A DNA stretch of 64,000 nt from Bacteroidota bacterium. GTDB lineage: Bacteria; Bacteroidota; Bacteroidia; B-17B0; Aurantibacillaceae. Where the stretch lies: assembly GCA_030692515.1 (NCBI GenBank), contig JAUXZS010000024.1, positions 186,001-250,000 of the forward strand. The letters are read 5' to 3'. The notes under the pieces are model-generated. The model saw only the letters and a list, made by a program, of their open reading frames with translations. It was not told where the DNA came from and ran no database searches. The position numbers and the translations under genes are program-made. Below are positions 1 to 64,000 of the stretch, one piece after another (the first letter of the stretch is position 1; the number at the start of each line of letters is the position of its first letter).

Positions 1-1933
1 TAATCCTATTCTTAATGCATTTAACTTAAAATTAGAAGGTATTTTGCATGGTAGGTTAACAATCCATAATCCAGAAACATTCGTTTTTAGCAGCGATTTA
101 AGTTTTGAAAAACTAAAAATTAATAATAATACTTTAGGTAAAATGGTAGTAAAAACAAATTATAATGCTGCCGAAAAAACAATTTTTACTGATGGATACA
201 CTTCTCTTGGTTTACCGACAATAGATGGAGAAGAAATGAAAAATATTGCATTTAAGGGGCACTATTATTTAGATAAAAAAGAAGAGAGTATTGACCTTGA
301 TATTATAGCCTCCCCTGCAAATTTAAGACTACTTAACCCATTATTAGAAGGAGTTCTTACAATAAACAATGCTTTAGTTACAGGAAAAGGAAAAATACAT
401 GGTACTCCTGATAACATAAAAATTGACGGGAAATTTAAAATGTACAATAGCGAAATAAAAGTTGATTATACAAATGTTACCTATAACATGACGGGCGAAA
501 TTGAGATTATGCCTGATCAAATTCGGTTTAGCGAATTGCTTATGAAAGAAAAAGGATTAAAGGCATCACCACAAGGAACTATTAATGGAAATATTTTTCA
601 CCAAAATTTCACTAAAATACAGTTGGATTATGATATCAGTTATAAAAACATGTTGATTTTAAATACTACTGAAAAACAAAACAAAACATTTTATGGCAAA
701 ATATATAGCACAGGCAATGTTGGATTATGGGGCTTTTTAAATAATTTACACATGAGTGTAAATGGTACAACCACTAGAAATTCGAAGTTTATTTTACCAC
801 TTGATGGCCCCTCAGAAATTGCAGAATCTGATTTTATTCATTTCGTAAAAAAAGATACTATTGTAAAAAAAATAGAAAAAACTTTAACTGGCTTTAGCTT
901 AGACATGGCCATTAATATAACACAAGATTTAAATGTAAAAATAATACTCGATAATATAAGCGGCGACGCTTTACAAGTACAAGGCGATGGCGATTTAAAA
1001 TTAAAAATTAGTTCGCTTGGAAAATTTGAAATGGTTGGAGAATACGTAATTGCAGAAGGAGATTATTTATTTACTTTAGAAAATGTAATTAATAAAAAAT
1101 TCGAAATTGACGCTGGAAGTACCATTTCATGGAGCGGCGATCCTTTAAACGCTGTGATAGATATTACAACCAGTTATAAGCAACGAGCCTCAGTTGCTCC
1201 TTTACTAAATGACACCACCGGCAGATACAAAGGTAGATTTCCTGTAGACTGTAAATTATTAATTACTGATAAATTATTTTCGCCAAATATTAATTTCGCT
1301 ATTGAGTTTCCAAATTTAGATGCCACAGCTAAGTCAAGAATTAATAATGTTTTAAGTGATGAAGCAGAATTAAACAGACAAGTATTTTCTTTTTTATTAT
1401 TTAGAACTTTTGTTACACCGCAAATATACAACACTAATGGCGGTGGTGTAACTGCAGGAGGTGCTGCTGCATCAACCGGAAGTGAATTATTAAGCAATAG
1501 GATGAGCGAATTTTTAAATGCTTATTTTGAAAACTTAACAGGAATTAAAGATTTACAAGTTGGTGTGAATTATCGGGCCGGAAGTCAAAACAACCAAGAG
1601 GTAGATTTAGCTTTAAGTAAACAATTTTTAAATAATAAAGTTACGGTAGATGGAAATTTTGGTGTAAACAACGCGCAATCAAAAAGTTCAAACGGACTAA
1701 TTGGAGATGTTAATATTGATTATAAGCTTTCAGAAGATGGAAGATACAGAGTAAAAGCATTTAACAGAAGTAATGATAATACACAAATTACCACCTCTGG
1801 CGGACCATATACCCAAGGCGCAGGTTTCTTTTATAGGGAAGAGTTTGAAACTTTTAATGATTTATTTACGCGTTACCTCAATAAAATAAAAAAGAAAGAA
1901 ACCGTAAAAGAAAAAGACTCTGAACCAAATTAA
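1..1933 (+). CDS. tamB: TamB-family translocation/assembly protein, C-terminal part (5' truncated by window)
   Basis: The frame is open from the first bases of the window, so this is the last ~640 residues of a longer protein. The sequence is beta-rich and repetitive. It ends in the characteristic TamB (DUF490) domain: about residues 340-480 carry the 'GEYVIAEGDYLF' and 'SISWSGDPLNA'-like region, followed by 'FAIEFPNLD' and 'NRQVFSFLLF', and then a barrel-like end. In the known family, TamB is anchored in the inner membrane, spans the periplasm and works with a TamA/BamA-type protein in outer-membrane biogenesis and lipid transport. The tail after 'LFTRYLNK' is lysine-rich. The gene converges on the minus-strand gene that ends 3 bases downstream. 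The family assignment is firm; the N-terminus is not visible. Confidence 0.88.
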   Translation, partial: NPILNAFNLKLEGILHGRLTIHNPETFVFSSDLSFEKLKINNNTLGKMVVKTNYNAAEKTIFTDGYTSLGLPTIDGEEMKNIAFKGHYYLDKKEESIDLDIIASPANLRLLNPLLEGVLTINNALVTGKGKIHGTPDNIKIDGKFKMYNSEIKVDYTNVTYNMTGEIEIMPDQIRFSELLMKEKGLKASPQGTINGNIFHQNFTKIQLDYDISYKNMLILNTTEKQNKTFYGKIYSTGNVGLWGFLNNLHMSVNGTTTRNSKFILPLDGPSEIAESDFIHFVKKDTIVKKIEKTLTGFSLDMAINITQDLNVKIILDNISGDALQVQGDGDLKLKISSLGKFEMVGEYVIAEGDYLFTLENVINKKFEIDAGSTISWSGDPLNAVIDITTSYKQRASVAPLLNDTTGRYKGRFPVDCKLLITDKLFSPNINFAIEFPNLDATAKSRINNVLSDEAELNRQVFSFLLFRTFVTPQIYNTNGGGVTAGGAAASTGSELLSNRMSEFLNAYFENLTGIKDLQVGVNYRAGSQNNQEVDLALSKQFLNNKVTVDGNFGVNNAQSKSSNGLIGDVNIDYKLSEDGRYRVKAFNRSNDNTQITTSGGPYTQGAGFFYREEFETFNDLFTRYLNKIKKKETVKEKDSEPN

Positions 1934-1935
1934 TA

Positions 1936-2616
1936 TTACTTAGTCAGCAATTTTAACTTCATGGCGTTTAGCTTTACGCCTTTATATATCAATATTAAAG
2001 AAAAAAATATGATAACATGGGCAATATCTTTATAATTAAACCATTCATTAATTGAAAGTTTAAGTGAATGAACAATTATAGAAAGAAATGAAACACCAAT
2101 TCCTGAAATAACAAAAACACTTCCTTTATCATTAGTTTTACGATAAACTAGATAGTGTGAAACAATCGAATAAACTAAAACTATTCCTGCATTTATTTTT
2201 ATAATAACAAAATTATTTTTAATCAAAGCAAATATTAATAAGCCCACTACCCAAGCAATTACCAGATAAGTAATTTTTTTATGCGGATTAATTTTATCAT
2301 TGGTATAATAGAGATAGGCTGATTTGAAACAAAAAAATATGGAAACTAAACTAAGTGCATTAGAAATATAAAATACAACATCAAAAAAAACTTTCCCAGA
2401 TTGATAATGAACAGCATGGGCGAGAGAACCAAAACAACTACTAATACCAACTAATAAAACAAACCATGAGAATGAGGTTGAATAGGGATGATTTATTTTC
2501 GCTAAACTTTTAAAACAATAAATACTAAAAATAAAGATTAATAAGTTTGTAAGTATCGTCATTGGTTCAAAAATAATGTAACCAAATAAAATTATGTAGG
2601 TGTAATCAAAGTTCAT
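1936..2616 (-). CDS. Seven-TM membrane protein, possibly CREST-like/DUF6962-type
   Basis: The protein has 226 aa and about seven hydrophobic segments with short loops. Histidines sit in membrane segments: 'GSLAHAVHY' near residue 65, 'IIVHSLKLS' near 180 and 'DIAHVIIFFSL' near 200. This spacing resembles putative membrane hydrolases of the CREST superfamily and the Bacteroidota DUF6962-type proteins, but I cannot confirm membership by eye. It lies just downstream (17 nt) of the KefB-type antiporter on the same strand and may be co-transcribed. No enzymatic function should be assumed. Confidence 0.6.
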   Translation of the reverse strand: MNFDYTYIILFGYIIFEPMTILTNLLIFIFSIYCFKSLAKINHPYSTSFSWFVLLVGISSCFGSLAHAVHYQSGKVFFDVVFYISNALSLVSIFFCFKSAYLYYTNDKINPHKKITYLVIAWVVGLLIFALIKNNFVIIKINAGIVLVYSIVSHYLVYRKTNDKGSVFVISGIGVSFLSIIVHSLKLSINEWFNYKDIAHVIIFFSLILIYKGVKLNAMKLKLLTK

Positions 2617-2632
2617 TTAAGTGCAAAAATAA

Positions 2633-4789
2633 TTAAATTTCTTTATCCTCGTCCTTTTTAAAAATTCCGGTAATTTTTTCTGTTAAGTGTTTTACTTTTT
2701 CGATTTTCTGTTCTAAAGAAGGGCTAGTAATAGTGCTAATTCTTCCATCCTGTAGCGTTTTTGAAATCTCAGGATAAAACACTGCAAAACTAGTAAATTC
2801 ATGATTTTTATTGAGCTTTTTTGACATTTCATCTACATGAAAATCATAACTCACGGTTTGTTTTCTGGCAGTAGCCAAAACAAACAAGTCATCTTCTTTA
2901 GGATTACTTACCTGCTCAAAGTCTTCAAAACTTTCAACAATAATATATTTAAAAAATATTTTTTTCTTATCACTTATTTCAGCACAAAAACAATCAATTG
3001 TGTTTTTATTACCATAAACATATGCTTCGTTTCCTATTTGCTTCAGCAAACTATTTAACTTAACAACCATTCTAATAAAACCATTTTCTAACTCAGCATT
3101 TGGAGTTAAAACAACTACAATTCTCTTAAATGTATTTAAGGGCTGTAATATTTTTGAAATAATAATGGCTTGCTTCGATTTACTTAATAAATTTTCTGAA
3201 ATATTACCAAAAATTAAATTTGAAGGTCCTTGTTGCGCTTTAAAACTTATTAAAATGTCAGTAATATTATAAGCTTTTGCTGTTCTTACAATACCATCAA
3301 CAATACTTAAATCAACCTTTTTTAAAACCTCAACTTTTTTATCACCACTCGAAATTTGTTCAACCGCGCCTTCAATTACTTTTCTTACGATGTTTAGCTT
3401 TTCATCGGCATCGGCATCATCTTCAACAATAGATAAAGGAAAAATTGGTTCAGAAGAGTTTTGATCTTTTACCAAAAGTGAAAAATCAATTAAGCGTTGA
3501 ATATTTTCAGGATTACTTACCGGAATTAATATTCGTTCAATTTTATCGCCGGTTTTTCTTACTACATCTTTTTCTAATACAGCAATTTGTCTGGCGGCTC
3601 TTTCACTCACAAATGAACTAACTAAGCAAGAAATTAAAATTAAAATAATAGTAGCGTTAATTACACTCTGATTAAATAAACCAATATCAAATCCAACTTT
3701 TATGATTGCTAATGTTGCAGCTGCGTGAGAAACGCTTAAGCCGAAAATTAAATTACGCTCCGGCTTACTAAAGTTGTAAATAAAACCAGTTATCCATGCA
3801 GCAAAATATTTTGTAATGATGCCCACCGCACAAAGCAAGCCGGCAAGCATTAAAGCTTCGCCCCCATTAAAAAATAATTTAAGGTCAACCAACATCCCGG
3901 CGCTAATTAAAAAGAAAGGGATGAACAAAGTGTTTCCAATAAAAACTATTCTGTTCATTAAAATACTACTATGAGGAATAACTTTATTTAATCCTAAACC
4001 CGCCAAGAATGCGCCAATTATAGGCTCTACGCCTGCCAACTCACTTAAAAACCCTGAAATAAAAACAACGGCCAAAACATAAATGTAATGCGAGCTGGCT
4101 TGAGCCTCAATGTTTCTAAAAAACCAACGACTAATTTTTGGTAAGAGATAAAGTGTAGAAAAAAACAAAAGGCTTAACGAAACAGTTATTTTTATCCAAA
4201 AAGTAATATCCATTTCTCCCGTAACAACATTAGTGATAATACCCAATAAAATAAGTACAGCCGAATCAGTAATAATTGTACCACCAAAAGCAATTTGAAC
4301 CGCCCTATTTTTAATAATTCCCATATTACTAACTATTGGGTAACTCAATAAAGTGTGAGTACTAAACATGCTTGCCAACAAAACTGAAGACCATAAGGAA
4401 AAATGAAAAACATAAATACAAACTAAATACCCAATAGTAATTGGAATAATAAATGTTAATGCGCCAAATACAATACTTTTTTTTCTGTTCTGACGAAATT
4501 CTTGCATGTCAATTTCTAACCCAGCTAAAAACATAATGTAAAGTAATCCCGTTTTTGAAAGTAACTCAAAACTATTTGTAGACTCAATAATGTGTAAAGA
4601 ATTTGGACCAATTAATACACCCGAAATAATTAATCCGATTATACCAGGAATTTTGAATCGTTTAAATAAAAGTGGAGAAAATAGAATAATTAATAAAGTA
4701 ATAGCCAGAATTAAAACTGGATTTTTTAAAGGCAGGTAATGATTAAAAAACTGCTGTAAGTTTAAAAAATAATTCTGTAGACTGTACAT
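2633..4789 (-). CDS. Cation:proton antiporter (CPA2/KefB type) with C-terminal USP-like domains
   Basis: The protein has 718 aa. Residues about 20-405 form a 12-13 TM Na+/H+ exchanger domain with typical pieces: 'GLIISGVLIGP' near the N-terminus, 'GTIITDSAVLILLG' carrying a membrane acidic residue, and 'GVEPIIGAFLAGLGLN'. After 'SFVSERAARQIA' come about 300 soluble residues that look like two universal-stress-protein-like domains, an arrangement common in Bacteroidota antiporters. It should exchange monovalent cations for protons at the inner membrane, with the soluble part regulatory. The start codon overlaps the stop of the upstream gene (TAATG), so the two are translationally coupled. Ion specificity cannot be read from the sequence. 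Confidence 0.85.
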   Translation of the reverse strand: MYSLQNYFLNLQQFFNHYLPLKNPVLILAITLLIILFSPLLFKRFKIPGIIGLIISGVLIGPNSLHIIESTNSFELLSKTGLLYIMFLAGLEIDMQEFRQNRKKSIVFGALTFIIPITIGYLVCIYVFHFSLWSSVLLASMFSTHTLLSYPIVSNMGIIKNRAVQIAFGGTIITDSAVLILLGIITNVVTGEMDITFWIKITVSLSLLFFSTLYLLPKISRWFFRNIEAQASSHYIYVLAVVFISGFLSELAGVEPIIGAFLAGLGLNKVIPHSSILMNRIVFIGNTLFIPFFLISAGMLVDLKLFFNGGEALMLAGLLCAVGIITKYFAAWITGFIYNFSKPERNLIFGLSVSHAAATLAIIKVGFDIGLFNQSVINATIILILISCLVSSFVSERAARQIAVLEKDVVRKTGDKIERILIPVSNPENIQRLIDFSLLVKDQNSSEPIFPLSIVEDDADADEKLNIVRKVIEGAVEQISSGDKKVEVLKKVDLSIVDGIVRTAKAYNITDILISFKAQQGPSNLIFGNISENLLSKSKQAIIISKILQPLNTFKRIVVVLTPNAELENGFIRMVVKLNSLLKQIGNEAYVYGNKNTIDCFCAEISDKKKIFFKYIIVESFEDFEQVSNPKEDDLFVLATARKQTVSYDFHVDEMSKKLNKNHEFTSFAVFYPEISKTLQDGRISTITSPSLEQKIEKVKHLTEKITGIFKKDEDKEI

Positions 4790-5484
4790 TATTTTTTGCC
4801 CTCTTTAGATTCTAATAAATATCTACTCTTTGTTCCGCTAAAGATTTTATAGATAGAAGGTACGCGAATATTATATCTTAATCCACAACTGAAACACACA
4901 TCCATAATATTAATTTGTAGTTGACCATCAGACTTACCAACCCGCATCTTATATTCACCAAAAACACTTATCTGTTTAAAATAATGCTCGTATCCAGCGC
5001 CAACATTAAAACCTAGCCAATTAGTTTTTGCAATTTCGTTCGTTTTATATTTATCACTTAATTTTAAAAAATCATCCTTCCCTGTAAAAAATCCAGAAAA
5101 TGAATTATAACTAAGACCAAATAAAGGATAGAAATAGGATTTTGTTTTTTTAAATCTGGCTAAAACATGTACGTTTGCTTCAATAGTATAAGCCTTAATG
5201 TTAAACCATGTAGGTTGAATATCTATTTTTCTATAATATGTATATTCCAAACTCCCTCTAAAAATATTTTCGCCGCCGTAAATAAAAGATCCATTAAAAC
5301 CAAAAGCATCATTATTTTCTTTTACATTTCTTGTTAAGAATAAAACACTTTTAGTTACTCCGCCGCCGATACCTAAATTTGTCTTCCGAGAATGGGTTTT
5401 AACCGGTTTTACAGTTTTAACCTGGCAAAAAGCATTTTGCGCTATTGAAATAAAAAAAATTATATAAAAAAATTCTTTGCGCAT
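4789..5484 (-). CDS. Outer-membrane beta-barrel protein, unknown role
   Basis: The 231-aa protein begins with a clear signal peptide ending near 'AQNAFCQ'. The mature part has alternating short beta strands rich in aromatic and glycine residues ('GEYKMRVG', 'YEHYFKQISVFGEYK'), typical of small OmpW/opacity-like barrels. It is the first gene of a two- or three-gene leftward operon: its stop overlaps the antiporter start by one base. I do not recognise a specific subfamily. Confidence 0.6.
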   Translation of the reverse strand: MRKEFFYIIFFISIAQNAFCQVKTVKPVKTHSRKTNLGIGGGVTKSVLFLTRNVKENNDAFGFNGSFIYGGENIFRGSLEYTYYRKIDIQPTWFNIKAYTIEANVHVLARFKKTKSYFYPLFGLSYNSFSGFFTGKDDFLKLSDKYKTNEIAKTNWLGFNVGAGYEHYFKQISVFGEYKMRVGKSDGQLQINIMDVCFSCGLRYNIRVPSIYKIFSGTKSRYLLESKEGKK

Positions 5485-5586
5485 TTAATTACAAATTTAA
5501 GCCAAAAAACAGCTTATTAGCAAGCTCCGCTTAAAATATGTTAATACTCCTTTCAAATGCCAAAAACAATAAGTAATTTTAGCAAT

Positions 5587-6240
5587 ATGAAAACTTTTTC
5601 GGTTTTAATTTTATCGCTTTTTTTTGCTTTTAATGGCCTTAAGGCTCAAACTAATACTGCAAAACCAGCAAATCCTACGCTAATACAATTTTCGGGTGTT
5701 GTTTTAGATCAAGATAGTTTAACTCCAATTCCTTTTGTTTCCATATTAATAAAAGGTACCGGAAGAGGAACAATTTGTAATTTTTCAGGATTTTTTAGTC
5801 TTATCGTAAACCCGGGCGATGAACTTGAATTTCACTCTGTAACACACAAATATAGAAGTTATAAAATTGCAGATACGATTACACAAAAATACTATTATGC
5901 CATTCAAATATTAACAAAAGATACATTCCAATTATCAGAAGTAGAAATTTATCCATGGCCATCAAAAGAAGATTTTAAAAGAGCTTTTCTTGCCTTAGAC
6001 TTAAGTGATACAGATATGGATAGAGCCGATAAAAACTTACAAAAAGAAGCCTTAACTTATCTTGAGAGAAATCAAACTGCAAGTGCTTCTGAAAATTATA
6101 AGTATGTAATGCAGGCATATTACACTAAAGTTTACACTACCGGCCAAGCTCCAAGTATGACTTTACTTAATCCTGTGGCTTGGGCTCAATTTATTGATGC
6201 TTGGCGTAAAGGAAAATTTAGCAACAAGAAAAAGAAATAA
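5587..6240 (+). CDS. Exported protein with CarboxypepD_reg-like domain
   Basis: I chose the ATG at 5587 rather than the in-frame ATG at 5557, because the later start places a textbook signal peptide (MKTFSVLILSLFFAFNGLKAQ) at the N-terminus; this gives 217 aa. Residues about 35-110 form a CarboxypepD_reg-like/TonB-plug-associated beta sandwich ('FSGVVLDQDSLTPIPFVSILIKGTGRGTICNFSGFF'). The second half is helical and ends in a lysine-rich tail. Bacteroidota use such proteins at the cell surface or in the periplasm. No partner gene is adjacent; it is divergent from the barrel-protein operon. Confidence 0.7.
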   Translation: MKTFSVLILSLFFAFNGLKAQTNTAKPANPTLIQFSGVVLDQDSLTPIPFVSILIKGTGRGTICNFSGFFSLIVNPGDELEFHSVTHKYRSYKIADTITQKYYYAIQILTKDTFQLSEVEIYPWPSKEDFKRAFLALDLSDTDMDRADKNLQKEALTYLERNQTASASENYKYVMQAYYTKVYTTGQAPSMTLLNPVAWAQFIDAWRKGKFSNKKKK

Positions 6241-6241
6241 G

Positions 6242-6520
6242 TTAATTATTTAGCTTTTTTTTACTACGTTTCAACTGCTTTTTAAAATTCCTTTTCTGTC
6301 GTCTTTCCTCTCGTTTATTTGCCTTATTAACTTGTGAGCTAGGTTTATCTTTTCCTTTTTTCTTTAAATAGGGGTTGTAAGCTTCCTTATGAGAGCCCCA
6401 CCTCCGCCAAACACGTTTCCGTTCTCTTTTCTCTTTAAACATGTTGTCGTTTTGAGAAAAAGAGGAATAATAAGAAAGGAAAAATAGAAAAATAAAAAGA
6501 CCTAATATTTTTTTCATCAT
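6242..6520 (-). CDS. Small exported, very basic protein
   Basis: The preferred start is 6520 (MMKKILG..., 92 aa), not the upstream ATG at 6547, because it puts the hydrophobic signal segment 'LGLFIFLFFLSYYSSFSQ' at the N-terminus. The mature part is almost entirely lysine, arginine and glutamine, with no recognisable domain. It converges on the CarboxypepD-like gene with a 1-nt gap. Function unknown. Confidence 0.5.
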   Translation of the reverse strand: MMKKILGLFIFLFFLSYYSSFSQNDNMFKEKRERKRVWRRWGSHKEAYNPYLKKKGKDKPSSQVNKANKREERRQKRNFKKQLKRSKKKLNN

Positions 6521-6612
6521 GATTAAGTTGTTGATTACCTTATACAAATAACGACTATTAACACAATTGGTTACCTTAGAATTAAAAATGTTTTTAACCG
6601 TGTATTAATAAT

Positions 6613-6645
6613 AAAAGCCCTTCCGGATATTCCGAAAGGGCTTTT
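6613..6645 (-). terminator. Rho-independent terminator of rplY
   Basis: The inverted repeat AAAAGCCCTTCCGG / CCGAAAGGGCTTTT forms a long stem with a short loop just past the rplY stop (6666). On the minus strand it is followed by a T-rich stretch. Confidence 0.75.
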
Positions 6646-6665
6646 AAAATAATTAAAATTATTTG

Positions 6666-7292
6666 TTATTTTTTTGGAGCTGCTGTTTTTGCAGCTGCAG
6701 CAGGAGTAGCGGCTGTAGTAGCAACTTTCGCTGGCTCTTCAACAACAACTGCACGAGTTGTATCAACACTAATAACAGAAATATTTTTAGGATGTAAAAC
6801 TGTAATTCCATCAATATTAATATCACCAACTGAAATAGATTTACCAATAACTAATTTATCGATGCTCAAATCTATGCTTTCAGGCAATTTAGAGATTAAG
6901 CCTTTTACTTTTAGCTTACGTAATTTAATAGTTAATTTTCCACCAGCTTTAACGCCTTCAGATTGACCAATTGCTTTAACTGGTAAATGCACCGAAACTG
7001 GCTTATCTTCACTTACCATTAAAAAATCTGCATGAATTAACTTGTCGTTAATTTTATGGTATTGCGTTTCTTGTAAAACTGTTTTATATTTTTTGCCATC
7101 AACATCAATTTCAACCAAACTTGTTTCTGGTGTGAAAATAATGTTTTTAAAATTACGGATATCGGTGCTAAAGTGAATTTGCTCACCTGCTCCATAAATT
7201 ACACATGGAACGTGACCCTTAGCTCTTACAGCTGTAGCATCAACCTTCCCTACGTTCGCGCGTAACGAACCGCTCAAAGATACTGTTTTCAT
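6666..7292 (-). CDS. rplY: 50S ribosomal protein L25/CTC
   Basis: The 208-aa protein has the two-domain CTC layout. An N-terminal 5S-rRNA-binding L25 domain (residues 1-90, 'LRANVGK...VRAKGHVPCVIYG') is followed by the C-terminal beta domain (90-185, 'ADFLMVSEDKPVSVHLPVKAIG'). The end is an Ala/Lys-rich low-complexity tail (about 188-208) common in Bacteroidota homologues. L25 binds 5S rRNA in the large subunit. It lies downstream of prs in the same direction, a pairing frequently seen in bacteria. Its leader is a striking A-rich tandem repeat (see 7292-7320). Confidence 0.93.
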   Translation of the reverse strand: MKTVSLSGSLRANVGKVDATAVRAKGHVPCVIYGAGEQIHFSTDIRNFKNIIFTPETSLVEIDVDGKKYKTVLQETQYHKINDKLIHADFLMVSEDKPVSVHLPVKAIGQSEGVKAGGKLTIKLRKLKVKGLISKLPESIDLSIDKLVIGKSISVGDINIDGITVLHPKNISVISVDTTRAVVVEEPAKVATTAATPAAAAKTAAPKK

Positions 7293-7320
7293 TTTTTTTG
7301 TTTTTTTTGTTTTTTTTGTT
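7292..7320 (-). repeat. A8C tandem repeat in the rplY leader
   Basis: Directly upstream of the rplY ATG the coding strand reads three copies of an A8-C unit. Bacteroidota favour A-rich unstructured leaders instead of Shine-Dalgarno sequences, so this probably promotes initiation. It is also a slippage-prone microsatellite. Confidence 0.6.
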
Positions 7321-7381
7321 AGAGTTAAGAAATTGCCCGTTTCAATTTCTTTCCCTCTGTTTATTTTTAATTTACGGGTTA

Positions 7382-8314
7382 TTACATTATAAAATTACTA
7401 CTTATTGACTCGTAATTTTGTACACTATTAATTACTTTAGCAAATAAATCGGCAACACTTAAAACTCTAATTTTCGGACTTTCTTGTTTTAATGGAATTG
7501 TATCTGTAACAATTAATTCTGTTAAAAGAGAATTAGTAATGTTATCATAAGCCTTTCCAGATAAAACCGGATGTGTACAAACAGCTCTAACACTTAAAGC
7601 ACCCCTATCCATCATCATTTCTGCTGCTTTACATAAAGTACCGCCAGTATCTACTAAATCATCTACTAATACAATATTTCTTCCTTCAATATCTCCAATT
7701 GCTGTCATGCTTTCTACCACATTTGCTTTAGCTCTTTGCTTGTAACAAATTACCATTTCTGCTTTTAAGTGTTTAGCATAACTATTTGCGCGTTTACTAC
7801 CACCCATATCAGGCGCAGCAATCGTTAAATTAGGAAGGTTTAAGGAATTGATGTAAGGTAAAAAAATAGTTGATGCATATAAATGATCAACCGGTACGTT
7901 AAAAAAACCTTGAATTTGATCTGCGTGTAAATCCATTGTCATTACACGAGTTGCACCAGCCACAGCTAACATATCAGCTACTAACTTTGCACCAATTGCC
8001 ACACGAGGCTTGTCTTTACGGTCTTGACGGGCATACCCAAAATACGGTAATACTGCTACGATGTGTCTTGCACTTGCGCGTTTAGCAGCATCAATTAGCA
8101 AGAGCATCTCCATTAAATTATCTGCCGGTGGCATTGTGCTTTGAATGATATATACACTTTGTCCGCGAATACTTTCTTCGTAAGAAGCCTGTAATTCACC
8201 ATCACTAAAGCGATAATGTTCAACTTTACCTAATGCTTGCCCATAAGAAGCCGCAATTTTTTTTGCTAAGTCTTCTGATGCAATACCTGAGAATAATCTA
8301 ACTTGTGATTCCAT
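7382..8314 (-). CDS. prs: Ribose-phosphate pyrophosphokinase
   Basis: The 310-aa protein has the normal length for the family. Visible motifs are the divalent-cation/ATP region 'TMDLHADQIQGFFNVPVDHLYA' (about 125-146), the flexible catalytic segment near 'GGSKRANSYA', and the PRPP-binding loop 'VDDLVDTGGTL' (about 217-227). It makes PRPP from ribose-5-phosphate and ATP for nucleotide, histidine and tryptophan synthesis in the cytosol. It is followed by rplY 90 nt downstream. Confidence 0.95.
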   Translation of the reverse strand: MESQVRLFSGIASEDLAKKIAASYGQALGKVEHYRFSDGELQASYEESIRGQSVYIIQSTMPPADNLMEMLLLIDAAKRASARHIVAVLPYFGYARQDRKDKPRVAIGAKLVADMLAVAGATRVMTMDLHADQIQGFFNVPVDHLYASTIFLPYINSLNLPNLTIAAPDMGGSKRANSYAKHLKAEMVICYKQRAKANVVESMTAIGDIEGRNIVLVDDLVDTGGTLCKAAEMMMDRGALSVRAVCTHPVLSGKAYDNITNSLLTELIVTDTIPLKQESPKIRVLSVADLFAKVINSVQNYESISSNFIM

Positions 8315-8433
8315 TTTTTTTAGGACTGCAAATATACCGAATTTTATGGTTTTAGCAAGATATTATGGGATTTTTGACTGCTTTATTTTGTGATATTAAA
8401 AACAAAAGGTAGTTTTGCCATCTTAAATGTAAT

Positions 8434-8488
8434 GCCTTTGTGGCGGTCCCGATAGCTATCGGGATGGTAGACGCAACAAAGGAAATGA
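8434..8488 (+). repeat. Partial copy of the tRNA-Leu 5' end carrying an 18-bp palindrome
   Basis: 8434-8446 is identical to the first 13 nt of the tRNA gene at 8495. The tRNA's next three bases (AAT) are replaced by the perfect palindrome TCCCGATAGCTATCGGGA (8447-8464), after which the tRNA sequence TGGTAGACGC resumes (8465-8474). The outer CCTTTGT can pair with ACAAAGG at 8476-8482, so the unit is a cruciform-like hairpin. The anticodon arm is missing, so it is not a functional tRNA. Confidence 0.75.
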
Positions 8489-8494
8489 AGAAAT

Positions 8495-8578
8495 GCCTTT
8501 GTGGCGGAATTGGTAGACGCGCTGGTCTCAAACACCAGTAACTTCACGGTTGTGTCGGTTCGAGTCCGACCGGAGGTA
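8495..8578 (+). tRNA. tRNA-Leu (anticodon CAA)
   Basis: An 84-nt class II tRNA can be folded by hand. The acceptor stem is GCCTTTG/CGGAGGT with three G-U pairs. The D arm is GCG...CGC. The anticodon arm CTGGT/ACCAG has loop CTCAAAC, so the anticodon is CAA. The long variable arm has an AAC/GTT stem, and the T arm is GTCGG-TTCGAGT-CCGAC. The discriminator is A and CCA is not encoded. The 3' end is the insertion point of the neighbouring recombinase element; the weak acceptor pairing (G-U rich) would fit a 3' end altered by integration. Confidence 0.93.
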
Positions 8579-10091
8579 CGATAGCGGAAAGGGAGCAATT
8601 TTTGCTCCCTTTCGCTTTTTTATCCCCTCTGTATTGCCCGTCCCCGTAGGTAGTCAGCAAAATCAAACTATTTAATTTTCCCGTTCGAACTTTCCCTTCT
8701 GAAATTACCCCATTTTCCTTCCAAGTCGAACGGATAATTTCTTGTTTCCCGTTAATGGGCGTGTTATCAAAGAGATGACCTAAATTCTGAATTGCGGTCA
8801 ATCCTTTTTTCAAATAGCTTCGGTATTCGACTTCAATTTGGTTGAAGCCTAATTGTTGGCTTAACATCGCTTCAATTTTCGGTTCGATGTTCCGTTTTAT
8901 TTCCTTGTAATCCGACATTTCCATTTCGCCATCGAGCATCATTTGTTGAGCTTTATTCAGGCGTTCCTTGTTCTTATCGATCTCTACTTGTAAAGCCTGT
9001 TTAGTGGCGTTTTTCTCCCCACTCTTGCTCTTAAATACGTCTTGCAGGATTATATCGTACATTTCATGAACACTCGCTTTAAATTGAAATGTGGCGATAT
9101 ATTCAGAGAAGGCATCATTCACCACAGGGGCTTTTACCCTTTCCTTACAGGGGTATTTACAATGGTAATAATTGTGCTTAATTCCGCTACCTCCTGTTGA
9201 GGCACTTCCGCATAATTTCCTGCCACATTGTGGGCAGTTGATATATCCCCGAAGTGGCAACTCATCCCGAACACAAATTTTATAAGTGGTTTTGAATCGC
9301 CTTCCCGAAAGTGCTAATTGAACCTGATCAAATAACGCTTCCGAAATTAACGGTTCGTGTTGTCCTTTTACAATTTGTTCTTCCTCCTGTTTATACGCAG
9401 GAATAATTATTCTTCCGCAATACGCAGGATTTTTAAAATACTCGTAGAATTGACTCTTCTTAAATTCAAATCCTTTTTCAACACACATCTTCCTAACTTC
9501 TTCAACTCCGTATTGTCCTGTTGCTAAAGTTTCAAATGCCCATCTTAAAATTGGAGCATACTCATTTGGGACGATAACTTTTTTACCGTTATCATCCATT
9601 TTATTAACGTAGCCTTTCGGTGCGGATGAAATCCATCGCCCTTCTTTTCTTGCCCTACGCATCCCAACCAAAGTATTTAATGCCCTTCTGTCGTTTTCAA
9701 CTTCAGGTGCAGATAAATAAAAGGCAAGCATGATTTTATTTTCCGGAATACACAAATCCAAAGGTTGCTCGATTGCCTGTGGTTCAATTCCGATTTTATT
9801 TAAAGTGCTTATCATAGCATAAGCATCGGGAGCGTTTCTTGAAAACCTATCCCATTTTGTGAAAATTAAAAAATCTGCTTTTAATTTTCTGTTCTTCAGT
9901 TTCGCCAAAAGAATATTGAACGCAGGTCTTAAAAAAGTTTTTGCGGAGTAATCTTCTTTTATGACTTCCACCATTTGGATGGAATTCATTTCACAATACT
10001 TTCTCAAGAACTCTTCTTGATGTCGAAGAGAATAACCTTTGTCGGCCTGTTCATCTGTTGAAACCCGAATGTAAAGAATTGCTCTTTTCAT
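8544..10091 (-). CDS. Large serine recombinase (LSR1)
   Basis: The 515-aa protein has the complete large-serine-recombinase layout. The resolvase catalytic domain spans 3-150 with nucleophile Ser11 in 'YIRVSTDEQADKGYSL' and 'FTKWDRFSRN'. The Recombinase domain is at about 155-260, a Zn-ribbon follows ('CPQCGRKLCGSAS', then 'YYHCKYPCKERV'), and a coiled-coil segment spans about 350-420. The last residues, 'VPPVGLEPTQP', are encoded by the antisense of the tRNA-Leu 3' end, so the reading frame crosses the integration junction. It is preceded by a 73-aa partner gene 11 nt upstream. LSR2 (52847-54457) is a close paralogue. It should catalyse integration at tRNA-Leu. Confidence 0.93.
   Translation of the reverse strand: MKRAILYIRVSTDEQADKGYSLRHQEEFLRKYCEMNSIQMVEVIKEDYSAKTFLRPAFNILLAKLKNRKLKADFLIFTKWDRFSRNAPDAYAMISTLNKIGIEPQAIEQPLDLCIPENKIMLAFYLSAPEVENDRRALNTLVGMRRARKEGRWISSAPKGYVNKMDDNGKKVIVPNEYAPILRWAFETLATGQYGVEEVRKMCVEKGFEFKKSQFYEYFKNPAYCGRIIIPAYKQEEEQIVKGQHEPLISEALFDQVQLALSGRRFKTTYKICVRDELPLRGYINCPQCGRKLCGSASTGGSGIKHNYYHCKYPCKERVKAPVVNDAFSEYIATFQFKASVHEMYDIILQDVFKSKSGEKNATKQALQVEIDKNKERLNKAQQMMLDGEMEMSDYKEIKRNIEPKIEAMLSQQLGFNQIEVEYRSYLKKGLTAIQNLGHLFDNTPINGKQEIIRSTWKENGVISEGKVRTGKLNSLILLTTYGDGQYRGDKKAKGSKNCSLSAIVPPVGLEPTQP
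8575..8579. other. Putative attL core (GGTAC) of the left element
   Basis: The tRNA 3' end reads GGAGGTAC and then turns into the sequence shared with the second recombinase module. At 52941-52945 the same GGTAC is followed by the same hairpin. Large serine recombinases exchange at a short core, so the crossover probably lies in or next to GGTAC. This is inferred from the comparison only. Confidence 0.5.
8584..8620 (+). terminator. Terminator hairpin after tRNA-Leu, supplied by the element
   Basis: GCGGAAAGGGAGC pairs with GCTCCCTTTCGC (one bulge) around a short AT loop and is followed by T6 on the plus strand, so it would terminate tRNA-Leu transcription. It lies inside the antisense recombinase coding region and recurs in near-identical form at 52950-52987, which shows it belongs to the element and not to the host tRNA locus. 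Confidence 0.75.
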
Positions 10092-10102
10092 ATTATTTAT
10101 TT

Positions 10103-10324
10103 TTATGCAGCTTGTTTCAAATCTTCGTCTTCAGGTTTTTGTTTTGATTCTTCAAATTCCTTATCCCGAATTTTTTGTTTTAAAAACACTTCGTAATCCA
10201 GATCAGCCATCTTGTATAAAAATTCTCTTATTTCTAAAACTTCTTCGTTCGAATATTTAGAACCATCTTTTTCAAGAACTGATTTGCATTTACTTAAACT
10301 TATTTTCTCAACTACTTTTTCCAT
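10103..10324 (-). CDS. Small recombinase-associated protein (paralogue at 54481)
   Basis: The 73-aa acidic, helical protein shares the pattern 'SLSKCKSVLEKDGS.Y..EEV.EI..FLYK.A..DY..FLKQK.R..EF' with the 74-aa protein upstream of LSR2. It starts the leftward LSR1 operon (11-nt gap). A gene held in the same place in both modules suggests a recombination directionality or accessory factor, or a small regulator; no known domain is recognised. Confidence 0.7.
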   Translation of the reverse strand: MEKVVEKISLSKCKSVLEKDGSKYSNEEVLEIREFLYKMADLDYEVFLKQKIRDKEFEESKQKPEDEDLKQAA

Positions 10325-10802
10325 TTCACATTCCTTCCTTTAACCAACTATTACTAATTCACCGCTGTCGCTAATTGAGGGAACTAACGACAAGTTCGAT
10401 ACACGTTTCGGAACGTGGTAGCGAATTCGACTATCTTTTTTTGAGGGGAAAAAATCAAGGGAATAAACTTGCACGTTCAAAATATAAGTGCCATACTGAA
10501 TGGCAAAAACAGCTAAGAATCGTCTATTCTACGGGGATATGGGGTTCTACAAAACACAAAGCAAAACTATGCCCATGCTTAAACTTGCTTTCTTGGTTTA
10601 GGGAAATGCTCCTCATTGAAAAATGAGTTTAGCACAAAATGGAACGGATGGTTTGGGTTGGGGCTGAAAGGGAACGAAACGAAATAAAAAGTAAGTGAGG
10701 ATTAATTATCATATTGTTTCTCTCCACTTATTGTCAAAAACCTACCACTTAATAGAAAAAGGTTACCGTATATAGTTTTTTCATTAATATTGATTTGACA
10801 AG
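10325..10802. other. 478-nt gene-free region with one hairpin
   Basis: This is the divergent region between the LSR1 module and the first cargo gene. It holds a perfect short hairpin, CACGTT-TCGG-AACGTG (10402-10417). An 83-codon open frame (10375-10626) has no protein-like composition and I do not call it. Promoters for both directions must lie here, but I could not identify them. Confidence 0.4.
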
Positions 10803-11174
10803 ATGGAAACAACACGAACAGCGAAAATATTTGTAGATGAATTTAATATACTTCATGTGAAGATATTAGGTGGCGTAATTATAGATAAAGAAGATGCTGC
10901 TGATAATTTTCTTGTAGCAAGGCATCTGACAGGTGGGAAACGATTTTTAAAATTGGTTGACTCCCGAAAAAATTATAGAATTAAAAAAGATGCTCGCCTG
11001 TTTGTTGAAAGGCAAAATAATTCTGACATACATATTGCCAAAGCGATCTTGGTAGGCACTTTAATTTCTAAATATTTAATGGAATTTTTCATTAGCCCTG
11101 AAAGTCCGAAATTTCCGCAAAAGATATTCACTTCCGAGAAAAAGGCCATTGAGTGGCTTAAAACATTTCGTTAA
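10803..11174 (+). CDS. STAS/SpoIIAA-like (DUF7793-type) small protein
   Basis: The 123-aa protein has the family-like pattern 'TAKIFVDEFNILHVKILGGVIIDKEDA', then 'LTGGKRFLKLVDSRKNYRIKKDARLF', and the closing 'SPESPKFPQKIFTSEKKAIEWLKTF'. This alternation of strands and helices is that of the STAS/SEC14-like proteins common in Bacteroidota. Biochemical role unknown. It is the first cargo gene of the island and is probably monocistronic. Confidence 0.6.
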   Translation: METTRTAKIFVDEFNILHVKILGGVIIDKEDAADNFLVARHLTGGKRFLKLVDSRKNYRIKKDARLFVERQNNSDIHIAKAILVGTLISKYLMEFFISPESPKFPQKIFTSEKKAIEWLKTFR

Positions 11175-11316
11175 TTTAATAAGTTATCAAGTTCCATTGC
11201 TCAATTGCTTTCCAATATTATTAGATTGATCTTCATTACTGTAATATCTACTTTTATCTCCCATAGTATATTGATTATCAATATATTGTATAACATTACA
11301 AAATTCGTTTAACCAA

Positions 11317-11348
11317 TATATGTTTAAACATATAAATTAATACCTTTG
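11317..11348 (+). promoter_or_regulatory. Perfect palindrome plus TAnnTTTG box upstream of the SnoaL-like gene
   Basis: 11317-11334 is an 18-bp perfect palindrome centred on GTTTAAAC. Seven bases further is TACCTTTG (11341-11348), a perfect Bacteroidota -7 element, with the ATG at 11376. The GTTTAAAC core recurs next to both MarR genes (14889-14915 and 30021-30032), so it is a candidate MarR operator. Confidence 0.6.
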
Positions 11349-11375
11349 TGATATACTAACTTAAAATTATATCAT

Positions 11376-11732
11376 ATGAGCTTAAAAGAAAAAATTGAAG
11401 ATTTGAATCAAATGATCCTTACAGGAAAACAAATGGACGCTTTTGAAAAGTATTATCATGAAAATGTATCAATGCAAGAAAATTCGAATCCACCTACTGT
11501 TGGCAAATCAGTAAATCGCGAGAGAGAATTACAAGCCATGCAAATGATTGAAGCTTTTCATGGTGCTGAAGTAAAATCGGTTACAGTTGGTGATAATGTA
11601 ACAGCATCTGAATGGGAAATGGATGTTACTTATAAAGGGGCGCCTCGTATGAAAATGTGTCAAGTTGCAGTACAAAAGTGGCAGGACGGAAAAATTATAA
11701 ACGAACGCTTTTATTATTCAATGCCAAATTAA
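11376..11732 (+). CDS. SnoaL-like/NTF2-fold protein
   Basis: The 118-aa protein has the compact NTF2-like cone: an N-terminal helix pair ('KEKIEDLNQMILTGKQMDAFEKYYHENVSM'), then a curved sheet ('VKSVTVGDNVTASEWEMDVTYKG', 'KMCQVAVQKWQDGKIINERFYYS'). SnoaL-like proteins are small hydrolase, isomerase or binding folds; no catalytic set can be assigned. It is probably controlled by the palindrome/promoter just upstream. Confidence 0.7.
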   Translation: MSLKEKIEDLNQMILTGKQMDAFEKYYHENVSMQENSNPPTVGKSVNRERELQAMQMIEAFHGAEVKSVTVGDNVTASEWEMDVTYKGAPRMKMCQVAVQKWQDGKIINERFYYSMPN

Positions 11733-11846
11733 AAATTACGGGGGAACAGGTAGTTGCTTTAATGATTGTTTCTTCCATTATTACTAAAGTATTGCTTGAA
11801 TCCCCCGCCAATTTTATTAAAAAAAAACAATTAAAAATCAAATTAT

Positions 11847-12305
11847 ATGAAAGCAAGAACAATTTCAATAACCCCTGAAACTCTTTTTATGTTGGAGTTT
11901 CAAGAAAACAAGAATAACAATGACTCTGATAACCACTACATTCCGGGAGCATGTAATATTGGCCGCGAGGAAATAAAAAGGAGAAAAATGGCAACCATCT
12001 TTTCTGCTATACTAACAATTGCGGTGATGGTTTTAATACTTACGCTTGATTCAAACAAAATTTGGAGATTACTCCTTTTCATACCTGCGACCTCGCTTGG
12101 TGTGAGCTTTCAGCAATGGTACTTTAAGTTTTGTGTGGCCTTCGGAATAAAAGGGGTGTTCAATTTCGGAGACATCGGCAAAACATTTTCCATTGAGCAA
12201 AAGGAAAATTACAGAAAGGATCGTATCAAGGCATGGCAAATGATTATATCGGGAGTAGTATTTGGTGTGGTAGTGGCTCTAATTTTTTATTATCTACCTA
12301 ACTAA
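11847..12305 (+). CDS. Conserved Bacteroidota membrane protein, unknown function
   Basis: The 152-aa protein has a cytosolic N-terminus carrying 'HYIPGACNIGREEIKRRKMA', about three to four TM segments (residues 50-70, 73-95, 127-150), and the conserved-looking core 'SLGVSFQQWYFKFCVAFGIKGVFNFGDIGKTF'. I recognise this pattern as a recurrent uncharacterised family but cannot name it with certainty. Confidence 0.6.
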   Translation: MKARTISITPETLFMLEFQENKNNNDSDNHYIPGACNIGREEIKRRKMATIFSAILTIAVMVLILTLDSNKIWRLLLFIPATSLGVSFQQWYFKFCVAFGIKGVFNFGDIGKTFSIEQKENYRKDRIKAWQMIISGVVFGVVVALIFYYLPN

Positions 12306-12320
12306 AACTTCACAAATAAA

Positions 12321-12563
12321 ATGGTATCGCAATTGGAGCAACAAAATTACATAGATGAGAAGAAGAAAGAATTTGCGATGAATATTGACGAATTTATGAT
12401 TGGAGACACTATTATTGATTCAGATGGCTGTAATTGCAAAATATGTAACAAGACAATGAATAGTATTGAGGTTTCAATTAAAAGAAAAAATGATAAAGGT
12501 TGTAACAGTGAGCAATGGTTTGATATGAAACAATTTAATAAAAGATTTAAAATTTTGAATTAG
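12321..12563 (+). CDS. Small hypothetical protein with a CxCxxC motif
   Basis: The 80-aa protein follows the membrane protein by 15 nt and may share its transcript. It contains 'DGCNCKICNKTMNSIEV', a possible metal-binding cysteine cluster. No family recognised. Confidence 0.4.
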   Translation: MVSQLEQQNYIDEKKKEFAMNIDEFMIGDTIIDSDGCNCKICNKTMNSIEVSIKRKNDKGCNSEQWFDMKQFNKRFKILN

Positions 12564-12681
12564 AAAAATTTTAATGCGTTTTTGGGTAAATTATTATTAT
12601 GGTGTACCCAAGACAAAACAGAAACCATTAGTGAATCGAAATTTTAAAAATAATAACTCCAAAACTTAAATAATAATAAAT

Positions 12682-13065
12682 ATGGAAACTAAACCAATGT
12701 CAAAAACAAGAAAAATTACCGCGTGGATATTAGTTGGACTGATGTCTGCCTTATTTATTATGAGTGCAACAATGAAATTGACGGCAGGTGCAGATGCAGA
12801 AATTGCCAAGAACTTTGTTAAATGGGGTTTGGACGGTAAACTTATGCTAATAGGAACGGGGGAACTTATTGCAGCAATTTTATTTCTTATTCCCCGAACA
12901 TCATCACTCGGAGTTTTATTATTAAGCGCACATTTAGGCGGTGCAATTGTAACACACATGAGTAATGCAGAAATGTTCGTTCCTCAAGTAATAATGCTAT
13001 TGCTTGTTTGGGTTGCCAATTATTTACGCAATCCGGAAATGTTAGCTTCATTCACCAAAAAATAA
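12682..13065 (+). CDS. DoxX-like membrane protein
   Basis: The 127-aa protein has four TM helices in DoxX-like order ('AWILVGLMSALFIMSATMKL', 'LIGTGELIAAILFLIPRTSSLGVLLLSAHLGGAIVTHM', 'PQVIMLLLVWVANYLRNPEM'). Members of the family are linked to quinone/redox stress functions, mostly by context. It is followed 4 nt later by an extradiol dioxygenase, so the two are probably one operon. Confidence 0.75.
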   Translation: METKPMSKTRKITAWILVGLMSALFIMSATMKLTAGADAEIAKNFVKWGLDGKLMLIGTGELIAAILFLIPRTSSLGVLLLSAHLGGAIVTHMSNAEMFVPQVIMLLLVWVANYLRNPEMLASFTKK

Positions 13066-13069
13066 ATTT

Positions 13070-13960
13070 ATGGAACGCAAAGATTTTTTAAAACTTTTAG
13101 CGTTAGCTCCATTAGCCACACAAGCCATGAAATTACAAGCATTATCAAAAATTACATCTTCCTTTTCTACAACAAAGAAAATGCCTGTGCTTTTTACTTC
13201 TCATGGCAATCCTATGGATATACCTTTGGGACTGAATGCAAATCCGTTTTTAACAAGTTTGACAAAAATAGGAGAGAAAATCAGAACAGAACATGAGATA
13301 AAAGCCATACTAGTGGTATCCGCTCATTGGTGCACAAAGGGCACACTTGTAAATGTAAGCCCTGCGCCTGACACTATTTATGATTACTACGGCTTTCCAC
13401 CCGAATATTATACTCAGAAATACCTTGCTCCCGGTTCACCAGAAACAGCCAAGGAAATAACCAAGCTTATTCCAAAAGTTAAAGAAACAACAGAGTGGGG
13501 ATTGGATCATGGTGCATGGCCTATGTTGAAACACATGTTCCCAAAGGCGGATGTTCCTGTCTTTGAAATGAGTATTGATTATTACCAATCCGCTCAATAT
13601 CATTTTGATTTAGCAAAACAACTTAAACCACTGCGAGATAAAGGTGTTTTAATTATTGGTAGCGGTGCAGTTGTGCATAATATAAAAGAAGCCAGCAAAC
13701 GGTTTTTTAATGGCAATATGAAGCCTTATGGTTGGGATATGGAATTTGACCAATGGATAAAACAACAGTTAGACAAACGAGATATACAAAGTATAGTAAA
13801 CTACGAAAAACAAAAATTGGGATTGATGGCAGCACCAACCCCCGACCACTATGTGCCTTTGATATACAGTTTAGCTCTTATGGATAAAGATGAAAACCTT
13901 GAGCATACTTTTGAAGAAATCCTCCCAGCGTTTAGCAACAGGGGTTTTCGTATAGGATAA
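13070..13960 (+). CDS. ygiD: Class III extradiol ring-cleavage dioxygenase (YgiD/4,5-DOPA type)
   Basis: The 296-aa protein carries the LigB-fold metal ligands and active-site histidines: 'TSHGNPMD' (near 44), 'VSAHWCTKG' (near 85), 'LDHGAWPMLKH' (near 145) and a late 'PTPDHYVPL'. The YgiD/DODA family opens catecholic rings with an Fe or Zn centre. The N-terminus 'MERKDFLKLLALAPLATQAM' resembles a degenerate Tat-type or anchor sequence, so the protein may be exported. It is 4 nt downstream of the DoxX-like gene, a redox-stress pairing. Confidence 0.88.
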   Translation: MERKDFLKLLALAPLATQAMKLQALSKITSSFSTTKKMPVLFTSHGNPMDIPLGLNANPFLTSLTKIGEKIRTEHEIKAILVVSAHWCTKGTLVNVSPAPDTIYDYYGFPPEYYTQKYLAPGSPETAKEITKLIPKVKETTEWGLDHGAWPMLKHMFPKADVPVFEMSIDYYQSAQYHFDLAKQLKPLRDKGVLIIGSGAVVHNIKEASKRFFNGNMKPYGWDMEFDQWIKQQLDKRDIQSIVNYEKQKLGLMAAPTPDHYVPLIYSLALMDKDENLEHTFEEILPAFSNRGFRIG

Positions 13961-14093
13961 AAGATTATGAAGTGGTATAATTGAGATAAAATATATGGGC
14001 TGGCGGTTGCAGTTTGATTTTCAGAATGATTTACTGTTCCATGTAAACAGTTACTGAAACATCTGCAATACCGGCCCTCCAATACTTTTGAAA

Positions 14094-14351
14094 ATGAATT
14101 ACAAAAAATTATTATTAACATTAATGGATGAAAGACATGGGGCTATTTTTATTGTCGAAATAAAAAATGATGCTCCAAAAAGCATCAAAGCAAATTTTAT
14201 AAAACTACCAATTGGTACGGATTTGGGCTTCTATACAGGAAGATATGCTAATGATACTGCTGAAGAAACTATAATTTCTGACATCCTTAAAAGGCTTGGG
14301 ATTGAAAAAAATTCCGGGCATTATTTCATCAGGGAAGAGCATTCAAAGTAA
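14094..14351 (+). CDS. Small hypothetical protein
   Basis: The ATG at 14094 is preferred over a TTG at 14088 (85 aa). No recognised domain. It has a mixed alpha/beta pattern ('AIFIVEIKNDAPKSIKANFIKLPIGTDLGFYTG'). A TACTTTTG box ends 3 nt before the ATG, so a nearly leaderless transcript is possible, but no matching -33 box is seen. It lies directly upstream of a MarR gene. Confidence 0.45.
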   Translation: MNYKKLLLTLMDERHGAIFIVEIKNDAPKSIKANFIKLPIGTDLGFYTGRYANDTAEETIISDILKRLGIEKNSGHYFIREEHSK

Positions 14352-14401
14352 GATTATTCACACAATATTTAATTAGGTAAATTTTTATAAAAAATTATAA
14401 A

Positions 14402-14851
14402 ATGAATTTGGAAGAAGAAATTAAGCAAAGTAAATTCAGGAGTGAATTTCAAAAGACAATTATAAATATTTATTATACTAACTGTTATATTTTCTCAAAG
14501 TTTCAAGATATCCTTTCTGAATATAAATTAACGGTTCAGCAATATAATATCCTAAGAATTCTTCGTGGGCAATTCCCGGATACAGCATCAATTGGAAAGA
14601 TTAAGGAACGAATGCTTGATAAAAATTCGGATATAACAAGAATAATTGACCGACTAATTATTAAGCAATTGGCAGAAAGAAAAAACAGCATAACCGATAG
14701 GAGAGTCACGGAGATTAAAATAACAAAAAAAGGGTTGAGCCTTCTTAAGAAAATGGATTTGGTTGATTTAAAATCGGATAACATCCTCTCGCATTTAAAT
14801 GAAACAGACCTAAAGAAGCTTAATGAACTTTTAGATAAGGTCAGAATTTAG
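14402..14851 (+). CDS. MarR-family transcriptional regulator
   Basis: The 149-aa protein is a winged-helix MarR protein: dimer helices at both ends, recognition region 'TASIGKIKERMLDKNSDITRIIDRLI' (about 60-86) and the wing 'RRVTEIKITKKGLSLL'. It is paralogous to the 149-aa MarR at 30250 ('IKEQMLDRSSDVTRLIDRLL'). GTTTAAAC palindromes lie just downstream of it and upstream of two nearby genes, suggesting a shared operator. Confidence 0.88.
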   Translation: MNLEEEIKQSKFRSEFQKTIINIYYTNCYIFSKFQDILSEYKLTVQQYNILRILRGQFPDTASIGKIKERMLDKNSDITRIIDRLIIKQLAERKNSITDRRVTEIKITKKGLSLLKKMDLVDLKSDNILSHLNETDLKKLNELLDKVRI

Positions 14852-14888
14852 GCCTAAAACCTTTTATTCTTTATGGTTAAATGTTTAT

Positions 14889-14915
14889 TCGTTTAAACGA
14901 TTGTTGTTTAAACAA
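14889..14915 (+). promoter_or_regulatory. Double GTTTAAAC operator candidate
   Basis: Two 12-bp perfect palindromes, TCGTTTAAACGA (14889-14900) and TTGTTTAAACAA (14904-14915), lie with centres 15 bp apart in the intergenic region between the MarR gene and the HEAT-like gene. They match the cores at 11322-11329 and 30023-30030. Confidence 0.6.
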
Positions 14916-14961
14916 ATTGTACTATCTTAGCTTAAGGGACTTTAAACGAAAATAAAATACA

Positions 14962-15480
14962 ATGTCAAAAGAAATTGCAAGTTCTATTGTAAGTGCTAAC
15001 AAAATCGAGGCATTAAATTATATCATTAAGAATTTAAAGCAACCAGAGTCGGAATTAGATGCAATTAATATTTGCTATGAGATCAGTTTAATCAAGCCTG
15101 ATCTTCTAATAGATCATTTTGGTGATATCGCAATATGTTTAAATTCAAAGAATAGCAACGTACATAAATTTACCTTGCTTATTTTCTCAAATTTAGCAAA
15201 CAAGAAATGGCATAACATATGGGATTGTCGTGACAGAATATGTGATATAATAACGGCTGGAGACATTCTTGTTTTAGAATCAGGGCTTTTACTTTTTTTA
15301 GAAATGGCAAAATTCGGGGATGGGGAAATAAGAAACGAAGCTTCTCATTGTATTACAGTAATCCTCGAAATTCTTCCCGTTGAAAACCTTCAAAAATTTA
15401 CTAAAGCCATTGCTGAATCGGATATTTTATTTAAGGAAAAAAGTCTTGATATAATTTCTAAAAGAACTGGATTGCAGTAG
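14962..15480 (+). CDS. HEAT/ARM-repeat-like protein
   Basis: The 172-aa all-helical protein is built of about four 35-40-residue helical pairs ('ALNYIIKNLKQPESELDAINICYEISLIKPDLLIDHFGDIAICL', 'FTLLIFSNLANKKWHNIWDCRDRICDII'). Such solenoids are protein-binding scaffolds; no partner is obvious. It lies downstream of the paired GTTTAAAC sites and is probably in the MarR regulon. Confidence 0.5.
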   Translation: MSKEIASSIVSANKIEALNYIIKNLKQPESELDAINICYEISLIKPDLLIDHFGDIAICLNSKNSNVHKFTLLIFSNLANKKWHNIWDCRDRICDIITAGDILVLESGLLLFLEMAKFGDGEIRNEASHCITVILEILPVENLQKFTKAIAESDILFKEKSLDIISKRTGLQ

Positions 15481-15593
15481 TTAGTTACCCTTAAATTACC
15501 TACAGTAATTTTAAAAAAATTAGCAAGTATAAGCCCTAATTGTTAATTGCCCCCTTTTCAATAAATAACTGAATAAAATTATTTTGAGGAAAA

Positions 15594-15650
15594 TTTGCAT
15601 AGTAAAGAAAAGCGTAGTACATTTGTAGACTAAAATACGATTGTAGTCTA
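15594..15650 (+). promoter_or_regulatory. Promoter and TetR operator of the first efflux locus
   Basis: TTTG (15594-15597), a 20-nt spacer and TACATTTG (15618-15625) make a perfect Bacteroidota promoter. Immediately after it, 15626-15650 is an imperfect 25-bp palindrome with arms TAGACTA and TAGTCTA around AATACGATT, placed over the expected start site. A second copy lies at 16364-16388. Confidence 0.75.
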
Positions 15651-15714
15651 ATGTTCTGTAAAAAAATATAATCTATTTGCAGACTAAGATTTTATTGAGT
15701 TCATAATTTCCAAA

Positions 15715-16308
15715 ATGACTAAGGACGAAATTATAATACAAGCCATAGTAGATGCCGCCAAAAAGCTCATTCAACAATACGGTTTGAATAAAACTACGAT
15801 GGAAGATGTTGCAAAGGCAGCAGGCAAAGGCAAAAGTACACTTTATTACTATTTCAAAAGCAAAGAAGAGATTTTCGATGAAGTAATTAAACAAGAAATG
15901 GATGATTTTTTTGGTCAAGTTAAAAAAGCAGTAGACAAAGAAATTGATGCGCATGACAAATTAAAAACATACATAGTTGTCAAGATCAAAACATTAAAAA
16001 ACAAAATCAGTCTATATCGTTTTGCAATCGAGCACGATCCTCATACAGTAAACATTAATGAACAATTTTCAAAACTTAGAGACAGATATGATAATGCCGA
16101 AATCGAATTAATTTCATCAATTTTAAAATTAGGAGTTAAAGATAAATTATTTAAAATACCGGATAATAACTCCATTAAAGTCCTTTCAGAGCTTATGGTT
16201 ACTTGCATAAGAGGTATTGAAATGGAGGTTATAACAAAAAATAAATATAGTTCCTTAGCTAACCAAGCCGATTTATTGGCAAATATAATTACAAAAGGAT
16301 TGAACTAA
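15715..16308 (+). CDS. TetR-family regulator of RND efflux operon 1
   Basis: The 197-aa protein has an N-terminal TetR helix-turn-helix ('IVDAAKKLIQQYGLNKTTMEDVAKAAGKGKSTLYYYFKSKEEIFDEVI', residues 8-58) and a helical ligand-binding C-terminal domain. It is followed 97 nt later by the RND adaptor gene. The shared 25-bp palindrome upstream of both argues for autoregulation and repression of the pump, relieved by an unknown ligand. Confidence 0.9.
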   Translation: MTKDEIIIQAIVDAAKKLIQQYGLNKTTMEDVAKAAGKGKSTLYYYFKSKEEIFDEVIKQEMDDFFGQVKKAVDKEIDAHDKLKTYIVVKIKTLKNKISLYRFAIEHDPHTVNINEQFSKLRDRYDNAEIELISSILKLGVKDKLFKIPDNNSIKVLSELMVTCIRGIEMEVITKNKYSSLANQADLLANIITKGLN

Positions 16309-16363
16309 GATCTTAACGCAGTAACGAAATGATTAGAAATAATCATTTTTTTTAAAGTAAATT

Positions 16364-16388
16364 TAGACTACAATACGAATATAGTCCA
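16364..16388 (+). promoter_or_regulatory. Second TetR operator, upstream of the adaptor gene
   Basis: The left arm TAGACTA, the core AATACGA and the right arm TAGTC match the operator at 15626-15650 at the same spacing. The ATG of the adaptor gene is 18 nt downstream, so bound repressor would block pump transcription. Confidence 0.7.
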
Positions 16389-16405
16389 ATAGAATATAAA
16401 ACAAT

Positions 16406-17440
16406 ATGAAACTCAAAACTACAACAATCAGTTATTTTATCCCTTTCCTATTATTAACTGCCGGATGCGGAGAACACAAAGAGTCAGTTCAAGCAGAAAC
16501 GGCCATTAAAGTAACAACAGAAATTGTTACAGCTTATAATGGGTTAATAACAACTTCTTATTCCGGGGTTGTCGAAGAAAAAAACAATACGCATCTCAGT
16601 TTTTTCTCTGCCGGAACTATAACTGAAATACTTATAAAAGAAGGTCAGCAAGTCAAGAAGGGCGACTTAATTGCACGTTTAGATGCAGCCAGTACGAGTA
16701 ATGCTTACAAAATAGCTTTATTGCAAGAACAAAAAGCTCAGGATGCTTATAATAGATTAAAACCTATGAATGAAAACGGCTCCTTACCACCAATTAAAAT
16801 GGTAGAAGCAGAAACAGGATTAAATCAGGCAAAAGCGAATACAGAAATTGCAAAAAAAAATGTAGAAGAAAATAATCTTTATGCTACATCAAATGGCACG
16901 ATTGGTAAAATATATTTCACACAGGGTATGAATACAGGGCCAGGAGTAACAGTTTTAGATTTATTGGAGATCAACACGGTTTATGTTAAAATACCTGTGC
17001 CCGAAGATGAAATCAGCAGTCTTAAACAAAATACAAAAGCTTCAGTTACCATTCCTGCAATATCAAAAAAAATTATTGGAGAGGTTAAAGAAATTAGTGT
17101 AACAGCAGATTTACTTTCCCATTCTTATCCTGTAAAAATTGAAATAAATAACGCAGATCTATTGATCAAGCCGGGAATGGTTTGTTCTGTAACCATTGAT
17201 TCGGAATCCAATAAAACAGGTTTCTTGATTTCGGGCAAAGCCTTGCAAAAGGACATAAACGGAAATCAGTTTGTATATGTAGTTGATGATAAAAATAAAG
17301 CAAATAAAAAATTAGTGAAAACAATTTCGCTAATGGAAAATAAAGTACTTGTGGAAGGCGAAATTAAGGAAGGTGATTTGATTATTGTTTCCGGACAAGA
17401 GAAACTAAAACCACAAGTGTCGGTAAACATCATCCAATAA
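16406..17440 (+). CDS. RND efflux periplasmic adaptor (MFP) lipoprotein
   Basis: The 344-aa protein has a lipobox 'LLTAGC' at about 16-21, lipoyl/barrel-sandwich halves ('GTITEILIKEGQQVKKGDLIARLDA' and 'NNLYATSNGTIGKIYFTQGMNTGPG'), an alpha-hairpin between them, and a beta-barrel domain ('VYVKIPVPEDEISSLKQNTKASVTIP'). It bridges the inner-membrane pump and the TolC-type channel. First gene of the adaptor-permease-channel operon. Confidence 0.92.
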   Translation: MKLKTTTISYFIPFLLLTAGCGEHKESVQAETAIKVTTEIVTAYNGLITTSYSGVVEEKNNTHLSFFSAGTITEILIKEGQQVKKGDLIARLDAASTSNAYKIALLQEQKAQDAYNRLKPMNENGSLPPIKMVEAETGLNQAKANTEIAKKNVEENNLYATSNGTIGKIYFTQGMNTGPGVTVLDLLEINTVYVKIPVPEDEISSLKQNTKASVTIPAISKKIIGEVKEISVTADLLSHSYPVKIEINNADLLIKPGMVCSVTIDSESNKTGFLISGKALQKDINGNQFVYVVDDKNKANKKLVKTISLMENKVLVEGEIKEGDLIIVSGQEKLKPQVSVNIIQ

Positions 17441-17452
17441 TCAAAATTGAAA

Positions 17453-20400
17453 ATGAAAAAAAGGAATTTAAATATTATTGAAAAGGTAATGAAGCACAAA
17501 CAAATTGTGTTATTACTTGTGATTATAACAGCTCTATTTGGTGTTTTTGCTTTATGGATAATGCCCCGCAATGAGTTTCCTGAGTTTGTCATTAGGCAGG
17601 GATTAATTATTGGTGTTTATCCCGGAGCAACCTCTAATCAAATAGAAGATCAGTTAACAGAAAAAGTTGAAAATTATCTTTTTGGCTTTCAAGAGGTGAA
17701 TCGTGATAAAACATATTCCATTTCCAAAGAAGGCTTGATGATAATAATGGTAGAGGTTAATACAAACGTAAAAGACCCCGATGCTTTTTGGGATAAGCTG
17801 AAATTTGGGCTGGCTAATTTAAAAAAGCAATTACCACCGCAGGTACTTGTATTAGATGCAGATAATAATTTTGGTAATACTTCGGCTATCTTGCTTAATG
17901 TTCAATCAGAACAAAGAAGCTTGAGAGAGTTAGAGCATTATGTTACCACAATAGAAAAGGAACTTAGAAAAATTAAAAGTGTTTCAAAAATAAAACATTA
18001 CGGTTTACAGCAGGAACAAATAAGTATTTACATGAATCCGGATAAACTCGCCACATACGGTGTACGTCCGGCAACTATATTGGCAGCACTTCAAATGGAA
18101 GGAACAGTTAATTATGGAGGTGATGTAGATAATGCTCAATTAATTATGCCTATACATGTTCCAACTAATTTTCGTTCTGAAAAGGAAATTTCTCAACAAA
18201 TAATATATACTAATCCATTAGGTAATATAATTAGACTGAAAGATGTCGCAACAATAAAGCGAGAATTTGTTTCCCCTGAATCTTATATCAAAAACAATGG
18301 CAAAAACAGTCTTTTAATTTCGTTAGAAATGCAACCGGGAACAAATATTGTTCAGTTTGGAAAAGAAGTAGATGAATTACTACTTCAAATAAACAATAAA
18401 CTACCGGAAGATGTTATTGTGGCTAAAACAGCTGACATGGCCGCTGTTGTAGATAGTGCGATACAACATTTTCTTAAAGAATTTTTGATTGCCATTGGCG
18501 GAGTAATTCTTGTTGTTATGCTAATGCTTCCATTTAGAGTTGCCAGTGTTGCAGGCGCTACTATTCCTATAATTGTCTTTATATCTGTTGGTATTTTATA
18601 CGTATTAGGGGTTGATTTGAATACTGTTTCTCTTGCAGGACTTGTCGTTGTTTTGGGTATGGTAGTGGATGATGCGATAGTTGTAATTGATAACCATCTT
18701 GAAAAATTGGATCAAGGAGAAACTCCTTGGAATGCTGCTTGGAAAAGTGCAACAGAATTGTTTGTCCCTGTTTTAACGGCAACATTAGCCATCATTGTTA
18801 CATTCGTTCCTACATTGTTTTTTCTTTCCGGAATGATAGGAGATTTTGTTTACTCTTTGCCCATAACCATTGGTGTGGCACTTACAATTTCCTTAGCGGT
18901 AGCTTATTTTGTAGTTCCATTTATTAGTTTCAAGTTCATTAAAAAAGGAATAAGAAGGGATGATGAAGTAAAGAAAAAAAATAATTCAATTTTTAATGTA
19001 TTGCAAAAGGCTTTTGACAACACACTTGAGAGTGCCTTTCGTATCCCCAAAATTACAGTCACTATTGGTTTTGCATCTTTTTTTATTGGGATATTGCTTA
19101 TAGCATTGATGCCACGCCAGTTATTCCCGAAAGTAGAAAGAAATCAGTTTGCGGTAGAAATTTATTTACCCGAAGGTGTTGCACTGGAGCAAACATCTAT
19201 AATAACAGATAGCCTTACAAATATGTTGTTGAAAGATAAACGTGTTGTGAATGTAACATCATTCATAGGAACAAGCTCTCCTCGTTTCCATACCACTTAT
19301 GCTCCAAATTTTCCATCAAAAAATTACGCTCAATTGGTTGTAAACACTACCACTGAAGAAAGTGCTGTAAAGTTAATGGAGGAGTATGAAAATGAGAAAC
19401 GTGATTATTTTCCGAATGCCTATGTTCGAATTAAGCAGTTAGATATGATGCCTACTGCTGCTCCAATAGAGATAAGGGTTTCAGGAAACAATATGGACTC
19501 ATTAAAAATTATTGCTGAAAAAGTAAAAGCAATAATGAAAGAAAAGAAAGATGTGATTTGGGCAAGATCAGATTATTTAACGCCTCGTCAAGGAGTGAAA
19601 GTAACAGTGAACGATGAAGTGGCAAATCGTCTTGGTTTTACCAAAGGAATGGTAGCTTCATCCTTAGCAACAGGGTTCGCAGGATTGCCAATAGGCACAG
19701 TTTGGGAAGGTGATTATCCGGTAAGTGTTAAGCTGATAAACGAAAAAGAAAGACGTAATTCTTTTGATGATATAGAGAACCAAACCATTACTTCTCCTCT
19801 ACTAGGAACCACTGTTCCTTTAAGACAAATAGCTACACTTACTAACGATTGGAGCGAGGGACAGATCATCAGAAGAAATGGAAAAAGAACCATTACAATA
19901 AAAGCTGACATAAATAGAAATGCTTTAGCATATAAGGTATTGGATGATATAAGGCCGAAAATCGAAGGCCTTACAAATAGCCCTGAAATTAATATTTCCT
20001 ATGGAGGGGAATTGGAAAATGAATACGAGAATTATGTTCCCTTGTCAAAAGCATTGGCAACAAGTTTGGTATTAATCTTTTTTATTGTATTGTTTCAATT
20101 TAAGAGTTTCAGGTTGGTATTTCTTATCATGCTTACCATTCCGCTTAGTATTTTCGGTGCAGCGATTGGTTTGGTAATAACAGGCTATCCTTTTGGTCTT
20201 ACCGTTTTTTTAGGTTTTATGACCTTGATGGGAATAGTAGTACGTAATGGAATTATTCTTATTGAATATGCCGAAGAATTGCGTAGAACTCATCAAATGA
20301 ATGTGAGGGAGGCTGCAATAGCCTCAGCTAAAAGAAGAATGCGACCAATATTTCTTACTTCTGCTGCCGGAGCAGTTGGTGTAGTTCCAATGATGCTGAG

Positions 20401-20533
20401 TGGATCATCTTTGTGGGGGCCTTTAGCAACTGTAATCTTTTTTGGATTACTGTTTTCTATGTTGCTTTCATTATATGTTTTACCTACAATGTACCACCTC
20501 TCTGCAAGACAAAAGAATAAATCTCTTAATTAA
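17453..20533 (+). CDS. RND efflux permease (HAE1-like)
   Basis: The ATG at 17453 is preferred over an upstream TTG at 17447, giving 1026 aa, the normal RND length with 12 TM helices and two porter loops. The proton-relay motif in TM4 is intact ('VVLGMVVDDAIVVIDN', near 405). The N-terminus 'MPRNEFPEFVIRQGLIIGVYPGATSNQIED' is typical of the family. It exports drugs, dyes or lipids by proton antiport in complex with the adaptor before it and the channel after it; the substrate is not predictable. Confidence 0.93.
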   Translation: MKKRNLNIIEKVMKHKQIVLLLVIITALFGVFALWIMPRNEFPEFVIRQGLIIGVYPGATSNQIEDQLTEKVENYLFGFQEVNRDKTYSISKEGLMIIMVEVNTNVKDPDAFWDKLKFGLANLKKQLPPQVLVLDADNNFGNTSAILLNVQSEQRSLRELEHYVTTIEKELRKIKSVSKIKHYGLQQEQISIYMNPDKLATYGVRPATILAALQMEGTVNYGGDVDNAQLIMPIHVPTNFRSEKEISQQIIYTNPLGNIIRLKDVATIKREFVSPESYIKNNGKNSLLISLEMQPGTNIVQFGKEVDELLLQINNKLPEDVIVAKTADMAAVVDSAIQHFLKEFLIAIGGVILVVMLMLPFRVASVAGATIPIIVFISVGILYVLGVDLNTVSLAGLVVVLGMVVDDAIVVIDNHLEKLDQGETPWNAAWKSATELFVPVLTATLAIIVTFVPTLFFLSGMIGDFVYSLPITIGVALTISLAVAYFVVPFISFKFIKKGIRRDDEVKKKNNSIFNVLQKAFDNTLESAFRIPKITVTIGFASFFIGILLIALMPRQLFPKVERNQFAVEIYLPEGVALEQTSIITDSLTNMLLKDKRVVNVTSFIGTSSPRFHTTYAPNFPSKNYAQLVVNTTTEESAVKLMEEYENEKRDYFPNAYVRIKQLDMMPTAAPIEIRVSGNNMDSLKIIAEKVKAIMKEKKDVIWARSDYLTPRQGVKVTVNDEVANRLGFTKGMVASSLATGFAGLPIGTVWEGDYPVSVKLINEKERRNSFDDIENQTITSPLLGTTVPLRQIATLTNDWSEGQIIRRNGKRTITIKADINRNALAYKVLDDIRPKIEGLTNSPEINISYGGELENEYENYVPLSKALATSLVLIFFIVLFQFKSFRLVFLIMLTIPLSIFGAAIGLVITGYPFGLTVFLGFMTLMGIVVRNGIILIEYAEELRRTHQMNVREAAIASAKRRMRPIFLTSAAGAVGVVPMMLSGSSLWGPLATVIFFGLLFSMLLSLYVLPTMYHLSARQKNKSLN

Positions 20534-20543
20534 AAAATAGAAA

Positions 20544-21890
20544 ATGAAAAAATTAATTATAATAATTATAAGTGTTTCTTGTTCAGTAATAGTTTACGGT
20601 CAGACTGTACTTACTTTAAAAGAATATAAAGAACTTGCAATAAAAAACAACATCAGCATTAAAAACAGTCTTCTTGAAACCGAAGCCTCAAAGCAAGTTA
20701 AGAAAGGAGCATTTACTAATTATTTTCCAAAAATAAGTGTTATGGCTTTTGCTATGAAAGCTAAAGATCCCTTGCTTAAATTTAATTCGCAAGGCGGGAA
20801 CTTGCCTGTTTATGATGGTAATCCTGCAAATATTCCAATAGCTACACAATTTGCTTACTTGCCAGGATCAAGTATTCAGATGTTAGACAAAACAGCTCTT
20901 GGATTGGTTAATGTAACTCAACCGATTTTTTCGGGTGGCCGAATAATTACCGGAAATAAATTAGCCAAGGTTGGAATAGCTGTGAAAGAACAACAGCAAA
21001 AACTTACTCAAAATGATGTTTTGTTAAAAACAGAACAGCAGTATTGGCAAATTCTATCATTACAGGAAAAAGAAAAAACTATTGAAAAATACGAAACCTT
21101 CTTAGAAGGCATAAATAAACAAGTGAATGATGCATACAAATCGGGGCTTATAATTAAGAATGATTTGCTTAAAGTTCAAATCAAAAAAAATGAGTTGAAT
21201 TCAAATAAAAGTAAATTACACAGCGGAAAAAAATTGGCAATTATGCAGTTTTGTCAAACTATTGGTATTCCATACGATTCAACATTAGTATTGCAAGAGG
21301 ATTTACAAAAAATAGAATTACCTCAATCATATTATATTGAAAATGAAACAGCCCTGCAAAACAGAACGGAATATCAATTATTAGAGCAATCGATAAAAGC
21401 GCAAGAATTACAAACTAAAATGAAAACTGGAGATTATTTACCACAAGTGGCAGTTGGAGCAATGGGATATTATAACAATAATTTAATTAAAGATGTGGAT
21501 GGCACTACGAATGGGTTAGTGTACGCCACTGTTTCGATTCCAATAACTGATTGGTGGGGCGGTTCACATGCGATAAAAGAGCAAAAAATAAAAGAACAAA
21601 TAGCTGAAAACACGCTAACCGATACCAAAGGATTATTAAAACTACAAATTGAAAAAGCGTGGTTGGATTTAAACGAAAATTACAACCAGATTATATTATT
21701 AGAAGAAACTGTAAAGCAGGCTGAAGAAAATCTGAAAGTAATGCAAACAAGCTATAATAGCGGGGTTATAACTCTTTCCGATTTATTGGAAGCACAGGCA
21801 TTACTTACCGAAACCAATGACAAGCTGATTGACACTAAAACCCAATATCGCACCTCAATATCAACGTATCTACAATATACTGGTAGGTAA
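20544..21890 (+). CDS. TolC-family outer-membrane channel
   Basis: The 448-aa protein has a signal peptide ('IIIISVSCSVIVYGQ') and the two-fold repeated OEP structure of long alpha-helical hairpins with short beta strands ('LTLKEYKELAIKNNISIKNSLLETEAS', and late in the protein 'LKVMQTSYNSGVITLSDLLEAQALL'). It is the outer-membrane duct for operon 1, starting 10 nt after the permease stop. Confidence 0.9.
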   Translation: MKKLIIIIISVSCSVIVYGQTVLTLKEYKELAIKNNISIKNSLLETEASKQVKKGAFTNYFPKISVMAFAMKAKDPLLKFNSQGGNLPVYDGNPANIPIATQFAYLPGSSIQMLDKTALGLVNVTQPIFSGGRIITGNKLAKVGIAVKEQQQKLTQNDVLLKTEQQYWQILSLQEKEKTIEKYETFLEGINKQVNDAYKSGLIIKNDLLKVQIKKNELNSNKSKLHSGKKLAIMQFCQTIGIPYDSTLVLQEDLQKIELPQSYYIENETALQNRTEYQLLEQSIKAQELQTKMKTGDYLPQVAVGAMGYYNNNLIKDVDGTTNGLVYATVSIPITDWWGGSHAIKEQKIKEQIAENTLTDTKGLLKLQIEKAWLDLNENYNQIILLEETVKQAEENLKVMQTSYNSGVITLSDLLEAQALLTETNDKLIDTKTQYRTSISTYLQYTGR

Positions 21891-21912
21891 TTACAAATTA
21901 AAACTAAAAAAC

Positions 21913-22548
21913 ATGATCAAAAAAAACTTAACACTTATAGTCATAATTAATGTCTTTATAATTTGTATGGCGTTCAAACCTGGAGTTAATAAAAGTCATT
22001 TACTCAACCCACCAGAATGGAAATTAGAAAAAGCCAGGAATGATATTAAAGTGTACACTCGTCAGGCTGAAGGTTCAAGCATAAAAGAGTTCAAGGCAGT
22101 TACAACCGTTACTGCTAATATGAAGTCGTTGGAAAGTCTCATTGAAAATGTAAGTGATTATCCGAATTGGCAAACAAATATTGCTACAGCCAAAATTCTA
22201 AAACAGGTAAATAAAACGGAGCAGTACATATACTACACTACCGATTTACCTTGGCCAATGACCGACAGGGATATTGTAATATTTTCCGGAAAAATCGTAG
22301 AAGTTGATGGTACAGTTAGATACAACCTTGTAAGCAAACCCGATTATATTACAGGCAACGATGATTTTCTACGGATTAAAAACGCGAAAGGTATGTGGCA
22401 ATTAACGCCACAAGGGAATAAAATAGAAATCATTTACCAGTTTTATGGAGATCCCGCAGGAAGTATTCCCAGCTCGATAATAAACATGTTTATTGTTGAT
22501 GGCCCATACAGTACTTTGGTTAATCTGAAAAAGAAAGTAGTAAAATAA
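21913..22548 (+). CDS. START-domain lipid-binding protein
   Basis: The ATG at 21913 is chosen over the one at 21829, which lies inside the channel gene, because it gives a signal sequence 'MIKKNLTLIVIINVFIICMAF'; 211 aa. Residues 40-205 form a START/Bet_v1-like fold ('WKLEKARNDIKVYTRQAEGSSIKEFKAVTTV', 'DYPNWQTNIATAKILKQV', 'YYTTDLPWPMTDRDIV'). It binds a hydrophobic ligand. As the fourth gene of an RND operon, it may deliver or sense a lipid-like pump substrate (inference). Confidence 0.82.
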   Translation: MIKKNLTLIVIINVFIICMAFKPGVNKSHLLNPPEWKLEKARNDIKVYTRQAEGSSIKEFKAVTTVTANMKSLESLIENVSDYPNWQTNIATAKILKQVNKTEQYIYYTTDLPWPMTDRDIVIFSGKIVEVDGTVRYNLVSKPDYITGNDDFLRIKNAKGMWQLTPQGNKIEIIYQFYGDPAGSIPSSIINMFIVDGPYSTLVNLKKKVVK

Positions 22549-22571
22549 AACAGACTCTAATCTTTTTTATT

Positions 22572-22988
22572 TTACCTCAACTCTTTTAAATTTTCAAGCA
22601 TTATATTTAAACTTTGTTTAAATACTATAACTTCCTTTTTAGGAATGTTTTTGAAGAAGAAATCATCAGCTTTCTTATAAGCATTGTTTATTAAAGAAAT
22701 ATCCTTATCAGCTTTTTCTGTTAAATAAATTAAGTTTTGCCTTCTATCGTTTGAATTTGAAACCCTTTTAACATATCCGGATTTCACTAAATAATATATC
22801 ATTTGCACCATTGACGACTTCTCAACATGGATTATTTCACTTATCTCTTTTTGAGTCAGCTTCTTTTTCGACTCATTAATAACAAAAAGTATTATATAAT
22901 ACCTATCAATACTTAAACCGTTTAAATAACTTGCAACAGCTTTGTGATAAAGCTTTGAAATATTATTTAAACGGTCAACAAGTACCAT
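22572..22988 (-). CDS. MarR-family regulator
   Basis: The 138-aa winged-helix protein carries 'KLTQKEISEIIHVEKSSMVQMIYYLVKSGYVKRVSNSNDRRQNLIYLTEKA'. The DR.R wing motif is complete. It is transcribed leftward and is convergent with efflux operon 1. Its targets are probably the neighbouring leftward genes, but no operator was identified. Confidence 0.87.
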   Translation of the reverse strand: MVLVDRLNNISKLYHKAVASYLNGLSIDRYYIILFVINESKKKLTQKEISEIIHVEKSSMVQMIYYLVKSGYVKRVSNSNDRRQNLIYLTEKADKDISLINNAYKKADDFFFKNIPKKEVIVFKQSLNIMLENLKELR

Positions 22989-23011
22989 GTCAGATGTTTT
23001 GAATAGTTAAA

Positions 23012-23320
23012 TTACTTATAAAAGCGTTTTGTAAGAGCTTTAAAAAGCTTCTTTTCCTTCGTCCAGAAAAAAGTAAATTGCCCTAATAGGAAACCGTAAA
23101 TCAACAATAATAACTGGTATGCCGGGAAGATGAAAAGGATATAAGTAATAGATTTTATCCATAGTGCAGTACCAGCTTTCAGTCCAATCAGCATAAAAAA
23201 CAACTTACGAAATGTAACTACTGAAGACCCTGCAAGAGAAAAAACAATGAATATTAATAGCAGTTGAAAATTGCTATTAATACCCCATTTAATTTTTAAC
23301 TTTTCAAAATATTTTTTCAT
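23012..23320 (-). CDS. Small DUF6787-like membrane protein
   Basis: The 102-aa protein has two TM helices and a cytosolic basic end. Pattern: 'FEKLKIKWGINSNFQLLLIFIVFSLAGSSVVTFRKLFF...GFLLGQFTFFWTKEKKLFKALTKRF', as in a common Bacteroidota family of unknown function. It lies between the MarR gene and efflux operon 2, on the same strand as both. Confidence 0.6.
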   Translation of the reverse strand: MKKYFEKLKIKWGINSNFQLLLIFIVFSLAGSSVVTFRKLFFMLIGLKAGTALWIKSITYILFIFPAYQLLLLIYGFLLGQFTFFWTKEKKLFKALTKRFYK

Positions 23321-23373
23321 CGAACTAAATAATGAATTTTAAAATTCAATCTACTAATCAATGTGTTTTCAAT

Positions 23374-26300
23374 TTAAACCTGTTCAATTGGTCTTAATTT
23401 TCCTCTTTGTTTAGTCTTTGAAATAATTCTTTTGGTTTTTTCTTTAGTATTAAATGCAATTAAATACATTACAGGAACTAATATTAACGTGATAAAGGTT
23501 GCGAAACTTAATCCGAAAATAATTGTCCATGACAAAGGACCCCAAAACGCAACAGAATCACCCCCAAAATAAATTTTTGGGTTTAATTCTGTAAACATTG
23601 TAACAAAATCAATATTAAACCCTACAGCAAGTGGAATCATGCCCAATATTGTAGCCGTAGCAGTTAAAATTACGGGAGTCATTCTTATGCGTCCACCTTC
23701 AACAACAGCCTCTCGAACCGACATGCCATTCTCAACAAGGGTATCGGTAAATTCTACGAGTAATATACCATTCCTGACGACTATTCCAGCTAAAGCAACA
23801 ATTCCAATTCCTGTCATTACAACTGAAATATCCATATTGAAAATAGCCAAGCCAAGGAGAACACCAATTACACTTAAAATAATTTCAGACAGAATTATTA
23901 ATGTTTTACTAAATGAATTAAACTGAATAATTAATATCAATAAAATTATAAAAACGGAAATCATCAAAGCTCGTCCCATAAATGCAGCCGCTTCTTTTTG
24001 TTCCTCCTTTTCGCCTGTTAATTCAACAATTACACCTTGCGGAGTATTAAAGTTTTTTGTAACCGATAGCAACGCCGCATTTACTTTATTAGCATTAAAT
24101 CCGGAAAGTACATTAGAAGAAAGAGTAATTACTCTTTTTTGATTTTTTCTTTTTATTCCTCCGTAAGTGCTGGTGTAATCTACTTTAGCAAAAGCGGATA
24201 ATGGAATTTGGCGGATAGCACCACCCATATTCATATCACGGTAGGTAATTTTAAGATTTTGCAATTCTTCAATATTGTTTCTCTGTGACTTATTATAACG
24301 AAGCATGATTGGATAATCATCGTTTGCATCTTTAAAGCGAGAAACCTCCTTGCCATAAACTGCATTACGAAGTTCCATTCCTATTTGAGCGGTTGATATT
24401 CCTTCTCTATTTGCTCGTTCCCTGTCAATATTAATTTTTATTTCAGGCTTATTTAGTTGCAAGTCAGATTTAAGTTCTTCTACGCCCGCTATCTGAAGCG
24501 AATCAAGCATTTTCTTTAGGGAAAGCGAGGTTGCCACCAAATCTTCAAATTTATCACCACTTATCTCAATATTAATAGGTTTGGCAGTAGGTGGCCCATT
24601 TTGTTCTTGATCAACAGACATCTCAACTCCCGGAATACCTTTAACGGCAGTTCTAATTTCATCTAAATATTTTGCAGTTGAAACCCCATCTCGCAATCCA
24701 AATTCAACAAATGCTACTCCAACCTTTGCTTTGTTTGAATACTTTCCTCTGTCATCTCTATTTTCAGAAGCACCAACAGCTACGTTTGTAATTACTGATT
24801 CAACTATTGGATTTTTTTCTCCAATTACCTTATATATTCTACCTTCGATTATTTTCGCAATAGAGTCGGTAGCCGAAGCTTTTGTACCAACAGGTAAGGT
24901 TGCATATACATAAATAAAATTGGGATCTCCTTTAGGAAAGAAAACTACTTTAGGATTTCTTAACGCTGTTAGCATTACAGAGCCAATAAGCAAGGCTATT
25001 GTCAATCCAACAACTTTATATGGACGATCAAGTGTCCAATTTAAAAATCGAGCGTATGAATTCTGAACGGCAGGCCATGTTTTTTCCTGAAACCTGGCAA
25101 TCATTTTCTCAATTAGTAAACTATACAAAGTATAAATCAGTAACATTAAAATAATGAAATTTCCTTTTCCTGGAGAACCAGTGATGTAAAACAATAAAGC
25201 AATCATTACCATTACAACAGCAGTAATAACTAGTCCTTTACGACTTTTTTTACCATGGTGCTTTTCGTGTGGTTTCATAAAATTAACTGCAAATACTGGA
25301 TTAATAATATAAGCAACGATAAGCGATGCACTCAATGTAATAATCATTGTTACGGGCATAAAGTGCATAAATTTGCCAATAGTGCCTCCCCAAAACGCAA
25401 GTGGTATAAAGGGCGCAAGTGTTGTAATAGTTCCCGATAATACAGGCAGAAACACTTCACCTGCCGCTTGCTTAGCCGCAGTAATAATATTCTTTTTTCC
25501 ATTATCGAAGATCCGGTGTGTATTTTCTATAACAACAACTGCATCATCAACCACAATACCTAAGCCAAGTAGAAAAGCAAACAGTACAATCATATTCATT
25601 GTAAATCCAATACCGGGTAGAATCATAAATGCAATAAACATGGATAGAGGTACAGATAATCCAACGAAAATCGCATTAGTAGCACCCATAAAGAACATCA
25701 GAATAATTGTTACGAGAATAAAGCCAATGATGATGGTATTAATTAAATCGTGTAATGTAGTTCGGGTTTGAGAGGATTGATCTCCTGTTGTTTTAATAAC
25801 CAAATCTTCAGGAAATGATGATTTTTTCATTTCAAGTATAATCTCATTAATCTTATCAGAAGCATTAATCAGGTTTTCACCACCTCTTTTAATGATATTT
25901 AAAGTAATTACCTTTTTGTTATCAAGGTGGCCATAACTTTCTTGTTCCAAAAAACCATCTTTAACATCAGCAACGTCTTTTAAATAAACAGGTGCGCCAA
26001 CCATTGAATTAACAACAATGTTTTTTATGTTCTCAATATCTGAAAACTCTCCTGAAACACTAATTGTTCTTGCCATTTCATCCATATCAACACTTCCCCC
26101 GGAAATAATTAAATTTTCTGAAGCAATGGCCCTTTCTATATCTGTCATTGAAAGTTTAGCAGCATGCATTCTATACATGTCCACATTAATTTGAATTTCT
26201 CTTTCTAAAGCTCCAACCATATCCGCTCTTGTAATCTCCTTAAGCGATTCTATTTTGTCTTGTAAATCATCAGCATATTTTTTTAACTGACTTAATTCAT

Positions 26301-26763
26301 AATCTCCTGATATGTTCACAAACATTATCGGCATTTCAGAAAATTCTACCTCCATCACGCTTGGTTCGGCAGGGAGGTCTTTCGGCAAATCTTTTTTTGC
26401 CTTATCTACCGCATCCTTTACCTTTTGTTTTGCTACAGCAACATCTATGTCTGTATTAAATTCAACAATGATATTAGAGAAATCCTGCACAGAATTGCTT
26501 GTAAGCTTCTTTACTCCAGATATAGATTTAATCTGTTTTTCAATTGGTTTACAAACTAGATTTTCAATGTCTTTTGGCGAACTACCAGGGTAAACAGTAC
26601 TTACATAAATTGTAGGGATAACGATATCCGGGAATTTTTCCTTAGGAATACTGTTGTATGAAAACATTCCTGCTAACGTTATAAAAATGGTTAGCACGTA
26701 GATGGCCGATTTATTATCAATAGACCAACTTGTTAATTTGAACTCTTTAAATTTCTTTTCCAC
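23374..26763 (-). CDS. RND efflux permease (HAE1-like), longer variant
   Basis: The 1129-aa protein has the standard RND body with TM4 motif 'LLGLGIVVDDAVVVIENTHRIF'. About 100 residues longer than typical: after 'AVNFMKPHEKHHGKKSRK' (about 495) there is an extra two-helix membrane insertion ('GLVITAVVMVMIALLFYITG' and 'FIILMLLIYTLYSLLIEKM') before the second half. It is the last gene of a channel-adaptor-permease operon with its own TetR. Substrate unknown. Confidence 0.92.
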   Translation of the reverse strand: MEKKFKEFKLTSWSIDNKSAIYVLTIFITLAGMFSYNSIPKEKFPDIVIPTIYVSTVYPGSSPKDIENLVCKPIEKQIKSISGVKKLTSNSVQDFSNIIVEFNTDIDVAVAKQKVKDAVDKAKKDLPKDLPAEPSVMEVEFSEMPIMFVNISGDYELSQLKKYADDLQDKIESLKEITRADMVGALEREIQINVDMYRMHAAKLSMTDIERAIASENLIISGGSVDMDEMARTISVSGEFSDIENIKNIVVNSMVGAPVYLKDVADVKDGFLEQESYGHLDNKKVITLNIIKRGGENLINASDKINEIILEMKKSSFPEDLVIKTTGDQSSQTRTTLHDLINTIIIGFILVTIILMFFMGATNAIFVGLSVPLSMFIAFMILPGIGFTMNMIVLFAFLLGLGIVVDDAVVVIENTHRIFDNGKKNIITAAKQAAGEVFLPVLSGTITTLAPFIPLAFWGGTIGKFMHFMPVTMIITLSASLIVAYIINPVFAVNFMKPHEKHHGKKSRKGLVITAVVMVMIALLFYITGSPGKGNFIILMLLIYTLYSLLIEKMIARFQEKTWPAVQNSYARFLNWTLDRPYKVVGLTIALLIGSVMLTALRNPKVVFFPKGDPNFIYVYATLPVGTKASATDSIAKIIEGRIYKVIGEKNPIVESVITNVAVGASENRDDRGKYSNKAKVGVAFVEFGLRDGVSTAKYLDEIRTAVKGIPGVEMSVDQEQNGPPTAKPINIEISGDKFEDLVATSLSLKKMLDSLQIAGVEELKSDLQLNKPEIKINIDRERANREGISTAQIGMELRNAVYGKEVSRFKDANDDYPIMLRYNKSQRNNIEELQNLKITYRDMNMGGAIRQIPLSAFAKVDYTSTYGGIKRKNQKRVITLSSNVLSGFNANKVNAALLSVTKNFNTPQGVIVELTGEKEEQKEAAAFMGRALMISVFIILLILIIQFNSFSKTLIILSEIILSVIGVLLGLAIFNMDISVVMTGIGIVALAGIVVRNGILLVEFTDTLVENGMSVREAVVEGGRIRMTPVILTATATILGMIPLAVGFNIDFVTMFTELNPKIYFGGDSVAFWGPLSWTIIFGLSFATFITLILVPVMYLIAFNTKEKTKRIISKTKQRGKLRPIEQV

Positions 26764-26774
26764 AATTAAAATAT

Positions 26775-27890
26775 TTAGTATTTAATTAACATGCCTTCTG
26801 TTAAATCCAAATAACCTGACGTTATTAATTTGTCATTAAGGTTTAATCCCGTAATAATTTCTACTTTGCCTTTATAAATCTGTCCAAGAGTAATATCCTT
26901 TCTTATGGCAATTTCTTTTCCATTTTTGGCACCAACAATATAAACATATTCAGAAGTGCCTGAATGTTGGACAAGGTTGAGTGGTACTACAATCGCTGAA
27001 TCCTTTTGGTAATCAACAACCTTTAGAACTGCAATCATATTCGGTCTATAGTCTTGATTTTGTGAATCTAAATCTGCCTCTGCACTAAAAGTTCTGGTTG
27101 TATTATTTATAACTTTTGAAGTATAAAATATTTTTGAGGGAATTTCCTTATTTAAATCAGGTAAGAAAATTATAACATCGTTTCCTTTTTTCACTTTTGA
27201 AGCATAGGTTTCAGAAATTTCAGCTTTCGCTTTTAACTTATTAAGGTTGACAACCCTTATTGCCGGCATACCCGGCATTAGTGATTGACCTATCTTAATA
27301 TCAACTCCATCAACTACCCCGTTGATAGGTGACTTTATTTTTGAAAGCTCCATTTGTTCTTTTAAAGTTGAAATTTTCTTCTCTAAACTTTCTTTATTGT
27401 TTTTAGCAGATAAAAATTGGATTTCCGTGCCAATTTTCTGATCCCACAAATTTTTCTGTTTTTCATAAACGTCAGATGCAAAAGCAAGTGCGTTTTTTAG
27501 TTCCTCCAGACTTTGTTTAAAAACAGAATTATCAAGTTCAGCGAGCACCTGCCCTTCTGAAACCTCATCCCCTTCATTCACTAATATACGGTCAACAGCT
27601 CCAGCCATTTTAGCGCTAACAGTTACATTTTCGTCACCATCTACGCGGCCTTGAACATCTATAAAATGTTTGAAGGTCTCAAAAGTGACGGCCTTTATAG
27701 AGATGTCTTTTGTTTTTATATTGCTAATCGTAGTATCGCCACTTAAAGCAATCTCATCTTCAAGTTTTTTTATTTGCTCTAGTAAATCAGAACTTTGCTG
27801 CTTGAGCTTTTCTAGTTTGGCCTTTTTATCTCCCGATCCGCAAGAGGCTACTAATCCTGTTATGAGGATTATTAATACTAATTTTTTCAT
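26775..27890 (-). CDS. RND efflux periplasmic adaptor (MFP) lipoprotein
   Basis: The 371-aa protein has a lipobox in 'LITGLVASCGSG', then a short coiled coil, a barrel-sandwich domain ('VTVSAKMAGAVDRILVNEGDEVSEGQVLAELD'), a helical hairpin, the second lipoyl half ('SPINGVVDGVDIKIGQSLMPGMP') and membrane-proximal barrels. It is 11 nt upstream of the permease. Confidence 0.92.
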   Translation of the reverse strand: MKKLVLIILITGLVASCGSGDKKAKLEKLKQQSSDLLEQIKKLEDEIALSGDTTISNIKTKDISIKAVTFETFKHFIDVQGRVDGDENVTVSAKMAGAVDRILVNEGDEVSEGQVLAELDNSVFKQSLEELKNALAFASDVYEKQKNLWDQKIGTEIQFLSAKNNKESLEKKISTLKEQMELSKIKSPINGVVDGVDIKIGQSLMPGMPAIRVVNLNKLKAKAEISETYASKVKKGNDVIIFLPDLNKEIPSKIFYTSKVINNTTRTFSAEADLDSQNQDYRPNMIAVLKVVDYQKDSAIVVPLNLVQHSGTSEYVYIVGAKNGKEIAIRKDITLGQIYKGKVEIITGLNLNDKLITSGYLDLTEGMLIKY

Positions 27891-27929
27891 ATATAGTTGA
27901 GTTGTTTTATTTTTAGTTTAATCTTTAAT

Positions 27930-29276
27930 TTATTTTATTACACCAGTCGCCTTTTCGTAGTCAACTTTTGCTGTAAAATATTCGTACAAACCATTATAAT
28001 AATTGGTTTGAGCCTCCTTTAATGCCGTTTCTGCATTCATAACTTCAATGCTGGAACCACTGCCTTGTTCGTACTTTTTCTTTGCAACATCATAAACCTC
28101 GTTCGCCAGTTCAATATTGGTTTTTTGAATATTTAAGGTGCTCAAAGCGTTTAATAAGCTTGATTTAGAAGTTTCAATTTCCAAATCAATAGCATTCCTC
28201 AAATTATTCATAGTGTTAATCGTTTTCAACAAATTAATTTTGGATTGCTGCAATCTATTATGATTTTGAAAACCATCGAACAATGGAAGATTTATAGTTC
28301 CTCCAATTATTCCGATTGGATACCATTTTTTGTTGGTATCAAAAAAATCAAACTCGTTTCGTTGTGCTTGTGCACTGTAATTACCATATAGAAATATGGA
28401 AGGTAAATATCTTAATTTACCCCTCTTCACATCAAGTTCATTTAATCTCTGTTGAGATTCCAATAAAGAATATTCAATCCGATTTTTATAATTTAATTCA
28501 CTCGAAGAAGAAATATCAAATACCGGAATATTATCAAGATGTAAGGAGTCTGTAAGGTTTATTTGCGATTTAATTTCCATTCCCATCTGAAATTTCAAAA
28601 CACTTTCCGTCAGCCCAACTAAACGCTCTATTTTTTCCTTTTCCGAAAGCAAATTATTATAAGCAACGGTTACACGGGTAACATCAATTTTCTCAACAAA
28701 ACCATTTGCGTTTAATGATTTACTATCTTCAACTAATTTCTTCAAACGATCCACATTAGCCTGAAGCAATTTCAACCTTTCTTTGCTCACTAAAGCGGTA
28801 TAATAGGCTTTAGTAATTGTAGCTTTTGTTTCAATTTGTGAACGCTGATAGTTTTTTTCTGACAATTCTAAAAATGACTTTGAAGATTGCAAGGCAACAA
28901 TGTAGTCACTATTGAAAACAATCTGACTAAACTGAATCGAACCTGTAGCGTTGTATTTTACACCAAACTGTACCGGAATGTAGGTCCCGGGAGGTGCACC
29001 AAAAAATTCTCCGGGAAGCAATTGCGTTGGTAGCTTCTCGTAATCTTTAACATCAAAAGAAGAAGATATTTGAGGAAGCCCCATACCTGTTATTTCCTTT
29101 TTCTTATACCTTGAGGCATCAATATCCAACTCGGCATTTTTTATACTAGAGTTATTTGCTAATGCAAATTCAATTGCTTCTTTCAATGAAAGGTTTTTTG
29201 CAGGCTGGTTATTAGTTTGAGCAATTGTCTGAAAAGAGATGACCGTACCAATTATTATTATAGAAATATTTTTCAT
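27930..29276 (-). CDS. TolC-family outer-membrane channel
   Basis: The 448-aa protein has a signal peptide ending 'SFQTIAQ' and the duplicated OEP helical-hairpin repeats ('LSLKEAIEFALANNSSIKNAELDIDASRY' and 'VYDVAKKKYEQGSGSSIEVMNAETAL'). Its start lies 3 nt from the stop of the TetR gene, so the whole operon (TetR-channel-adaptor-permease) is probably one transcript. Confidence 0.9.
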   Translation of the reverse strand: MKNISIIIIGTVISFQTIAQTNNQPAKNLSLKEAIEFALANNSSIKNAELDIDASRYKKKEITGMGLPQISSSFDVKDYEKLPTQLLPGEFFGAPPGTYIPVQFGVKYNATGSIQFSQIVFNSDYIVALQSSKSFLELSEKNYQRSQIETKATITKAYYTALVSKERLKLLQANVDRLKKLVEDSKSLNANGFVEKIDVTRVTVAYNNLLSEKEKIERLVGLTESVLKFQMGMEIKSQINLTDSLHLDNIPVFDISSSSELNYKNRIEYSLLESQQRLNELDVKRGKLRYLPSIFLYGNYSAQAQRNEFDFFDTNKKWYPIGIIGGTINLPLFDGFQNHNRLQQSKINLLKTINTMNNLRNAIDLEIETSKSSLLNALSTLNIQKTNIELANEVYDVAKKKYEQGSGSSIEVMNAETALKEAQTNYYNGLYEYFTAKVDYEKATGVIK

Positions 29277-29279
29277 AAA

Positions 29280-29900
29280 TTATTCGTCTTCATTTATTTG
29301 TCTGTATTTATTTATCAGTTTATGACCCTTTAAAGTAGCTATACCATGTAAAAAATGATCTGACAAGGCAACTTGGATTTCTCCGATCTTATACTCTTCG
29401 GGAAGGAATAGCATTGGGTTTAACGCCATTTCTGTTTGTTCAATTCGCATCTTCGCTAAAATCACTTTATTTATGTTAGGTCTATAGAGCCCTTCTTTTA
29501 TTCCCTTTTCAAGATTCGTTAGGATTTTTTGAAATAGATACTTCTCCTTGAATTCTTTGAATAATCCCCATATTTCGTTATGATATTTTTTCAAGTCATA
29601 AAATACATGAGGATTGATTTTAGAAAACATTTCAGCTAAATGTTCCATCAACATTATTATTTCCTGAATAGAATTGTTCGATTTATTAGAGATGTTTTCA
29701 AATTGTAGCTTATTCAGCTCAAGATTATTAGTAAGCAGAGTCCTTATTAAATCTTCCTTGTTATTGAAACTATGATAAACTGTTTTTTTCGACATTCCAA
29801 TATGGCGAGCAATATCGTCCATAGTAACCCTCTTTACGCCATATTTAAAGAAGAGCTCCCTTGACCCAAGTAAAATTTTATTTTGATAATCTGTTTCCAT
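29280..29900 (-). CDS. TetR-family regulator of RND efflux operon 2
   Basis: The 206-aa protein has an N-terminal HTH 'RELFFKYGVKRVTMDDIARHIGMSKKTVYHSFNNKEDLIRTLL' (residues 12-55) and a helical effector domain. It leads the second efflux operon and probably binds the inverted repeat at 29922-29949 to repress itself and the pump. Confidence 0.9.
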   Translation of the reverse strand: METDYQNKILLGSRELFFKYGVKRVTMDDIARHIGMSKKTVYHSFNNKEDLIRTLLTNNLELNKLQFENISNKSNNSIQEIIMLMEHLAEMFSKINPHVFYDLKKYHNEIWGLFKEFKEKYLFQKILTNLEKGIKEGLYRPNINKVILAKMRIEQTEMALNPMLFLPEEYKIGEIQVALSDHFLHGIATLKGHKLINKYRQINEDE

Positions 29901-29912
29901 TTAACGAGGGCA

Positions 29913-29949
29913 CAAAACTAAGGAAACTTTATTATATTTCATAGTTTCC
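29913..29949 (-). promoter_or_regulatory. Promoter box and inverted repeat upstream of the TetR-2 operon
   Basis: On the minus strand TAGTTTTG (29920-29913) is a perfect TAnnTTTG box. Just upstream are the arms GGAAACT (29922-29928) and AGTTTCC (29943-29949), 14 nt apart. The position, overlapping the -33 to -7 region, is that of a repressor operator. Confidence 0.55.
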
Positions 29950-30020
29950 ATAGTAATTATTTTGTATAAGTTATTTATTAAACATTGAATATCAATGGTT
30001 TATATTAATTTTATTAAAGA

Positions 30021-30032
30021 TTGTTTAAACAA
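30021..30032 (+). promoter_or_regulatory. GTTTAAAC palindrome in the MarR-2/TetR-2 divergent region
   Basis: TTGTTTAAACAA is a perfect 12-bp palindrome identical to that at 14904-14915. It lies in the 349-nt divergent region between the TetR gene and the second MarR gene. Nothing else recognisable was seen there besides the TetR operator. Confidence 0.5.
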
Positions 30033-30249
30033 CGAATGTCTAAACTTATGTGTTATTCTTTACAAAATGGATTCTGATCGTTAATTAGTCAAAGAACTTA
30101 TGACTAATCTTTTTGCGCGAAATTTATGCAGTTAATCAAGGAAAATAAATATTAATTTCTGAACTATAAGACGGATTGATGTCATCCGAATAATTAAAGT
30201 TTTAATTGGAGAGGTTTAATTTAGGTATCTTAGCGTTCGAATTTTTAAC

Positions 30250-30699
30250 ATGAACAAGGAAGAATTAGAGTTTTATAGGTTTGAAAACGATAGACAAAAA
30301 GTCTTAGTAAATCTTTATTATACAAATAACTGGTTGCATCACCGGTATAATGATGTGCTAAAAGCATACAATTTAACCGCCCAACAATTTAACGTTATTA
30401 AAATTTTGAATGAGGTTTATCCAAAATCAATTACAGTATCTTCGATTAAGGAACAAATGCTTGATAGAAGTTCAGATGTAACACGTTTAATTGATAGACT
30501 ATTAGAAAAAAACCTACTTGTTAGAAGACCGGATACAAAGAATCGAAGAAAGATAAATATCAGGTTAAATATTATTGGACATAGTTTAGTAGTGAAAATG
30601 GAAAAGGACATTCGCAATTTCGAGAGTTTAGTCGAAAATTTATCGGATAAAGAAATTAAACAGCTTAATCTGCTTTTAAATAAAATAAGGAAGCATTGA
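30250..30699 (+). CDS. MarR-family transcriptional regulator
   Basis: The 149-aa paralogue of the regulator at 14402 has the same length and the same recognition region ('SIKEQMLDRSSDVTRLIDRLLEKNLLVRRPD'). The near-identical recognition helix and the shared GTTTAAAC sites suggest overlapping targets. It is monocistronic, followed by about 250 nt without a gene. Confidence 0.88.
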   Translation: MNKEELEFYRFENDRQKVLVNLYYTNNWLHHRYNDVLKAYNLTAQQFNVIKILNEVYPKSITVSSIKEQMLDRSSDVTRLIDRLLEKNLLVRRPDTKNRRKINIRLNIIGHSLVVKMEKDIRNFESLVENLSDKEIKQLNLLLNKIRKH

Positions 30700-30897
30700 A
30701 AAATTAATACTAAGCAAGATATCAGTATCTAAAAGAAAAACTCAATTATTCAATTAGTCACGATAAGGAGGGAATCAAAATTCTAAAACAAAAATACTCC
30801 GAATACCTTCCAGAAAAAATTTAAGCACCCTCATTGATTTTTAACTTGCACCATATCAACACGTTAGTTAATTTTTGAAATAAAATAGGGGATTTAT

Positions 30898-30928
30898 TTT
30901 GCATTTATGCAGAACATTTGTACTTTTG
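30898..30928 (+). promoter_or_regulatory. Promoter of the XRE/ImmA-like gene
   Basis: TTTG (30898-30901), a 19-nt spacer and TACTTTTG (30921-30928) fit the Bacteroidota promoter exactly. The ATG follows at 30957. Confidence 0.65.
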
Positions 30929-30956
30929 ATAAGCAGTTAAAGCAAAAGTGTAACGA

Positions 30957-31991
30957 ATGAACTCTAACAGATTAAACACTAAAATGATAGCATTGGCGAG
31001 AGAGTCGAGAGGGTTCTCTCAACTTGAATTAGCTGAAAAATTAGGCCTTTCTCCCTCGCATATGTCACGGATCGAGCAGGACTTCACGGAACTTGGTGAG
31101 CATCATTTAAAAGCCTTGTCAACCGTTTTAAACTATCCTGAAGGCTTCTTTTATCAGGAAGGTGAAACACTTCCTCCGGCACTTGCCCTACGCAAACGCA
31201 ATATAGTAGCACAAAAAATTCTGCTTCCGGTTGAAGCCGAAGTAAACATTAATCGGCTGCACGTAGAGAAACTATTAAACGCAATCGGTCATCCTGAAAT
31301 CAATCTTCCTGTTTTGGATATTGAAAAGTTGGGATCGCCTGCCGAGGCCGCACGAAAACTTCGCAAACTTTGGAAGATTGAAAAAGGTGCAATAAATAAT
31401 TTGACACAAATATTAGAAGAGAACGGATTGTTTGTAATCAACTTTGATTTTAATACAGACCGTGTGGATGGGATGAGCATTTTAGCAAGCGGAAAATTTC
31501 CGATTGTGTTTTCAAACAAAAGAAGTTTAGGGGATCGCCAACGATTCACTTTAGCTTATGAGTTGGGGCATTTGGTAATGCATCTTTACACTAATCCTTC
31601 CTTTACAAGAGATATAAGTCATGAAGCAAACGAGTTTGCTGCTGAATTTTTAATGCCGGAAAAGGATATCAAAGGGGATTTTAAAGATGGAGTTACGCTT
31701 AACATCTTGGCAGATCTAAAACGCAAGTGGAAACTTTCCATGCAAGCGTTATTATACAGAGCAAACGATATCGGAATTATCACCGATAATCAAAAAAGGT
31801 ATTTGATAAATCAATTTAATTCAATGAATATCCGCAGAAGAGAACCTGCGGAGTTGGATGTACCAAGGGAAAACCAAACGAAATTGAGAGATGTGATTAC
31901 CAACTACAAAAACAAACAAAAATTAAATGTAAAACAACTCGCTTTGTTTTTTAATTCAAGCGAAGACGAGTTTTTAAATAAGTACTCATAA
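30957..31991 (+). CDS. XRE HTH plus ImmA/IrrE-like peptidase-domain regulator
   Basis: The 344-aa protein has an N-terminal XRE HTH (residues 6-60, 'ALARESRGFSQLELAEKLGLSPSHMSRIEQ') and an IrrE/ImmA-like domain at about 150-265 ('RQRFTLAYELGHLVMHLYTNPS...HEANEFAAEFLMP'). The usual HExxH zinc motif reads YELGH here: the first histidine is tyrosine, so peptidase activity is doubtful. Such proteins control prophages and integrative elements by cleaving or binding repressors in response to stress. Its place at the head of the phage-like block fits a lysogeny regulator. Confidence 0.85.
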   Translation: MNSNRLNTKMIALARESRGFSQLELAEKLGLSPSHMSRIEQDFTELGEHHLKALSTVLNYPEGFFYQEGETLPPALALRKRNIVAQKILLPVEAEVNINRLHVEKLLNAIGHPEINLPVLDIEKLGSPAEAARKLRKLWKIEKGAINNLTQILEENGLFVINFDFNTDRVDGMSILASGKFPIVFSNKRSLGDRQRFTLAYELGHLVMHLYTNPSFTRDISHEANEFAAEFLMPEKDIKGDFKDGVTLNILADLKRKWKLSMQALLYRANDIGIITDNQKRYLINQFNSMNIRRREPAELDVPRENQTKLRDVITNYKNKQKLNVKQLALFFNSSEDEFLNKYS

Positions 31992-32009
31992 ATATGACAT
32001 TTTGGAATA

Positions 32010-32043
32010 TTTGTAAAACTGACCTAAAACGTCCATAATTTTG
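32010..32043 (+). promoter_or_regulatory. Promoter of the second XRE gene
   Basis: TTTG (32010-32013), a 22-nt spacer and TAATTTTG (32036-32043) form a promoter, with the ATG at 32057. Confidence 0.6.
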
Positions 32044-32056
32044 GAGAAAAATTAAT

Positions 32057-32854
32057 ATGCAAAAATACGACTACTCAAAATTAAAAGCCCTAAGAGAAGA
32101 GAGAAAGCTCACTCAAAAGGATATGGGAAATTTATTAGGTATAACCCAAGGCGCTTACAATAAATTGGAAACAGGTAATAGGAAAAGGAAAAACGATTCA
32201 ATACTTGATATTGAAAAATTGGCCGAAGCCTTCCGTTTAACTCCTGCAAGATTGATTTCGATTTTAACAGGTCAGGTGAATATCCGAGTTTCAGGGATAA
32301 AAGAGGAAGATTTGTGGGAAGTGCAGAAGATTGTAAAAAAGAATCCTTTAAGAGAAGATGAGTTCGTGTTTTTTACAACAGAATTACTTGAATTAGACAA
32401 ACATGGTTTTAAAAAGGACTATAAAAGATTCGACTCAAGCAATATGGACGATCTCGATCCTTTTCCAATGTGGGAGTACCCTCCTCCAGTAAAAATTATT
32501 AATGCAGATTCAACCGAAATTGGTTTTAGGAATGAACAAGAAGAAATTAAAGAAGTTAGTATTTGGCTTGCGAATAAGAAGCTGGGCGTAATTCCTGAAC
32601 ACCATGTGAAAATGGTTTACGAATTAATACATAATTTAATGATTAGTCGAGTTCTTATTATAGCAAACGATGACGACCCTATTCCCGGTTACATAGATAC
32701 ATATATGAAGGCGGTTTTTATTGCGTCCAATTCAGTATGCAAGTCATCAGAATTTAAAAAAGGCCGATTTTCATCATTAAGACTTTTAACCGAAGAAGAA
32801 GTAAAAGAGAATGATAAAAGAGAGGATGAAGAAGTTGATTCAATTGATAAATAA
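32057..32854 (+). CDS. XRE-family regulator with unknown C-terminal domain
   Basis: The 265-aa protein has HTH residues 6-68 ('LKALREERKLTQKDMGNLLGITQGAYNKLETGNRKRK'). The remaining 190 residues are mixed alpha/beta without recognised motifs and end in an acidic, charged tail. It is possibly the partner or counter-repressor of the XRE/ImmA-like protein upstream. Confidence 0.75.
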   Translation: MQKYDYSKLKALREERKLTQKDMGNLLGITQGAYNKLETGNRKRKNDSILDIEKLAEAFRLTPARLISILTGQVNIRVSGIKEEDLWEVQKIVKKNPLREDEFVFFTTELLELDKHGFKKDYKRFDSSNMDDLDPFPMWEYPPPVKIINADSTEIGFRNEQEEIKEVSIWLANKKLGVIPEHHVKMVYELIHNLMISRVLIIANDDDPIPGYIDTYMKAVFIASNSVCKSSEFKKGRFSSLRLLTEEEVKENDKREDEEVDSIDK

Positions 32855-32892
32855 ATATTCGTAGTTAGTAACATATATAGGAGGTAGAAAAG

Positions 32893-33096
32893 ATGAGCAT
32901 CACGACAGAAAAGTTCGATTTGAAGGCTTACTCAAAAAAAGAGTTGGCAGAGAAGTATGAAGTGTCAGTAAAGACATTCAACAAGTGGTTAGAACCTTTT
33001 AACGAAAAGGTTGGAGCAAAAAGAGGTCGCTATTATACAGTGAACCAAGTTATAATCATCGTAGAGGTGTTAGGTCTGCCAGGTGTAATGCACTAA
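32893..33096 (+). CDS. Small HTH protein (paralogue at 34096)
   Basis: The 67-aa protein contains 'YSKKELAEKYEVSVKTFNKWLEPFNEKVGAKRGRYYTVNQVIIIVEVLG', a MerR/excisionase-like winged HTH. The 65-aa protein at 34096 repeats the pattern 'ELA..Y.VS.KTF..WL..F.EK.G...GRYY...QV..I...LG'. Probably a DNA-binding switch or accessory protein of the phage-like block. Confidence 0.65.
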   Translation: MSITTEKFDLKAYSKKELAEKYEVSVKTFNKWLEPFNEKVGAKRGRYYTVNQVIIIVEVLGLPGVMH

Positions 33097-33535
33097 GATT
33101 AGTTTACACGTTTTATTTTTTCTTGAAAATTAATTGGATGGGCGGCCTGAATGGCGGCCTTTTACTTTTTATTTAAATCTCCCCGAAGTTCCCCCCGAAT
33201 ACTTTTCCGGTAACCCCCGATATTTTTCGGCATTAACATCCTCATCCCTTAATCTCCCCCGATTCCCCCCGAATAAATCCGCAATCATCCCCGGAAATTT
33301 TCTCTGCCCAAAACTGCCCAAACGTTCCCAAATCTTCCAAACTTTTCTCTTCGGTTACCATGCGTTTCGTTTTCTTCTCTTGCGTTCCAAAAAATTCTCT
33401 TCGCTGCAAAATTTCGCTCATGTCGTCAGAAATTTTCTCATGCAACCCAAACCGAGAAAGCGCTGAAACCTACTGCTGCACCTTTGTATCGTCAAAGCGA
33501 CAAACTTAAAAACGTAATATAAAAACTAAAATAAA
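33097..33535. other. C-rich, gene-free region before the first virion-side gene
   Basis: This 439-nt stretch is strongly strand-asymmetric: C-runs and pyrimidine-rich on the plus strand. TCCCCCCGAATA occurs at about 33191-33202 and again at about 33267-33278, and CCCCCGAT occurs twice. The 5' part has a direct repeat of GGCGGCCT. A 110-codon open frame exists, but its proline/serine/leucine composition follows the base bias, so I reject it. It could be an origin, a packaging or regulatory region; the 3' end carries the promoter at 33449. Confidence 0.5.
33449..33487 (+). promoter_or_regulatory. Phage-block promoter, copy 1
   Basis: AAACCGAGAAAGCGC, 15 nt, then CACCTTTGT. Copy 2 at 34348-34386 has both blocks identical with exactly the same spacing. 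CACCTTTG is one base from the TAnnTTTG -7 consensus, and AAACCGAGAAAGCGC lies in the -33 region, so this looks like a promoter with its own upstream activator box. Confidence 0.65.
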
Positions 33536-34084
33536 ATGACAGCAGTTAGAAAAACAAAAACGGCAGTACCACATTTAAGAGTAGTAAAAGGTGGCAAATC
33601 AAATCCAAAAAACAACATCGTTGAGAACACTTGGAATTTTATTCACGCAGCAATTTGGAACAACACCGAGTTCTCTTATAAAGAAAAGACTCAGTTTGAA
33701 AACCTGATCGCGGAACATTACAACACTTTAAAGAATCCAACGAAATTATTTGAAGAAATTATCGAGCGTGTGTGTTTAGCAAAACGCTTTATAAACAGAA
33801 AGCGTGGTCGCTACATCGCAAAACCTATCGATTGGTTAAACATTAACTATTACGCAGGATTAACCGGAACTGAAGGATGGTACAGAGAGGTGTGTATGCA
33901 ACGCATAACTGTTCCTGATTACAATTACGGGATCACGCTCCTTGCAAAAGCGATCACTAAATATCTGCAAGAACCGACAATCAATACGATTGTGACCTAC
34001 CGCAAAAAATTAATTGCAGAAAAGCAGTTTGACCTTTTACAAATCTTCAACAATGCAATTATCAATTTTCAAATCAACAATTAA
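33536..34084 (+). CDS. Unknown protein, first gene of the phage-like block
   Basis: The 182-aa protein has a basic N-terminus ('MTAVRKTKTAVPHLRVVKGGKSN') and then an all-helical domain ('FEEIIERVCLAKRFINRKRGRYIAKPIDWLN'). No family recognised. It starts about 49 nt downstream of the copy-1 promoter and is followed 11 nt later by the HTH gene. Nucleic-acid binding is plausible from the charge but not shown. Confidence 0.6.
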   Translation: MTAVRKTKTAVPHLRVVKGGKSNPKNNIVENTWNFIHAAIWNNTEFSYKEKTQFENLIAEHYNTLKNPTKLFEEIIERVCLAKRFINRKRGRYIAKPIDWLNINYYAGLTGTEGWYREVCMQRITVPDYNYGITLLAKAITKYLQEPTINTIVTYRKKLIAEKQFDLLQIFNNAIINFQINN

Positions 34085-34095
34085 AAAATAGCACA

Positions 34096-34293
34096 ATGGC
34101 AAAAGGAATTGAAATAAAACCCTACATGATAAGTGAGTTGGCAAAATGCTATCAGGTGAGCGATAAAACATTCAGGTGTTGGCTTACCGCATTCACCGAA
34201 AAATTAGGCAAACGCTGCGGAAGATACTACAACATCAAACAAGTGGAAATCATTTTTGCAGAATTAGGAACACCAAAAACAATTGAAATGTAA
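34096..34293 (+). CDS. Small HTH protein (paralogue of 32893)
   Basis: The 65-aa winged-helix-like protein contains 'MISELAKCYQVSDKTFRCWLTAFTEKLGKRCGRYYNIKQVEIIFAELGTPK'. It shares more than half of its core positions with the 67-aa protein at 32893. It sits between the two copies of the conserved promoter, so it may regulate the second one. Confidence 0.65.
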   Translation: MAKGIEIKPYMISELAKCYQVSDKTFRCWLTAFTEKLGKRCGRYYNIKQVEIIFAELGTPKTIEM

Positions 34294-34347
34294 AACCGCT
34301 TCATTCCATTTTATGCCATACTCGGTAAAAACGGGAAGTGTAGCCCT

Positions 34348-34386
34348 AAACCGAGAAAGCGCGCCGGACAACAGTTACACCTTTGT
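34348..34386 (+). promoter_or_regulatory. Phage-block promoter, copy 2
   Basis: AAACCGAGAAAGCGC (34348-34362), 15 nt, CACCTTTGT (34378-34386); identical in blocks and spacing to 33449-33487. It drives the membrane/virion gene series that starts at 34426. The implied transcription start near 34393 rules out upstream start codons for that gene. Confidence 0.65.
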
Positions 34387-34425
34387 CCCGTGATGGATGT
34401 GAAACTTTTAAAAAACAAAAAAACG

Positions 34426-34617
34426 ATGTCAGAAATTAAACACAATGGAACAACAGACGGAACAGGAAATATGCTTCTCACCGCAAGCATCCTGTTCGCA
34501 AACATAGACTACTCAAGTTTGATGGACTATGCAATTAAAGCACTTGTAGGTGGGGCAATTTGGATGGCCTTTAAAGTAGGCGGAGAATATTTCAGCGACA
34601 AAATCAGAAAAAAATAA
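34426..34617 (+). CDS. Small single-TM protein
   Basis: The 63-aa protein starts at ATG 34426; the earlier GTG/ATG at 34390-34395 would lie at or before the predicted transcript start. It has a hydrophilic N-terminus and then 'MDYAIKALVGGAIWMAFKVGGEYFSDKI', one amphipathic or TM helix. It abuts the LEA-like gene with no gap. Possible membrane or holin-like component of the virion. Confidence 0.5.
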   Translation: MSEIKHNGTTDGTGNMLLTASILFANIDYSSLMDYAIKALVGGAIWMAFKVGGEYFSDKIRKK

Positions 34618-35133
34618 ATGGCAAGCATTAAAAAAATACTGTTAGGCTTAGGCATAGGAGGAGGCGTTTTTGCAGGAGGAATGTATCTGTGGAGATTGAA
34701 TAAGACCTCGGTGAACCTGGAGATTGTTCCATCGGTTAAGCTGCACAAGTTGGATTTGCAAGGATTGGTGTTGAGAGTAGATGTGCAGTTGAAGAATCCA
34801 ACTCGCACGGGTTTAAAACTCAAGTTCCCTTTTATCAGATTAATGATTAAGGGAAGCAGCATCGGAAGTTCGCAAGCGGTCAATCAAGACATCGCTATTC
34901 CTGCATTCGGTGAGGCAAAATTCGAAGCGATAATGATACGCATTCCAATGTTCAGCCTCCTCTCTACTGCCAAAGGCTTATTACAAGCAGTACAACAAGG
35001 CGAAGCCTTTAAGATCGGAGTTACAACGATGACAACAATTGATTTGGGAATGAAACAAGTTCCTTTTGAAAAAACAGATGAAGTACAATTAATCGCTGCA
35101 CAAAATGGAAGCAACAAAAAAACGGAAGATTAA
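34618..35133 (+). CDS. LEA14-like (LEA_2 fold) membrane-anchored protein
   Basis: The 171-aa protein has a glycine-rich N-terminal TM helix ('ILLGLGIGGGVFAGGMYLW', 6-24) and then a beta sandwich with the LEA_2/WHy pattern ('LVLRVDVQLKNPTRTGLKLKFPFIRLMIKGSSIGSS', 'IAIPAFGEAKFEAIMIRI'). LEA14-like domains bind partners or lipids; here it is probably displayed at a membrane or inside a virion. It overlaps the next gene by 29 nt. Confidence 0.65.
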   Translation: MASIKKILLGLGIGGGVFAGGMYLWRLNKTSVNLEIVPSVKLHKLDLQGLVLRVDVQLKNPTRTGLKLKFPFIRLMIKGSSIGSSQAVNQDIAIPAFGEAKFEAIMIRIPMFSLLSTAKGLLQAVQQGEAFKIGVTTMTTIDLGMKQVPFEKTDEVQLIAAQNGSNKKTED

Positions 35134-36871
35134 AAGTGGTGAAGAATTCGAGCATTTGTTTCCAAAGCCCCTGTTCCTTGATCCAACAATTAAAAAAGGT
35201 GCAACGGTTAATGACACGGTAAGATTTATTCCACAAGTAGTGCAAGAAACATTGTTTCAAACTGAAAAGTTAGCACCACTACTAAAAGGAAAAGGTGTTT
35301 ACGAAACGTGCCGGAACATTTGGGATTTTGTTTTCACTCACATCGCTTACAAAAAGGATGCGGACGGAAAGGAACAAATCAGAAGTCCTGCGAGAGGTTG
35401 GTACGACAGGCATCACGGGATAGATTGCGATTGTTACACGGTGTTTATCAGCAGCATATTGAGCAACTTAAAAATAAAGCACAAACTGCGAATCACAAAA
35501 TACAAAGAGGATCACTTTCAGCACATCTATCCGATAGTGCCAACAACAGGAGAAAATTACATCACGGTCGATTGTGTGGTAGACCGATTCAATTATGAAG
35601 AACCATACACAGAAAAAAAAGACACAAACATGGAATTAGAATATTTAAATGGCATACCCAGCACAAACAATGTAGATGTGCAAGACCTGATGGGTTGGGA
35701 AGAGTTAGATGGAGGCGACTTAGGAAAACTCTTCAAAAGAAAAGCTGCTTCAGGCGGAGGTGGTGGCGGTGCGAAAAAAGGAATTTTCAAAAAGTTCACT
35801 CAGCCACCGGGAAGCGATGGCGGTAAAAAAGGTGGCAAACTGAAAAACTTTATTCATAAAGCACTTCATGTTACCAACAGAATAAATCCTGCAACCGCTT
35901 TAATACGATCGGGAGTTTTAATCAGCATGAAACTTAATCTCTTCAAAGTAGCACAACGCTTAAAGTTCGCCTACCTCACCGATGAACAGGCGAAACAAAA
36001 AGAAGTTGACATGGGAAAGTTCGAGCGATTAAAAAAAGTGAGAGAAAAACTGGAGAAGATTTTTTACGATGCCGGAGGTAAACCTGAAAATCTTAAGAAG
36101 GCGATCCTTACAGGAAAAGGAAACAAGAATCACGAAGTAAGCGGATTAGGATACATCCTTGACGATATGAGTGGCCTTGATGAAAGCAGTTCACTTGAAC
36201 TATTACTCGGAAACGAAATGTATCACGATGAAAATTTCAATGGATTGGGCGAACTCGGTTCTGCAACAGCAAGTGCAGCCTCTATTACAGCAGCCACAGG
36301 AATTATCGGAGCGATTGCCGGATTATTAAAAGGGATCGGAAATATTTTTCCAAAGAAAAACAAAGAGGGAAAAGATTTTGAAAATCCTGATTCCAAAGAA
36401 GGCGATGGAACATCGGCTGAAGAAGTATCACAAGGAGCATCAAATGTAAAAATCACTAACAGCGATGACGGTGGTTCTAATACAAGCTCAAGCAGTAACG
36501 ATTCTTCTTCAAGTAATTCTGAAAATAAGAGTTCAGGTGGAGATGGTGGCGGTGGTGACAGCGGTGGTGGAGATAATTCAAAATCAATGGCTAAAACTTC
36601 AAGCACAAATTCATCCGATGGTGGTGATAGTTCAACTACTGATACTTCGGGAGGCGATAAGCCACAAGGCTTTTGGGATAAAAATAAAAAGTGGCTTAAA
36701 CCAACAGCGATTGGGCTAACGGGTGTTGGATTACTGTTTCTCGGTTACAAAATGATGAACAAACCCAAACCACCGGCTCAACCAGTTTCAGGATTGAAAG
36801 GACTTAAATCAAAAAAGAAAAGGAAAGGAGGACACAAGGGCAAAAAGAAACAAGCAGTAGCATATATGTAA
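35105..36871 (+). CDS. Transglutaminase-like protein with low-complexity middle and C-terminal TM
   Basis: The 588-aa protein has a transglutaminase/papain-like core at residues 35-170 with a plausible triad: Cys108 or Cys110 in 'GIDCDCYTVF', His140 in 'FQHIYPIV' and Asp156 in 'ITVDCVVDRF'. A Gly/Lys-rich linker, a helical domain ('NPATALIRSGVLISMKLNLFKVAQRLKF', 262-290), a Gly/Ala membrane-like segment (about 385-410), a long Ser/Asp/Gly-rich region (430-520) and a TM helix near 536-556 with a basic tail follow. It may be a cross-linking or protease-type virion maturation or entry protein (inference). Largest structural-type gene in the block. Confidence 0.6.
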   Translation: MEATKKRKIKSGEEFEHLFPKPLFLDPTIKKGATVNDTVRFIPQVVQETLFQTEKLAPLLKGKGVYETCRNIWDFVFTHIAYKKDADGKEQIRSPARGWYDRHHGIDCDCYTVFISSILSNLKIKHKLRITKYKEDHFQHIYPIVPTTGENYITVDCVVDRFNYEEPYTEKKDTNMELEYLNGIPSTNNVDVQDLMGWEELDGGDLGKLFKRKAASGGGGGGAKKGIFKKFTQPPGSDGGKKGGKLKNFIHKALHVTNRINPATALIRSGVLISMKLNLFKVAQRLKFAYLTDEQAKQKEVDMGKFERLKKVREKLEKIFYDAGGKPENLKKAILTGKGNKNHEVSGLGYILDDMSGLDESSSLELLLGNEMYHDENFNGLGELGSATASAASITAATGIIGAIAGLLKGIGNIFPKKNKEGKDFENPDSKEGDGTSAEEVSQGASNVKITNSDDGGSNTSSSSNDSSSSNSENKSSGGDGGGGDSGGGDNSKSMAKTSSTNSSDGGDSSTTDTSGGDKPQGFWDKNKKWLKPTAIGLTGVGLLFLGYKMMNKPKPPAQPVSGLKGLKSKKKRKGGHKGKKKQAVAYM

Positions 36872-36900
36872 AAAGGAAAAACGATTAAACAAAAAAGAAA

Positions 36901-37530
36901 ATGGGAAAAAATAAAAACAGTTATCAAAAAGCAGCACTCAAAAAAACACTTAGCGGTACAGCGGATGCAAGTACAGGAGCGAAAGTGAAAGATGCAGCGA
37001 CCGAGTTAGGGAAAGACCTTGTGGTTGGTGTTATCGGAGGCGGAATTGCAGGAGCTGTGTTGGGAAGATTGTCTTTTGTTGTTGGAGCGGCAGTAACCGG
37101 AGTTGGTCACTATGCTAAAAGCAGGATCGCATCGGCACTCGGTTTGGGAATGATGGCATCGGGAACATATCAGGCAATGTCGGGTATGAATGGAAAACCC
37201 ACATCAGGATTGGCCGGAGTAAAAGAAAGATTGCTCGCTCTAAAAGACGACATGAAAAAAAGAATATTCCTCGACAAAGTTTTAAAAGCAAAGGAAAAGA
37301 AGGAAGAAAAAACCGATGAGGGAACAAACGGTCTCGGTCAGGTGCAGTATTTCGTTCATCCCAACTCTGAAGAGTCAATGGGCGAAGTTGAAATGAATGC
37401 GTTGGATACAATCCAAAAACAAATTCAGGAAAGCGGAATGAAGTACAACCAAGTGAACGGGATCGAAGTTGATCTATTGAGCGGTGAAGAAGAAATGGGC
37501 GAAGTAGACCCATCAGAAAAAAACTACTAA
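36901..37530 (+). CDS. Glycine-zipper membrane protein
   Basis: The 209-aa protein has residues 30-90 made of small-residue-rich helices ('VVGVIGGGIAGAVLGRLSFVVGAAVTGVGHYAKSRIASALGLGMMASGTY'), typical of glycine-zipper membrane proteins, followed by a charged C-terminal half. It lies between the transglutaminase-like gene and the capsid candidate. A membrane-associated virion component is a reasonable guess; no family named. Confidence 0.5.
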   Translation: MGKNKNSYQKAALKKTLSGTADASTGAKVKDAATELGKDLVVGVIGGGIAGAVLGRLSFVVGAAVTGVGHYAKSRIASALGLGMMASGTYQAMSGMNGKPTSGLAGVKERLLALKDDMKKRIFLDKVLKAKEKKEEKTDEGTNGLGQVQYFVHPNSEESMGEVEMNALDTIQKQIQESGMKYNQVNGIEVDLLSGEEEMGEVDPSEKNY

Positions 37531-37594
37531 AACAAAAACAGAACATCCATCACACAAAAAATAAACAAAAGTTAAACTTTAAAAAACAAAAATT

Positions 37595-38314
37595 ATGTTA
37601 GAAATTTTAGACGGTACAGAACAGTACAACAATGCCGGAGCATTACTTGGATTAGAAGGTGCAGAAGGAGAAGAGTTATTGGGCGCACTTCGCAGAATGA
37701 ATCCCATTGCTCGTCAACGCACCATTAACAAGTTGGCAAGTCCGGGTGTAATGAGCAAAGGCTCAAGAGCAGAAATGGAAAAGCACTTTGGTGAGTTACC
37801 TGCTCACATCAAAGCAGCATTGGCAAAAGGTGAATTGCGTTTGGCAGATACCATTGTGTATTCTATCAAGCCTGTGAATTCAAAAACAATTAAGTTGTTT
37901 GAAACTCAGGATGTGAAAGAAGTTGGTTTGCGTAACATCAGCAATGCAAAATTGCAAAAGAATCAGGCTTTATTGGTTAGCGGAATCTTTTTGTTGGCTT
38001 CAATTCCAACTGAAAACACAACTGATAAAATCCTTGGTTCAAAATTCATTCAACTGGAAGACTTCCCTGCACTTGCAAACGGAGAGTTCAGTTTGAAGGC
38101 CAACAAAAAAATAATCATTCCTGAAACAAGTGTTGCAGCATTCAAAACAACCAATATGCACGCTGTTCCATTGGGGTATTACAAATTGGCGAACCCACGC
38201 TTAATTCACGATGACATCTTGGTAGAGTTTACCGTGGAGTTGGGTTCAATGGAAGGACTTGATCCTAAAACCCAATTGTATGTTGGATTACATGGAACGA
38301 TCACCACTCCATAA
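37595..38314 (+). CDS. Candidate major capsid protein (jelly-roll type, tailless virus)
   Basis: The 239-aa protein has a helical N-terminus (1-75) followed by a beta-rich body: 'IVYSIKPVNSKTIKLFETQDV', 'ALLVSGIFLLASIP', 'GEFSLKANKKIIIPETSVAAF', 'GYYKLANPRLIHDDILVEFTVEL', 'TQLYVGLHGTITTP'. Size and strand-rich pattern are compatible with a jelly-roll capsid (PM2 P2 is of similar length). It has a separate leader and is followed by a strong terminator, the pattern expected of a highly expressed single gene. No homologue search was possible. Confidence 0.4.
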   Translation: MLEILDGTEQYNNAGALLGLEGAEGEELLGALRRMNPIARQRTINKLASPGVMSKGSRAEMEKHFGELPAHIKAALAKGELRLADTIVYSIKPVNSKTIKLFETQDVKEVGLRNISNAKLQKNQALLVSGIFLLASIPTENTTDKILGSKFIQLEDFPALANGEFSLKANKKIIIPETSVAAFKTTNMHAVPLGYYKLANPRLIHDDILVEFTVELGSMEGLDPKTQLYVGLHGTITTP

Positions 38315-38328
38315 TCATTAACCAAATA

Positions 38329-38355
38329 AGTCGGGAGAGCAGTCTCCCGACTTTT
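38329..38355 (+). terminator. Strong terminator after the capsid candidate
   Basis: A perfect 10-bp stem, AGTCGGGAGA/TCTCCCGACT, with a 4-nt loop (GCAG) and a following T-run. It sits inside the otherwise continuous operon, so it probably raises the ratio of the 239-aa protein over downstream products. Confidence 0.8.
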
Positions 38356-38369
38356 AAAAAAACAATACC

Positions 38370-38753
38370 ATGTTAAAAGCAACGAAAAAAAGATTTGATA
38401 TAAAAATTCTTGTGGCGAACTCAACTGTGAGTGAAACCTTTGAATTGGAGAAGAACATTGTGAAAGTACATGGCGTGTTGGTTACATCGGACAAGGACGA
38501 TTTGCTCTATTACAGAGGCACTCAAAAAATTGAAATAAACAAAGAAGAGTTCTTTCCTGACAATTACGAAAGCAAATTATTGATGTCGGGAATAAATGTA
38601 TCACCAAAACAACGCTACTATGATTTGGGCGGTGTTGCACCCGGTAATGGCAGAGTACAAATCCTTTACAAAGATTTGGATGATGGCAGAACTGTGTTTG
38701 CGCCTTACCGAGTGAGTTTGTACCTGGACTGTGAAATGGAGGATGAGTTATGA
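38370..38753 (+). CDS. Small beta-rich protein, possible minor capsid protein
   Basis: The 127-aa protein is almost all predicted strand: 'FDIKILVANSTVSETFELEKNIVKVHGVLVTSD', then 'GRVQILYKDLDDGRTVFAPYRVSLYLDCEM'. The size of a single jelly roll. Its stop overlaps the next start (ATGA). Confidence 0.45.
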   Translation: MLKATKKRFDIKILVANSTVSETFELEKNIVKVHGVLVTSDKDDLLYYRGTQKIEINKEEFFPDNYESKLLMSGINVSPKQRYYDLGGVAPGNGRVQILYKDLDDGRTVFAPYRVSLYLDCEMEDEL

Positions 38754-39238
38754 TGAAGGAGGGAGTGATAATTACCAAGATTAGTATTAAACAAAAAGGT
38801 GAACGGAAGCATTTTCAAATAAAGCTTCCAATGGATACTAAGTTCATCATTGGTGTTGAGTACGGTGGCAGATTGATTGATAAACCTGAAACGGTTGTGG
38901 TTGAACCTGCCCCAGATGATGGAGGACATACTCCCACATTTTTTAAAAGAAACCAATTGATCGGTGAATTGAAACTACAAAGTTGTGAAGAAGCAAATTG
39001 GTTTTACTCTGCCGATGTATTAGCAAACGATGTCAACCTCGGTCTCGCTGATTTTTCAAAAGCAGGATTTCCGGTAAATGATTTCACGCACGGAAATAAA
39101 AGAACTGAAGAGATTGTGAAGATTGATGCGGAGTCAACCATTATTCAGGGTTGGTACTTGGATGCGTTAGGCAAATCTGTAAATGCAGATATAAAGTATG
39201 AAGTGAATGTTTATGTATGGATTAATGTGGAGGAATAA
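38750..39238 (+). CDS. Beta-rich protein, possible minor capsid or penton protein
   Basis: The 162-aa protein is strand-rich, with 'KISIKQKGERKHFQIKLPMDTKFIIGVEYG' at the start and 'IIQGWYLDALGKSVNADIKYEVNVYVWINVEE' at the end. It overlaps the upstream gene by 4 nt and the next gene follows 3 nt later, so the three small beta proteins are made together. Confidence 0.45.
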   Translation: MMKEGVIITKISIKQKGERKHFQIKLPMDTKFIIGVEYGGRLIDKPETVVVEPAPDDGGHTPTFFKRNQLIGELKLQSCEEANWFYSADVLANDVNLGLADFSKAGFPVNDFTHGNKRTEEIVKIDAESTIIQGWYLDALGKSVNADIKYEVNVYVWINVEE

Positions 39239-39241
39239 AAA

Positions 39242-39580
39242 ATGACAATCAACCTTGCTTTAGAATACATCCCAAGAAGGATGCAGGAATTAGGATACAA
39301 AGGCAATTACTATATCCGATTCCGACACTTAGTGTTACAGGCCAATGAAGAACAAACCATTGATGCTTACAATCAATTCTATTATTTGGTTGAAGAAGCA
39401 CAAAACGTGAGAGTGGAAAGTGAAACGGGAATTTTTGACCTGAGTGAAAACACAACCAACGAAATGCAGTACGAACATCAAAGTAAAATACAAATCAAAA
39501 ATTATTCATCCGGTATTAATCACTTGCGATTTATCCAAGTAATACCAAAGCACAAAACAACAATTAAAAACAAAAAATAA
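39242..39580 (+). CDS. Small beta-rich protein, unknown
   Basis: The 112-aa protein contains 'MTINLALEYIPRRMQELGYKGNYYIRFRHLVLQANEEQTIDAYNQFYYLVEE' and a strand-rich end with a basic tail. No family recognised. It shares one base with the start of the next gene (TAATG). Confidence 0.45.
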   Translation: MTINLALEYIPRRMQELGYKGNYYIRFRHLVLQANEEQTIDAYNQFYYLVEEAQNVRVESETGIFDLSENTTNEMQYEHQSKIQIKNYSSGINHLRFIQVIPKHKTTIKNKK

Positions 39581-40449
39581 TGCAACATACCAATCCATAT
39601 AACGATGTGAAGCTGTCACAATTTAAAATGTGGCTTCACGACATGGCTGACAAAGGTGAAGGGAAATACTTGGAGGTATATGTAGACGATGTAAAAGTTG
39701 TACCACGCACCAACAGGATTGAATCCCTTGATGACCATAAGGTCTACCTTGAGGAGACAACCGAAACGATAAAAGTATTTATCTACAATACCGAAAATTC
39801 TAACCGCTATCAGCAGTTCACTTTTGTTCTTGAAAAGAAAAAGCCGACCGAACACACGGTGCAAATTCAAACTCAGCAGTCGCAGGGTTTGTCCGGAATA
39901 GAACTTGAAAACCGAATTAACGACAGGGTAACTCAAAGTTTAGCGCAGGAAAGGGAGCGTTGGCAAACGGATCTGATGAAGCGTGATTTTGATGTCTGCA
40001 AAAAAGAATTATCAGAAGCCGAAGAGTACATCGAGGATTTAGAAAAACAACTCAGTCAATTCAAAAGCAAAAAACTTCATTGGGGCGATGTAAACCTTGG
40101 CGATGTTGCCTCGGTGATTGTTGAAGGAATGGTAAAACGTAATCCACATTGGGTTGCCAAATTACCAGGCGGAGATGCACTTGCAGGATTGATTGCAAAG
40201 GAAGCGATTGATACCACAGCAGAAGTTATTGAAAACGAAGTGGTGTTTAAAAAGAAAACACCATCCGATGAAGGAATGTCGGAAGCCATGAAAGCACAGC
40301 TTGGATTCTTACAACAATTGGAATCACACTTCAGTCAGCAGCAGCTTGATAATATAATGCTCATCCTACAATCCTTTGTTGAAGAGCCGAAAAACATCGA
40401 AACAGTATTTGACCTATTAGAAATAAAAAAAGAAAATGAAAAAGTTTAG
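39580..40449 (+). CDS. Coiled-coil protein with beta N-terminus
   Basis: The 289-aa protein has residues 1-95 strand-rich, about 110-165 a charged coiled coil ('ELENRINDRVTQSLAQERERWQTDLMKRDFDVCKKELSEAEEYIEDLEKQLSQF'), and then a helical domain with 'WGDVNLGDVASVIVEGMVKRNPHWVAKLPGG'. A fibre, scaffold or vertex protein would fit the architecture, but there is no direct evidence. Confidence 0.5.
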   Translation: MQHTNPYNDVKLSQFKMWLHDMADKGEGKYLEVYVDDVKVVPRTNRIESLDDHKVYLEETTETIKVFIYNTENSNRYQQFTFVLEKKKPTEHTVQIQTQQSQGLSGIELENRINDRVTQSLAQERERWQTDLMKRDFDVCKKELSEAEEYIEDLEKQLSQFKSKKLHWGDVNLGDVASVIVEGMVKRNPHWVAKLPGGDALAGLIAKEAIDTTAEVIENEVVFKKKTPSDEGMSEAMKAQLGFLQQLESHFSQQQLDNIMLILQSFVEEPKNIETVFDLLEIKKENEKV

Positions 40450-40618
40450 TTACGAAATAACAATTGAAGCGACTACTGAAGCAGAAGCCGATTCTAAAAT
40501 GAAAGCGTTAACCACGATCGCGAAAAAGTTGAACACTAAGGAATTGGTGAAACTTGCCGACATCGTACAAAACGATCCTGTAAAAACTGCATTAGCAAAA
40601 AAAGCATTAGGAGTTTAA
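40436..40618 (+). CDS. Small conserved-looking protein
   Basis: The 60-aa protein overlaps the coiled-coil gene by 14 nt. Pattern 'EAEADSKMKALTTIAKKLNTKELVKLADIVQNDPVKTALAKKALGV', all helical after one strand. Function unknown. It is followed by the annexin-like gene after 1 nt. Confidence 0.5.
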   Translation: MKKFSYEITIEATTEAEADSKMKALTTIAKKLNTKELVKLADIVQNDPVKTALAKKALGV

Positions 40619-40619
40619 G

Positions 40620-41297
40620 ATGAAAAAGAATACCACCAATAATGATTTGACCTTGAAAGAGAAGCTTCTCTATTCCCTTATCGGAATTGGGATTTTGGGC
40701 GGTGGTGTTTTTTTCGGAAGGAAACTTGTTTTAAAAGGTGTGGCTAATCGTGAAGAGAAAAAATCTTTTGATGATGGTACTCCGGCAACATTGGCCAAGC
40801 AAATTAAAATGGCATTTGAAAACGATGGTTGGTGGGGAACAGATACCGAAAAGTTAAGAACCACGCTGAGAGAAATTCCAAGCAAGCAAGTTTTCCTTCA
40901 AGTTCAGGCATCCTACAAAAAGCTCTACAACTCAAACATGATTACCGATATGAGTGATGAGTTACAAGCTACCGAGTACAATGAGATGCTACAGATTATC
41001 GCACAGAAACCCGACAAAACAGGCGGTAAACCGACAAGTCCGATTTTAAGTTACGATGGATGGGCAAAGCGTTTGAAAGCAGCCTTTGATAAAGAGTACG
41101 GTTTTTTACCGGGTACAGATGAAGAAGCAATCAAAGCAGTCTTTAACGAAATGCCAACACAAAAAGCATTCATAATGACAGGAATAGTTTACAACAAATT
41201 ATATGCATCGAATATTATTACTGATTTGAAAGGTGAGTTGGAGATGTGGGAATACAACGATTACATGAAATTAATACTATCAAAACCGAAGGGATAA
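40620..41297 (+). CDS. Membrane-anchored protein with two annexin-like repeats
   Basis: The 225-aa protein has an N-terminal TM helix ('LLYSLIGIGILGGGVFFGRKLV', 16-37). Two ~75-residue repeats follow (about 58-133 and 148-223). Aligned, they share 'AF....G..GTD.E......EMP/EIP..Q.F......Y.KLY.SN.ITD...EL...EYN..++I...KP', closely resembling the annexin repeat with its GTDE loop. Annexins bind phospholipids through calcium; a membrane-contacting role is an inference. Confidence 0.65.
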   Translation: MKKNTTNNDLTLKEKLLYSLIGIGILGGGVFFGRKLVLKGVANREEKKSFDDGTPATLAKQIKMAFENDGWWGTDTEKLRTTLREIPSKQVFLQVQASYKKLYNSNMITDMSDELQATEYNEMLQIIAQKPDKTGGKPTSPILSYDGWAKRLKAAFDKEYGFLPGTDEEAIKAVFNEMPTQKAFIMTGIVYNKLYASNIITDLKGELEMWEYNDYMKLILSKPKG

Positions 41298-41914
41298 TGG
41301 AAAAAGCAACACCAAATAAAAAAAGAAAAGTGATCCTGATAGGACTGGGTGTATTAGGAACAGGAGTCGCTGGTTTCTTGGGATGGAACTATTGGAAAAA
41401 GAAAAAAGCGAATCAGGAAGAAGACACAACCTCCTTTACAGAAACTCCAAGCGTGAATACAGCGCCTGTGAAAAATGACAACTTCCCTTTGAAAAGAGGA
41501 AGTAAGGGAAACAGAGTAACACAACTTCAAAACGCCTTAGTAAAAAAATTCGGTGCAAGCATACTTCCAAAATATGGAGTGGATGGAATGTTCGGAAAGG
41601 AAGTGGAAGCGGCTTTAGTGAGGGCTAAGTTGCCAACATCAGTTAACGAAACTACCTACAACACATTTGTTGGAGCGAGTGGATTTGCCGGAATAATAAA
41701 ACATGGAGATGAAATCATAACCATTCAGGATTGTGAAATATTCAAATCCAAGAACAACGCTAAGTTGAAAATGCCAAAGCATATGGTGCTTGGCGAGAAG
41801 GAATTTACTCATCAGGGTTGGATTTATTTCATTCCTAAAAAAAGCACCGAACTATTCAGGGTGCGAAAAGAAAATGTAAAATCCTTAAAAGAATTTAAAA
41901 ATGAAAAATCTTAG
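41297..41914 (+). CDS. Membrane-anchored peptidoglycan-binding-like protein
   Basis: The start at ATG 41297, overlapping the previous stop (TAATG), is preferred over an upstream codon; 205 aa. TM helix 'VILIGLGVLGTGVAGFLGWNYW' (10-31), then a PG_binding_1-like domain 'FPLKRGSKGNRVTQLQNALVKKFG....YGVDGMFGKEVEAAL' (60-120) and a strand-rich C-terminus with an SH3-like look. It may dock the virion or lysis complex on the cell wall. Confidence 0.65.
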   Translation: MEKATPNKKRKVILIGLGVLGTGVAGFLGWNYWKKKKANQEEDTTSFTETPSVNTAPVKNDNFPLKRGSKGNRVTQLQNALVKKFGASILPKYGVDGMFGKEVEAALVRAKLPTSVNETTYNTFVGASGFAGIIKHGDEIITIQDCEIFKSKNNAKLKMPKHMVLGEKEFTHQGWIYFIPKKSTELFRVRKENVKSLKEFKNEKS

Positions 41915-42347
41915 AAACATTAAATACATCGTGGTGCATTGCACCGCAACACCGCCAACTACTACAGTTGAATCCATTAAAAGATATTGGAAAGAGCAAC
42001 GTGGTTGGGGAGATACTCCGGGGTATCATTACCTGATTCAACGACACGGAAACATTGTGCAACTGTTGGATGAAAGTAAAAACAGTTACGGAGTGTATGC
42101 ACACAATTCTAATTGCATCAGCTTGGCTTACATCGGTGGCATCGATAAAGATGGTAAACCACTTGACAACAGAAGCGATGCACAAAAACACTCCATGTTT
42201 GATTTGATTGTTTCTCTTACCGAGAAATATCCGCAAGCACAAGTGTTGGGACATCGTGATTTCGCAGGAGTAAAAAAAGCCTGTCCATGCTTCGATGTAA
42301 AGAAGTGGCTCGGTGAGTACGAACCCGATTTAGGAGACGCTGCATAA
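41901..42347 (+). CDS. N-acetylmuramoyl-L-alanine amidase (endolysin)
   Basis: The 148-aa protein has a T7-lysozyme/PGRP-type amidase_2 fold with zinc ligands His13 ('YIVVHCTAT'), His118 ('LGHRDFAG') and Cys128 or Cys130 ('KACPCFDV'), plus 'GYHYLIQRHGNI'. It cleaves the bond between MurNAc and L-Ala. No signal peptide, so it needs the holin-like protein downstream for release. It overlaps its neighbours by 14 nt and 1 nt. Confidence 0.9.
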   Translation: MKNLRNIKYIVVHCTATPPTTTVESIKRYWKEQRGWGDTPGYHYLIQRHGNIVQLLDESKNSYGVYAHNSNCISLAYIGGIDKDGKPLDNRSDAQKHSMFDLIVSLTEKYPQAQVLGHRDFAGVKKACPCFDVKKWLGEYEPDLGDAA

Positions 42348-43024
42348 TGTTTCTCACGAAGATCAAGGGAATTCTGCGAAGCAAAGGATATGAACTCTAC
42401 ACAAAACCGAATCAACTAAATATAGTCGGGATCAGGTCAACAAGTACCATCCCAAACAGATTTGATGATGAGATTCATGTCTTTTATAAAGTAGCACCAT
42501 TAAAGTGGCATTACCATGTCTACATGGTCACGACTGATCCAGGTACTTTTTGGTTGCGTAATCCTATGCAACCTCAAGGTACAGCCATCTTAGCTCAAGG
42601 ACAATATAAAGGTGCGTATAAAATCGGTTTGCATCAGGGAAAATACAAGGCGTTGGTTCAGGCAAAACCAATAACTGTAATCAGAGATTACGACCGAGAT
42701 GCAAAACTTGATTTTAGAAATGGCACAAAGAGTAAAGGGCTTTTCGGTATCAACATCCATCGTGCAAGTTTGAATGGGATCACCAAGCAAGTGGATAAAT
42801 ACTCAGCCGGATGTCAGGTGTTTGCAAACATCAATGAATTCAAGGAGTTCTTGGGTTTGTGCGAAAAGCACTTGGCTTTATACGGTAACAGTTTTACTTA
42901 TACGCTGATTGATTTCAGATCGGTGAAGCGACTAAGTTTTAAACGGTGGGCAATCGGAACGGTGACAGTAGCATTGGGATTAACTGCCCTGTGGGGAATT
43001 CTAACAAGGAAAAAGAAAAAATGA
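42347..43024 (+). CDS. YkuD-like (L,D-transpeptidase-type) wall enzyme with C-terminal TM
   Basis: The 225-aa protein has the catalytic pattern H-x14-S-A-G-C: His138 in 'GINIHRA', then Ser153 and Cys156 in 'YSAGCQVF', which matches the YkuD L,D-transpeptidase signature. The C-terminus is a TM helix (202-220) with a KKKK end. It lies directly after the amidase (1-nt overlap). It could trim or modify peptidoglycan during entry or lysis. The family link is by motif only. Confidence 0.6.
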   Translation: MFLTKIKGILRSKGYELYTKPNQLNIVGIRSTSTIPNRFDDEIHVFYKVAPLKWHYHVYMVTTDPGTFWLRNPMQPQGTAILAQGQYKGAYKIGLHQGKYKALVQAKPITVIRDYDRDAKLDFRNGTKSKGLFGINIHRASLNGITKQVDKYSAGCQVFANINEFKEFLGLCEKHLALYGNSFTYTLIDFRSVKRLSFKRWAIGTVTVALGLTALWGILTRKKKK

Positions 43025-43251
43025 AAATGAAAAATCAATTCATATCAGCATTAGCCCAGTTGCTAAAAGACAAAAATGGAAACCACAGTCTGCGAGAAGT
43101 AGTAACGATCCTGTTCGTGATTGTGCTGCTTGTGAGTTGGATCGCAGAACAGTTCTTTGAAATGAAAATGCCCGAACATATGTTTTATGGCTTTATCAGC
43201 CTTGTGGGAGCAGGTTGCTTCGGGTACAGTATCGAAAAAAAACAAGTGTAA
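43021..43251 (+). CDS. Holin-like two-TM protein
   Basis: The ATG at 43021 overlaps the previous stop; 76 aa. The N-terminus is amphipathic, followed by TM1 'VVTILFVIVLLVSWIAEQFF' and TM2 'MFYGFISLVGAGCFGYSI', with a short charged end. Size, topology and position after the amidase fit a holin. Confidence 0.6.
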   Translation: MKMKNQFISALAQLLKDKNGNHSLREVVTILFVIVLLVSWIAEQFFEMKMPEHMFYGFISLVGAGCFGYSIEKKQV

Positions 43252-43269
43252 AATTTAAAACCAATAAAT

Positions 43270-43875
43270 ATGAAACAAATAATTTCTGCCTTTTTAATAG
43301 GCATCATGGTTTGCCTCGTAGCGGTCAATAGCTGTAGCGAAAAGCCCAAGCAGGTAAATGTAAAGGAAATCAAAAAGGAGATTAAATCCTCCGACAACAA
43401 AGCGGTAGCAATTCAGCAAATCTATCAGAAAGAGAAACAAGAATTTACCAAAGTTGCCGATTCCTTGAAAACTGAAAATGAAAAGCTGAGTGTGAAACTG
43501 CAAATAGCAAGAGCATTGCTAAAAAAACAACAGACAGTAGTGGTGAGCAATATTCCTTGTGACGCGTTAAAAAAGGAAGTCGTTGTACTCAATCAACTGT
43601 GCAATGAGCAGGATAGTTTATGCGGTCTTTCCATTAATTCACTTAATCGGTCGGTTGCAATCAGGGATTCACAAATTGTAATGTGTAACAGGAGTTATCT
43701 CTCCATGTTTGATTTACAAAAAGAAAATCAGCAACGACAACAGCAATTAGCCGATGAGTTGAATACAGCTTACAAACAGAACAGAAAAAAGCGTTTTGAA
43801 AATAAAATGCTTTCCTGCGGCCTAATGATTATGGCAGGAATTACAACAACATTATTTATTAAATCACAAAAGTAA
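43270..43875 (+). CDS. Single-gene spanin-like lipoprotein (u-spanin candidate)
   Basis: The 201-aa protein has an N-terminal signal with lipobox-like 'LVAVNSC' (Cys about 22), a long periplasmic coiled-coil region with several cysteines, and a C-terminal TM helix ('MLSCGLMIMAGITTTLFI') ending in basic residues. A lipid anchor at one end and a TM at the other is the topology of a unimolecular spanin, which fuses inner and outer membranes in lysis. It follows the holin-like gene by 18 nt. Confidence 0.55.
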   Translation: MKQIISAFLIGIMVCLVAVNSCSEKPKQVNVKEIKKEIKSSDNKAVAIQQIYQKEKQEFTKVADSLKTENEKLSVKLQIARALLKKQQTVVVSNIPCDALKKEVVVLNQLCNEQDSLCGLSINSLNRSVAIRDSQIVMCNRSYLSMFDLQKENQQRQQQLADELNTAYKQNRKKRFENKMLSCGLMIMAGITTTLFIKSQK

Positions 43876-43877
43876 CA

Positions 43878-44051
43878 ATGAAAGAGAAAACAATCGTTTC
43901 AACCGCCACCCTTGCAGCTTCTCTCCTAATGTATTTTTATGCAAAGAGTGCTCAGAAGGATGCTATTCCCTATGTAATGATTGGCGGTTTCATGGGAGCA
44001 ATCATTGGTGAGAGTATCTACGAATATTTTAACAAAAACAAAAAACAATAA
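43878..44051 (+). CDS. Small two-TM protein
   Basis: The 57-aa protein reads MKEKTIVSTATLAASLLMYF..., followed by a second helix 'YVMIGGFMGAIIGESIYEYF' and a basic tail. It sits 2 nt from both neighbours, which supports it as a real gene. It may be a second holin/antiholin or a virion membrane peptide. Confidence 0.5.
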   Translation: MKEKTIVSTATLAASLLMYFYAKSAQKDAIPYVMIGGFMGAIIGESIYEYFNKNKKQ

Positions 44052-44053
44052 CT

Positions 44054-44611
44054 ATGGTAGTTACAATTGAGAATAATGGCGCGAGTTTAAAAATCACCGA
44101 AGACGGTGCATCTCGCTTTGTATTGAAGTATCAGATCCGTGAAGTGGAAATCGTAAGAGACACTATCATAAAGATTGATATCGGTCAGGGAGCATTAAAT
44201 AATATCTACTTCGATCAGTTAGATGTTACAGTTCCGGCATCACCATCGGTGGAAGCACTTCGTGACTTGATTATGGGAATGCTTCAAACCAATGTTACAG
44301 GCACGTCAACAGAAGCAAAACAAACAGAAGAGATTGGAGAGATTAAAATTCTTCAAGGTGCTGTGAATGATTTAAAAACAAAAGTGAATTCTTTGGATGA
44401 TAAATTATTCTTTCAGCCATCATTAGTTGATGAGGGAAATGCAAATGTTGTTTATAACGGATTTGCTTTACCCGGTTCAGCAGTTGATGCGGCTGTATGG
44501 GCAATTCAAAAAGTGTCAAAAGCAAACGGTGTTTACTCATACAAGTGGGCAGGAGGAAATAAATCCTTTGATAAAATTTGGAACAACAGATCAGCACTTG
44601 TTTACAGCTAA
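44054..44611 (+). CDS. Spike/receptor-binding-like phage protein
   Basis: The 185-aa protein has a beta-rich N-terminus, a short coiled coil ('EEIGEIKILQGAVNDLKTKVNSLDDKLF', about 110-137) and a C-terminal domain 'NVVYNGFALPGSAVDAAVWAIQKV..., YKWAGGNKSFDKIWNNRSALVYS'. The 'AVWAIQ ... WAGG...F...W.NR..L.YS' pattern recurs in tail-fibre or decoration proteins of Bacteroidota phages as I know them. A trimeric spike is the best guess. Confidence 0.5.
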   Translation: MVVTIENNGASLKITEDGASRFVLKYQIREVEIVRDTIIKIDIGQGALNNIYFDQLDVTVPASPSVEALRDLIMGMLQTNVTGTSTEAKQTEEIGEIKILQGAVNDLKTKVNSLDDKLFFQPSLVDEGNANVVYNGFALPGSAVDAAVWAIQKVSKANGVYSYKWAGGNKSFDKIWNNRSALVYS

Positions 44612-44612
44612 G

Positions 44613-45902
44613 ATGAAAAAGGAAATCAATCTATTAGATTTATTCAGTGGTACAGGAGGCTTCGCAAGAGGCCTCCTTGCCTCTGGATTTATTATTAAAA
44701 ACCATCAGTTCTCGGAGATTGATAAATACTCAATTGCAAATTACCAATACAATTTTAAAAATGCGAAAAACCTCGGTGACATCACAAAAATCAAAGGAAA
44801 ACAAATTCAAAAGCCCGACATCATCACGTTTGGTTCACCCTGCCAAGATATTTCCATTGCTGGAAAATTCAAAGGGCTCAAAGGAAAAAGAAGCGGACTA
44901 TTTTTTGAAGCAATTAGAATTATTAACGAATGCCGACCCGAAGTTTTTGTCTTTGAAAATGTCAAAGGGCTTTTCTCCAGTAACAAAGGCAAAGACTTTG
45001 AAATCGTACTTCAAACGATTGCCGACCTTGGGCTTTATGAGTGCCAATGGCAACTGCTTAATACTTGCTGGTTTTTACCCCAAAATAGAGAGCGGATATA
45101 CCTTGTCGGATATCTTAGAGGAACAGCCCGACAACAAATATTTCCTTTCGGAGAAATCGGTGAAGGGAATAATGCGATCCATCAACAAACATCTCAAAGG
45201 GAAAAAATAAGTCCGACAATCGATACAAAAGTCGGAGAAAGTTCTCATCGCTCCCCTTACGTTTTGCATTGGAAAAATTCCGTTGACAAATGGGTTAAAG
45301 AAAAACTTGAGAAAAGCCCTGCGATAAAAACGCAGAGTGATTATACAAGGCAACCGTTAATTGTAAGTGGTGCAGCTTACAGAACGAGAAGTTACAAAGG
45401 TGAGAAGGGAAAAGTTGAAGTAAGAAAAGATAAGATCGCCAATCAATTAACTACCGTTCAAAAAGACAGCATGGTTATGTTTCATGTACCTGAAGCGACA
45501 AAGAAAGGATACGCAAGTGCTACCGAGGGGGACAGTATTAACTTATCATTTCTTGAAGCAAACAAAAGAAGAGGAAGAGTTGGAAAAGGGATCGCAAATA
45601 CAATCGACACAGGAGTTCAGCAATACACAATGGGCAAAGGTTCTTTAAGAAGGCTAACCCCAACTGAATGTGAAAGGTTACAAGGCTTTCCGGATAACTG
45701 GACCCGTTGGGGAATTTTTGACGGCGAGAAAAAAGAAATCTCCGATTCACAGCGATATAAAATGTTAGGCAATGCGGTAAGCGTTGCGGTTGTTTCAGCA
45801 ATCGGCAACAAAATGATGGGTGAGCAATCACAAAAAACAGAGTCTCCTCTTTGGATTCTTGAAATGGAACTCGAATTAATGGATTTAAAACAAGCTGCTT
45901 AA
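44613..45902 (+). CDS. DNA (cytosine-5-)-methyltransferase
   Basis: The ATG at 44613 is used because motif I starts at residue 8; 429 aa. The C5 motifs are in order: I 'LLDLFSGTGGF', IV 'GSPCQDIS' with catalytic Cys77, VI 'FENVKGL', VIII 'QNRERIYLVGYL', a variable target-recognition region, IX near 'LRRLTPTECERLQGFPDNW' and X 'MLGNAVSV'. No restriction endonuclease is adjacent, so it is an orphan. Such enzymes in phages protect the genome. Its last base is shared with the next methyltransferase start (TAATG). Confidence 0.95.
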   Translation: MKKEINLLDLFSGTGGFARGLLASGFIIKNHQFSEIDKYSIANYQYNFKNAKNLGDITKIKGKQIQKPDIITFGSPCQDISIAGKFKGLKGKRSGLFFEAIRIINECRPEVFVFENVKGLFSSNKGKDFEIVLQTIADLGLYECQWQLLNTCWFLPQNRERIYLVGYLRGTARQQIFPFGEIGEGNNAIHQQTSQREKISPTIDTKVGESSHRSPYVLHWKNSVDKWVKEKLEKSPAIKTQSDYTRQPLIVSGAAYRTRSYKGEKGKVEVRKDKIANQLTTVQKDSMVMFHVPEATKKGYASATEGDSINLSFLEANKRRGRVGKGIANTIDTGVQQYTMGKGSLRRLTPTECERLQGFPDNWTRWGIFDGEKKEISDSQRYKMLGNAVSVAVVSAIGNKMMGEQSQKTESPLWILEMELELMDLKQAA

Positions 45903-46765
45903 TGAAAACACCAATAACATATTACGGAGGGAAACAAACTCTTCTAAAATACTTACTCCCGTTAATTCCTGAACATAGGATGTACTGCGAACCATTCTTT
46001 GGCGGTGGTGCTGTGTTCTTTGCGAAACCAAAATCAGAGGTGGAAGTAATTAATGATATAAACGGAGAGATCGTGAACTTTTTTAAAGTGATTAAAACGA
46101 AATTTCCCGAACTGCAAAAAGAAATTAAAGCAACCTTACACAGCAGGGAACTATACAGGAATGCAATGGTTGTGTATGCACATCCCGATTTATTTACGGA
46201 TGTAAAACGTGCATGGGCGTTGTGGGTTTTAACCAATCAGGGCTTTGCAGGAATGATTGGCTCTTGGGGTTTTGGAAAGGATGATTCAAAAGAAGCGGCC
46301 CTCGCCAATAAACGTGATGCGTTTACAAAAGAATACGAAGACCGTCTTACAAAAGTTCAGGTCGAAAATAATAATGCAATCAAAGTAATAAACAGGTGCG
46401 ATGACAAAGAAACATTTATCTACGCTGATCCTCCGTATATCGGTTCGGATCAAGGACATTATAAAGGCTATTCGGAAAGTGATTACAGAGAATTACTCGA
46501 TGCGTTGGCCAAGGTGAAAGGGAAGTTTTTGTTGAGTTCTTATCCTTCAAAAATTCTCGCGACCTACATCAAAAAATACAAATGGAAGGTTCAAAAGGTG
46601 ACTAAAAATGTAGCGGTTACAAAGCATACCGATAAAGTAAAAACGGAAATGATCGTAATGAATTATGATCCCGCAAAAATGAAAGCGTTTAAACACACAA
46701 TGAATCCAAAGGATAAGAAGGAACTGCAAAGTTTATCGAAACAATTAACCCGATTAAAATTTTAA
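45902..46765 (+). CDS. D12-class (Dam-like) DNA adenine methyltransferase
   Basis: The 287-aa protein has the alpha-class N6A motifs: 'ITYYGGKQTLLKYLLPLIP' (4-22), the SAM motif 'YCEPFFGGGAVFF' (28-40), 'NDINGEIVNFF' and the catalytic 'YADPPYIG' (DPPY, about 176). It is translationally coupled to the C5 enzyme. Two different methyltransferases back to back suggest broad protection from host restriction. Confidence 0.93.
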   Translation: MKTPITYYGGKQTLLKYLLPLIPEHRMYCEPFFGGGAVFFAKPKSEVEVINDINGEIVNFFKVIKTKFPELQKEIKATLHSRELYRNAMVVYAHPDLFTDVKRAWALWVLTNQGFAGMIGSWGFGKDDSKEAALANKRDAFTKEYEDRLTKVQVENNNAIKVINRCDDKETFIYADPPYIGSDQGHYKGYSESDYRELLDALAKVKGKFLLSSYPSKILATYIKKYKWKVQKVTKNVAVTKHTDKVKTEMIVMNYDPAKMKAFKHTMNPKDKKELQSLSKQLTRLKF

Positions 46766-46769
46766 TAAA

Positions 46770-49046
46770 ATGAGAATTACAACCAAGAATTATTTTAAAG
46801 CCATAAGTGAAGTTGGTTTTGAAAATTTACCGGAAGTGCTGAAAAAATCTCACTTGGTAATAATGACAAAAACAGATCAGGGAAAGGACTGGAGTATTTA
46901 CGACAATGATGCCGATGTAAAACGTGTGTTTGAGTTGGCATTTGAAAAGTTGGAAGAATTTATTGATGATAAAGGTGAACTCTCCGGCACCCCTAAACAC
47001 CCTATTACGGAAAAGGAAACAGTAAAACAGGAATCGACATTGGCTGAGAAATTCGTTAAGCGATTTTTATTGCTTAGTGGCGAAACACATCAGAAAAAAG
47101 AAATTGAGGGATTTCTAAATGAAGTGCAAAATGCCATTAAGGATAAAGAAGTAACGAAGAGCGATGCATTGTCGAAAGAAGTGTTGTTGGTTCAGAATAA
47201 ACTTTTGTCGTTGGTAAACTCAATGGGCAAGAGTATTAAAGTGGAGTTGTCACCGACCACAAAGAAACAAATTCAACTTGCTTTGAATAAATTGAAAGCA
47301 AAACCAAAAGTAAAGAAGAACAGTTTGAACGGTGTTGAAGCGGAAGTAAAGCCAAAGCAAAATCTGATGAGCAGTATTGATTTTGCTAATCTTCATTTTA
47401 ATTCGATTGGCTTTACCGGTAAGTGGCTACACCTGATAGGTGATCCGAGTCCGGGCTTTACAGCGATGGTTTTCGGAAGACCTAAAATGGGCAAGTCATA
47501 TTTATGTGTAGACTTCGCAGGGTATTTAGCCCGTAATCATGGAACGGTTCTTTATGTTGCCAACGAAGAGAAATTGGATGCAACCTTGCAAATGAAACTC
47601 AACGACAAGGATGTAAAACATGAAAACCTTTTTGTGAGTGATTATTTGCCTGAAGATTTGAGTAAGTATCAATTCATCATTTTAGATAGCGTCAATAAAC
47701 TTGGACTGAGTCCTAAAGATTTGGAAAACCTTAAAAAGAATAATCCAGGTAAATCATTCATCTTTATTTTCCAAACCACTAAAGATGGGAAATTCAAAGG
47801 AGCGAATTCTTATCAGCATGATGTGGATGTGGTGATTGAGGTTCCGGAAAAAGGAAAGGCAACTCAGTTCGGCAGATTCAATGCCGGAGGCGAGATGAAT
47901 ATTTTTGAGGAGGCTGCTCCTGATACGGATGAACAAACAAGTTTATCAGGTATTGAGAAACCGATGCGAATTAAACCAACATTTAGCGTTGCCTTGGAAG
48001 AATTTGATTTTCTTATTGAAAGAGGCGAGTCAGTACAGGAGGCTATTAGAGCCAATAAATCGGAGGCGGAAAATTGGGTAAAAAAACTTGTGGAAGCTGA
48101 AATAAAAAAGGCTCAAGCAAAAGTAAAAGTTGAGAATGTCTATTTTATGTCCAACGATGATGAAGCGGATGACGAGGCGGAAGGCTTGTCGTATTACGAT
48201 CTGAGAATATCAGGATTAGAGAATGAACTCAAAAAGGTAGCGGGTAAGGACAACGATTTGTATTATGACTGGCATGAGGGTGTCAGCGGAACAAAAAAGA
48301 AAAGTTCTTCAAGGTCTGATAGCAAATCAAAAGTGAAAAATAAAAAGGATTGGACTGAACCTGAATGGTTAGATAAAGCCGATTGGAATAATTTAAAAAT
48401 CATCAAAAAGTATTGCGATCAAGGAAAATATAAGGAAGCAATGAATCATGCGATGGATTGTGATACTGTGATCCGTGAGGAGATTCCCGGTGATATTTGG
48501 AAAAAAATGGGTGGTCAGCTTACAAAAACAGGAGAGGAAAAACTGAAAGCGGCAAAAGGGAAATCTACTGCTAAAGAAGTTGAACCGAAAAAGCAAACGA
48601 TTGTATTTAACACAACAATTCGTGCTTTGAAAGGTGTTATTGAACGGGAATGGGATCTTGAATTAACCGATGCTGACTACATTGAACTTTTAGATATCGC
48701 TCAGGAAAGAAGCGATAATTTTTATGAGGTTGTGACTGAAATGCATCCGAACTTAACTGCGTTTATGACGCAAATGGCCGGGGCGTTAAAAATATGGGAT
48801 AAGACAAAAGGAAAATCCGAAGAGAAATCGAGGGAAAAATTTGATCCTCGTTTCTATGCGAATAGAAAAGATGACGACAACCCATCTTTCATTTTCAGTC
48901 TTACAAGCAGTAAACTTCTTGCTGAAGCAATTCAAGGAGACTTTGATCTCATTTATTTAGTTCGAAGAGAGTTGGCTAATCGAGGTCAGGACAGCAAAGG
49001 CAAGTGGGTGGGTTTTGACGAAGCTAAAAAAATTCATAGAATATAA
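46770..49046 (+). CDS. RadA/RecA-like ATPase with large C-terminal extension
   Basis: The 758-aa protein has an N-terminal region (1-195) that is helical and charged. The RecA-type core spans about 200-380: Walker A 'GRPKMGKS' (236-243), 'LYVANEE', Walker B-like 'FIILDS' and the RadA-like 'KDGKFKGANSYQHDVDVVIEV', then 'FGRFN'. The rest holds lysine-rich linkers, a helical domain near 525-585 and an end domain 'DPRFYANRKDDDNPSFIFSLTSSKLL'. A replication/recombination helicase is likelier than a packaging motor because the core resembles RadA more than the FtsK/HerA type, but it is the only P-loop ATPase in the block. Confidence 0.65.
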   Translation: MRITTKNYFKAISEVGFENLPEVLKKSHLVIMTKTDQGKDWSIYDNDADVKRVFELAFEKLEEFIDDKGELSGTPKHPITEKETVKQESTLAEKFVKRFLLLSGETHQKKEIEGFLNEVQNAIKDKEVTKSDALSKEVLLVQNKLLSLVNSMGKSIKVELSPTTKKQIQLALNKLKAKPKVKKNSLNGVEAEVKPKQNLMSSIDFANLHFNSIGFTGKWLHLIGDPSPGFTAMVFGRPKMGKSYLCVDFAGYLARNHGTVLYVANEEKLDATLQMKLNDKDVKHENLFVSDYLPEDLSKYQFIILDSVNKLGLSPKDLENLKKNNPGKSFIFIFQTTKDGKFKGANSYQHDVDVVIEVPEKGKATQFGRFNAGGEMNIFEEAAPDTDEQTSLSGIEKPMRIKPTFSVALEEFDFLIERGESVQEAIRANKSEAENWVKKLVEAEIKKAQAKVKVENVYFMSNDDEADDEAEGLSYYDLRISGLENELKKVAGKDNDLYYDWHEGVSGTKKKSSSRSDSKSKVKNKKDWTEPEWLDKADWNNLKIIKKYCDQGKYKEAMNHAMDCDTVIREEIPGDIWKKMGGQLTKTGEEKLKAAKGKSTAKEVEPKKQTIVFNTTIRALKGVIEREWDLELTDADYIELLDIAQERSDNFYEVVTEMHPNLTAFMTQMAGALKIWDKTKGKSEEKSREKFDPRFYANRKDDDNPSFIFSLTSSKLLAEAIQGDFDLIYLVRRELANRGQDSKGKWVGFDEAKKIHRI

Positions 49047-49122
49047 TAACGGTTAGCATCTGCCTTATCACATTGATTAAGAGTTCTTTGACATATTGCG
49101 GTAAAATTTGTACTTTTATGGA

Positions 49123-49431
49123 ATGAAATTCTTCGCAGTTTTATTATCAGTAATAGTGATGGCATTGGCAGTTGTGCCATGCTGCTCTGATGATAATTGC
49201 GGAGATGATTTTCTTTCCGAACAAGCTCATGAGAAAGATTCTGATAGTCCTGAAACACCCTGCTCTCCATTTGTGAGTTGCACAAGTTGTTTCGGTGTTT
49301 GTATTGCCCCTTCCGTCGAGGCGGTGGTTGCTCCGGTAACTGTAGTGGAAAAAACATTTCCTTTATATAAGCAGTCGTTTATTTCTTTGTACTCCGCTAA
49401 CATTTGGCAACCTCCTAAGATCGCTTGTTGA
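49123..49431 (+). CDS. DUF6660-like small exported protein
   Basis: The start at ATG 49123 gives a signal peptide 'MKFFAVLLSVIVMALAVVPCCSDD' (102 aa). Then a His/Asp/Cys-rich patch ('TPCSPFVSCTSCFGVC') and the closing 'LYSANIWQPPKIAC'. Proteins of this type precede TonB-dependent receptors and metal exporters in Bacteroidota. The Cys/His content suggests metal contact; function not established. Confidence 0.7.
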   Translation: MKFFAVLLSVIVMALAVVPCCSDDNCGDDFLSEQAHEKDSDSPETPCSPFVSCTSCFGVCIAPSVEAVVAPVTVVEKTFPLYKQSFISLYSANIWQPPKIAC

Positions 49432-49486
49432 TCTTTCTATGCAATTAAACTGCATTCTACTTAATTTACTTAATCAATCAACAAGC

Positions 49487-51655
49487 ATGAGAAATCTAAT
49501 CATCATTGCTTTAATGGTATTTGCGTATGCGCCATTAGAAGCACAGAATAAATTAATAGCATACATAAAGGATGCTTCCAATAAGGAAGTGTTAACCGGA
49601 GCAACAGCGGTAATAGATGGTACAACCAATGGATCAGCTGCCGGCATAAACGGATTAGTAATCATTAATAACGTTCCTGATGGGAAACAAGTAATTAAGT
49701 TTTCGTTTATCGGTTACGCAGAAAGAAGTGATACTATTTCGTTTCCTAATTCTGACACACTTCTTGTATATCTGAATACCGAAGGTGATGAACTTGAAGA
49801 AGTCGTTATTTCTTCCACAAGAAGCTCAAGAACAATTAACGATATACCAACCCGAGTGGAATTCATTTCAGAAGAAGAATTACAAGAAAAAGCAAACATG
49901 AAACCCGGAGATATTAGAATGGTTTTAGCAGAAAGTACAGGGATTCAAACACAGCAAACTTCGGCTACTTCAGCAAATTCATCAATAAGAATTCAGGGAT
50001 TGGATGGAAGATACACTCAAATATTAAAGGATGGTTTTCCATTATTCTCAGGATATTCAGGTGGCTTGGGGTTGCTCCAAACACCTCCACTTGATCTAAA
50101 ACAAATTGAAGTTGTAAAGGGATCGGCTTCTACTTTATATGGCGGTGGTGCTATTTCGGGATTGGTGAATTTGATTTCTAAGACACCGGGGAAAGAAAGG
50201 GAACTGCGATTTCTTGTAAATGGAACATCAACAGGAGGATTGGATGTGAATGGTTTTTATAGTAAGCAATTCAATAAAAAAATAGGAGTTACGCTTTTCG
50301 CTTCCCGAAACAGCAACCTTGCTTACGATCCAGCAAAAATTGACTTGTCTGCAATCCCTAAATTTGAACGTTACACTTTTAACCCTAAGTTGTTTTTCAA
50401 TTTCACAGAGAAAACGAAGTTAATGATTGGAGTGAACGCAGGATTAGAAAACCGTATCGGTGGTGATATGCATTACATTAAAGGAAATGGAGACACCCTT
50501 CATAGCTATTTTGAAAAGAACAACACACAACGAATTAGCACACAATTGGCTTTCGAACATGAGTTCGGAAAATGCAGTCATATTACTTTCAAGAATAGTT
50601 ACAACTCCTTTAATAGGCTCATTCAAATTCCTAATTATACTTTTAACGGAACACAGAATGCCACCTATACCGAGTTGAATTATGCAAACCACGGAGAAAA
50701 AACAGAATGGATCGCAGGATTAAATTTGTGGACAGATCAGTTCAGCGAAAAAAAGTTTGATACTATTCCTTTACGCAATTATAACCAAACCACTTATGGT
50801 GCTTTTATCCAAAACACTACAAAGGCAGCAAAATGGTTACACATCGAAAGTGGAATCAGAGTTGACCAAGTCGTAAATTACGAACCCGTAATTCTTCCTC
50901 GTTTATCTTTGTTATTTAAAATAACTCCTAAAATAACTTCCCGAATTGGCGGAGGATTTGGATATAAAGCACCAACTATTTTTACTGAGGAAAGTGAACG
51001 AATCCAATATCAAAATGTGTTGCCAATTAATTCAAGCAATATTTTAGAGAAAAGTTACGGAGCAAATGGAGATCTAAATTATAGGACAGGTTTATTCGAT
51101 GGCAAAGTTGTTTTCAGTATCAATCAGCTTTTCTTTTATACTTTCTTGGAAAATCCATTAACCCTTCAAAGTGCAAGCAACGGTTTGTATCAGTTTGTTA
51201 ATTTAAGCGGATATATGGACAGCAAAGGTGGGGAGACAAATATTAAAATCAGCTATGAAGATTTTAAGTTGTTTTTGGGATACACTTATACGGATACCAA
51301 AATTCATACGGGTAATATTTTGGTTGATAAAACTCTTACGCCAAGGGATCGGATAAATGCTGTTTTAATGTATGAAGTTGAGGACAAATGGAAAATTGGA
51401 TTGGAAGGATATTATTTCAGCCCTCAAAAATTAGGTGATGGGACTACGGGAAGGGACTACTGGCTTTGCGGTTTCATGGTAGAAAAGCTATGGGAGAAGA
51501 TTTCAATTTATATTAATTTTGAGAACTTTCTTGACGTGAGGCAAACCCGATTTGAAAGTATATATACAGGCTCAGTTACCAATCCAATCTTCAGAGACAT
51601 TTATGCTCCTCTGGACGGTTTTGTAGTCAACGGGGGAATTAAAATAAAATTATAA
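49487..51655 (+). CDS. TonB-dependent outer-membrane receptor
   Basis: The ATG at 49487 is chosen for its signal peptide 'MRNLIIIALMVFAYAPLEAQ'; 722 aa. A CarboxypepD_reg-like domain (20-110), a plug domain (115-225, 'GSASTLYGGGAISGLVNLISKTPG') and a C-terminal beta barrel ending in 'GGIKIKL' follow. The receptor is FecA/siderophore-like in layout. With the DUF6660-like gene before and a cation exporter after, the likely substrate is a metal complex. Confidence 0.92.
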   Translation: MRNLIIIALMVFAYAPLEAQNKLIAYIKDASNKEVLTGATAVIDGTTNGSAAGINGLVIINNVPDGKQVIKFSFIGYAERSDTISFPNSDTLLVYLNTEGDELEEVVISSTRSSRTINDIPTRVEFISEEELQEKANMKPGDIRMVLAESTGIQTQQTSATSANSSIRIQGLDGRYTQILKDGFPLFSGYSGGLGLLQTPPLDLKQIEVVKGSASTLYGGGAISGLVNLISKTPGKERELRFLVNGTSTGGLDVNGFYSKQFNKKIGVTLFASRNSNLAYDPAKIDLSAIPKFERYTFNPKLFFNFTEKTKLMIGVNAGLENRIGGDMHYIKGNGDTLHSYFEKNNTQRISTQLAFEHEFGKCSHITFKNSYNSFNRLIQIPNYTFNGTQNATYTELNYANHGEKTEWIAGLNLWTDQFSEKKFDTIPLRNYNQTTYGAFIQNTTKAAKWLHIESGIRVDQVVNYEPVILPRLSLLFKITPKITSRIGGGFGYKAPTIFTEESERIQYQNVLPINSSNILEKSYGANGDLNYRTGLFDGKVVFSINQLFFYTFLENPLTLQSASNGLYQFVNLSGYMDSKGGETNIKISYEDFKLFLGYTYTDTKIHTGNILVDKTLTPRDRINAVLMYEVEDKWKIGLEGYYFSPQKLGDGTTGRDYWLCGFMVEKLWEKISIYINFENFLDVRQTRFESIYTGSVTNPIFRDIYAPLDGFVVNGGIKIKL

Positions 51656-51682
51656 TATTTACTTAATTTTAAAAACGAAACT

Positions 51683-51907
51683 ATGGAATCATTAAACAAA
51701 TTAATGCAAGAAATAATTGCTATTACAACAACTATCGAAACAAAATACCCTGAACTTTACAAATATCTTTCAGAGACTCCTTTATCAATTACTGGCGTAA
51801 AAGAAAAAGCTATTAATACCAATGATTTAAAGGAGTATTTGGCGACATTAAAATCGCAACTTGAACATCATATCGAAACACATAAGAATAAAATGAAAGA
51901 ATCATAA
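51683..51907 (+). CDS. Small helical protein in the metal module
   Basis: The 74-aa protein contains 'MESLNKLMQEIIAITTTIETKYPELYKYLSETPLSI', a helix-turn-helix-like short protein with His-rich C-terminus ('LEHHIETHKNKM'). It overlaps the start of the CDF gene by 1 nt. The type is commonly found beside such transporters; function unknown. Confidence 0.6.
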   Translation: MESLNKLMQEIIAITTTIETKYPELYKYLSETPLSITGVKEKAINTNDLKEYLATLKSQLEHHIETHKNKMKES

Positions 51908-52701
51908 TGTTTAAAACAATATTTCATATATCAAAAATGGACTGCCCTTCTGAAGAAAATATTATTCGGATGAAGCTTGATAGCATATCAAATATTCGAA
52001 ACCTCCAATTCGATATTCCTAATAGGCAGCTTACGGTTTATCATGAAGGAAAGGTCGAATCAATCGATCAAGCGGTGAGTGAATTAAATTTTAATTCAAC
52101 TCTTGTAAGTACAGAAGAATCTGAATTACAAATCAACACGTCAGATCATAAGAAGGAAAAACAATTACTTTGGACTGTATTACTGATTAATTTTTCTCTT
52201 TTTGGCTTAGAGATGGTTACCGGGCTTATTTCTAACTCAATGGGATTGGTCGCAGATAGTTTAGATATGCTTGCTGATTCCATTGTTTATGGATTAAGCC
52301 TTTATGCGGTAGGGCATATTGCTTCAAAGAAAAAAAGAGTAGCGAAAATAAGCGGGTACTTTCAATTGCTCCTGGCGCTATTTGGATTAGCTGAAGTTCT
52401 GAGAAGATTCTTGGGTTATGAAGATGTACCTGTATTCCAAACGATGATTATTATTTCGATTTTAGCCTTAATTGGAAATGCCGCTTCGCTTTATTTATTA
52501 CAAAAGTCGAAAAGTGAGGAGGCGCATATGAAAGCGAGTATGATTTTTACAAGCAACGATGTGATCGTAAACATTGGGGTAATAATTGCAGGTATAGCCG
52601 TTTATTTTACTAAATCAAAGTATCCGGATTTGGTGGTGGGTAGTATTGTATTTCTATTAGTTGCTAATGGGGCTTTTAGAATTCTGAAGCTGGCAAAATA
52701 A
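51907..52701 (+). CDS. Cation diffusion facilitator with N-terminal HMA-like domain
   Basis: The 264-aa protein has residues 1-72 forming a ferredoxin-like HMA-type domain ('FHISKMDCPSEENIIRMKL'), with the metal-binding motif reduced to one Cys. Six TM helices of a CDF-type exporter follow, with 'LVADSLDMLADSIVYGLSLYA' carrying the membrane Asp residues. It should export Zn/Co/Cd-type cations by proton exchange; there is no long C-terminal cytosolic domain. Confidence 0.85.
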   Translation: MFKTIFHISKMDCPSEENIIRMKLDSISNIRNLQFDIPNRQLTVYHEGKVESIDQAVSELNFNSTLVSTEESELQINTSDHKKEKQLLWTVLLINFSLFGLEMVTGLISNSMGLVADSLDMLADSIVYGLSLYAVGHIASKKKRVAKISGYFQLLLALFGLAEVLRRFLGYEDVPVFQTMIIISILALIGNAASLYLLQKSKSEEAHMKASMIFTSNDVIVNIGVIIAGIAVYFTKSKYPDLVVGSIVFLLVANGAFRILKLAK

Positions 52702-52846
52702 TTAGGTGAAGTTTATGCTTTTAACCCAAATATGCAGGTTGATTCCTTCTGAGTCGCTAAAGGCTTTGTAAGGGCTTAAAAAAGGGTATTTATGCCTTTT
52801 TAGTTCAATCGATTTGATTTTGTACTTCTAACCCCAGAACAGAAAT

Positions 52847-54457
52847 TTAAGCCTCTTTTAACAGGTGACCGTACAAGTCCCAAATTCGAGCAAAGTCCCT
52901 TGTATCTTCAAGGAGTTCGTTCATATTTGGTCTGGAAGGGGGTACATGAGCAGAAAGGGAGCGATTTTCGCTCCCTTTTGCTTTTTTCAATCTTTTGTGT
53001 TGCACGTCTACCAAGCTAATCAGCGATAGTAGTTCATTTGGTTTTTCCGTTCGAGTTTTACCCTCTGAAAATACGAGGTTTTTCCGCAAGCTCGAACGGA
53101 TAATATCTCGTTTGCCGTTAATATCCAAATTATCAAATAGATAGCCCAAATGTTGTACTGCAGACAATCCTTTCTTTAAATAGCTTCGGTATTCGAGTTC
53201 GGTCTGATTGAAACTTAATTGTTGGCTTAAAAGGGCATCAATTTTCGGTTCAATATTTCGTTTTATTTCTTTGTACTCGGACATTTCCATTTCGCCATCC
53301 AACATTAATTGTTGAGCTTTATTCAAACGCTCTTTATTCTTTTCAATTTCTGACTGTAACCCCTTTTCATTGGCATTTTTCTCCCCTGTGTTGGCTTTAA
53401 AAATAGTCTTTAGTATTTCGGTGTATAATTCCTGAACACCGCTTTTAAACTTAAAGGTGGCGATATAATCAGAGTAAGCATTGTTTACGTCATTGGCTTT
53501 CACTCGTTCTTTACAGCCTTTTAAACAGTGGTAATAATAATGCTTAATTCCACTTCCGCCAGTAGAACCACTACCACATAAATTTTTACCACATTGTGGG
53601 CAGGTTAAAAAGCCCCTTAATGGCAAAGGCTCTTGAACTGAGGTTTTATAAATTTGTTTAAACCGCCTACTTTTTAAAGCCACTTGAACTTTATCAAATA
53701 ATGCTTCAGAAACAATCGGTTCGTGAATTCCTATTACGGTTTGCTCTTCTTCATTTTTATATGCGGGAATAATTATTCTACCGCAATAGATGGGGTTTTT
53801 GAAAATCTCATGAAAAGACCCGCGCTTAAAATCAAATCCTTTTTCAACACATTGCTTTCTAATATCCTCTACCGTAAATTTTCCAGTTGATAGTTGTTCA
53901 AATGCCCATTTAATCATGGGGGCATCTTTATTGTGGATAATGATTTTTTTACTTGCTACATCGTATTTGTTCTCATAGCCTCTTGGGGCAGTTGAAACCC
54001 ACCTTCCTTCTTTTTTTGCCCTTCGCATTCCGGCAATTGTATTTAAAGAACGTCTATCATTTTCTACTTCAGGAGCAGATAAATAAAAGGCGAGCATGAT
54101 TTTATTTTCGGGAATATTTAAATCCAATGGTTGTTCTATTGCTTGAGGTTCTACCCCGAGCTTAGTTAACGTGCTTATCATGGCATACGCATCGGGTGCG
54201 TTTCGGGAAAACCTATCCCATTTCGTGAAAACTAAAAAGTCGGCTCTTAGTTTCCGACTTTTTAGTTTATTGAGTAACTGAGTGAATGCAGGTCTATTAA
54301 ATGTTTTTGCTGAATAATCTTCTTGAACAATTTCGAGCGCTTCAATATTATTGAATTCACAATATTTTTTTAAGAACTCTTCTTGGTGTCGAAGTGAGTA
54401 TCCTTTGTCGGCTTGTTCATCCGTAGATACCCGAATGTAAATAATTGCTTTTTTCAT
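52847..54457 (-). CDS. Large serine recombinase (LSR2)
   Basis: The 536-aa protein is closely related to LSR1 over its whole length: Ser11 in 'YIRVSTDEQADKGYSL', 'FTKWDRFSRN', the Recombinase domain and Zn-ribbon 'CPQCGKNLCGSGSTGG'. Both end 'KAKGS.N.SLSA.VPP'. After that LSR2 continues with 'SRPNMNELLEDTRDFARI' to a stop in the left flank, while LSR1 runs into the tRNA. The frame thus crosses the attachment core. It is preceded by the same small partner gene 23 nt upstream. Confidence 0.93.
   Translation of the reverse strand: MKKAIIYIRVSTDEQADKGYSLRHQEEFLKKYCEFNNIEALEIVQEDYSAKTFNRPAFTQLLNKLKSRKLRADFLVFTKWDRFSRNAPDAYAMISTLTKLGVEPQAIEQPLDLNIPENKIMLAFYLSAPEVENDRRSLNTIAGMRRAKKEGRWVSTAPRGYENKYDVASKKIIIHNKDAPMIKWAFEQLSTGKFTVEDIRKQCVEKGFDFKRGSFHEIFKNPIYCGRIIIPAYKNEEEQTVIGIHEPIVSEALFDKVQVALKSRRFKQIYKTSVQEPLPLRGFLTCPQCGKNLCGSGSTGGSGIKHYYYHCLKGCKERVKANDVNNAYSDYIATFKFKSGVQELYTEILKTIFKANTGEKNANEKGLQSEIEKNKERLNKAQQLMLDGEMEMSEYKEIKRNIEPKIDALLSQQLSFNQTELEYRSYLKKGLSAVQHLGYLFDNLDINGKRDIIRSSLRKNLVFSEGKTRTEKPNELLSLISLVDVQHKRLKKAKGSENRSLSAHVPPSRPNMNELLEDTRDFARIWDLYGHLLKEA
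52941..52945. other. Putative att core (GGTAC) at the second recombinase module
   Basis: GGGGGTACATGAG aligns with GGAGGTACGATAG at the tRNA-Leu junction, and both are followed by the same hairpin. It marks the start of element 2 and probably the right end of element 1. Confidence 0.5.
52950..52987 (+). terminator. Copy of the element-end terminator hairpin
   Basis: GCAGAAAGGGAGCG / CGCTCCCTTTTGC around TTTT, then T-run; near-identical to 8584-8620. It terminates plus-strand transcription arriving from the CDF side. Confidence 0.7.
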
Positions 54458-54480
54458 TTTGTTTTTTAGTTACTTTATTT

Positions 54481-54705
54481 TTATGCGACTTGTTTAAATT
54501 CTTCTTCTTTTATAGAGTCTTGCTCTTCTTGTGTTTTTTTGAATTCTAGTTCTCTCATTTTTTGTTTCAAAAAAATACTGTAATCCATTTCGGCGAGTTT
54601 GTATAAAAAGTTTTTTATTTCTATCACTTGCTCGTCAGTATAAACAGAGCCATCTTTTTGAAGGATGCTTTTGCATTTGCTTAAACTTTCTATTCCGTTG
54701 AACAT
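54481..54705 (-). CDS. Small recombinase-associated protein (paralogue of 10103)
   Basis: The 74-aa protein contains 'SLSKCKSILQKDGSVYTDEQVIEIKNFLYKLAEMDYSIFLKQKMRELEF' and is about half identical to the 73-aa protein next to LSR1, with the same acidic tail ending in 'FKQVA'. The conserved gene pair supports a functional module. Confidence 0.7.
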   Translation of the reverse strand: MFNGIESLSKCKSILQKDGSVYTDEQVIEIKNFLYKLAEMDYSIFLKQKMRELEFKKTQEEQDSIKEEEFKQVA

Positions 54706-55367
54706 AATTATTTCTGTTAAAGGGTTGATTCCCTTTGTTTATTGATGTTGTAGACAAGTTAAATACACTATTTCAGAACACCTCCTGAATTGGGAAATAG
54801 TTATCCGCTCAGGCAGATAAAGCCCAATGGATTTGGTTGTTTCAAACAAATAGTGCATACTCTAATACCCCGCAATTCAACAACCGTTATGAGTCATTAA
54901 TTGGCGGGCATTGCCGTAAACAGGCAGGTTTATTACTTATTGAATTTTTCCTCATCATCGGAAGCGAAAGTAGTCCGAGGGTTTAAGAGACTTTCCGAAA
55001 GCGTTAATGCTGCTAGGTATAGCGCATCGAAATCATACGATATATTAAATAGATTCAACACTGTTCTTATAGCGAAGTGAAATCAATTAATTTTATAGAA
55101 GCGCAATTCTGCACCAAACTAAGTTAAAAGTGAGTCGGAAAGTTCATAGCGAAGTGATGGGGTATCCATGATGTATGGCATGTGTATCAGATGGCAATGT
55201 GATATATAGGGATGCGAAGTGATGGCGTAAAGCATGGAGGAGTCATGGTGTAAAAGACAACCATAAAAGACAAGCCGTAAGTAAAATTGGCTTTTAGGTA
55301 GAGGAGGCAAGTAATTATATTTAATTATATTTGAAAATCAAAACGCAATAGTAAATTAAAAAATAAA
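54706..55367. other. 662-nt gene-free region with short repeats
   Basis: No credible coding region. The unit GCGAAGTGA occurs three times (55072-55080, 55149-55157, 55214-55222); the last two copies extend to GCGAAGTGATGG. The first part is an AT-rich leader for the leftward LSR2 module. No RNA gene recognised. Confidence 0.4.
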
Positions 55368-56096
55368 ATGGAAAATATTACAGAAAATATTATTGGTGGG
55401 ATACTTACTGCAACACCATTAGTTCTTTTATTCTTAAAACTTTTCGCTACCGAATGGATTACACAATTTACCCAACACCTTTTTAAAAGTAGAAGTAAGA
55501 AACGCACAGACCTTATTTTAAATGGGATTATCGTTTCCCTCTTTATTGTTGGAATTCTAGTTGTTCTCGCACCTTATCTTTACAATACGAATACTTCACA
55601 AGAGATAGAGGTTTCTATGCCAAAAAGCAAAGAAGAAGTGAATGCAGAACTATTAAAATATGTCATTGACAAAGGAGTTGAGGGGTTCGAAAAAAGAAGT
55701 GAGTCTTTAGCAAAGAAAAAAGAAAAACAAAGGCAAGAAGATAGTCTCTATAATGCAAACCGGCCACAGAGATGGGTATATAAAATTGGAGACTGGGTGG
55801 ACAATGACGAGTCCATTTTTGAATTGTATAAAAAATTAAACAAAACTGATGACATTTGTCTTTTCAAGGATAAAAATAGATTTTTCCTTTTCAAAAACGA
55901 AGAATGTACAGAAGAACAATTGGATGATTCATTAGATGGTTTTAAAACGAAAATGGGCATTTCCGCTATCATTGGAAAGGTTGACCTAATGACGTATTGC
56001 AATAATTCTTTTGAAAAAATAAAGCAAACTGAATCTCGAAAATTTGGAAGACGGAAAGACAGAATAAAAATTGACTGCTACACTGTTGACAAATGA
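55368..56096 (+). CDS. Hypothetical two-TM protein
   Basis: The 242-aa protein has TM1 about 8-27 ('IIGGILTATPLVLLFLKLF') and TM2 about 50-72 ('LNGIIVSLFIVGILVVLAPYLY'). Then a charged soluble domain with 'KKKEKQRQEDSLYNANRPQRWVYKIGDWVDNDESIFELY'. No family recognised. First gene after the LSR2 intergenic region; may be cargo of element 2. Confidence 0.5.
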   Translation: MENITENIIGGILTATPLVLLFLKLFATEWITQFTQHLFKSRSKKRTDLILNGIIVSLFIVGILVVLAPYLYNTNTSQEIEVSMPKSKEEVNAELLKYVIDKGVEGFEKRSESLAKKKEKQRQEDSLYNANRPQRWVYKIGDWVDNDESIFELYKKLNKTDDICLFKDKNRFFLFKNEECTEEQLDDSLDGFKTKMGISAIIGKVDLMTYCNNSFEKIKQTESRKFGRRKDRIKIDCYTVDK

Positions 56097-56359
56097 AAAT
56101 ACTTCATCTGGGAAGTATGATACTTAATATTAGTACTCAACCAAGTTCAATTACCTTTCATTAGTATTTATACTGATTTTCCCCCGTATAATACGGGTTT
56201 TTAAAAATCAATTTACGACAAATCAGTTTTTATACCCTATGAATTGTACATAATCTTCTTTTTGCATAAAATCGGTCGTCTTTTTATGGAATCTTTAAAT
56301 CTGAAAGCTATATTTTTAAATAATTTCAAACTATTATTAATCTTAAAAAAAACAACGTT

Positions 56360-56671
56360 ATGGCTTTTACAGGAGATGAAGCAGAAGAATTCCCATTGGA
56401 GTTAGCTGCAAAATGGACAAAAAATTATCGTGAAAAAAATCCCAAGCAACCTTTGGCTCATTTTTTTGGCGAAAAAGTTCTTAAAAAGATACTGAAACAA
56501 AAGGATTGTGTGGGTCTGAGAATTTATTATGCTTTGGATGAAAAAGGAGAAAAACAACTCATTATTGTTGGAACTGACAAAAAAGAAAACGATATTTACA
56601 ATGGCGTAATTGCCGAAAGATCGTTTATGTGTCCACCATTCTGTGGAAAAGGTAATCCGCTAAACAGTTAA
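56360..56671 (+). CDS. Conserved-type hypothetical protein
   Basis: The 103-aa protein contains 'MAFTGDEAEEFPLELAAKWTKNYREKNP..PLAHFFGEKVLKKIL', 'CVGLRIYYALDEKGEKQLIIVGTDKKENDIY' and a Cys-containing end 'FMCPPFCGKGNPLNS'. I recognise the pattern as recurring beside a 220-aa membrane protein in Bacteroidota but know no function. It shares a base with the next start (TAATG). Confidence 0.55.
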   Translation: MAFTGDEAEEFPLELAAKWTKNYREKNPKQPLAHFFGEKVLKKILKQKDCVGLRIYYALDEKGEKQLIIVGTDKKENDIYNGVIAERSFMCPPFCGKGNPLNS

Positions 56672-57333
56672 TGAATACACAAAATTTATACACTATATTA
56701 ACTTACTTATCGGCTCTTAGTTTATCAATTCCTTTTATCATATCGGTTCTAAAATTTAAGGTCTTTAACAAAACGTTGAAGACCTTATTTATTTATTTGG
56801 TTGTATCTGTTTTGTCAGAAACAGTAAGTTTTTTCCTAACAACAAAAAGCATTAATAACTTCCCCGTTTTACATATTTTTTCATTTTTAGAATGTCTTTT
56901 AATTATGTACATGTACCATTGCGAGTTTAAAAATAAAGGGGTAACAATAATTGTAATATTTTTGTCAATAATATTTTCGATTATAACGGCAGTCACTTTG
57001 TTGTACGAGGGAGGTTACAACAAACCTGATAATATCACTGATACATTAGAGTCTGCAATTATTATTGGTTTTAGCATATCATTTTTCTACAAATTATTTA
57101 AAGACCTTACTATTCCAAAACTAACAAACTATTATTTCTTCTGGCTGAATACCGGTTTTTTATTTTATTTTGGAGTATCTTTTTCTTTGTTTATTTCATT
57201 GGAATATATTGAACAGTGTAATATAGAAACGGCAAGATTTTTATGGGCAATACAACTAATAATAAACATTTTTTATAATGCGCTAATGGCAATTGGTATA
57301 TGGAAAACACACAGCTCACCCCGTACTTTATAG
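56671..57333 (+). CDS. Polytopic membrane protein, unknown
   Basis: The 220-aa protein has about seven TM segments and no large loops ('YFFWLNTGFLFYFGVSFSLFISLE', 'LWAIQLIINIFYNALMAIGIW'). It is coupled to the gene before it and overlaps the histidine kinase by 34 nt, so it may be the sensory input of the two-component system. Confidence 0.55.
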   Translation: MNTQNLYTILTYLSALSLSIPFIISVLKFKVFNKTLKTLFIYLVVSVLSETVSFFLTTKSINNFPVLHIFSFLECLLIMYMYHCEFKNKGVTIIVIFLSIIFSIITAVTLLYEGGYNKPDNITDTLESAIIIGFSISFFYKLFKDLTIPKLTNYYFFWLNTGFLFYFGVSFSLFISLEYIEQCNIETARFLWAIQLIINIFYNALMAIGIWKTHSSPRTL

Positions 57334-58103
57334 CGATTGGTTGCCTGTTAGCTTTTGTGCTAATTTCAATCATTGTCTTGTTGGTTGTTACTTATCAACG
57401 TAAAATGTTAGCAAAAGAATATAGAATTCAACTTTTTGAGCAAGAAAAACAAATGGCTATGTTTAAAGCCTCTTTTGAGGCTGAAGAACTTCAAAAACGC
57501 ATCATCGCAAATAATTTACACGATAGCATTAATCCAACATTAACTTTTCTGAAATATTCTCTTACAATGCATCAATCTAATTTTCAGGAACAAAAATTTA
57601 GCCATAAGGACTTGGAAAAGGATAAGGAATTAATAACACAAACAATAGATAATATACGAGCTATTTGTCATGACTTGAACCCGGTAGTTTTAAATGATTT
57701 CGGTCTTATTAAATCATTGGAACATTGTATTGAGATTTTAAACGATTCGGCAACTCTAAAAGCAACTTTTAAGACTGAAAATTTATCTCCGGAACATCAA
57801 TATTTTTCCGAAACAGATCAAGTAAATATTTATAGAATATGTCAGGAGCTGTTAAACAATATTATTAAACATTCGGAAAGTACCGAAATGCAGCTGCTTA
57901 TTTTTTCTATTGAAAAAAAATTATGCATTGAGTTCACCCATAATGGACAAGGAATTATTAATGAAGACATTGAATCATTAAGTAAAAAAGGCTTAGGCTT
58001 AAACTCGTTAAAATCAAGGGCGTTAATTTTAAACGCAACGTTAAATTATATAAAAACGGATCGCGTATCTATTATTAAATTACACATCCCACTTGCAGTA
58101 TGA
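57300..58103 (+). CDS. Histidine kinase (HisKA_3/NarX type)
   Basis: The 267-aa protein has one N-terminal TM helix (10-33), a short linker, and a HisKA_3 domain with phospho-acceptor His in 'IIANNLHDSINPTLTFLKYSL' (about 75). The HATPase domain carries N-box 'CQELLNNIIKHSEST' and G-box 'KGLGLNSLKSRA'. It overlaps the response regulator by 4 nt. With almost no periplasmic loop, sensing is probably via the neighbouring membrane protein. Confidence 0.88.
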   Translation: MENTQLTPYFIAIGCLLAFVLISIIVLLVVTYQRKMLAKEYRIQLFEQEKQMAMFKASFEAEELQKRIIANNLHDSINPTLTFLKYSLTMHQSNFQEQKFSHKDLEKDKELITQTIDNIRAICHDLNPVVLNDFGLIKSLEHCIEILNDSATLKATFKTENLSPEHQYFSETDQVNIYRICQELLNNIIKHSESTEMQLLIFSIEKKLCIEFTHNGQGIINEDIESLSKKGLGLNSLKSRALILNATLNYIKTDRVSIIKLHIPLAV

Positions 58104-58768
58104 TTAAAAAAATAAACATAGCTATTGCCGAAGATCATGACTTAATGAGGCAGGGCATGATAGCATTATTAAAGGAAGAAGAAGGAATAAATATTTTGTT
58201 CGACGTGGGTAACGGAAGATTATTACTTGACAAATTAAAAGTCAGCCAACCGGATATAATACTACTCGATATTGCAATGCCTGAAATGGATGGAAAAGAG
58301 GCAATGGAAATAATTTGTAAATTGTACCCGAAAATAAAAGTTATTATTATAAGCACACACTACAATGACACACATATAGCGGAGATGATTATGAAGGGGG
58401 CGAGAGGTTTTTTGCCTAAAGCGTGCGATATAGAAAAAGTGGTAGATGCTATTTATTCGGTTTATGATACCGGATTTTATTTTGATAATAAAGTTTCAAA
58501 ATCTTTAGTTCAAAAACTACAAAGCACTCACAATATAAACTCTATTATTTCTGACAATTCTTTATCGGAAAGAGAAGTGGCTATTTTAAAACTTATATGC
58601 CAGGAGAAAAGCAATCAGGAGATTTCAGATTTGGTGTTTTTAAGTAAAAGAACTGTTGAATGGCACAAAAATAATATTCTGGCAAAAACAAAATCCAAAA
58701 ATATAGTTGGTTTGGTAAAGTATGCTATCAGGCATAAAATTATTCCTGATACAGAAGATTTATATTAA
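58100..58768 (+). CDS. LuxR/NarL-family response regulator
   Basis: The 222-aa protein has a receiver domain 1-125 with acidic pocket 'AEDHD' and phospho-Asp in 'IILLDIAMPEMDG' (about 54). The LuxR HTH spans 155-215 ('LSEREVAILKLICQEKSNQEISDLVFLSKRTVEWHKNNILAKT'). Partner of the upstream kinase; targets unknown. Confidence 0.92.
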   Translation: MIKKINIAIAEDHDLMRQGMIALLKEEEGINILFDVGNGRLLLDKLKVSQPDIILLDIAMPEMDGKEAMEIICKLYPKIKVIIISTHYNDTHIAEMIMKGARGFLPKACDIEKVVDAIYSVYDTGFYFDNKVSKSLVQKLQSTHNINSIISDNSLSEREVAILKLICQEKSNQEISDLVFLSKRTVEWHKNNILAKTKSKNIVGLVKYAIRHKIIPDTEDLY

Positions 58769-58880
58769 TTTAATAACCCATCCCTAAATAAAATGAGGGC
58801 TAAAGTCCCATGTTTATTGTATCCCGTTTTTTATAATTAAATTATAGGTTTAATACTTTTTATGACTGAGAGAGGTTGAC

Positions 58881-59792
58881 CTATTTTGGATCTATTGGGA
58901 GCATTAATTTAATTTTCTCGCAAATGCTGTCTGAGTAAAAGAGTGGTCCACACGCATGACATTTTTTAATTTCATAAAAAGATTTTGGTTGATTAGCATT
59001 AAGGAATAATTTCTCTCCCATATAGAAGGGAATTGTCATGTCTTCTGTGCTATGAATTACAAGCAGTGGCTTATGAAAACACTTTATCGACTTTACAGCA
59101 CAATAACCTTCTTTAACCAAAACTCTTGCGATAAATCCTAATTTACTTTCATGTGCTGCAATATCACGATGTGAAGAAAATGCGGCTTCAATAACAAGCC
59201 CGTCTATAAGCGATTCATTTTTCTGCGCAACGACAGCTGCTAAATGTCCGCCCAATGATTGTCCATAAATTATAATCTTTGTGTTTTTAATCTCTGATCT
59301 GGTACGGATATAATCTAATGCGGCAACAGCATCAATTAAGACGTTGTCTCTGGTAGCTTCGCCTTGTGAAAAACCATAACCACTATAATCAAAAATAAAG
59401 ACCTGAAATCCTTTTTTTACAAATGGTGTGGCTACGAAATATTCCGTTGTTATATTTCCCCCATTTCCATGAAAAAAGAGTATTGTTATTTTAGGTACAA
59501 TACTGTCGGTCGGTTTTAAAAGCCAACCATTAAGATTGTTTTTAAGTGCATTTTGAAAAATAACACTTTCAATAGTATATTCCAATTTCATTGGATTGCC
59601 TTTATTATCAGCAAATATAGGTTGAAAGTTATTGCCACTTAAATTGAGAATAATGGTGTCACCCGTTGCATAATCAATTATAGTTCCTTTTTTAGCCATA
59701 GGCGGAATTTTGTCTGGCTGAAGAAACATTTTATTGAAACTGCAAGAGGGCAAAAATATAATTGATAGATATAAAAATAGATTTCTCACCAA
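58881..59792 (-). CDS. Alpha/beta hydrolase lipoprotein
   Basis: The 303-aa protein has a lipobox 'IFLPSCSF' and a BEM46/serine-aminopeptidase-like fold: oxyanion 'FFHGNGGN' (about 105), nucleophile in 'YGQSLGGHLA' (Ser about 178), acid in 'HSTEDMTIP' and His in 'IKKCHACGPLF'. It is probably an exported esterase/lipase-like enzyme of unknown substrate. It converges on the response regulator. Confidence 0.82.
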   Translation of the reverse strand: MVRNLFLYLSIIFLPSCSFNKMFLQPDKIPPMAKKGTIIDYATGDTIILNLSGNNFQPIFADNKGNPMKLEYTIESVIFQNALKNNLNGWLLKPTDSIVPKITILFFHGNGGNITTEYFVATPFVKKGFQVFIFDYSGYGFSQGEATRDNVLIDAVAALDYIRTRSEIKNTKIIIYGQSLGGHLAAVVAQKNESLIDGLVIEAAFSSHRDIAAHESKLGFIARVLVKEGYCAVKSIKCFHKPLLVIHSTEDMTIPFYMGEKLFLNANQPKSFYEIKKCHACGPLFYSDSICEKIKLMLPIDPK

Positions 59793-59808
59793 GTATGATT
59801 AATAAAAA

Positions 59809-59848
59809 AACCTCAAAAGAGGTAATTGTATTTACGTCTTTTGAGGTT
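59809..59848 (-). terminator. Rho-independent terminator of the 122-aa gene
   Basis: A perfect 12-bp stem, AACCTCAAAAGA/TCTTTTGAGGTT, with a 16-nt loop, followed on the minus strand by seven Ts. Confidence 0.75.
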
Positions 59849-59862
59849 AAAGATTAATTAAT

Positions 59863-60231
59863 TTACCATGACCAAGTATGTGACTTAGTAACAGTATAAA
59901 CACCATTACTACCAGCCGACCCAGAGACCTTTTGTTCATGCTTTGTTTTACCAACTGGGGTAGGTGGGTTATGTGGCAACTTAATTTCTAATTTCCAGTC
60001 ATCATAAAATAGTGCTGTACCAATTCCAAAACCAGTTTCCTCTCGAAGTGATTTTGGCCACAAAGCCATTCTCTTTTCGTAATGTTCGGGGAAGATAAAG
60101 GTTTGTAATAACCATGCTCTTATATCTAATTTAATAGCATCTGCAATTTTCTGACGCTCTGGCTCAGGAAGTGCCTTTACTTCGATTATTTTCCTGTCTA
60201 CGTTTTGTTGATTAAATTCTAATTTGCCCAT
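59863..60231 (-). CDS. Hypothetical protein
   Basis: The 122-aa protein is hydrophilic ('NVDRKIIEVKALPEPERQKIADAIKLDIRAWLLQTFIFPEHYEKRMALWP') and ends 'GVYTVTKSHTWSW'. No signal peptide or known domain. It has its own terminator. Confidence 0.5.
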   Translation of the reverse strand: MGKLEFNQQNVDRKIIEVKALPEPERQKIADAIKLDIRAWLLQTFIFPEHYEKRMALWPKSLREETGFGIGTALFYDDWKLEIKLPHNPPTPVGKTKHEQKVSGSAGSNGVYTVTKSHTWSW

Positions 60232-60370
60232 AACAATAATTTTTTAGTTTAAGCAAAACTACTTTTTATTTTACTATAAAAACTATCTGTCCAAAGGCTT
60301 TTCATTGGCTATAAACCTCTTTACTATGGTTGGTAATACAAATTACATCTTTTGTTACTAATTAAAACCA

Positions 60371-60483
60371 GTAAAATACGGGCTAAAACCCGTGTTTATA
60401 CTAATCGATTGGCTAACAAATTATATTCACTCAACTAATAAAATCCCGTAAAATACGGGTTAAAATCCCGTGTTTATACTAAT
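60371..60483. repeat. Two copies of a 35-36 nt hairpin-containing repeat
   Basis: 60371-60405 and 60448-60483 match at nearly all positions (GTAAAATACGGG..., ending GTGTTTATACTAAT). Each holds ACGGG/CCCGT arms that can pair. A partial copy (CCCCGTATAATACGGGT) lies at about 56180-56197. The unit looks like a dispersed palindromic element. Confidence 0.6.
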
Positions 60484-60561
60484 TCATACTTTTAATGCTT
60501 AAACTACATTTGTTATTATTAAAAAATAAAAAAATAAGTGTTTAACTAATACTAAATAATT

Positions 60562-60999
60562 ATGAGGCCAATTGATCCCTATGTTTCCGTTTCTATTAAA
60601 GCGCAAACATTAGCTAAGTACCACGCCGTAATTACATTTCTTGAAACAGAAGCGAATTACAAACCAGAAATGACAGAAGAAGATTTTATTAAAAATTGTC
60701 TTGCCTTTTTAGGTTGCGCCAAAATCCCTGATTTTTTAAAGAGTTATTATGGGTTCATTTATGAATTTCACGTAAGTGGCGTAAGTTCAGATACCGTTTA
60801 TGAAAAAACAGATGGAAGAGCATTTACTGAATTTGCGAATGCCTTGATAGAAAGAATTAAACCCGGCATGACACAAATTGAATTTGAAAACAATTTAGTA
60901 GAGGGTTATCCAGTGGGTGGTGGAGATAAATTAAAAAAACCTTGGTGGGTGAATCCAATCCGGAAAATAATAGATTGGATTGATGATAACTGGAAATAG
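60562..60999 (+). CDS. Hypothetical protein, paralogue A
   Basis: The 145-aa protein is soluble with a charged helical body and conserved blocks 'TEEDFIKNCLAFLGCAKIP', 'FHVSGVSSDTVYEKTDGRAF', 'KPGMTQIEFENNLVEGYP.GGG' and the Trp-rich end 'KKPWWVNPIRKIIDWIDDNW'. No known domain. It pairs with the next gene. Confidence 0.6.
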   Translation: MRPIDPYVSVSIKAQTLAKYHAVITFLETEANYKPEMTEEDFIKNCLAFLGCAKIPDFLKSYYGFIYEFHVSGVSSDTVYEKTDGRAFTEFANALIERIKPGMTQIEFENNLVEGYPVGGGDKLKKPWWVNPIRKIIDWIDDNWK

Positions 61000-61072
61000 A
61001 ATAGCAGCTTACAATTTTTCACATGTAACACAATATGAATAATACAAATAATTATAAATTAAAACAATTACT

Positions 61073-61510
61073 ATGGAACCAATAGATTCAATGTCAAAAG
61101 TTACTATAAGAGCTAACACTCTGGGAAAATATCACATGGTGATAACATTTCTCGAAACAAAAGGAAATTATCAGGATGGCATGACAGAAGCCGATTTCAA
61201 AAAAAACTGCTTGGCCTTTTTAGGCTGCGTTAAATATCCACCTTGTTTTCCTGACTACTTATCGGAAGTCTACAAATTTCATGTAAGCGGTGTAGATGCG
61301 GATACAGTTTATAGTAAAACAGATGGAAGAGCATTTGCAAATCTTATAAATGGACTTTTAGAACGCAAAAAACCGGGAATGACAGAAATTGAATTTGAAA
61401 ATCATTTAATAGAAGGTTATCCGGCAGGTGGAGGAAACTTACTTAAAAAACCTTGGTGGGTGAATTGGATACGAAAAGCAATCGATTTGATTGATGACAA
61501 TTGGCTTTAA
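61073..61510 (+). CDS. Hypothetical protein, paralogue B
   Basis: The 145-aa protein is collinear with the preceding gene, identical in length and with about two thirds of positions shared ('KKNCLAFLGC', 'FHVSGVDADTVYSKTDGRAFA', 'KPGMTEIEFENHLIEGYPAGGG', 'KKPWWVNWIRKAIDLIDDNWL'). A recent tandem duplication. Function unknown; no signal peptide, so probably cytosolic. Confidence 0.6.
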   Translation: MEPIDSMSKVTIRANTLGKYHMVITFLETKGNYQDGMTEADFKKNCLAFLGCVKYPPCFPDYLSEVYKFHVSGVDADTVYSKTDGRAFANLINGLLERKKPGMTEIEFENHLIEGYPAGGGNLLKKPWWVNWIRKAIDLIDDNWL

Positions 61511-61516
61511 TATTAC

Positions 61517-61546
61517 AAAAAACGGGGTAAAAAGCCCCGTTTTTTA
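61517..61546 (+). terminator. Rho-independent terminator after paralogue B
   Basis: AACGGGG/CCCCGTT stem with loop TAAAAAG, flanked by A-run and T-run; bidirectional in form. Confidence 0.8.
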
Positions 61547-61574
61547 TTATACTTGTATTTCCATCCTTCTTAAT

Positions 61575-62822
61575 ATGCTAAAGCGTCTTCTATTTTCTGT
61601 TATTATCATTCTAATCCTTTCTTCATGTAGCATTTTCAAGGCTCTCAAAGTTGCTAAAAGGCTCGGTAAAAGCACAATTACCGCAAAAGAGTATATGACC
61701 GTGTCAAAATTTGAATACGAAAACGGGCATATATTTATTAAAACAAAAATCCAAAATCAAAATTTCGAATCCAATTTTATTTTTGATACGGGTGCAGGAA
61801 CCACCGTTTCTCCTGAATTATCTAAAAAAATAGATTTTAAAAAAATAACCCTAAAAGGAGATATTGATAGCAAGGATCCATTACAAAAATCATTTCCAAT
61901 GATAGATAGTTTGTTTATTGGTAATATTAAGTTTTTAAAAACAGGAGCTGTGGAAGTTGAACCTTCAAAAATTACAGACCCAAGATGTAAATCCTTTGAT
62001 GGTATAATAGGTGCTAATATTTTGAAAAATTCTATATGGCAGATAAACTATGAAACTAAGGAGCTTATGGTCGCAGATAAGCTAAGTAAATTGAATAATA
62101 TAAATGACGCTATCAAAATTCCGTTTACCCCGGCTTCAATAACCGGAAGCCCAATATTAAGTATTGTATTGAATGATAGCTTAACAATGAATTGGATTTT
62201 AGATACAGGGTTTAATGGTTTTATTACATTCTCAAACGCAGACAAAGATATTTTCTTAAAAAAAATTCCGAAAAAAGATATTGTATCTAATTACAGTCTA
62301 GGGTATAATACAATTTACGGCAAAGATACTTCAACAGCCATAGCTTATCTTTTAAATGCATCCCTTAACATAGGAGAACATAATTTTTCAAACGTGCCAG
62401 TAACGTTTGGGAAATACAAAAACATTAGCAGGAAAAAAAATGGAGTAATAGGAAATAAATTTTTAGAAAATTTTATTGTAACAATCGACTGGAAAGAAAA
62501 CTACATCTACCTATTACCAATACAAAGTCATCAACTTCCACACAACCAAGTAAGTTATGGAATCAATTATGGATTTGAAAACGGCAAATTAATAGTAGGA
62601 GCCATTTGGAAAAATTCAGATGCCGAAAAACAAGGGATTAAAATTGGGGATCAAATAACCCAATTTAATGGGAAAAAGGCAATTGAAATTTCTCAAAAAG
62701 AAATTTGTAATTTTTTTGATGGAAACACTACTTTGATGGATGGTCAAACACTGAATATAACAATACTAAAAAAAAACTTTGAGGTAAATTACACGTTAAA
62801 AGCATACAACTTATTTCAATAG
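61575..62822 (+). CDS. Aspartyl protease-like lipoprotein with PDZ domain
   Basis: The ATG at 61575 gives the signal and lipobox 'MLKRLLFSVIIILILSSCS' (415 aa). Two retropepsin-like halves: 'NFIFDTGAGTTVSPEL' (about 68) and 'MNWILDTGFNGFITFS' (about 200), so both DTG catalytic motifs are present in one chain. A PDZ domain follows at about 330-415 ('SDAEKQGIKIGDQITQFNGK'). Probably a periplasmic protease of the Bacteroidota aspartyl-protease/PDZ family. Confidence 0.82.
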   Translation: MLKRLLFSVIIILILSSCSIFKALKVAKRLGKSTITAKEYMTVSKFEYENGHIFIKTKIQNQNFESNFIFDTGAGTTVSPELSKKIDFKKITLKGDIDSKDPLQKSFPMIDSLFIGNIKFLKTGAVEVEPSKITDPRCKSFDGIIGANILKNSIWQINYETKELMVADKLSKLNNINDAIKIPFTPASITGSPILSIVLNDSLTMNWILDTGFNGFITFSNADKDIFLKKIPKKDIVSNYSLGYNTIYGKDTSTAIAYLLNASLNIGEHNFSNVPVTFGKYKNISRKKNGVIGNKFLENFIVTIDWKENYIYLLPIQSHQLPHNQVSYGINYGFENGKLIVGAIWKNSDAEKQGIKIGDQITQFNGKKAIEISQKEICNFFDGNTTLMDGQTLNITILKKNFEVNYTLKAYNLFQ

Positions 62823-62906
62823 GATATTCTATTCAGGATAGTTGAATCAATGCTCTTTAAATAAAGACAAGCTACTTTTTACCGTTAATTTTTATACTTT
62901 AGTAGA

Positions 62907-64000
62907 ATGAAAAAATTACAATGGATATTCATTATCTTTTCCATATGTGTAAGTGTAGCCCGTTCACAAACAAGTAATATTGATTCTTTAAAAGAGTGTT
63001 TGAGAACACTTGATGTGAATGATACCAATAAAGTAAATCTTCTGCATAAAATAGGGTACTTTTATTCTGCAACTTCTACTGACACAGCTATGAAGTATGC
63101 AAATCGGGAGATTTTGTTGGCGAAAGAACTTAAGTTTCAAAAAGGAATCGCCCAGAGTTATTTGCTGATTGGTATGATATATCAGTATAAAAATATTTAT
63201 GAAGATGCTTTAAAATATTATTTACTCTCCTTAAAAACAAGCGAACAAACGGGTGATAAAAAAGCAATGGCGAATGCTATGGTTGGCGTTGGCTTAATAT
63301 ACCAAAACACAGGAGATGCACAAAAGGCCATCGATTATTATATGAAGGCTTTAAAAATAAGGGAGACAATAAATGATAAGCCCGGTATAATGGCTTGTTT
63401 AAATAATCTATCAGGTCTATATTATTACAGAGGTGATAGAAAAAAAGCTAAAGAATACATTTTTCGCTGCTTGAAAATTGGCGAAGAGATTGGTAATAAA
63501 AATGGAATCGCAGCGAGTTTAAACGGAATTGCGAGCATTTCTTTGGAAGAAGGCGATTTGCCTAAAGCCCTCGAATATTTTCAAAAAGCATTGCAAGTAC
63601 ACGAGAAAATAAATAACAGTTATGATGTAGCAATGGTTTCAAATAATATTGGTCAGGTGTATTTTAAAATGCGAAATTATAAGGAAGCATTAAACTGGTA
63701 CGAAAAATCTTTAAGCGTAGCTCAAAAGTATAACATTCTTGAATTAGCTGTAGACGCTAAAGAAGGGCTATCACAGGTTTACGAAAAAACCGGGAATTAT
63801 ACACTTGCTTATAGATATCATAAAGAATATTCTACGTTAAAGGATAGCATGCTCACGATACAAACTCATAATCAAATTCTTGAAATGGGGACTAAATATG
63901 AATCGGAAAAAAAGCAAAAGGAAATTGAATTATTAAATAAAGATCGCGAGAAACAAACAGCCCTTGCTGAAGCCGAAAATAGGAAAAACAATATCATCAT
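62907..64000 (+). CDS. TPR-repeat signalling protein (3' truncated by window)
   Basis: It starts with a signal peptide 'MKKLQWIFIIFSICVSVARSQ'. Then at least six tetratricopeptide repeats ('AMANAMVGVGLIYQNTGDAQKAIDYYMKALKIRE', 'GIAASLNGIASISLEEGDLPKALEYFQKALQVHE', 'VAMVSNNIGQVYFKMRNYKEALNWYEKSL') and a charged coiled coil at the window edge ('KEIELLNKDREKQTALAEAE'). Bacteroidota proteins of this layout usually continue with a TM helix and a histidine-kinase or LuxR domain. That part lies outside the window. Confidence 0.8.
   Translation, partial: MKKLQWIFIIFSICVSVARSQTSNIDSLKECLRTLDVNDTNKVNLLHKIGYFYSATSTDTAMKYANREILLAKELKFQKGIAQSYLLIGMIYQYKNIYEDALKYYLLSLKTSEQTGDKKAMANAMVGVGLIYQNTGDAQKAIDYYMKALKIRETINDKPGIMACLNNLSGLYYYRGDRKKAKEYIFRCLKIGEEIGNKNGIAASLNGIASISLEEGDLPKALEYFQKALQVHEKINNSYDVAMVSNNIGQVYFKMRNYKEALNWYEKSLSVAQKYNILELAVDAKEGLSQVYEKTGNYTLAYRYHKEYSTLKDSMLTIQTHNQILEMGTKYESEKKQKEIELLNKDREKQTALAEAENRKNNII

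Follow-up and report, generated by a model that had tools for sequence, protein, structure and literature searches.

A predicted temperate tailless phage of Bacteroidota, integrated at a tRNA-Leu gene and distantly related to SSIP-1

The window analysed here, a 64-kb stretch of DNA from a Bacteroidota bacterium, carries at 30957-49046 a gene cassette that we read, with a probability of about 0.82, as part of an integrated phage of about 44 kb, temperate and without a tail; the cassette would be its module for lysogeny control, virion, lysis and DNA processing. Judged by its sequence, the full element runs from ~8575 to 52945 (~44.4 kb), the cassette being one module within it, and the nearest characterised virus appears to be Salisaeta icosahedral phage 1 (SSIP-1), a distant relative linked by two proteins. 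The earlier note had proposed a tailless prophage, and a tailless prophage with a jelly-roll capsid proved the best reading in view of the capsid model, the SSIP-1 homologues, a free genome and the pairing of a tRNA with a recombinase. Particles, lipid and a packaging motor would belong to such a phage, and both analogy and the transmembrane (TM) proteins make an internal membrane likely. The cassette comprises the following genes, with the number of database loci holding a match given where counted:

30957..31991, +, ImmA/M78-HTH repressor-type regulator (Pfam M78 1.3e-17; phrog_2439, transcriptional regulator, 1.5e-80)
32057..32854, +, HTH_3 (Cro/C1-type) regulator (Pfam 2.6e-9; phrog_8 5.4e-11)
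33536..34084, +, 182-aa conserved protein (58/82 loci)
34618..35133, +, LEA_2-like protein, on inspection with a hydrophobic stretch at the N-terminus (Pfam LEA_2 3.6e-4, not reaching the cut-off; 75/82 loci)
35105..36871, +, 588-aa transglutaminase-like (TG) protein, homologous to SSIP-1 gp34 (hhalign), containing hydrophobic segments
36901..37530, +, 209-aa glycine-rich probable membrane protein (hydrophobic segment; 81/82 loci)
37595..38314, +, 239-aa candidate major capsid protein (MCP), single jelly roll predicted (AF2, Foldseek, VIA; 81/82 loci)
38370..38753, +, 127-aa predicted jelly-roll protein, second capsid-type candidate (AF2 pLDDT 93.7, eight strands)
38750..39238, +, 162-aa beta-rich protein, spike-like candidate (dN/dS; weak profile link)
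39242..39580, +, 112-aa conserved protein (78/82 loci; relative in the free genome, E 3e-5)
39580..40449, +, 289-aa protein, on inspection an N-terminal domain followed by a coiled coil (73/82 loci)
40620..41297, +, single-TM protein with annexin-like repeats (profile against PDB annexin VI E 3.2e-16; TM)
41246..41914, +, TM protein, one region resembling the peptidoglycan-binding parts of endolysins (phrog_1493, endolysin, 2e-9; TM)
41901..42347, +, N-acetylmuramoyl-L-alanine amidase, endolysin (Pfam Amidase_2 1.4e-17; phrog_822 2.7e-47)
42347..43024, +, endolysin-like protein, C-terminal TM (phrog_33083, endolysin, 2.6e-17; TM)
42946..43251, +, holin-like small membrane protein (hydrophobic segment 2.31; 64/82 loci; no PHROGs family match)
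43270..43875, +, 201-aa protein, spanin-like on inspection, with a TM or signal at the N-terminus (hydrophobicity; 41/82 loci)
44054..44611, +, 185-aa conserved protein (62/82 loci)
44619..45902, +, C5 cytosine methyltransferase, an optional gene of the family (Pfam 1e-68; 10/82 loci, many loci ending before here)
45902..46765, +, D12 (Dam-type) adenine methyltransferase (Pfam 4.9e-29; phrog_56 4.4e-72)
46770..49046, +, RadA-like RecA-fold ATPase, homologue of SSIP-1 gp40 (hhalign; P-loop scan)

A further ORF at 33134-33466 is probably not a gene. The long ORFs between 30957 and 49046 all lie on the plus strand and are tightly packed, as the earlier note had described, and the lysogeny regulators, lysis genes, methylases and ATPase that it listed were all borne out by Pfam or PHROG matches. 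Its count of seven or more single-TM proteins agrees with our finding that, among 28 ORFs selected from 30250 to 49046, seven contain a hydrophobic 19-mer above 1.6 on the Kyte-Doolittle scale, while its claim of a GC content above both flanks held for the left flank but not for the right border, which shows no drop (49-51 kb still 0.37). The reported lack of terminase, portal, tape-measure and tail genes also stood, as no such family was found among 20 core proteins scanned against PHROGs (ten at E<=0.1 and ten at E<=0.01; the set took in neither the C5 methylase nor ORFs as short as 57-75 aa, and little of the cargo), and the Caudoviricetes hallmarks (large terminase, portal, HK97 capsid, tail genes) were absent both there and from 20 proteins searched against Pfam. 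Only two matches among the 20 scanned core proteins carried the PHROGs label 'head and packaging'; the annexin-like protein matched a 'major head protein' at chance level (E 0.074), and the protein at 41246 matched phrog_1224, an endolysin family bearing that label (E 0.0024). The same gene order, which the note had suggested seeking elsewhere, was found in 80 of the 82 database loci, and dN/dS was 0.03-0.20 for 17 genes, each tested against two relatives. Both observations argue that the cassette is not a product of chance, and it appears to be under purifying selection.

Structure prediction by AF2, likewise suggested beforehand, gave jelly rolls for both virion candidates modelled, the 239-aa and the 127-aa protein. 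The 239-aa model has a moderate pLDDT of 76.4 and forms one eight-strand sandwich, and its top solved matches in Foldseek and VIA were mostly capsid proteins of the PRD1 lineage, with SPV1 (Z 8.6, rmsd 3.6, 146 aligned), PBCV-1 (Z 8.3) and EhV-201 (Z 8.0) at the top and PRD1 P3 (Z 6.9) also listed. The FLiP penton matched with a Foldseek E of 9e-4, the best Foldseek TM to the query was 0.39, and the non-viral enzyme PHM matched as well (Z 7.0). The smaller protein is confidently modelled as a jelly roll, of an open kind: its fold matches were mixed, with PHM giving the best Z (9.0), and it had no Foldseek match at E<=0.001, the first-listed being a spore-appendage protein. Against SH1, HHIV-2 and HCIV-1 the two models scored Z 6.3-8.0, within the common range. 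The 162-aa protein is among the fastest evolving (dN/dS 0.202 against L109, the highest there, and 0.069 against L114), and its profile link to the 127-aa family is weak (E 0.005, 6.9% probability). Among 50,697 phage records, the 239-aa capsid candidate had no match.

SSIP-1, whose host Salisaeta belongs to the Bacteroidota or Rhodothermota, is linked to the element by the TG protein and the ATPase. The TG protein aligned with gp34 by hhalign at E 1.6e-7 (1e-8 once the copy from the free genome was included), gp34 itself is a Transglut_core protein (E 8.9e-7), and DCDC, H140 and D156 were invariant across 18 sequences. By tblastn the window's TG protein matched none of the 50,697 phage records; the free genome's copy, which matches gp34 by blastp at E 1.3e-9, matched only SSIP-1 (two records of SSIP-1) in the same set. 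The RadA-like ATPase is the sole P-loop ORF of at least 80 aa in the core, and it matched phrog_6891 (E 3.1e-21), gp40 (hhalign E 1.8e-11, improving to 2.4e-14 across 276 columns once the copy from the free genome was included) and SSIP-1 by tblastn (E 8e-5); gp40 in turn matched RadA in the PDB (E 4.3e-7). As a control for the SSIP-1 profile matches, 174 shuffled pairs gave a best E of 0.056. RecA-type ATPases are common, and five other phage records match the window's ATPase, one of them, LR756504, better than SSIP-1 does. The P-loop scan of the core revealed no FtsK/HerA-type ATPase, so that the packaging ATPase by which Tectiviridae/Corticoviridae and Helvetiavirae would be recognised was not found. 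The capsid-type proteins gp44-gp48 of SSIP-1 gave no significant profile match to the capsid candidates, with which they seem, by eye only, to have a jelly-roll pattern in common.

The earlier note had given the element an extent of about 18 kb. Those coordinates do hold the one-strand cassette but cover only part of the element, whose ends are set by the tRNA and recombinase on the left and by a conserved right end:

8495..8579, +, tRNA-Leu(CAA), attachment site (ARAGORN)
8544..10091, -, large serine recombinase, 515 aa, the putative element integrase (Pfam Resolvase 3e-23, Recombinase 4.9e-14)
8575-8579, attL core GGTAC, inside the 3' end of tRNA-Leu(CAA) (core position)
10375..30699, no strand assigned, variable left arm (ORF list; Pfam ACR_tran 5.3e-167 and 7.9e-189)
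49108..52701, +, cargo of the right arm: a cation-efflux protein and a TonB-dependent receptor (Pfam Plug 1.3e-18, Cation_efflux 1.3e-16)
52842..52945, +, attR, element right end (blastn to other right ends; core GGTAC at 52941-52945 closes it)
52847..54457, -, second serine recombinase, of a tandem, partly eroded element (Pfam; L017/L018)

The 3' end of the recombinase gene overlaps that of tRNA-Leu, and the right end is common to L018, L066, L060 and L069 at 82-93% over 80-105 bases (blastn). Together with sister elements of 40.6, 39.6 and 39.3 kb, both ends have been seen in four elements, and the flanks at 8.36 kb and 87.7 kb of the contig adjoin each other in two relatives. As in an integrated temperate phage, we found a site-specific recombinase of its own, a defined site and an element right end. 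Among the 26 cassettes with at least 25 kb upstream, a serine recombinase on the same side and in the same orientation was present in 16 and absent from 10, and 14 of the 16 sit on tRNA or tmRNA genes, eight kinds of RNA gene in all; these varied insertion sites and the similar sizes of the elements indicate active transfer. The second, tandem element holds another, shortened cassette beyond the 64-kb window, and the second cassette of this genome, on the same contig, lacks the lysis and ATPase genes, from which it follows that decay occurs. The left arm contains two RND efflux systems, MarR/TetR regulators, a LigB-type dioxygenase and others; the small ORF at its start (10375-10626) is common to three sister elements and the remainder mostly is not, the left arms of the sisters holding anti-phage defence systems. 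By gene content, the family seems often to carry anti-virus defence or efflux genes as cargo, and its left arm is a newly recognised vehicle for anti-phage defence.

A free metagenomic genome (G100; 38,804 bp with a 127-bp terminal repeat) has the same core, including relatives of the TG protein and the MCP; its relatives of the 127-aa protein and of the ATPase match at E 8e-13 and E 5e-18, respectively. It encodes ParB, making a plasmid-like state possible, and no integrase was recognised by eye among its ORFs. Of ten of its proteins scanned, only a lytic transglycosylase matched tail families, via a shared SLT domain, and its capsid protein had no match among the 50,697 phage records. None of the outcomes that the earlier note had named as speaking against its reading came about: the predicted folds include jelly rolls, the scanned proteins yielded neither a terminase nor a portal, and homologues also occur outside non-viral loci. 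Members of the family were found in 34 of the 100 genomes searched, this one included, and also in Chitinophaga, Niastella, Puia, Flavisolibacter and further named genera. IMG/VR yielded only three contigs with relatives, and the nine proteins scanned beside the ATPase had no PHROG at E<=0.01. The family appears widespread and almost missing from virus databases, and it will probably escape prophage finders whose design rests on tailed phages.

From these genes we propose the following life cycle. Through the serine recombinase, the GGTAC core in the 3' end of the tRNA-Leu gene would be joined to a site that the element itself supplies, and the M78-HTH and HTH_3 regulators would hold lysogeny. 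After excision, the RadA-like ATPase and the methylases would handle the DNA, and the ATPase, whose SSIP-1 homologue carries a structural annotation, may have a part in packaging too. A jelly-roll capsid, made mainly of the 239-aa protein plus the 127-aa and perhaps the 162-aa protein, would enclose the genome, probably surrounding a lipid vesicle that bears the single-TM proteins, and, going by their families, the amidase, the endolysin-like proteins and the holin-like protein would release the virions. The left-arm cargo may benefit the lysogen through efflux here and defence in the sisters. More tentatively, and with odds clearly against it at present, the family could amount to a new group of order rank, made up of temperate single-jelly-roll viruses and with SSIP-1 for an outlying relative, in which a virion-borne RadA-type RecA-fold ATPase replaces FtsK/HerA or terminase as the packaging motor and a large capsid moves defence or efflux cassettes of 13-20 kb between Bacteroidota. 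With carriers in culture, the idea of a tailless phage that has a possibly new packaging motor can be put to the test.

The large host-useful cargo (efflux, defence), the 10 of 26 cassettes that lack a recombinase, the decayed copy and the few virus-database records would also suit a domesticated phage-derived island, whose empty or non-infectious particles or vesicles, gene-transfer-agent-like or acting as a lysis device, serve the host while the recombinase only moves cargo. We consider this unlikely, because the same core stands in a free genome with terminal repeats (where no integrase was recognised by eye) and because the insertions at eight kinds of RNA gene and the similar sizes of the four delimited elements speak against it. 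That the element is a double-jelly-roll phage of the PRD1/PM2/FLiP type, the relatives named by the earlier note, is quite improbable: PRD1 P3 (Z 6.9) and the FLiP penton (Foldseek E 9e-4) do appear in the fold search, but the 239-aa model is one eight-strand sandwich and not two jelly rolls, no FtsK-type ATPase was seen in the core, no sequence match was found in the phage records, and elements of 39-44 kb compare with 12-15 kb in tailless Vibrio prophages and with genomes of ~9 to 18 kb for FLiP, PM2, PRD1 and STIV (excerpts of PMC6260650); the nearest known virus is SSIP-1. A tailed prophage whose terminase, portal and tail module have been lost or have diverged very far would account for the size and for lysis and regulator genes from families common in tailed phages; we regard it as hardly credible given the same cassette in 80 of 82 loci, the 20 scanned proteins with no terminase, portal or tail match, the single, SLT-mediated tail-family match among ten proteins of the free genome, the predicted jelly-roll folds and the SSIP-1 homologues. 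The integrated temperate tailless phage is the reading that we retain.

An FtsK/HerA-type packaging ATPase is a defining feature of the Helvetiavirae, which have two single jelly-roll MCPs; here the 239-aa and 127-aa capsid candidates are both modelled as jelly rolls. The Simuloviridae and Sphaerolipoviridae are similar in their single jelly-roll capsid proteins and the Simuloviridae also in being temperate, but the latter have archaeal hosts, episomes of 16-19 kb and two MCPs, and the map of SNJ1 marks a putative packaging ATPase (PMC12642351; excerpts of PMC5332951). PhiCjT23 and FLiP are tailless lipid-containing phages of Bacteroidota, the former temperate with prophages in Flavobacterium; in contrast to our element they have ssDNA genomes (7.6 kb for PhiCjT23, with prophages of 6.0-8.4 kb, and 9 kb for FLiP), a double jelly-roll MCP and, by implication, XerC/XerD-dependent dif integration (excerpts of PMC9719478). 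The small tailless prophages of marine Vibrio (12.1-15.1 kb, double jelly-roll MCP, integration at dif or dusA) are likewise temperate and tailless, with a jelly-roll capsid and an accessory locus containing phage-defence systems, traits predicted here from genes and models, whereas our elements have 39-44 kb, a predicted single jelly roll and a serine recombinase at tRNA/tmRNA genes (excerpts of PMC11630473). SSIP-1 is reported to be membrane-containing, with T=49, a size of 100 nm and possibly a single jelly roll (excerpts of PMC6356626 and PMC6260650). Its gene order differs, the ATPase lying between gp34 and the structural genes gp44-48; its gp13 is annotated as 'integrase' and gp3 as 'DNA invertase', neither being a large serine recombinase by name, and its annotation names no defence or efflux arm. 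The homologues of the TG protein and the ATPase, gp34 and gp40, are both annotated as structural, and its genome of 43,788 bp is similar in size to the elements of 39-44 kb and the free relative of 38.8 kb. Through this family, the unclassified orphan membrane phage SSIP-1 would gain a wide range of distant relatives, most of them integrated.

The gene block at 30957-49046, which the earlier note had taken for an entire prophage, turned out to be one part of a larger element, the ends of which carry the following features.

8495-8579: tRNA-Leu, at the left end of the element
8544-10091, minus strand: large serine recombinase, the end of which falls inside tRNA-Leu
From 52847: second recombinase, belonging to a neighbouring element

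The motif GGTAC is found at both ends (8575-8579 and 52941-52945), and the end-to-end size is 44.4 kb, with 40.6, 39.6 and 39.3 kb for other elements. A stretch of ~100 bp at the right end, near 52847, is 82-93% identical to the right ends in four further database loci (L018, L060, L066 and L069), and the same search returned a second match in L066 (46 bases) and a weak match in L099 (E 0.033). An exact tRNA repeat was not found at the right end; comparison of the elements showed that they have a 5-bp core and element-specific ends in common. No convincing direct repeat emerged between 29.0-31.0 kb and 48.9-64.0 kb, as is explained by the actual position of the left end, at 8.6 kb.

In two loci (L082 and L083), only ~120 bp separate the sequences that match contig positions 8.36 kb and 87.7 kb, and therefore ~79 kb have been inserted here; the tRNA-Leu matches of these loci are located elsewhere, so that we regard this as synteny and not as an exact empty site. 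The ~79-kb insertion consists of the window element, a second element in tandem that is partly eroded and has a shortened cassette (C68:261684), and further sequence. The second element (52847-64000; L017, L018) possesses its own recombinase, and lysis and ATPase genes were not found in its cassette. A third, shorter recombinase is located past it (L018:1725-3116), and elements apparently accumulate one after another at a single tRNA.

Within the cassette at 30957-49046, the gene content read earlier from the sequence was largely confirmed. The ORF map shows the tight packing on a single strand, the lysogeny-type regulators are M78-HTH and HTH_3 proteins, and the lysis gene, methylases and ATPase correspond to an amidase, C5 and D12 methylases and a P-loop ATPase. 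A strong hydrophobic segment is present in 7 of 28 picked ORFs, in agreement with the many TM-type proteins proposed, and the claimed lack of terminase, portal, tape measure and tail families stood when 20 core proteins were compared with the phage protein family database PHROGs; two matches labelled ‘head and packaging’ were at chance level (E 0.074) in one case and to an endolysin family (E 0.0024) in the other. The proposed elevation of GC over both flanks holds on the left and fails at the right edge. One cassette protein contains annexin-like repeats (annexin VI match, E 3.2e-16). The regulators are separated from the virion genes by a 440-bp gap (33097-33535) in which CCCCGA-type motifs recur and the GC skew is reversed; it may act as an origin or a regulator or encode a small RNA. 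Two related proteins of 65-67 aa (32893-33096 and 34096-34293), the first weakly DUF4248-like, lie on either side of a 182-aa gene and are perhaps excision or DNA-binding factors.

In the left arm, from recombinase to repressor, the elements have little in common; one small ORF next to the recombinase recurs. Here the cargo of the arm comprises two RND-type efflux systems with MarR/TetR regulators (16406-21890 and 23374-29276). A PADLOC defence scan of 30 large ORFs from seven sister elements detected defence genes in the left arms of six, listed by genome.

G024: type I restriction-modification and SIR2-type Argonaute family
G018, first element: type I restriction
G015: type I specificity, type I REase-like protein, TmtA and Lamassu-type LmuB
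G018, second element: Gabija, type I restriction and TmtA
G043, second element, and G019: type IIG restriction-type proteins

The first element of G043 gave weak helicase-type matches only. The left arms of the sister elements (loci L068, L030, L059, L061, L067, L065 and L057) form a hotspot for defence genes.

Relatives of the 239-aa candidate major capsid protein (MCP; 37595-38314, plus strand) were present in 34 of 100 genomes, in 23 of 40 within the same genus (the host genome, with four copies, included), and in no plasmids; one relatives search retained only matches spanning half of the query. A profile scan of species genomes yielded 165 relatives, and among the 80 listed many belong to Chitinophagaceae and Sphingobacteriales. 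These 80 plus L016 and L187 formed the set of 82 loci used for gene-presence counts (blastp E≤1e-4, ORFs of at least 45 aa). In 80 of the 82 loci, the cassette genes keep a colinear order on one strand; 2 of 1175 neighbouring pairs are out of order, one each in L119 and L160. MCP was found in 81 loci, the 588-aa transglutaminase-like protein (TG) in 80 and the gene for a 209-aa, glycine-rich probable membrane protein in 81, and since many loci are truncated, either by the contig end or at 10 kb, genes further out have lower counts, among them the ATPase (46770-49046, plus strand; 12/82). The dN/dS values for the 17 genes tested against two close relatives ranged from 0.03 to 0.20. Cultured carriers from the profile scan include Chitinophaga eiseniae Ak56, Puia dinghuensis, Niastella sp. 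OAS944 and Longitalea luteola, and loci L036-L039, L047 and L048 represent distant members. In Longitalea luteola, we noticed a tandem pair of MCP-like genes (L185:10001-10717 and from 10747 onward; 64% and 52% identity to the window MCP), which resembles viruses with two capsid protein types.

Using a profile built from the recombinases of these same loci, we surveyed 36 of the 52 MCP places from the 100-genome search, 26 of them with at least 25 kb upstream. A serine recombinase was detected in 16 of these 26 cassettes, 13-32 kb upstream of the capsid gene and always antiparallel, and it overlaps a tRNA or tmRNA in 14 of the 16 (Leu, Phe, Arg, Lys, Ala, Ser, Cys and tmRNA). It was absent from 10 of the 26, and the other ten cassettes, with less than 25 kb upstream, had none, with fragments only in G050. 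In one distant member lacking the serine recombinase (G070), a tyrosine recombinase lies at a distance of 0.3 kb from tRNA-Ser (L202:15675-17274).

The MCP model, computed from an alignment with 44 relatives (pLDDT 76.4), shows a helical N-terminus followed by eight strands. The best Foldseek matches were the EhV-201 capsid, SPV1, SGIV and the FLiP penton (E 1e-4 to 9e-4, TM to query 0.18-0.39), and the structural aligner ranked SPV1 highest (Z 8.6, rmsd 3.6, 146 aligned), followed by PBCV-1 and EhV-201 and then iridovirus, faustovirus and poxvirus scaffold, with lower scores for PRD1 (Z 6.9) and the non-viral enzyme PHM (Z 7.0). As a Z near 8 is modest by the aligner's own note, we consider the modelled MCP likely to be a capsid-type jelly roll and leave its exact lineage open. 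The neighbouring 127-aa protein (pLDDT 93.7, eight strands) had PHM as its best aligner match (Z 9.0), then phage Pam1 and KHP40 proteins, HHIV-2 and SPV1 at ~8, and no Foldseek match at E≤0.001; its model suggests a jelly roll of open kind. Fold families missing from either aligner list were not counted as excluded, and a BFVD fold search with mixed, low-TM matches was kept out of the classification. The element differs from PRD1, PM2 and FLiP, the types suggested earlier, in its capsid model and its size. Profile comparison of four small virion proteins (the MCP and the 127-, 162- and 112-aa proteins) gave weak links or none, with E 0.063 for the MCP against the 127-aa protein, 0.005 (6.9% probability) for 127 against 162 aa, 0.45 for 127 against 112 aa and 0.14 for 162 against 112 aa, and therefore we make no paralogy claim for them.

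A free relative is represented by a 38,804-bp metagenomic contig (IMG/VR, behind L188) that begins and ends with an identical 127 bases, which usually indicates a complete genome. It encodes relatives of TG, MCP (30% identity), the 127-aa (E 8e-13) and 112-aa (E 3e-5) proteins, the ATPase (E 5e-18) and, weakly, the 162-aa protein (E 2.8e-4), as well as a GH108 lysozyme, an SLT protein, ParB, patatin and SET-domain proteins; no integrase was recognised when its ORFs were inspected by eye.

Among 50,697 phage records, the window ATPase matched seven, two of which are Salisaeta icosahedral phage 1 (SSIP-1, 43,788 bp; gp40, E 8e-5); the strongest match lies in a 636-kb uncultured phage (LR756504.1:200438-201046, 34.9% identity, E 8e-19). 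The window TG matched none of the 50,697 records, the free genome TG only SSIP-1 (gp34, E 3e-4), and the free genome endolysin matches SSIP-1 gp31 (E 5e-10). We compared 13 profiles (seven families, six also extended) with 29 of the 57 SSIP-1 proteins. ATPase paired with gp40 at E 2.4e-14 (1.8e-11 without the free genome copy) and TG with gp34 at E 1e-8 (1.6e-7 without it); the next-best pair reached 0.006, E never fell below 0.011 for six further profiles, nor below 0.056 for 174 shuffled control pairs. Among the same 29 proteins, the candidate capsid proteins of the window family had no sequence match. Both gp34 and gp40 carry structural protein annotation, with gp40 matching PDB RadA (E 4.3e-7) and gp34 Transglut_core (E 8.9e-7); no PDB chain matched the window ATPase or TG profile, and the nature of these two proteins therefore rests on their SSIP-1 homologues. 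Reviews of SSIP-1 (PMC6356626 and PMC6260650) describe a membrane-containing T=49 phage with a 44-kb circular dsDNA genome hardly like anything in GenBank and two major capsid protein types. We file the element family as temperate tailless phages distantly related to SSIP-1.

Beyond the observed integration site, gene content and conservation, the gene families suggest how such a phage may operate. The serine recombinase would insert the element at an RNA gene, where M78-HTH and HTH_3 would repress it until excision; replication would then proceed with methylase protection and the RadA-like ATPase, a jelly-roll shell would be assembled with several TM proteins and the annexin-like repeats, and the amidase and its partners would bring about lysis. 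Because the ATPase is the sole P-loop ORF of the core, a RadA-type motor driving DNA packaging is a reasonable but unproved proposal; the ATPase could equally well serve replication. ParB and a 299-aa protein of the free genome show the P-loop pattern as well, probably by chance.

Within open-licence PMC we found no literature on this element family. PhiCjT23 prophages, described in PMC9719478 as 6.0-8.4 kb long with integration at dif sites implied, are distinct from the window element. The Vibrio tailless prophages, according to PMC11630473, are 12-15 kb long with a double jelly roll, and the window element differs from them in size, capsid and integration; they too have a defence locus, as do the sister elements here.
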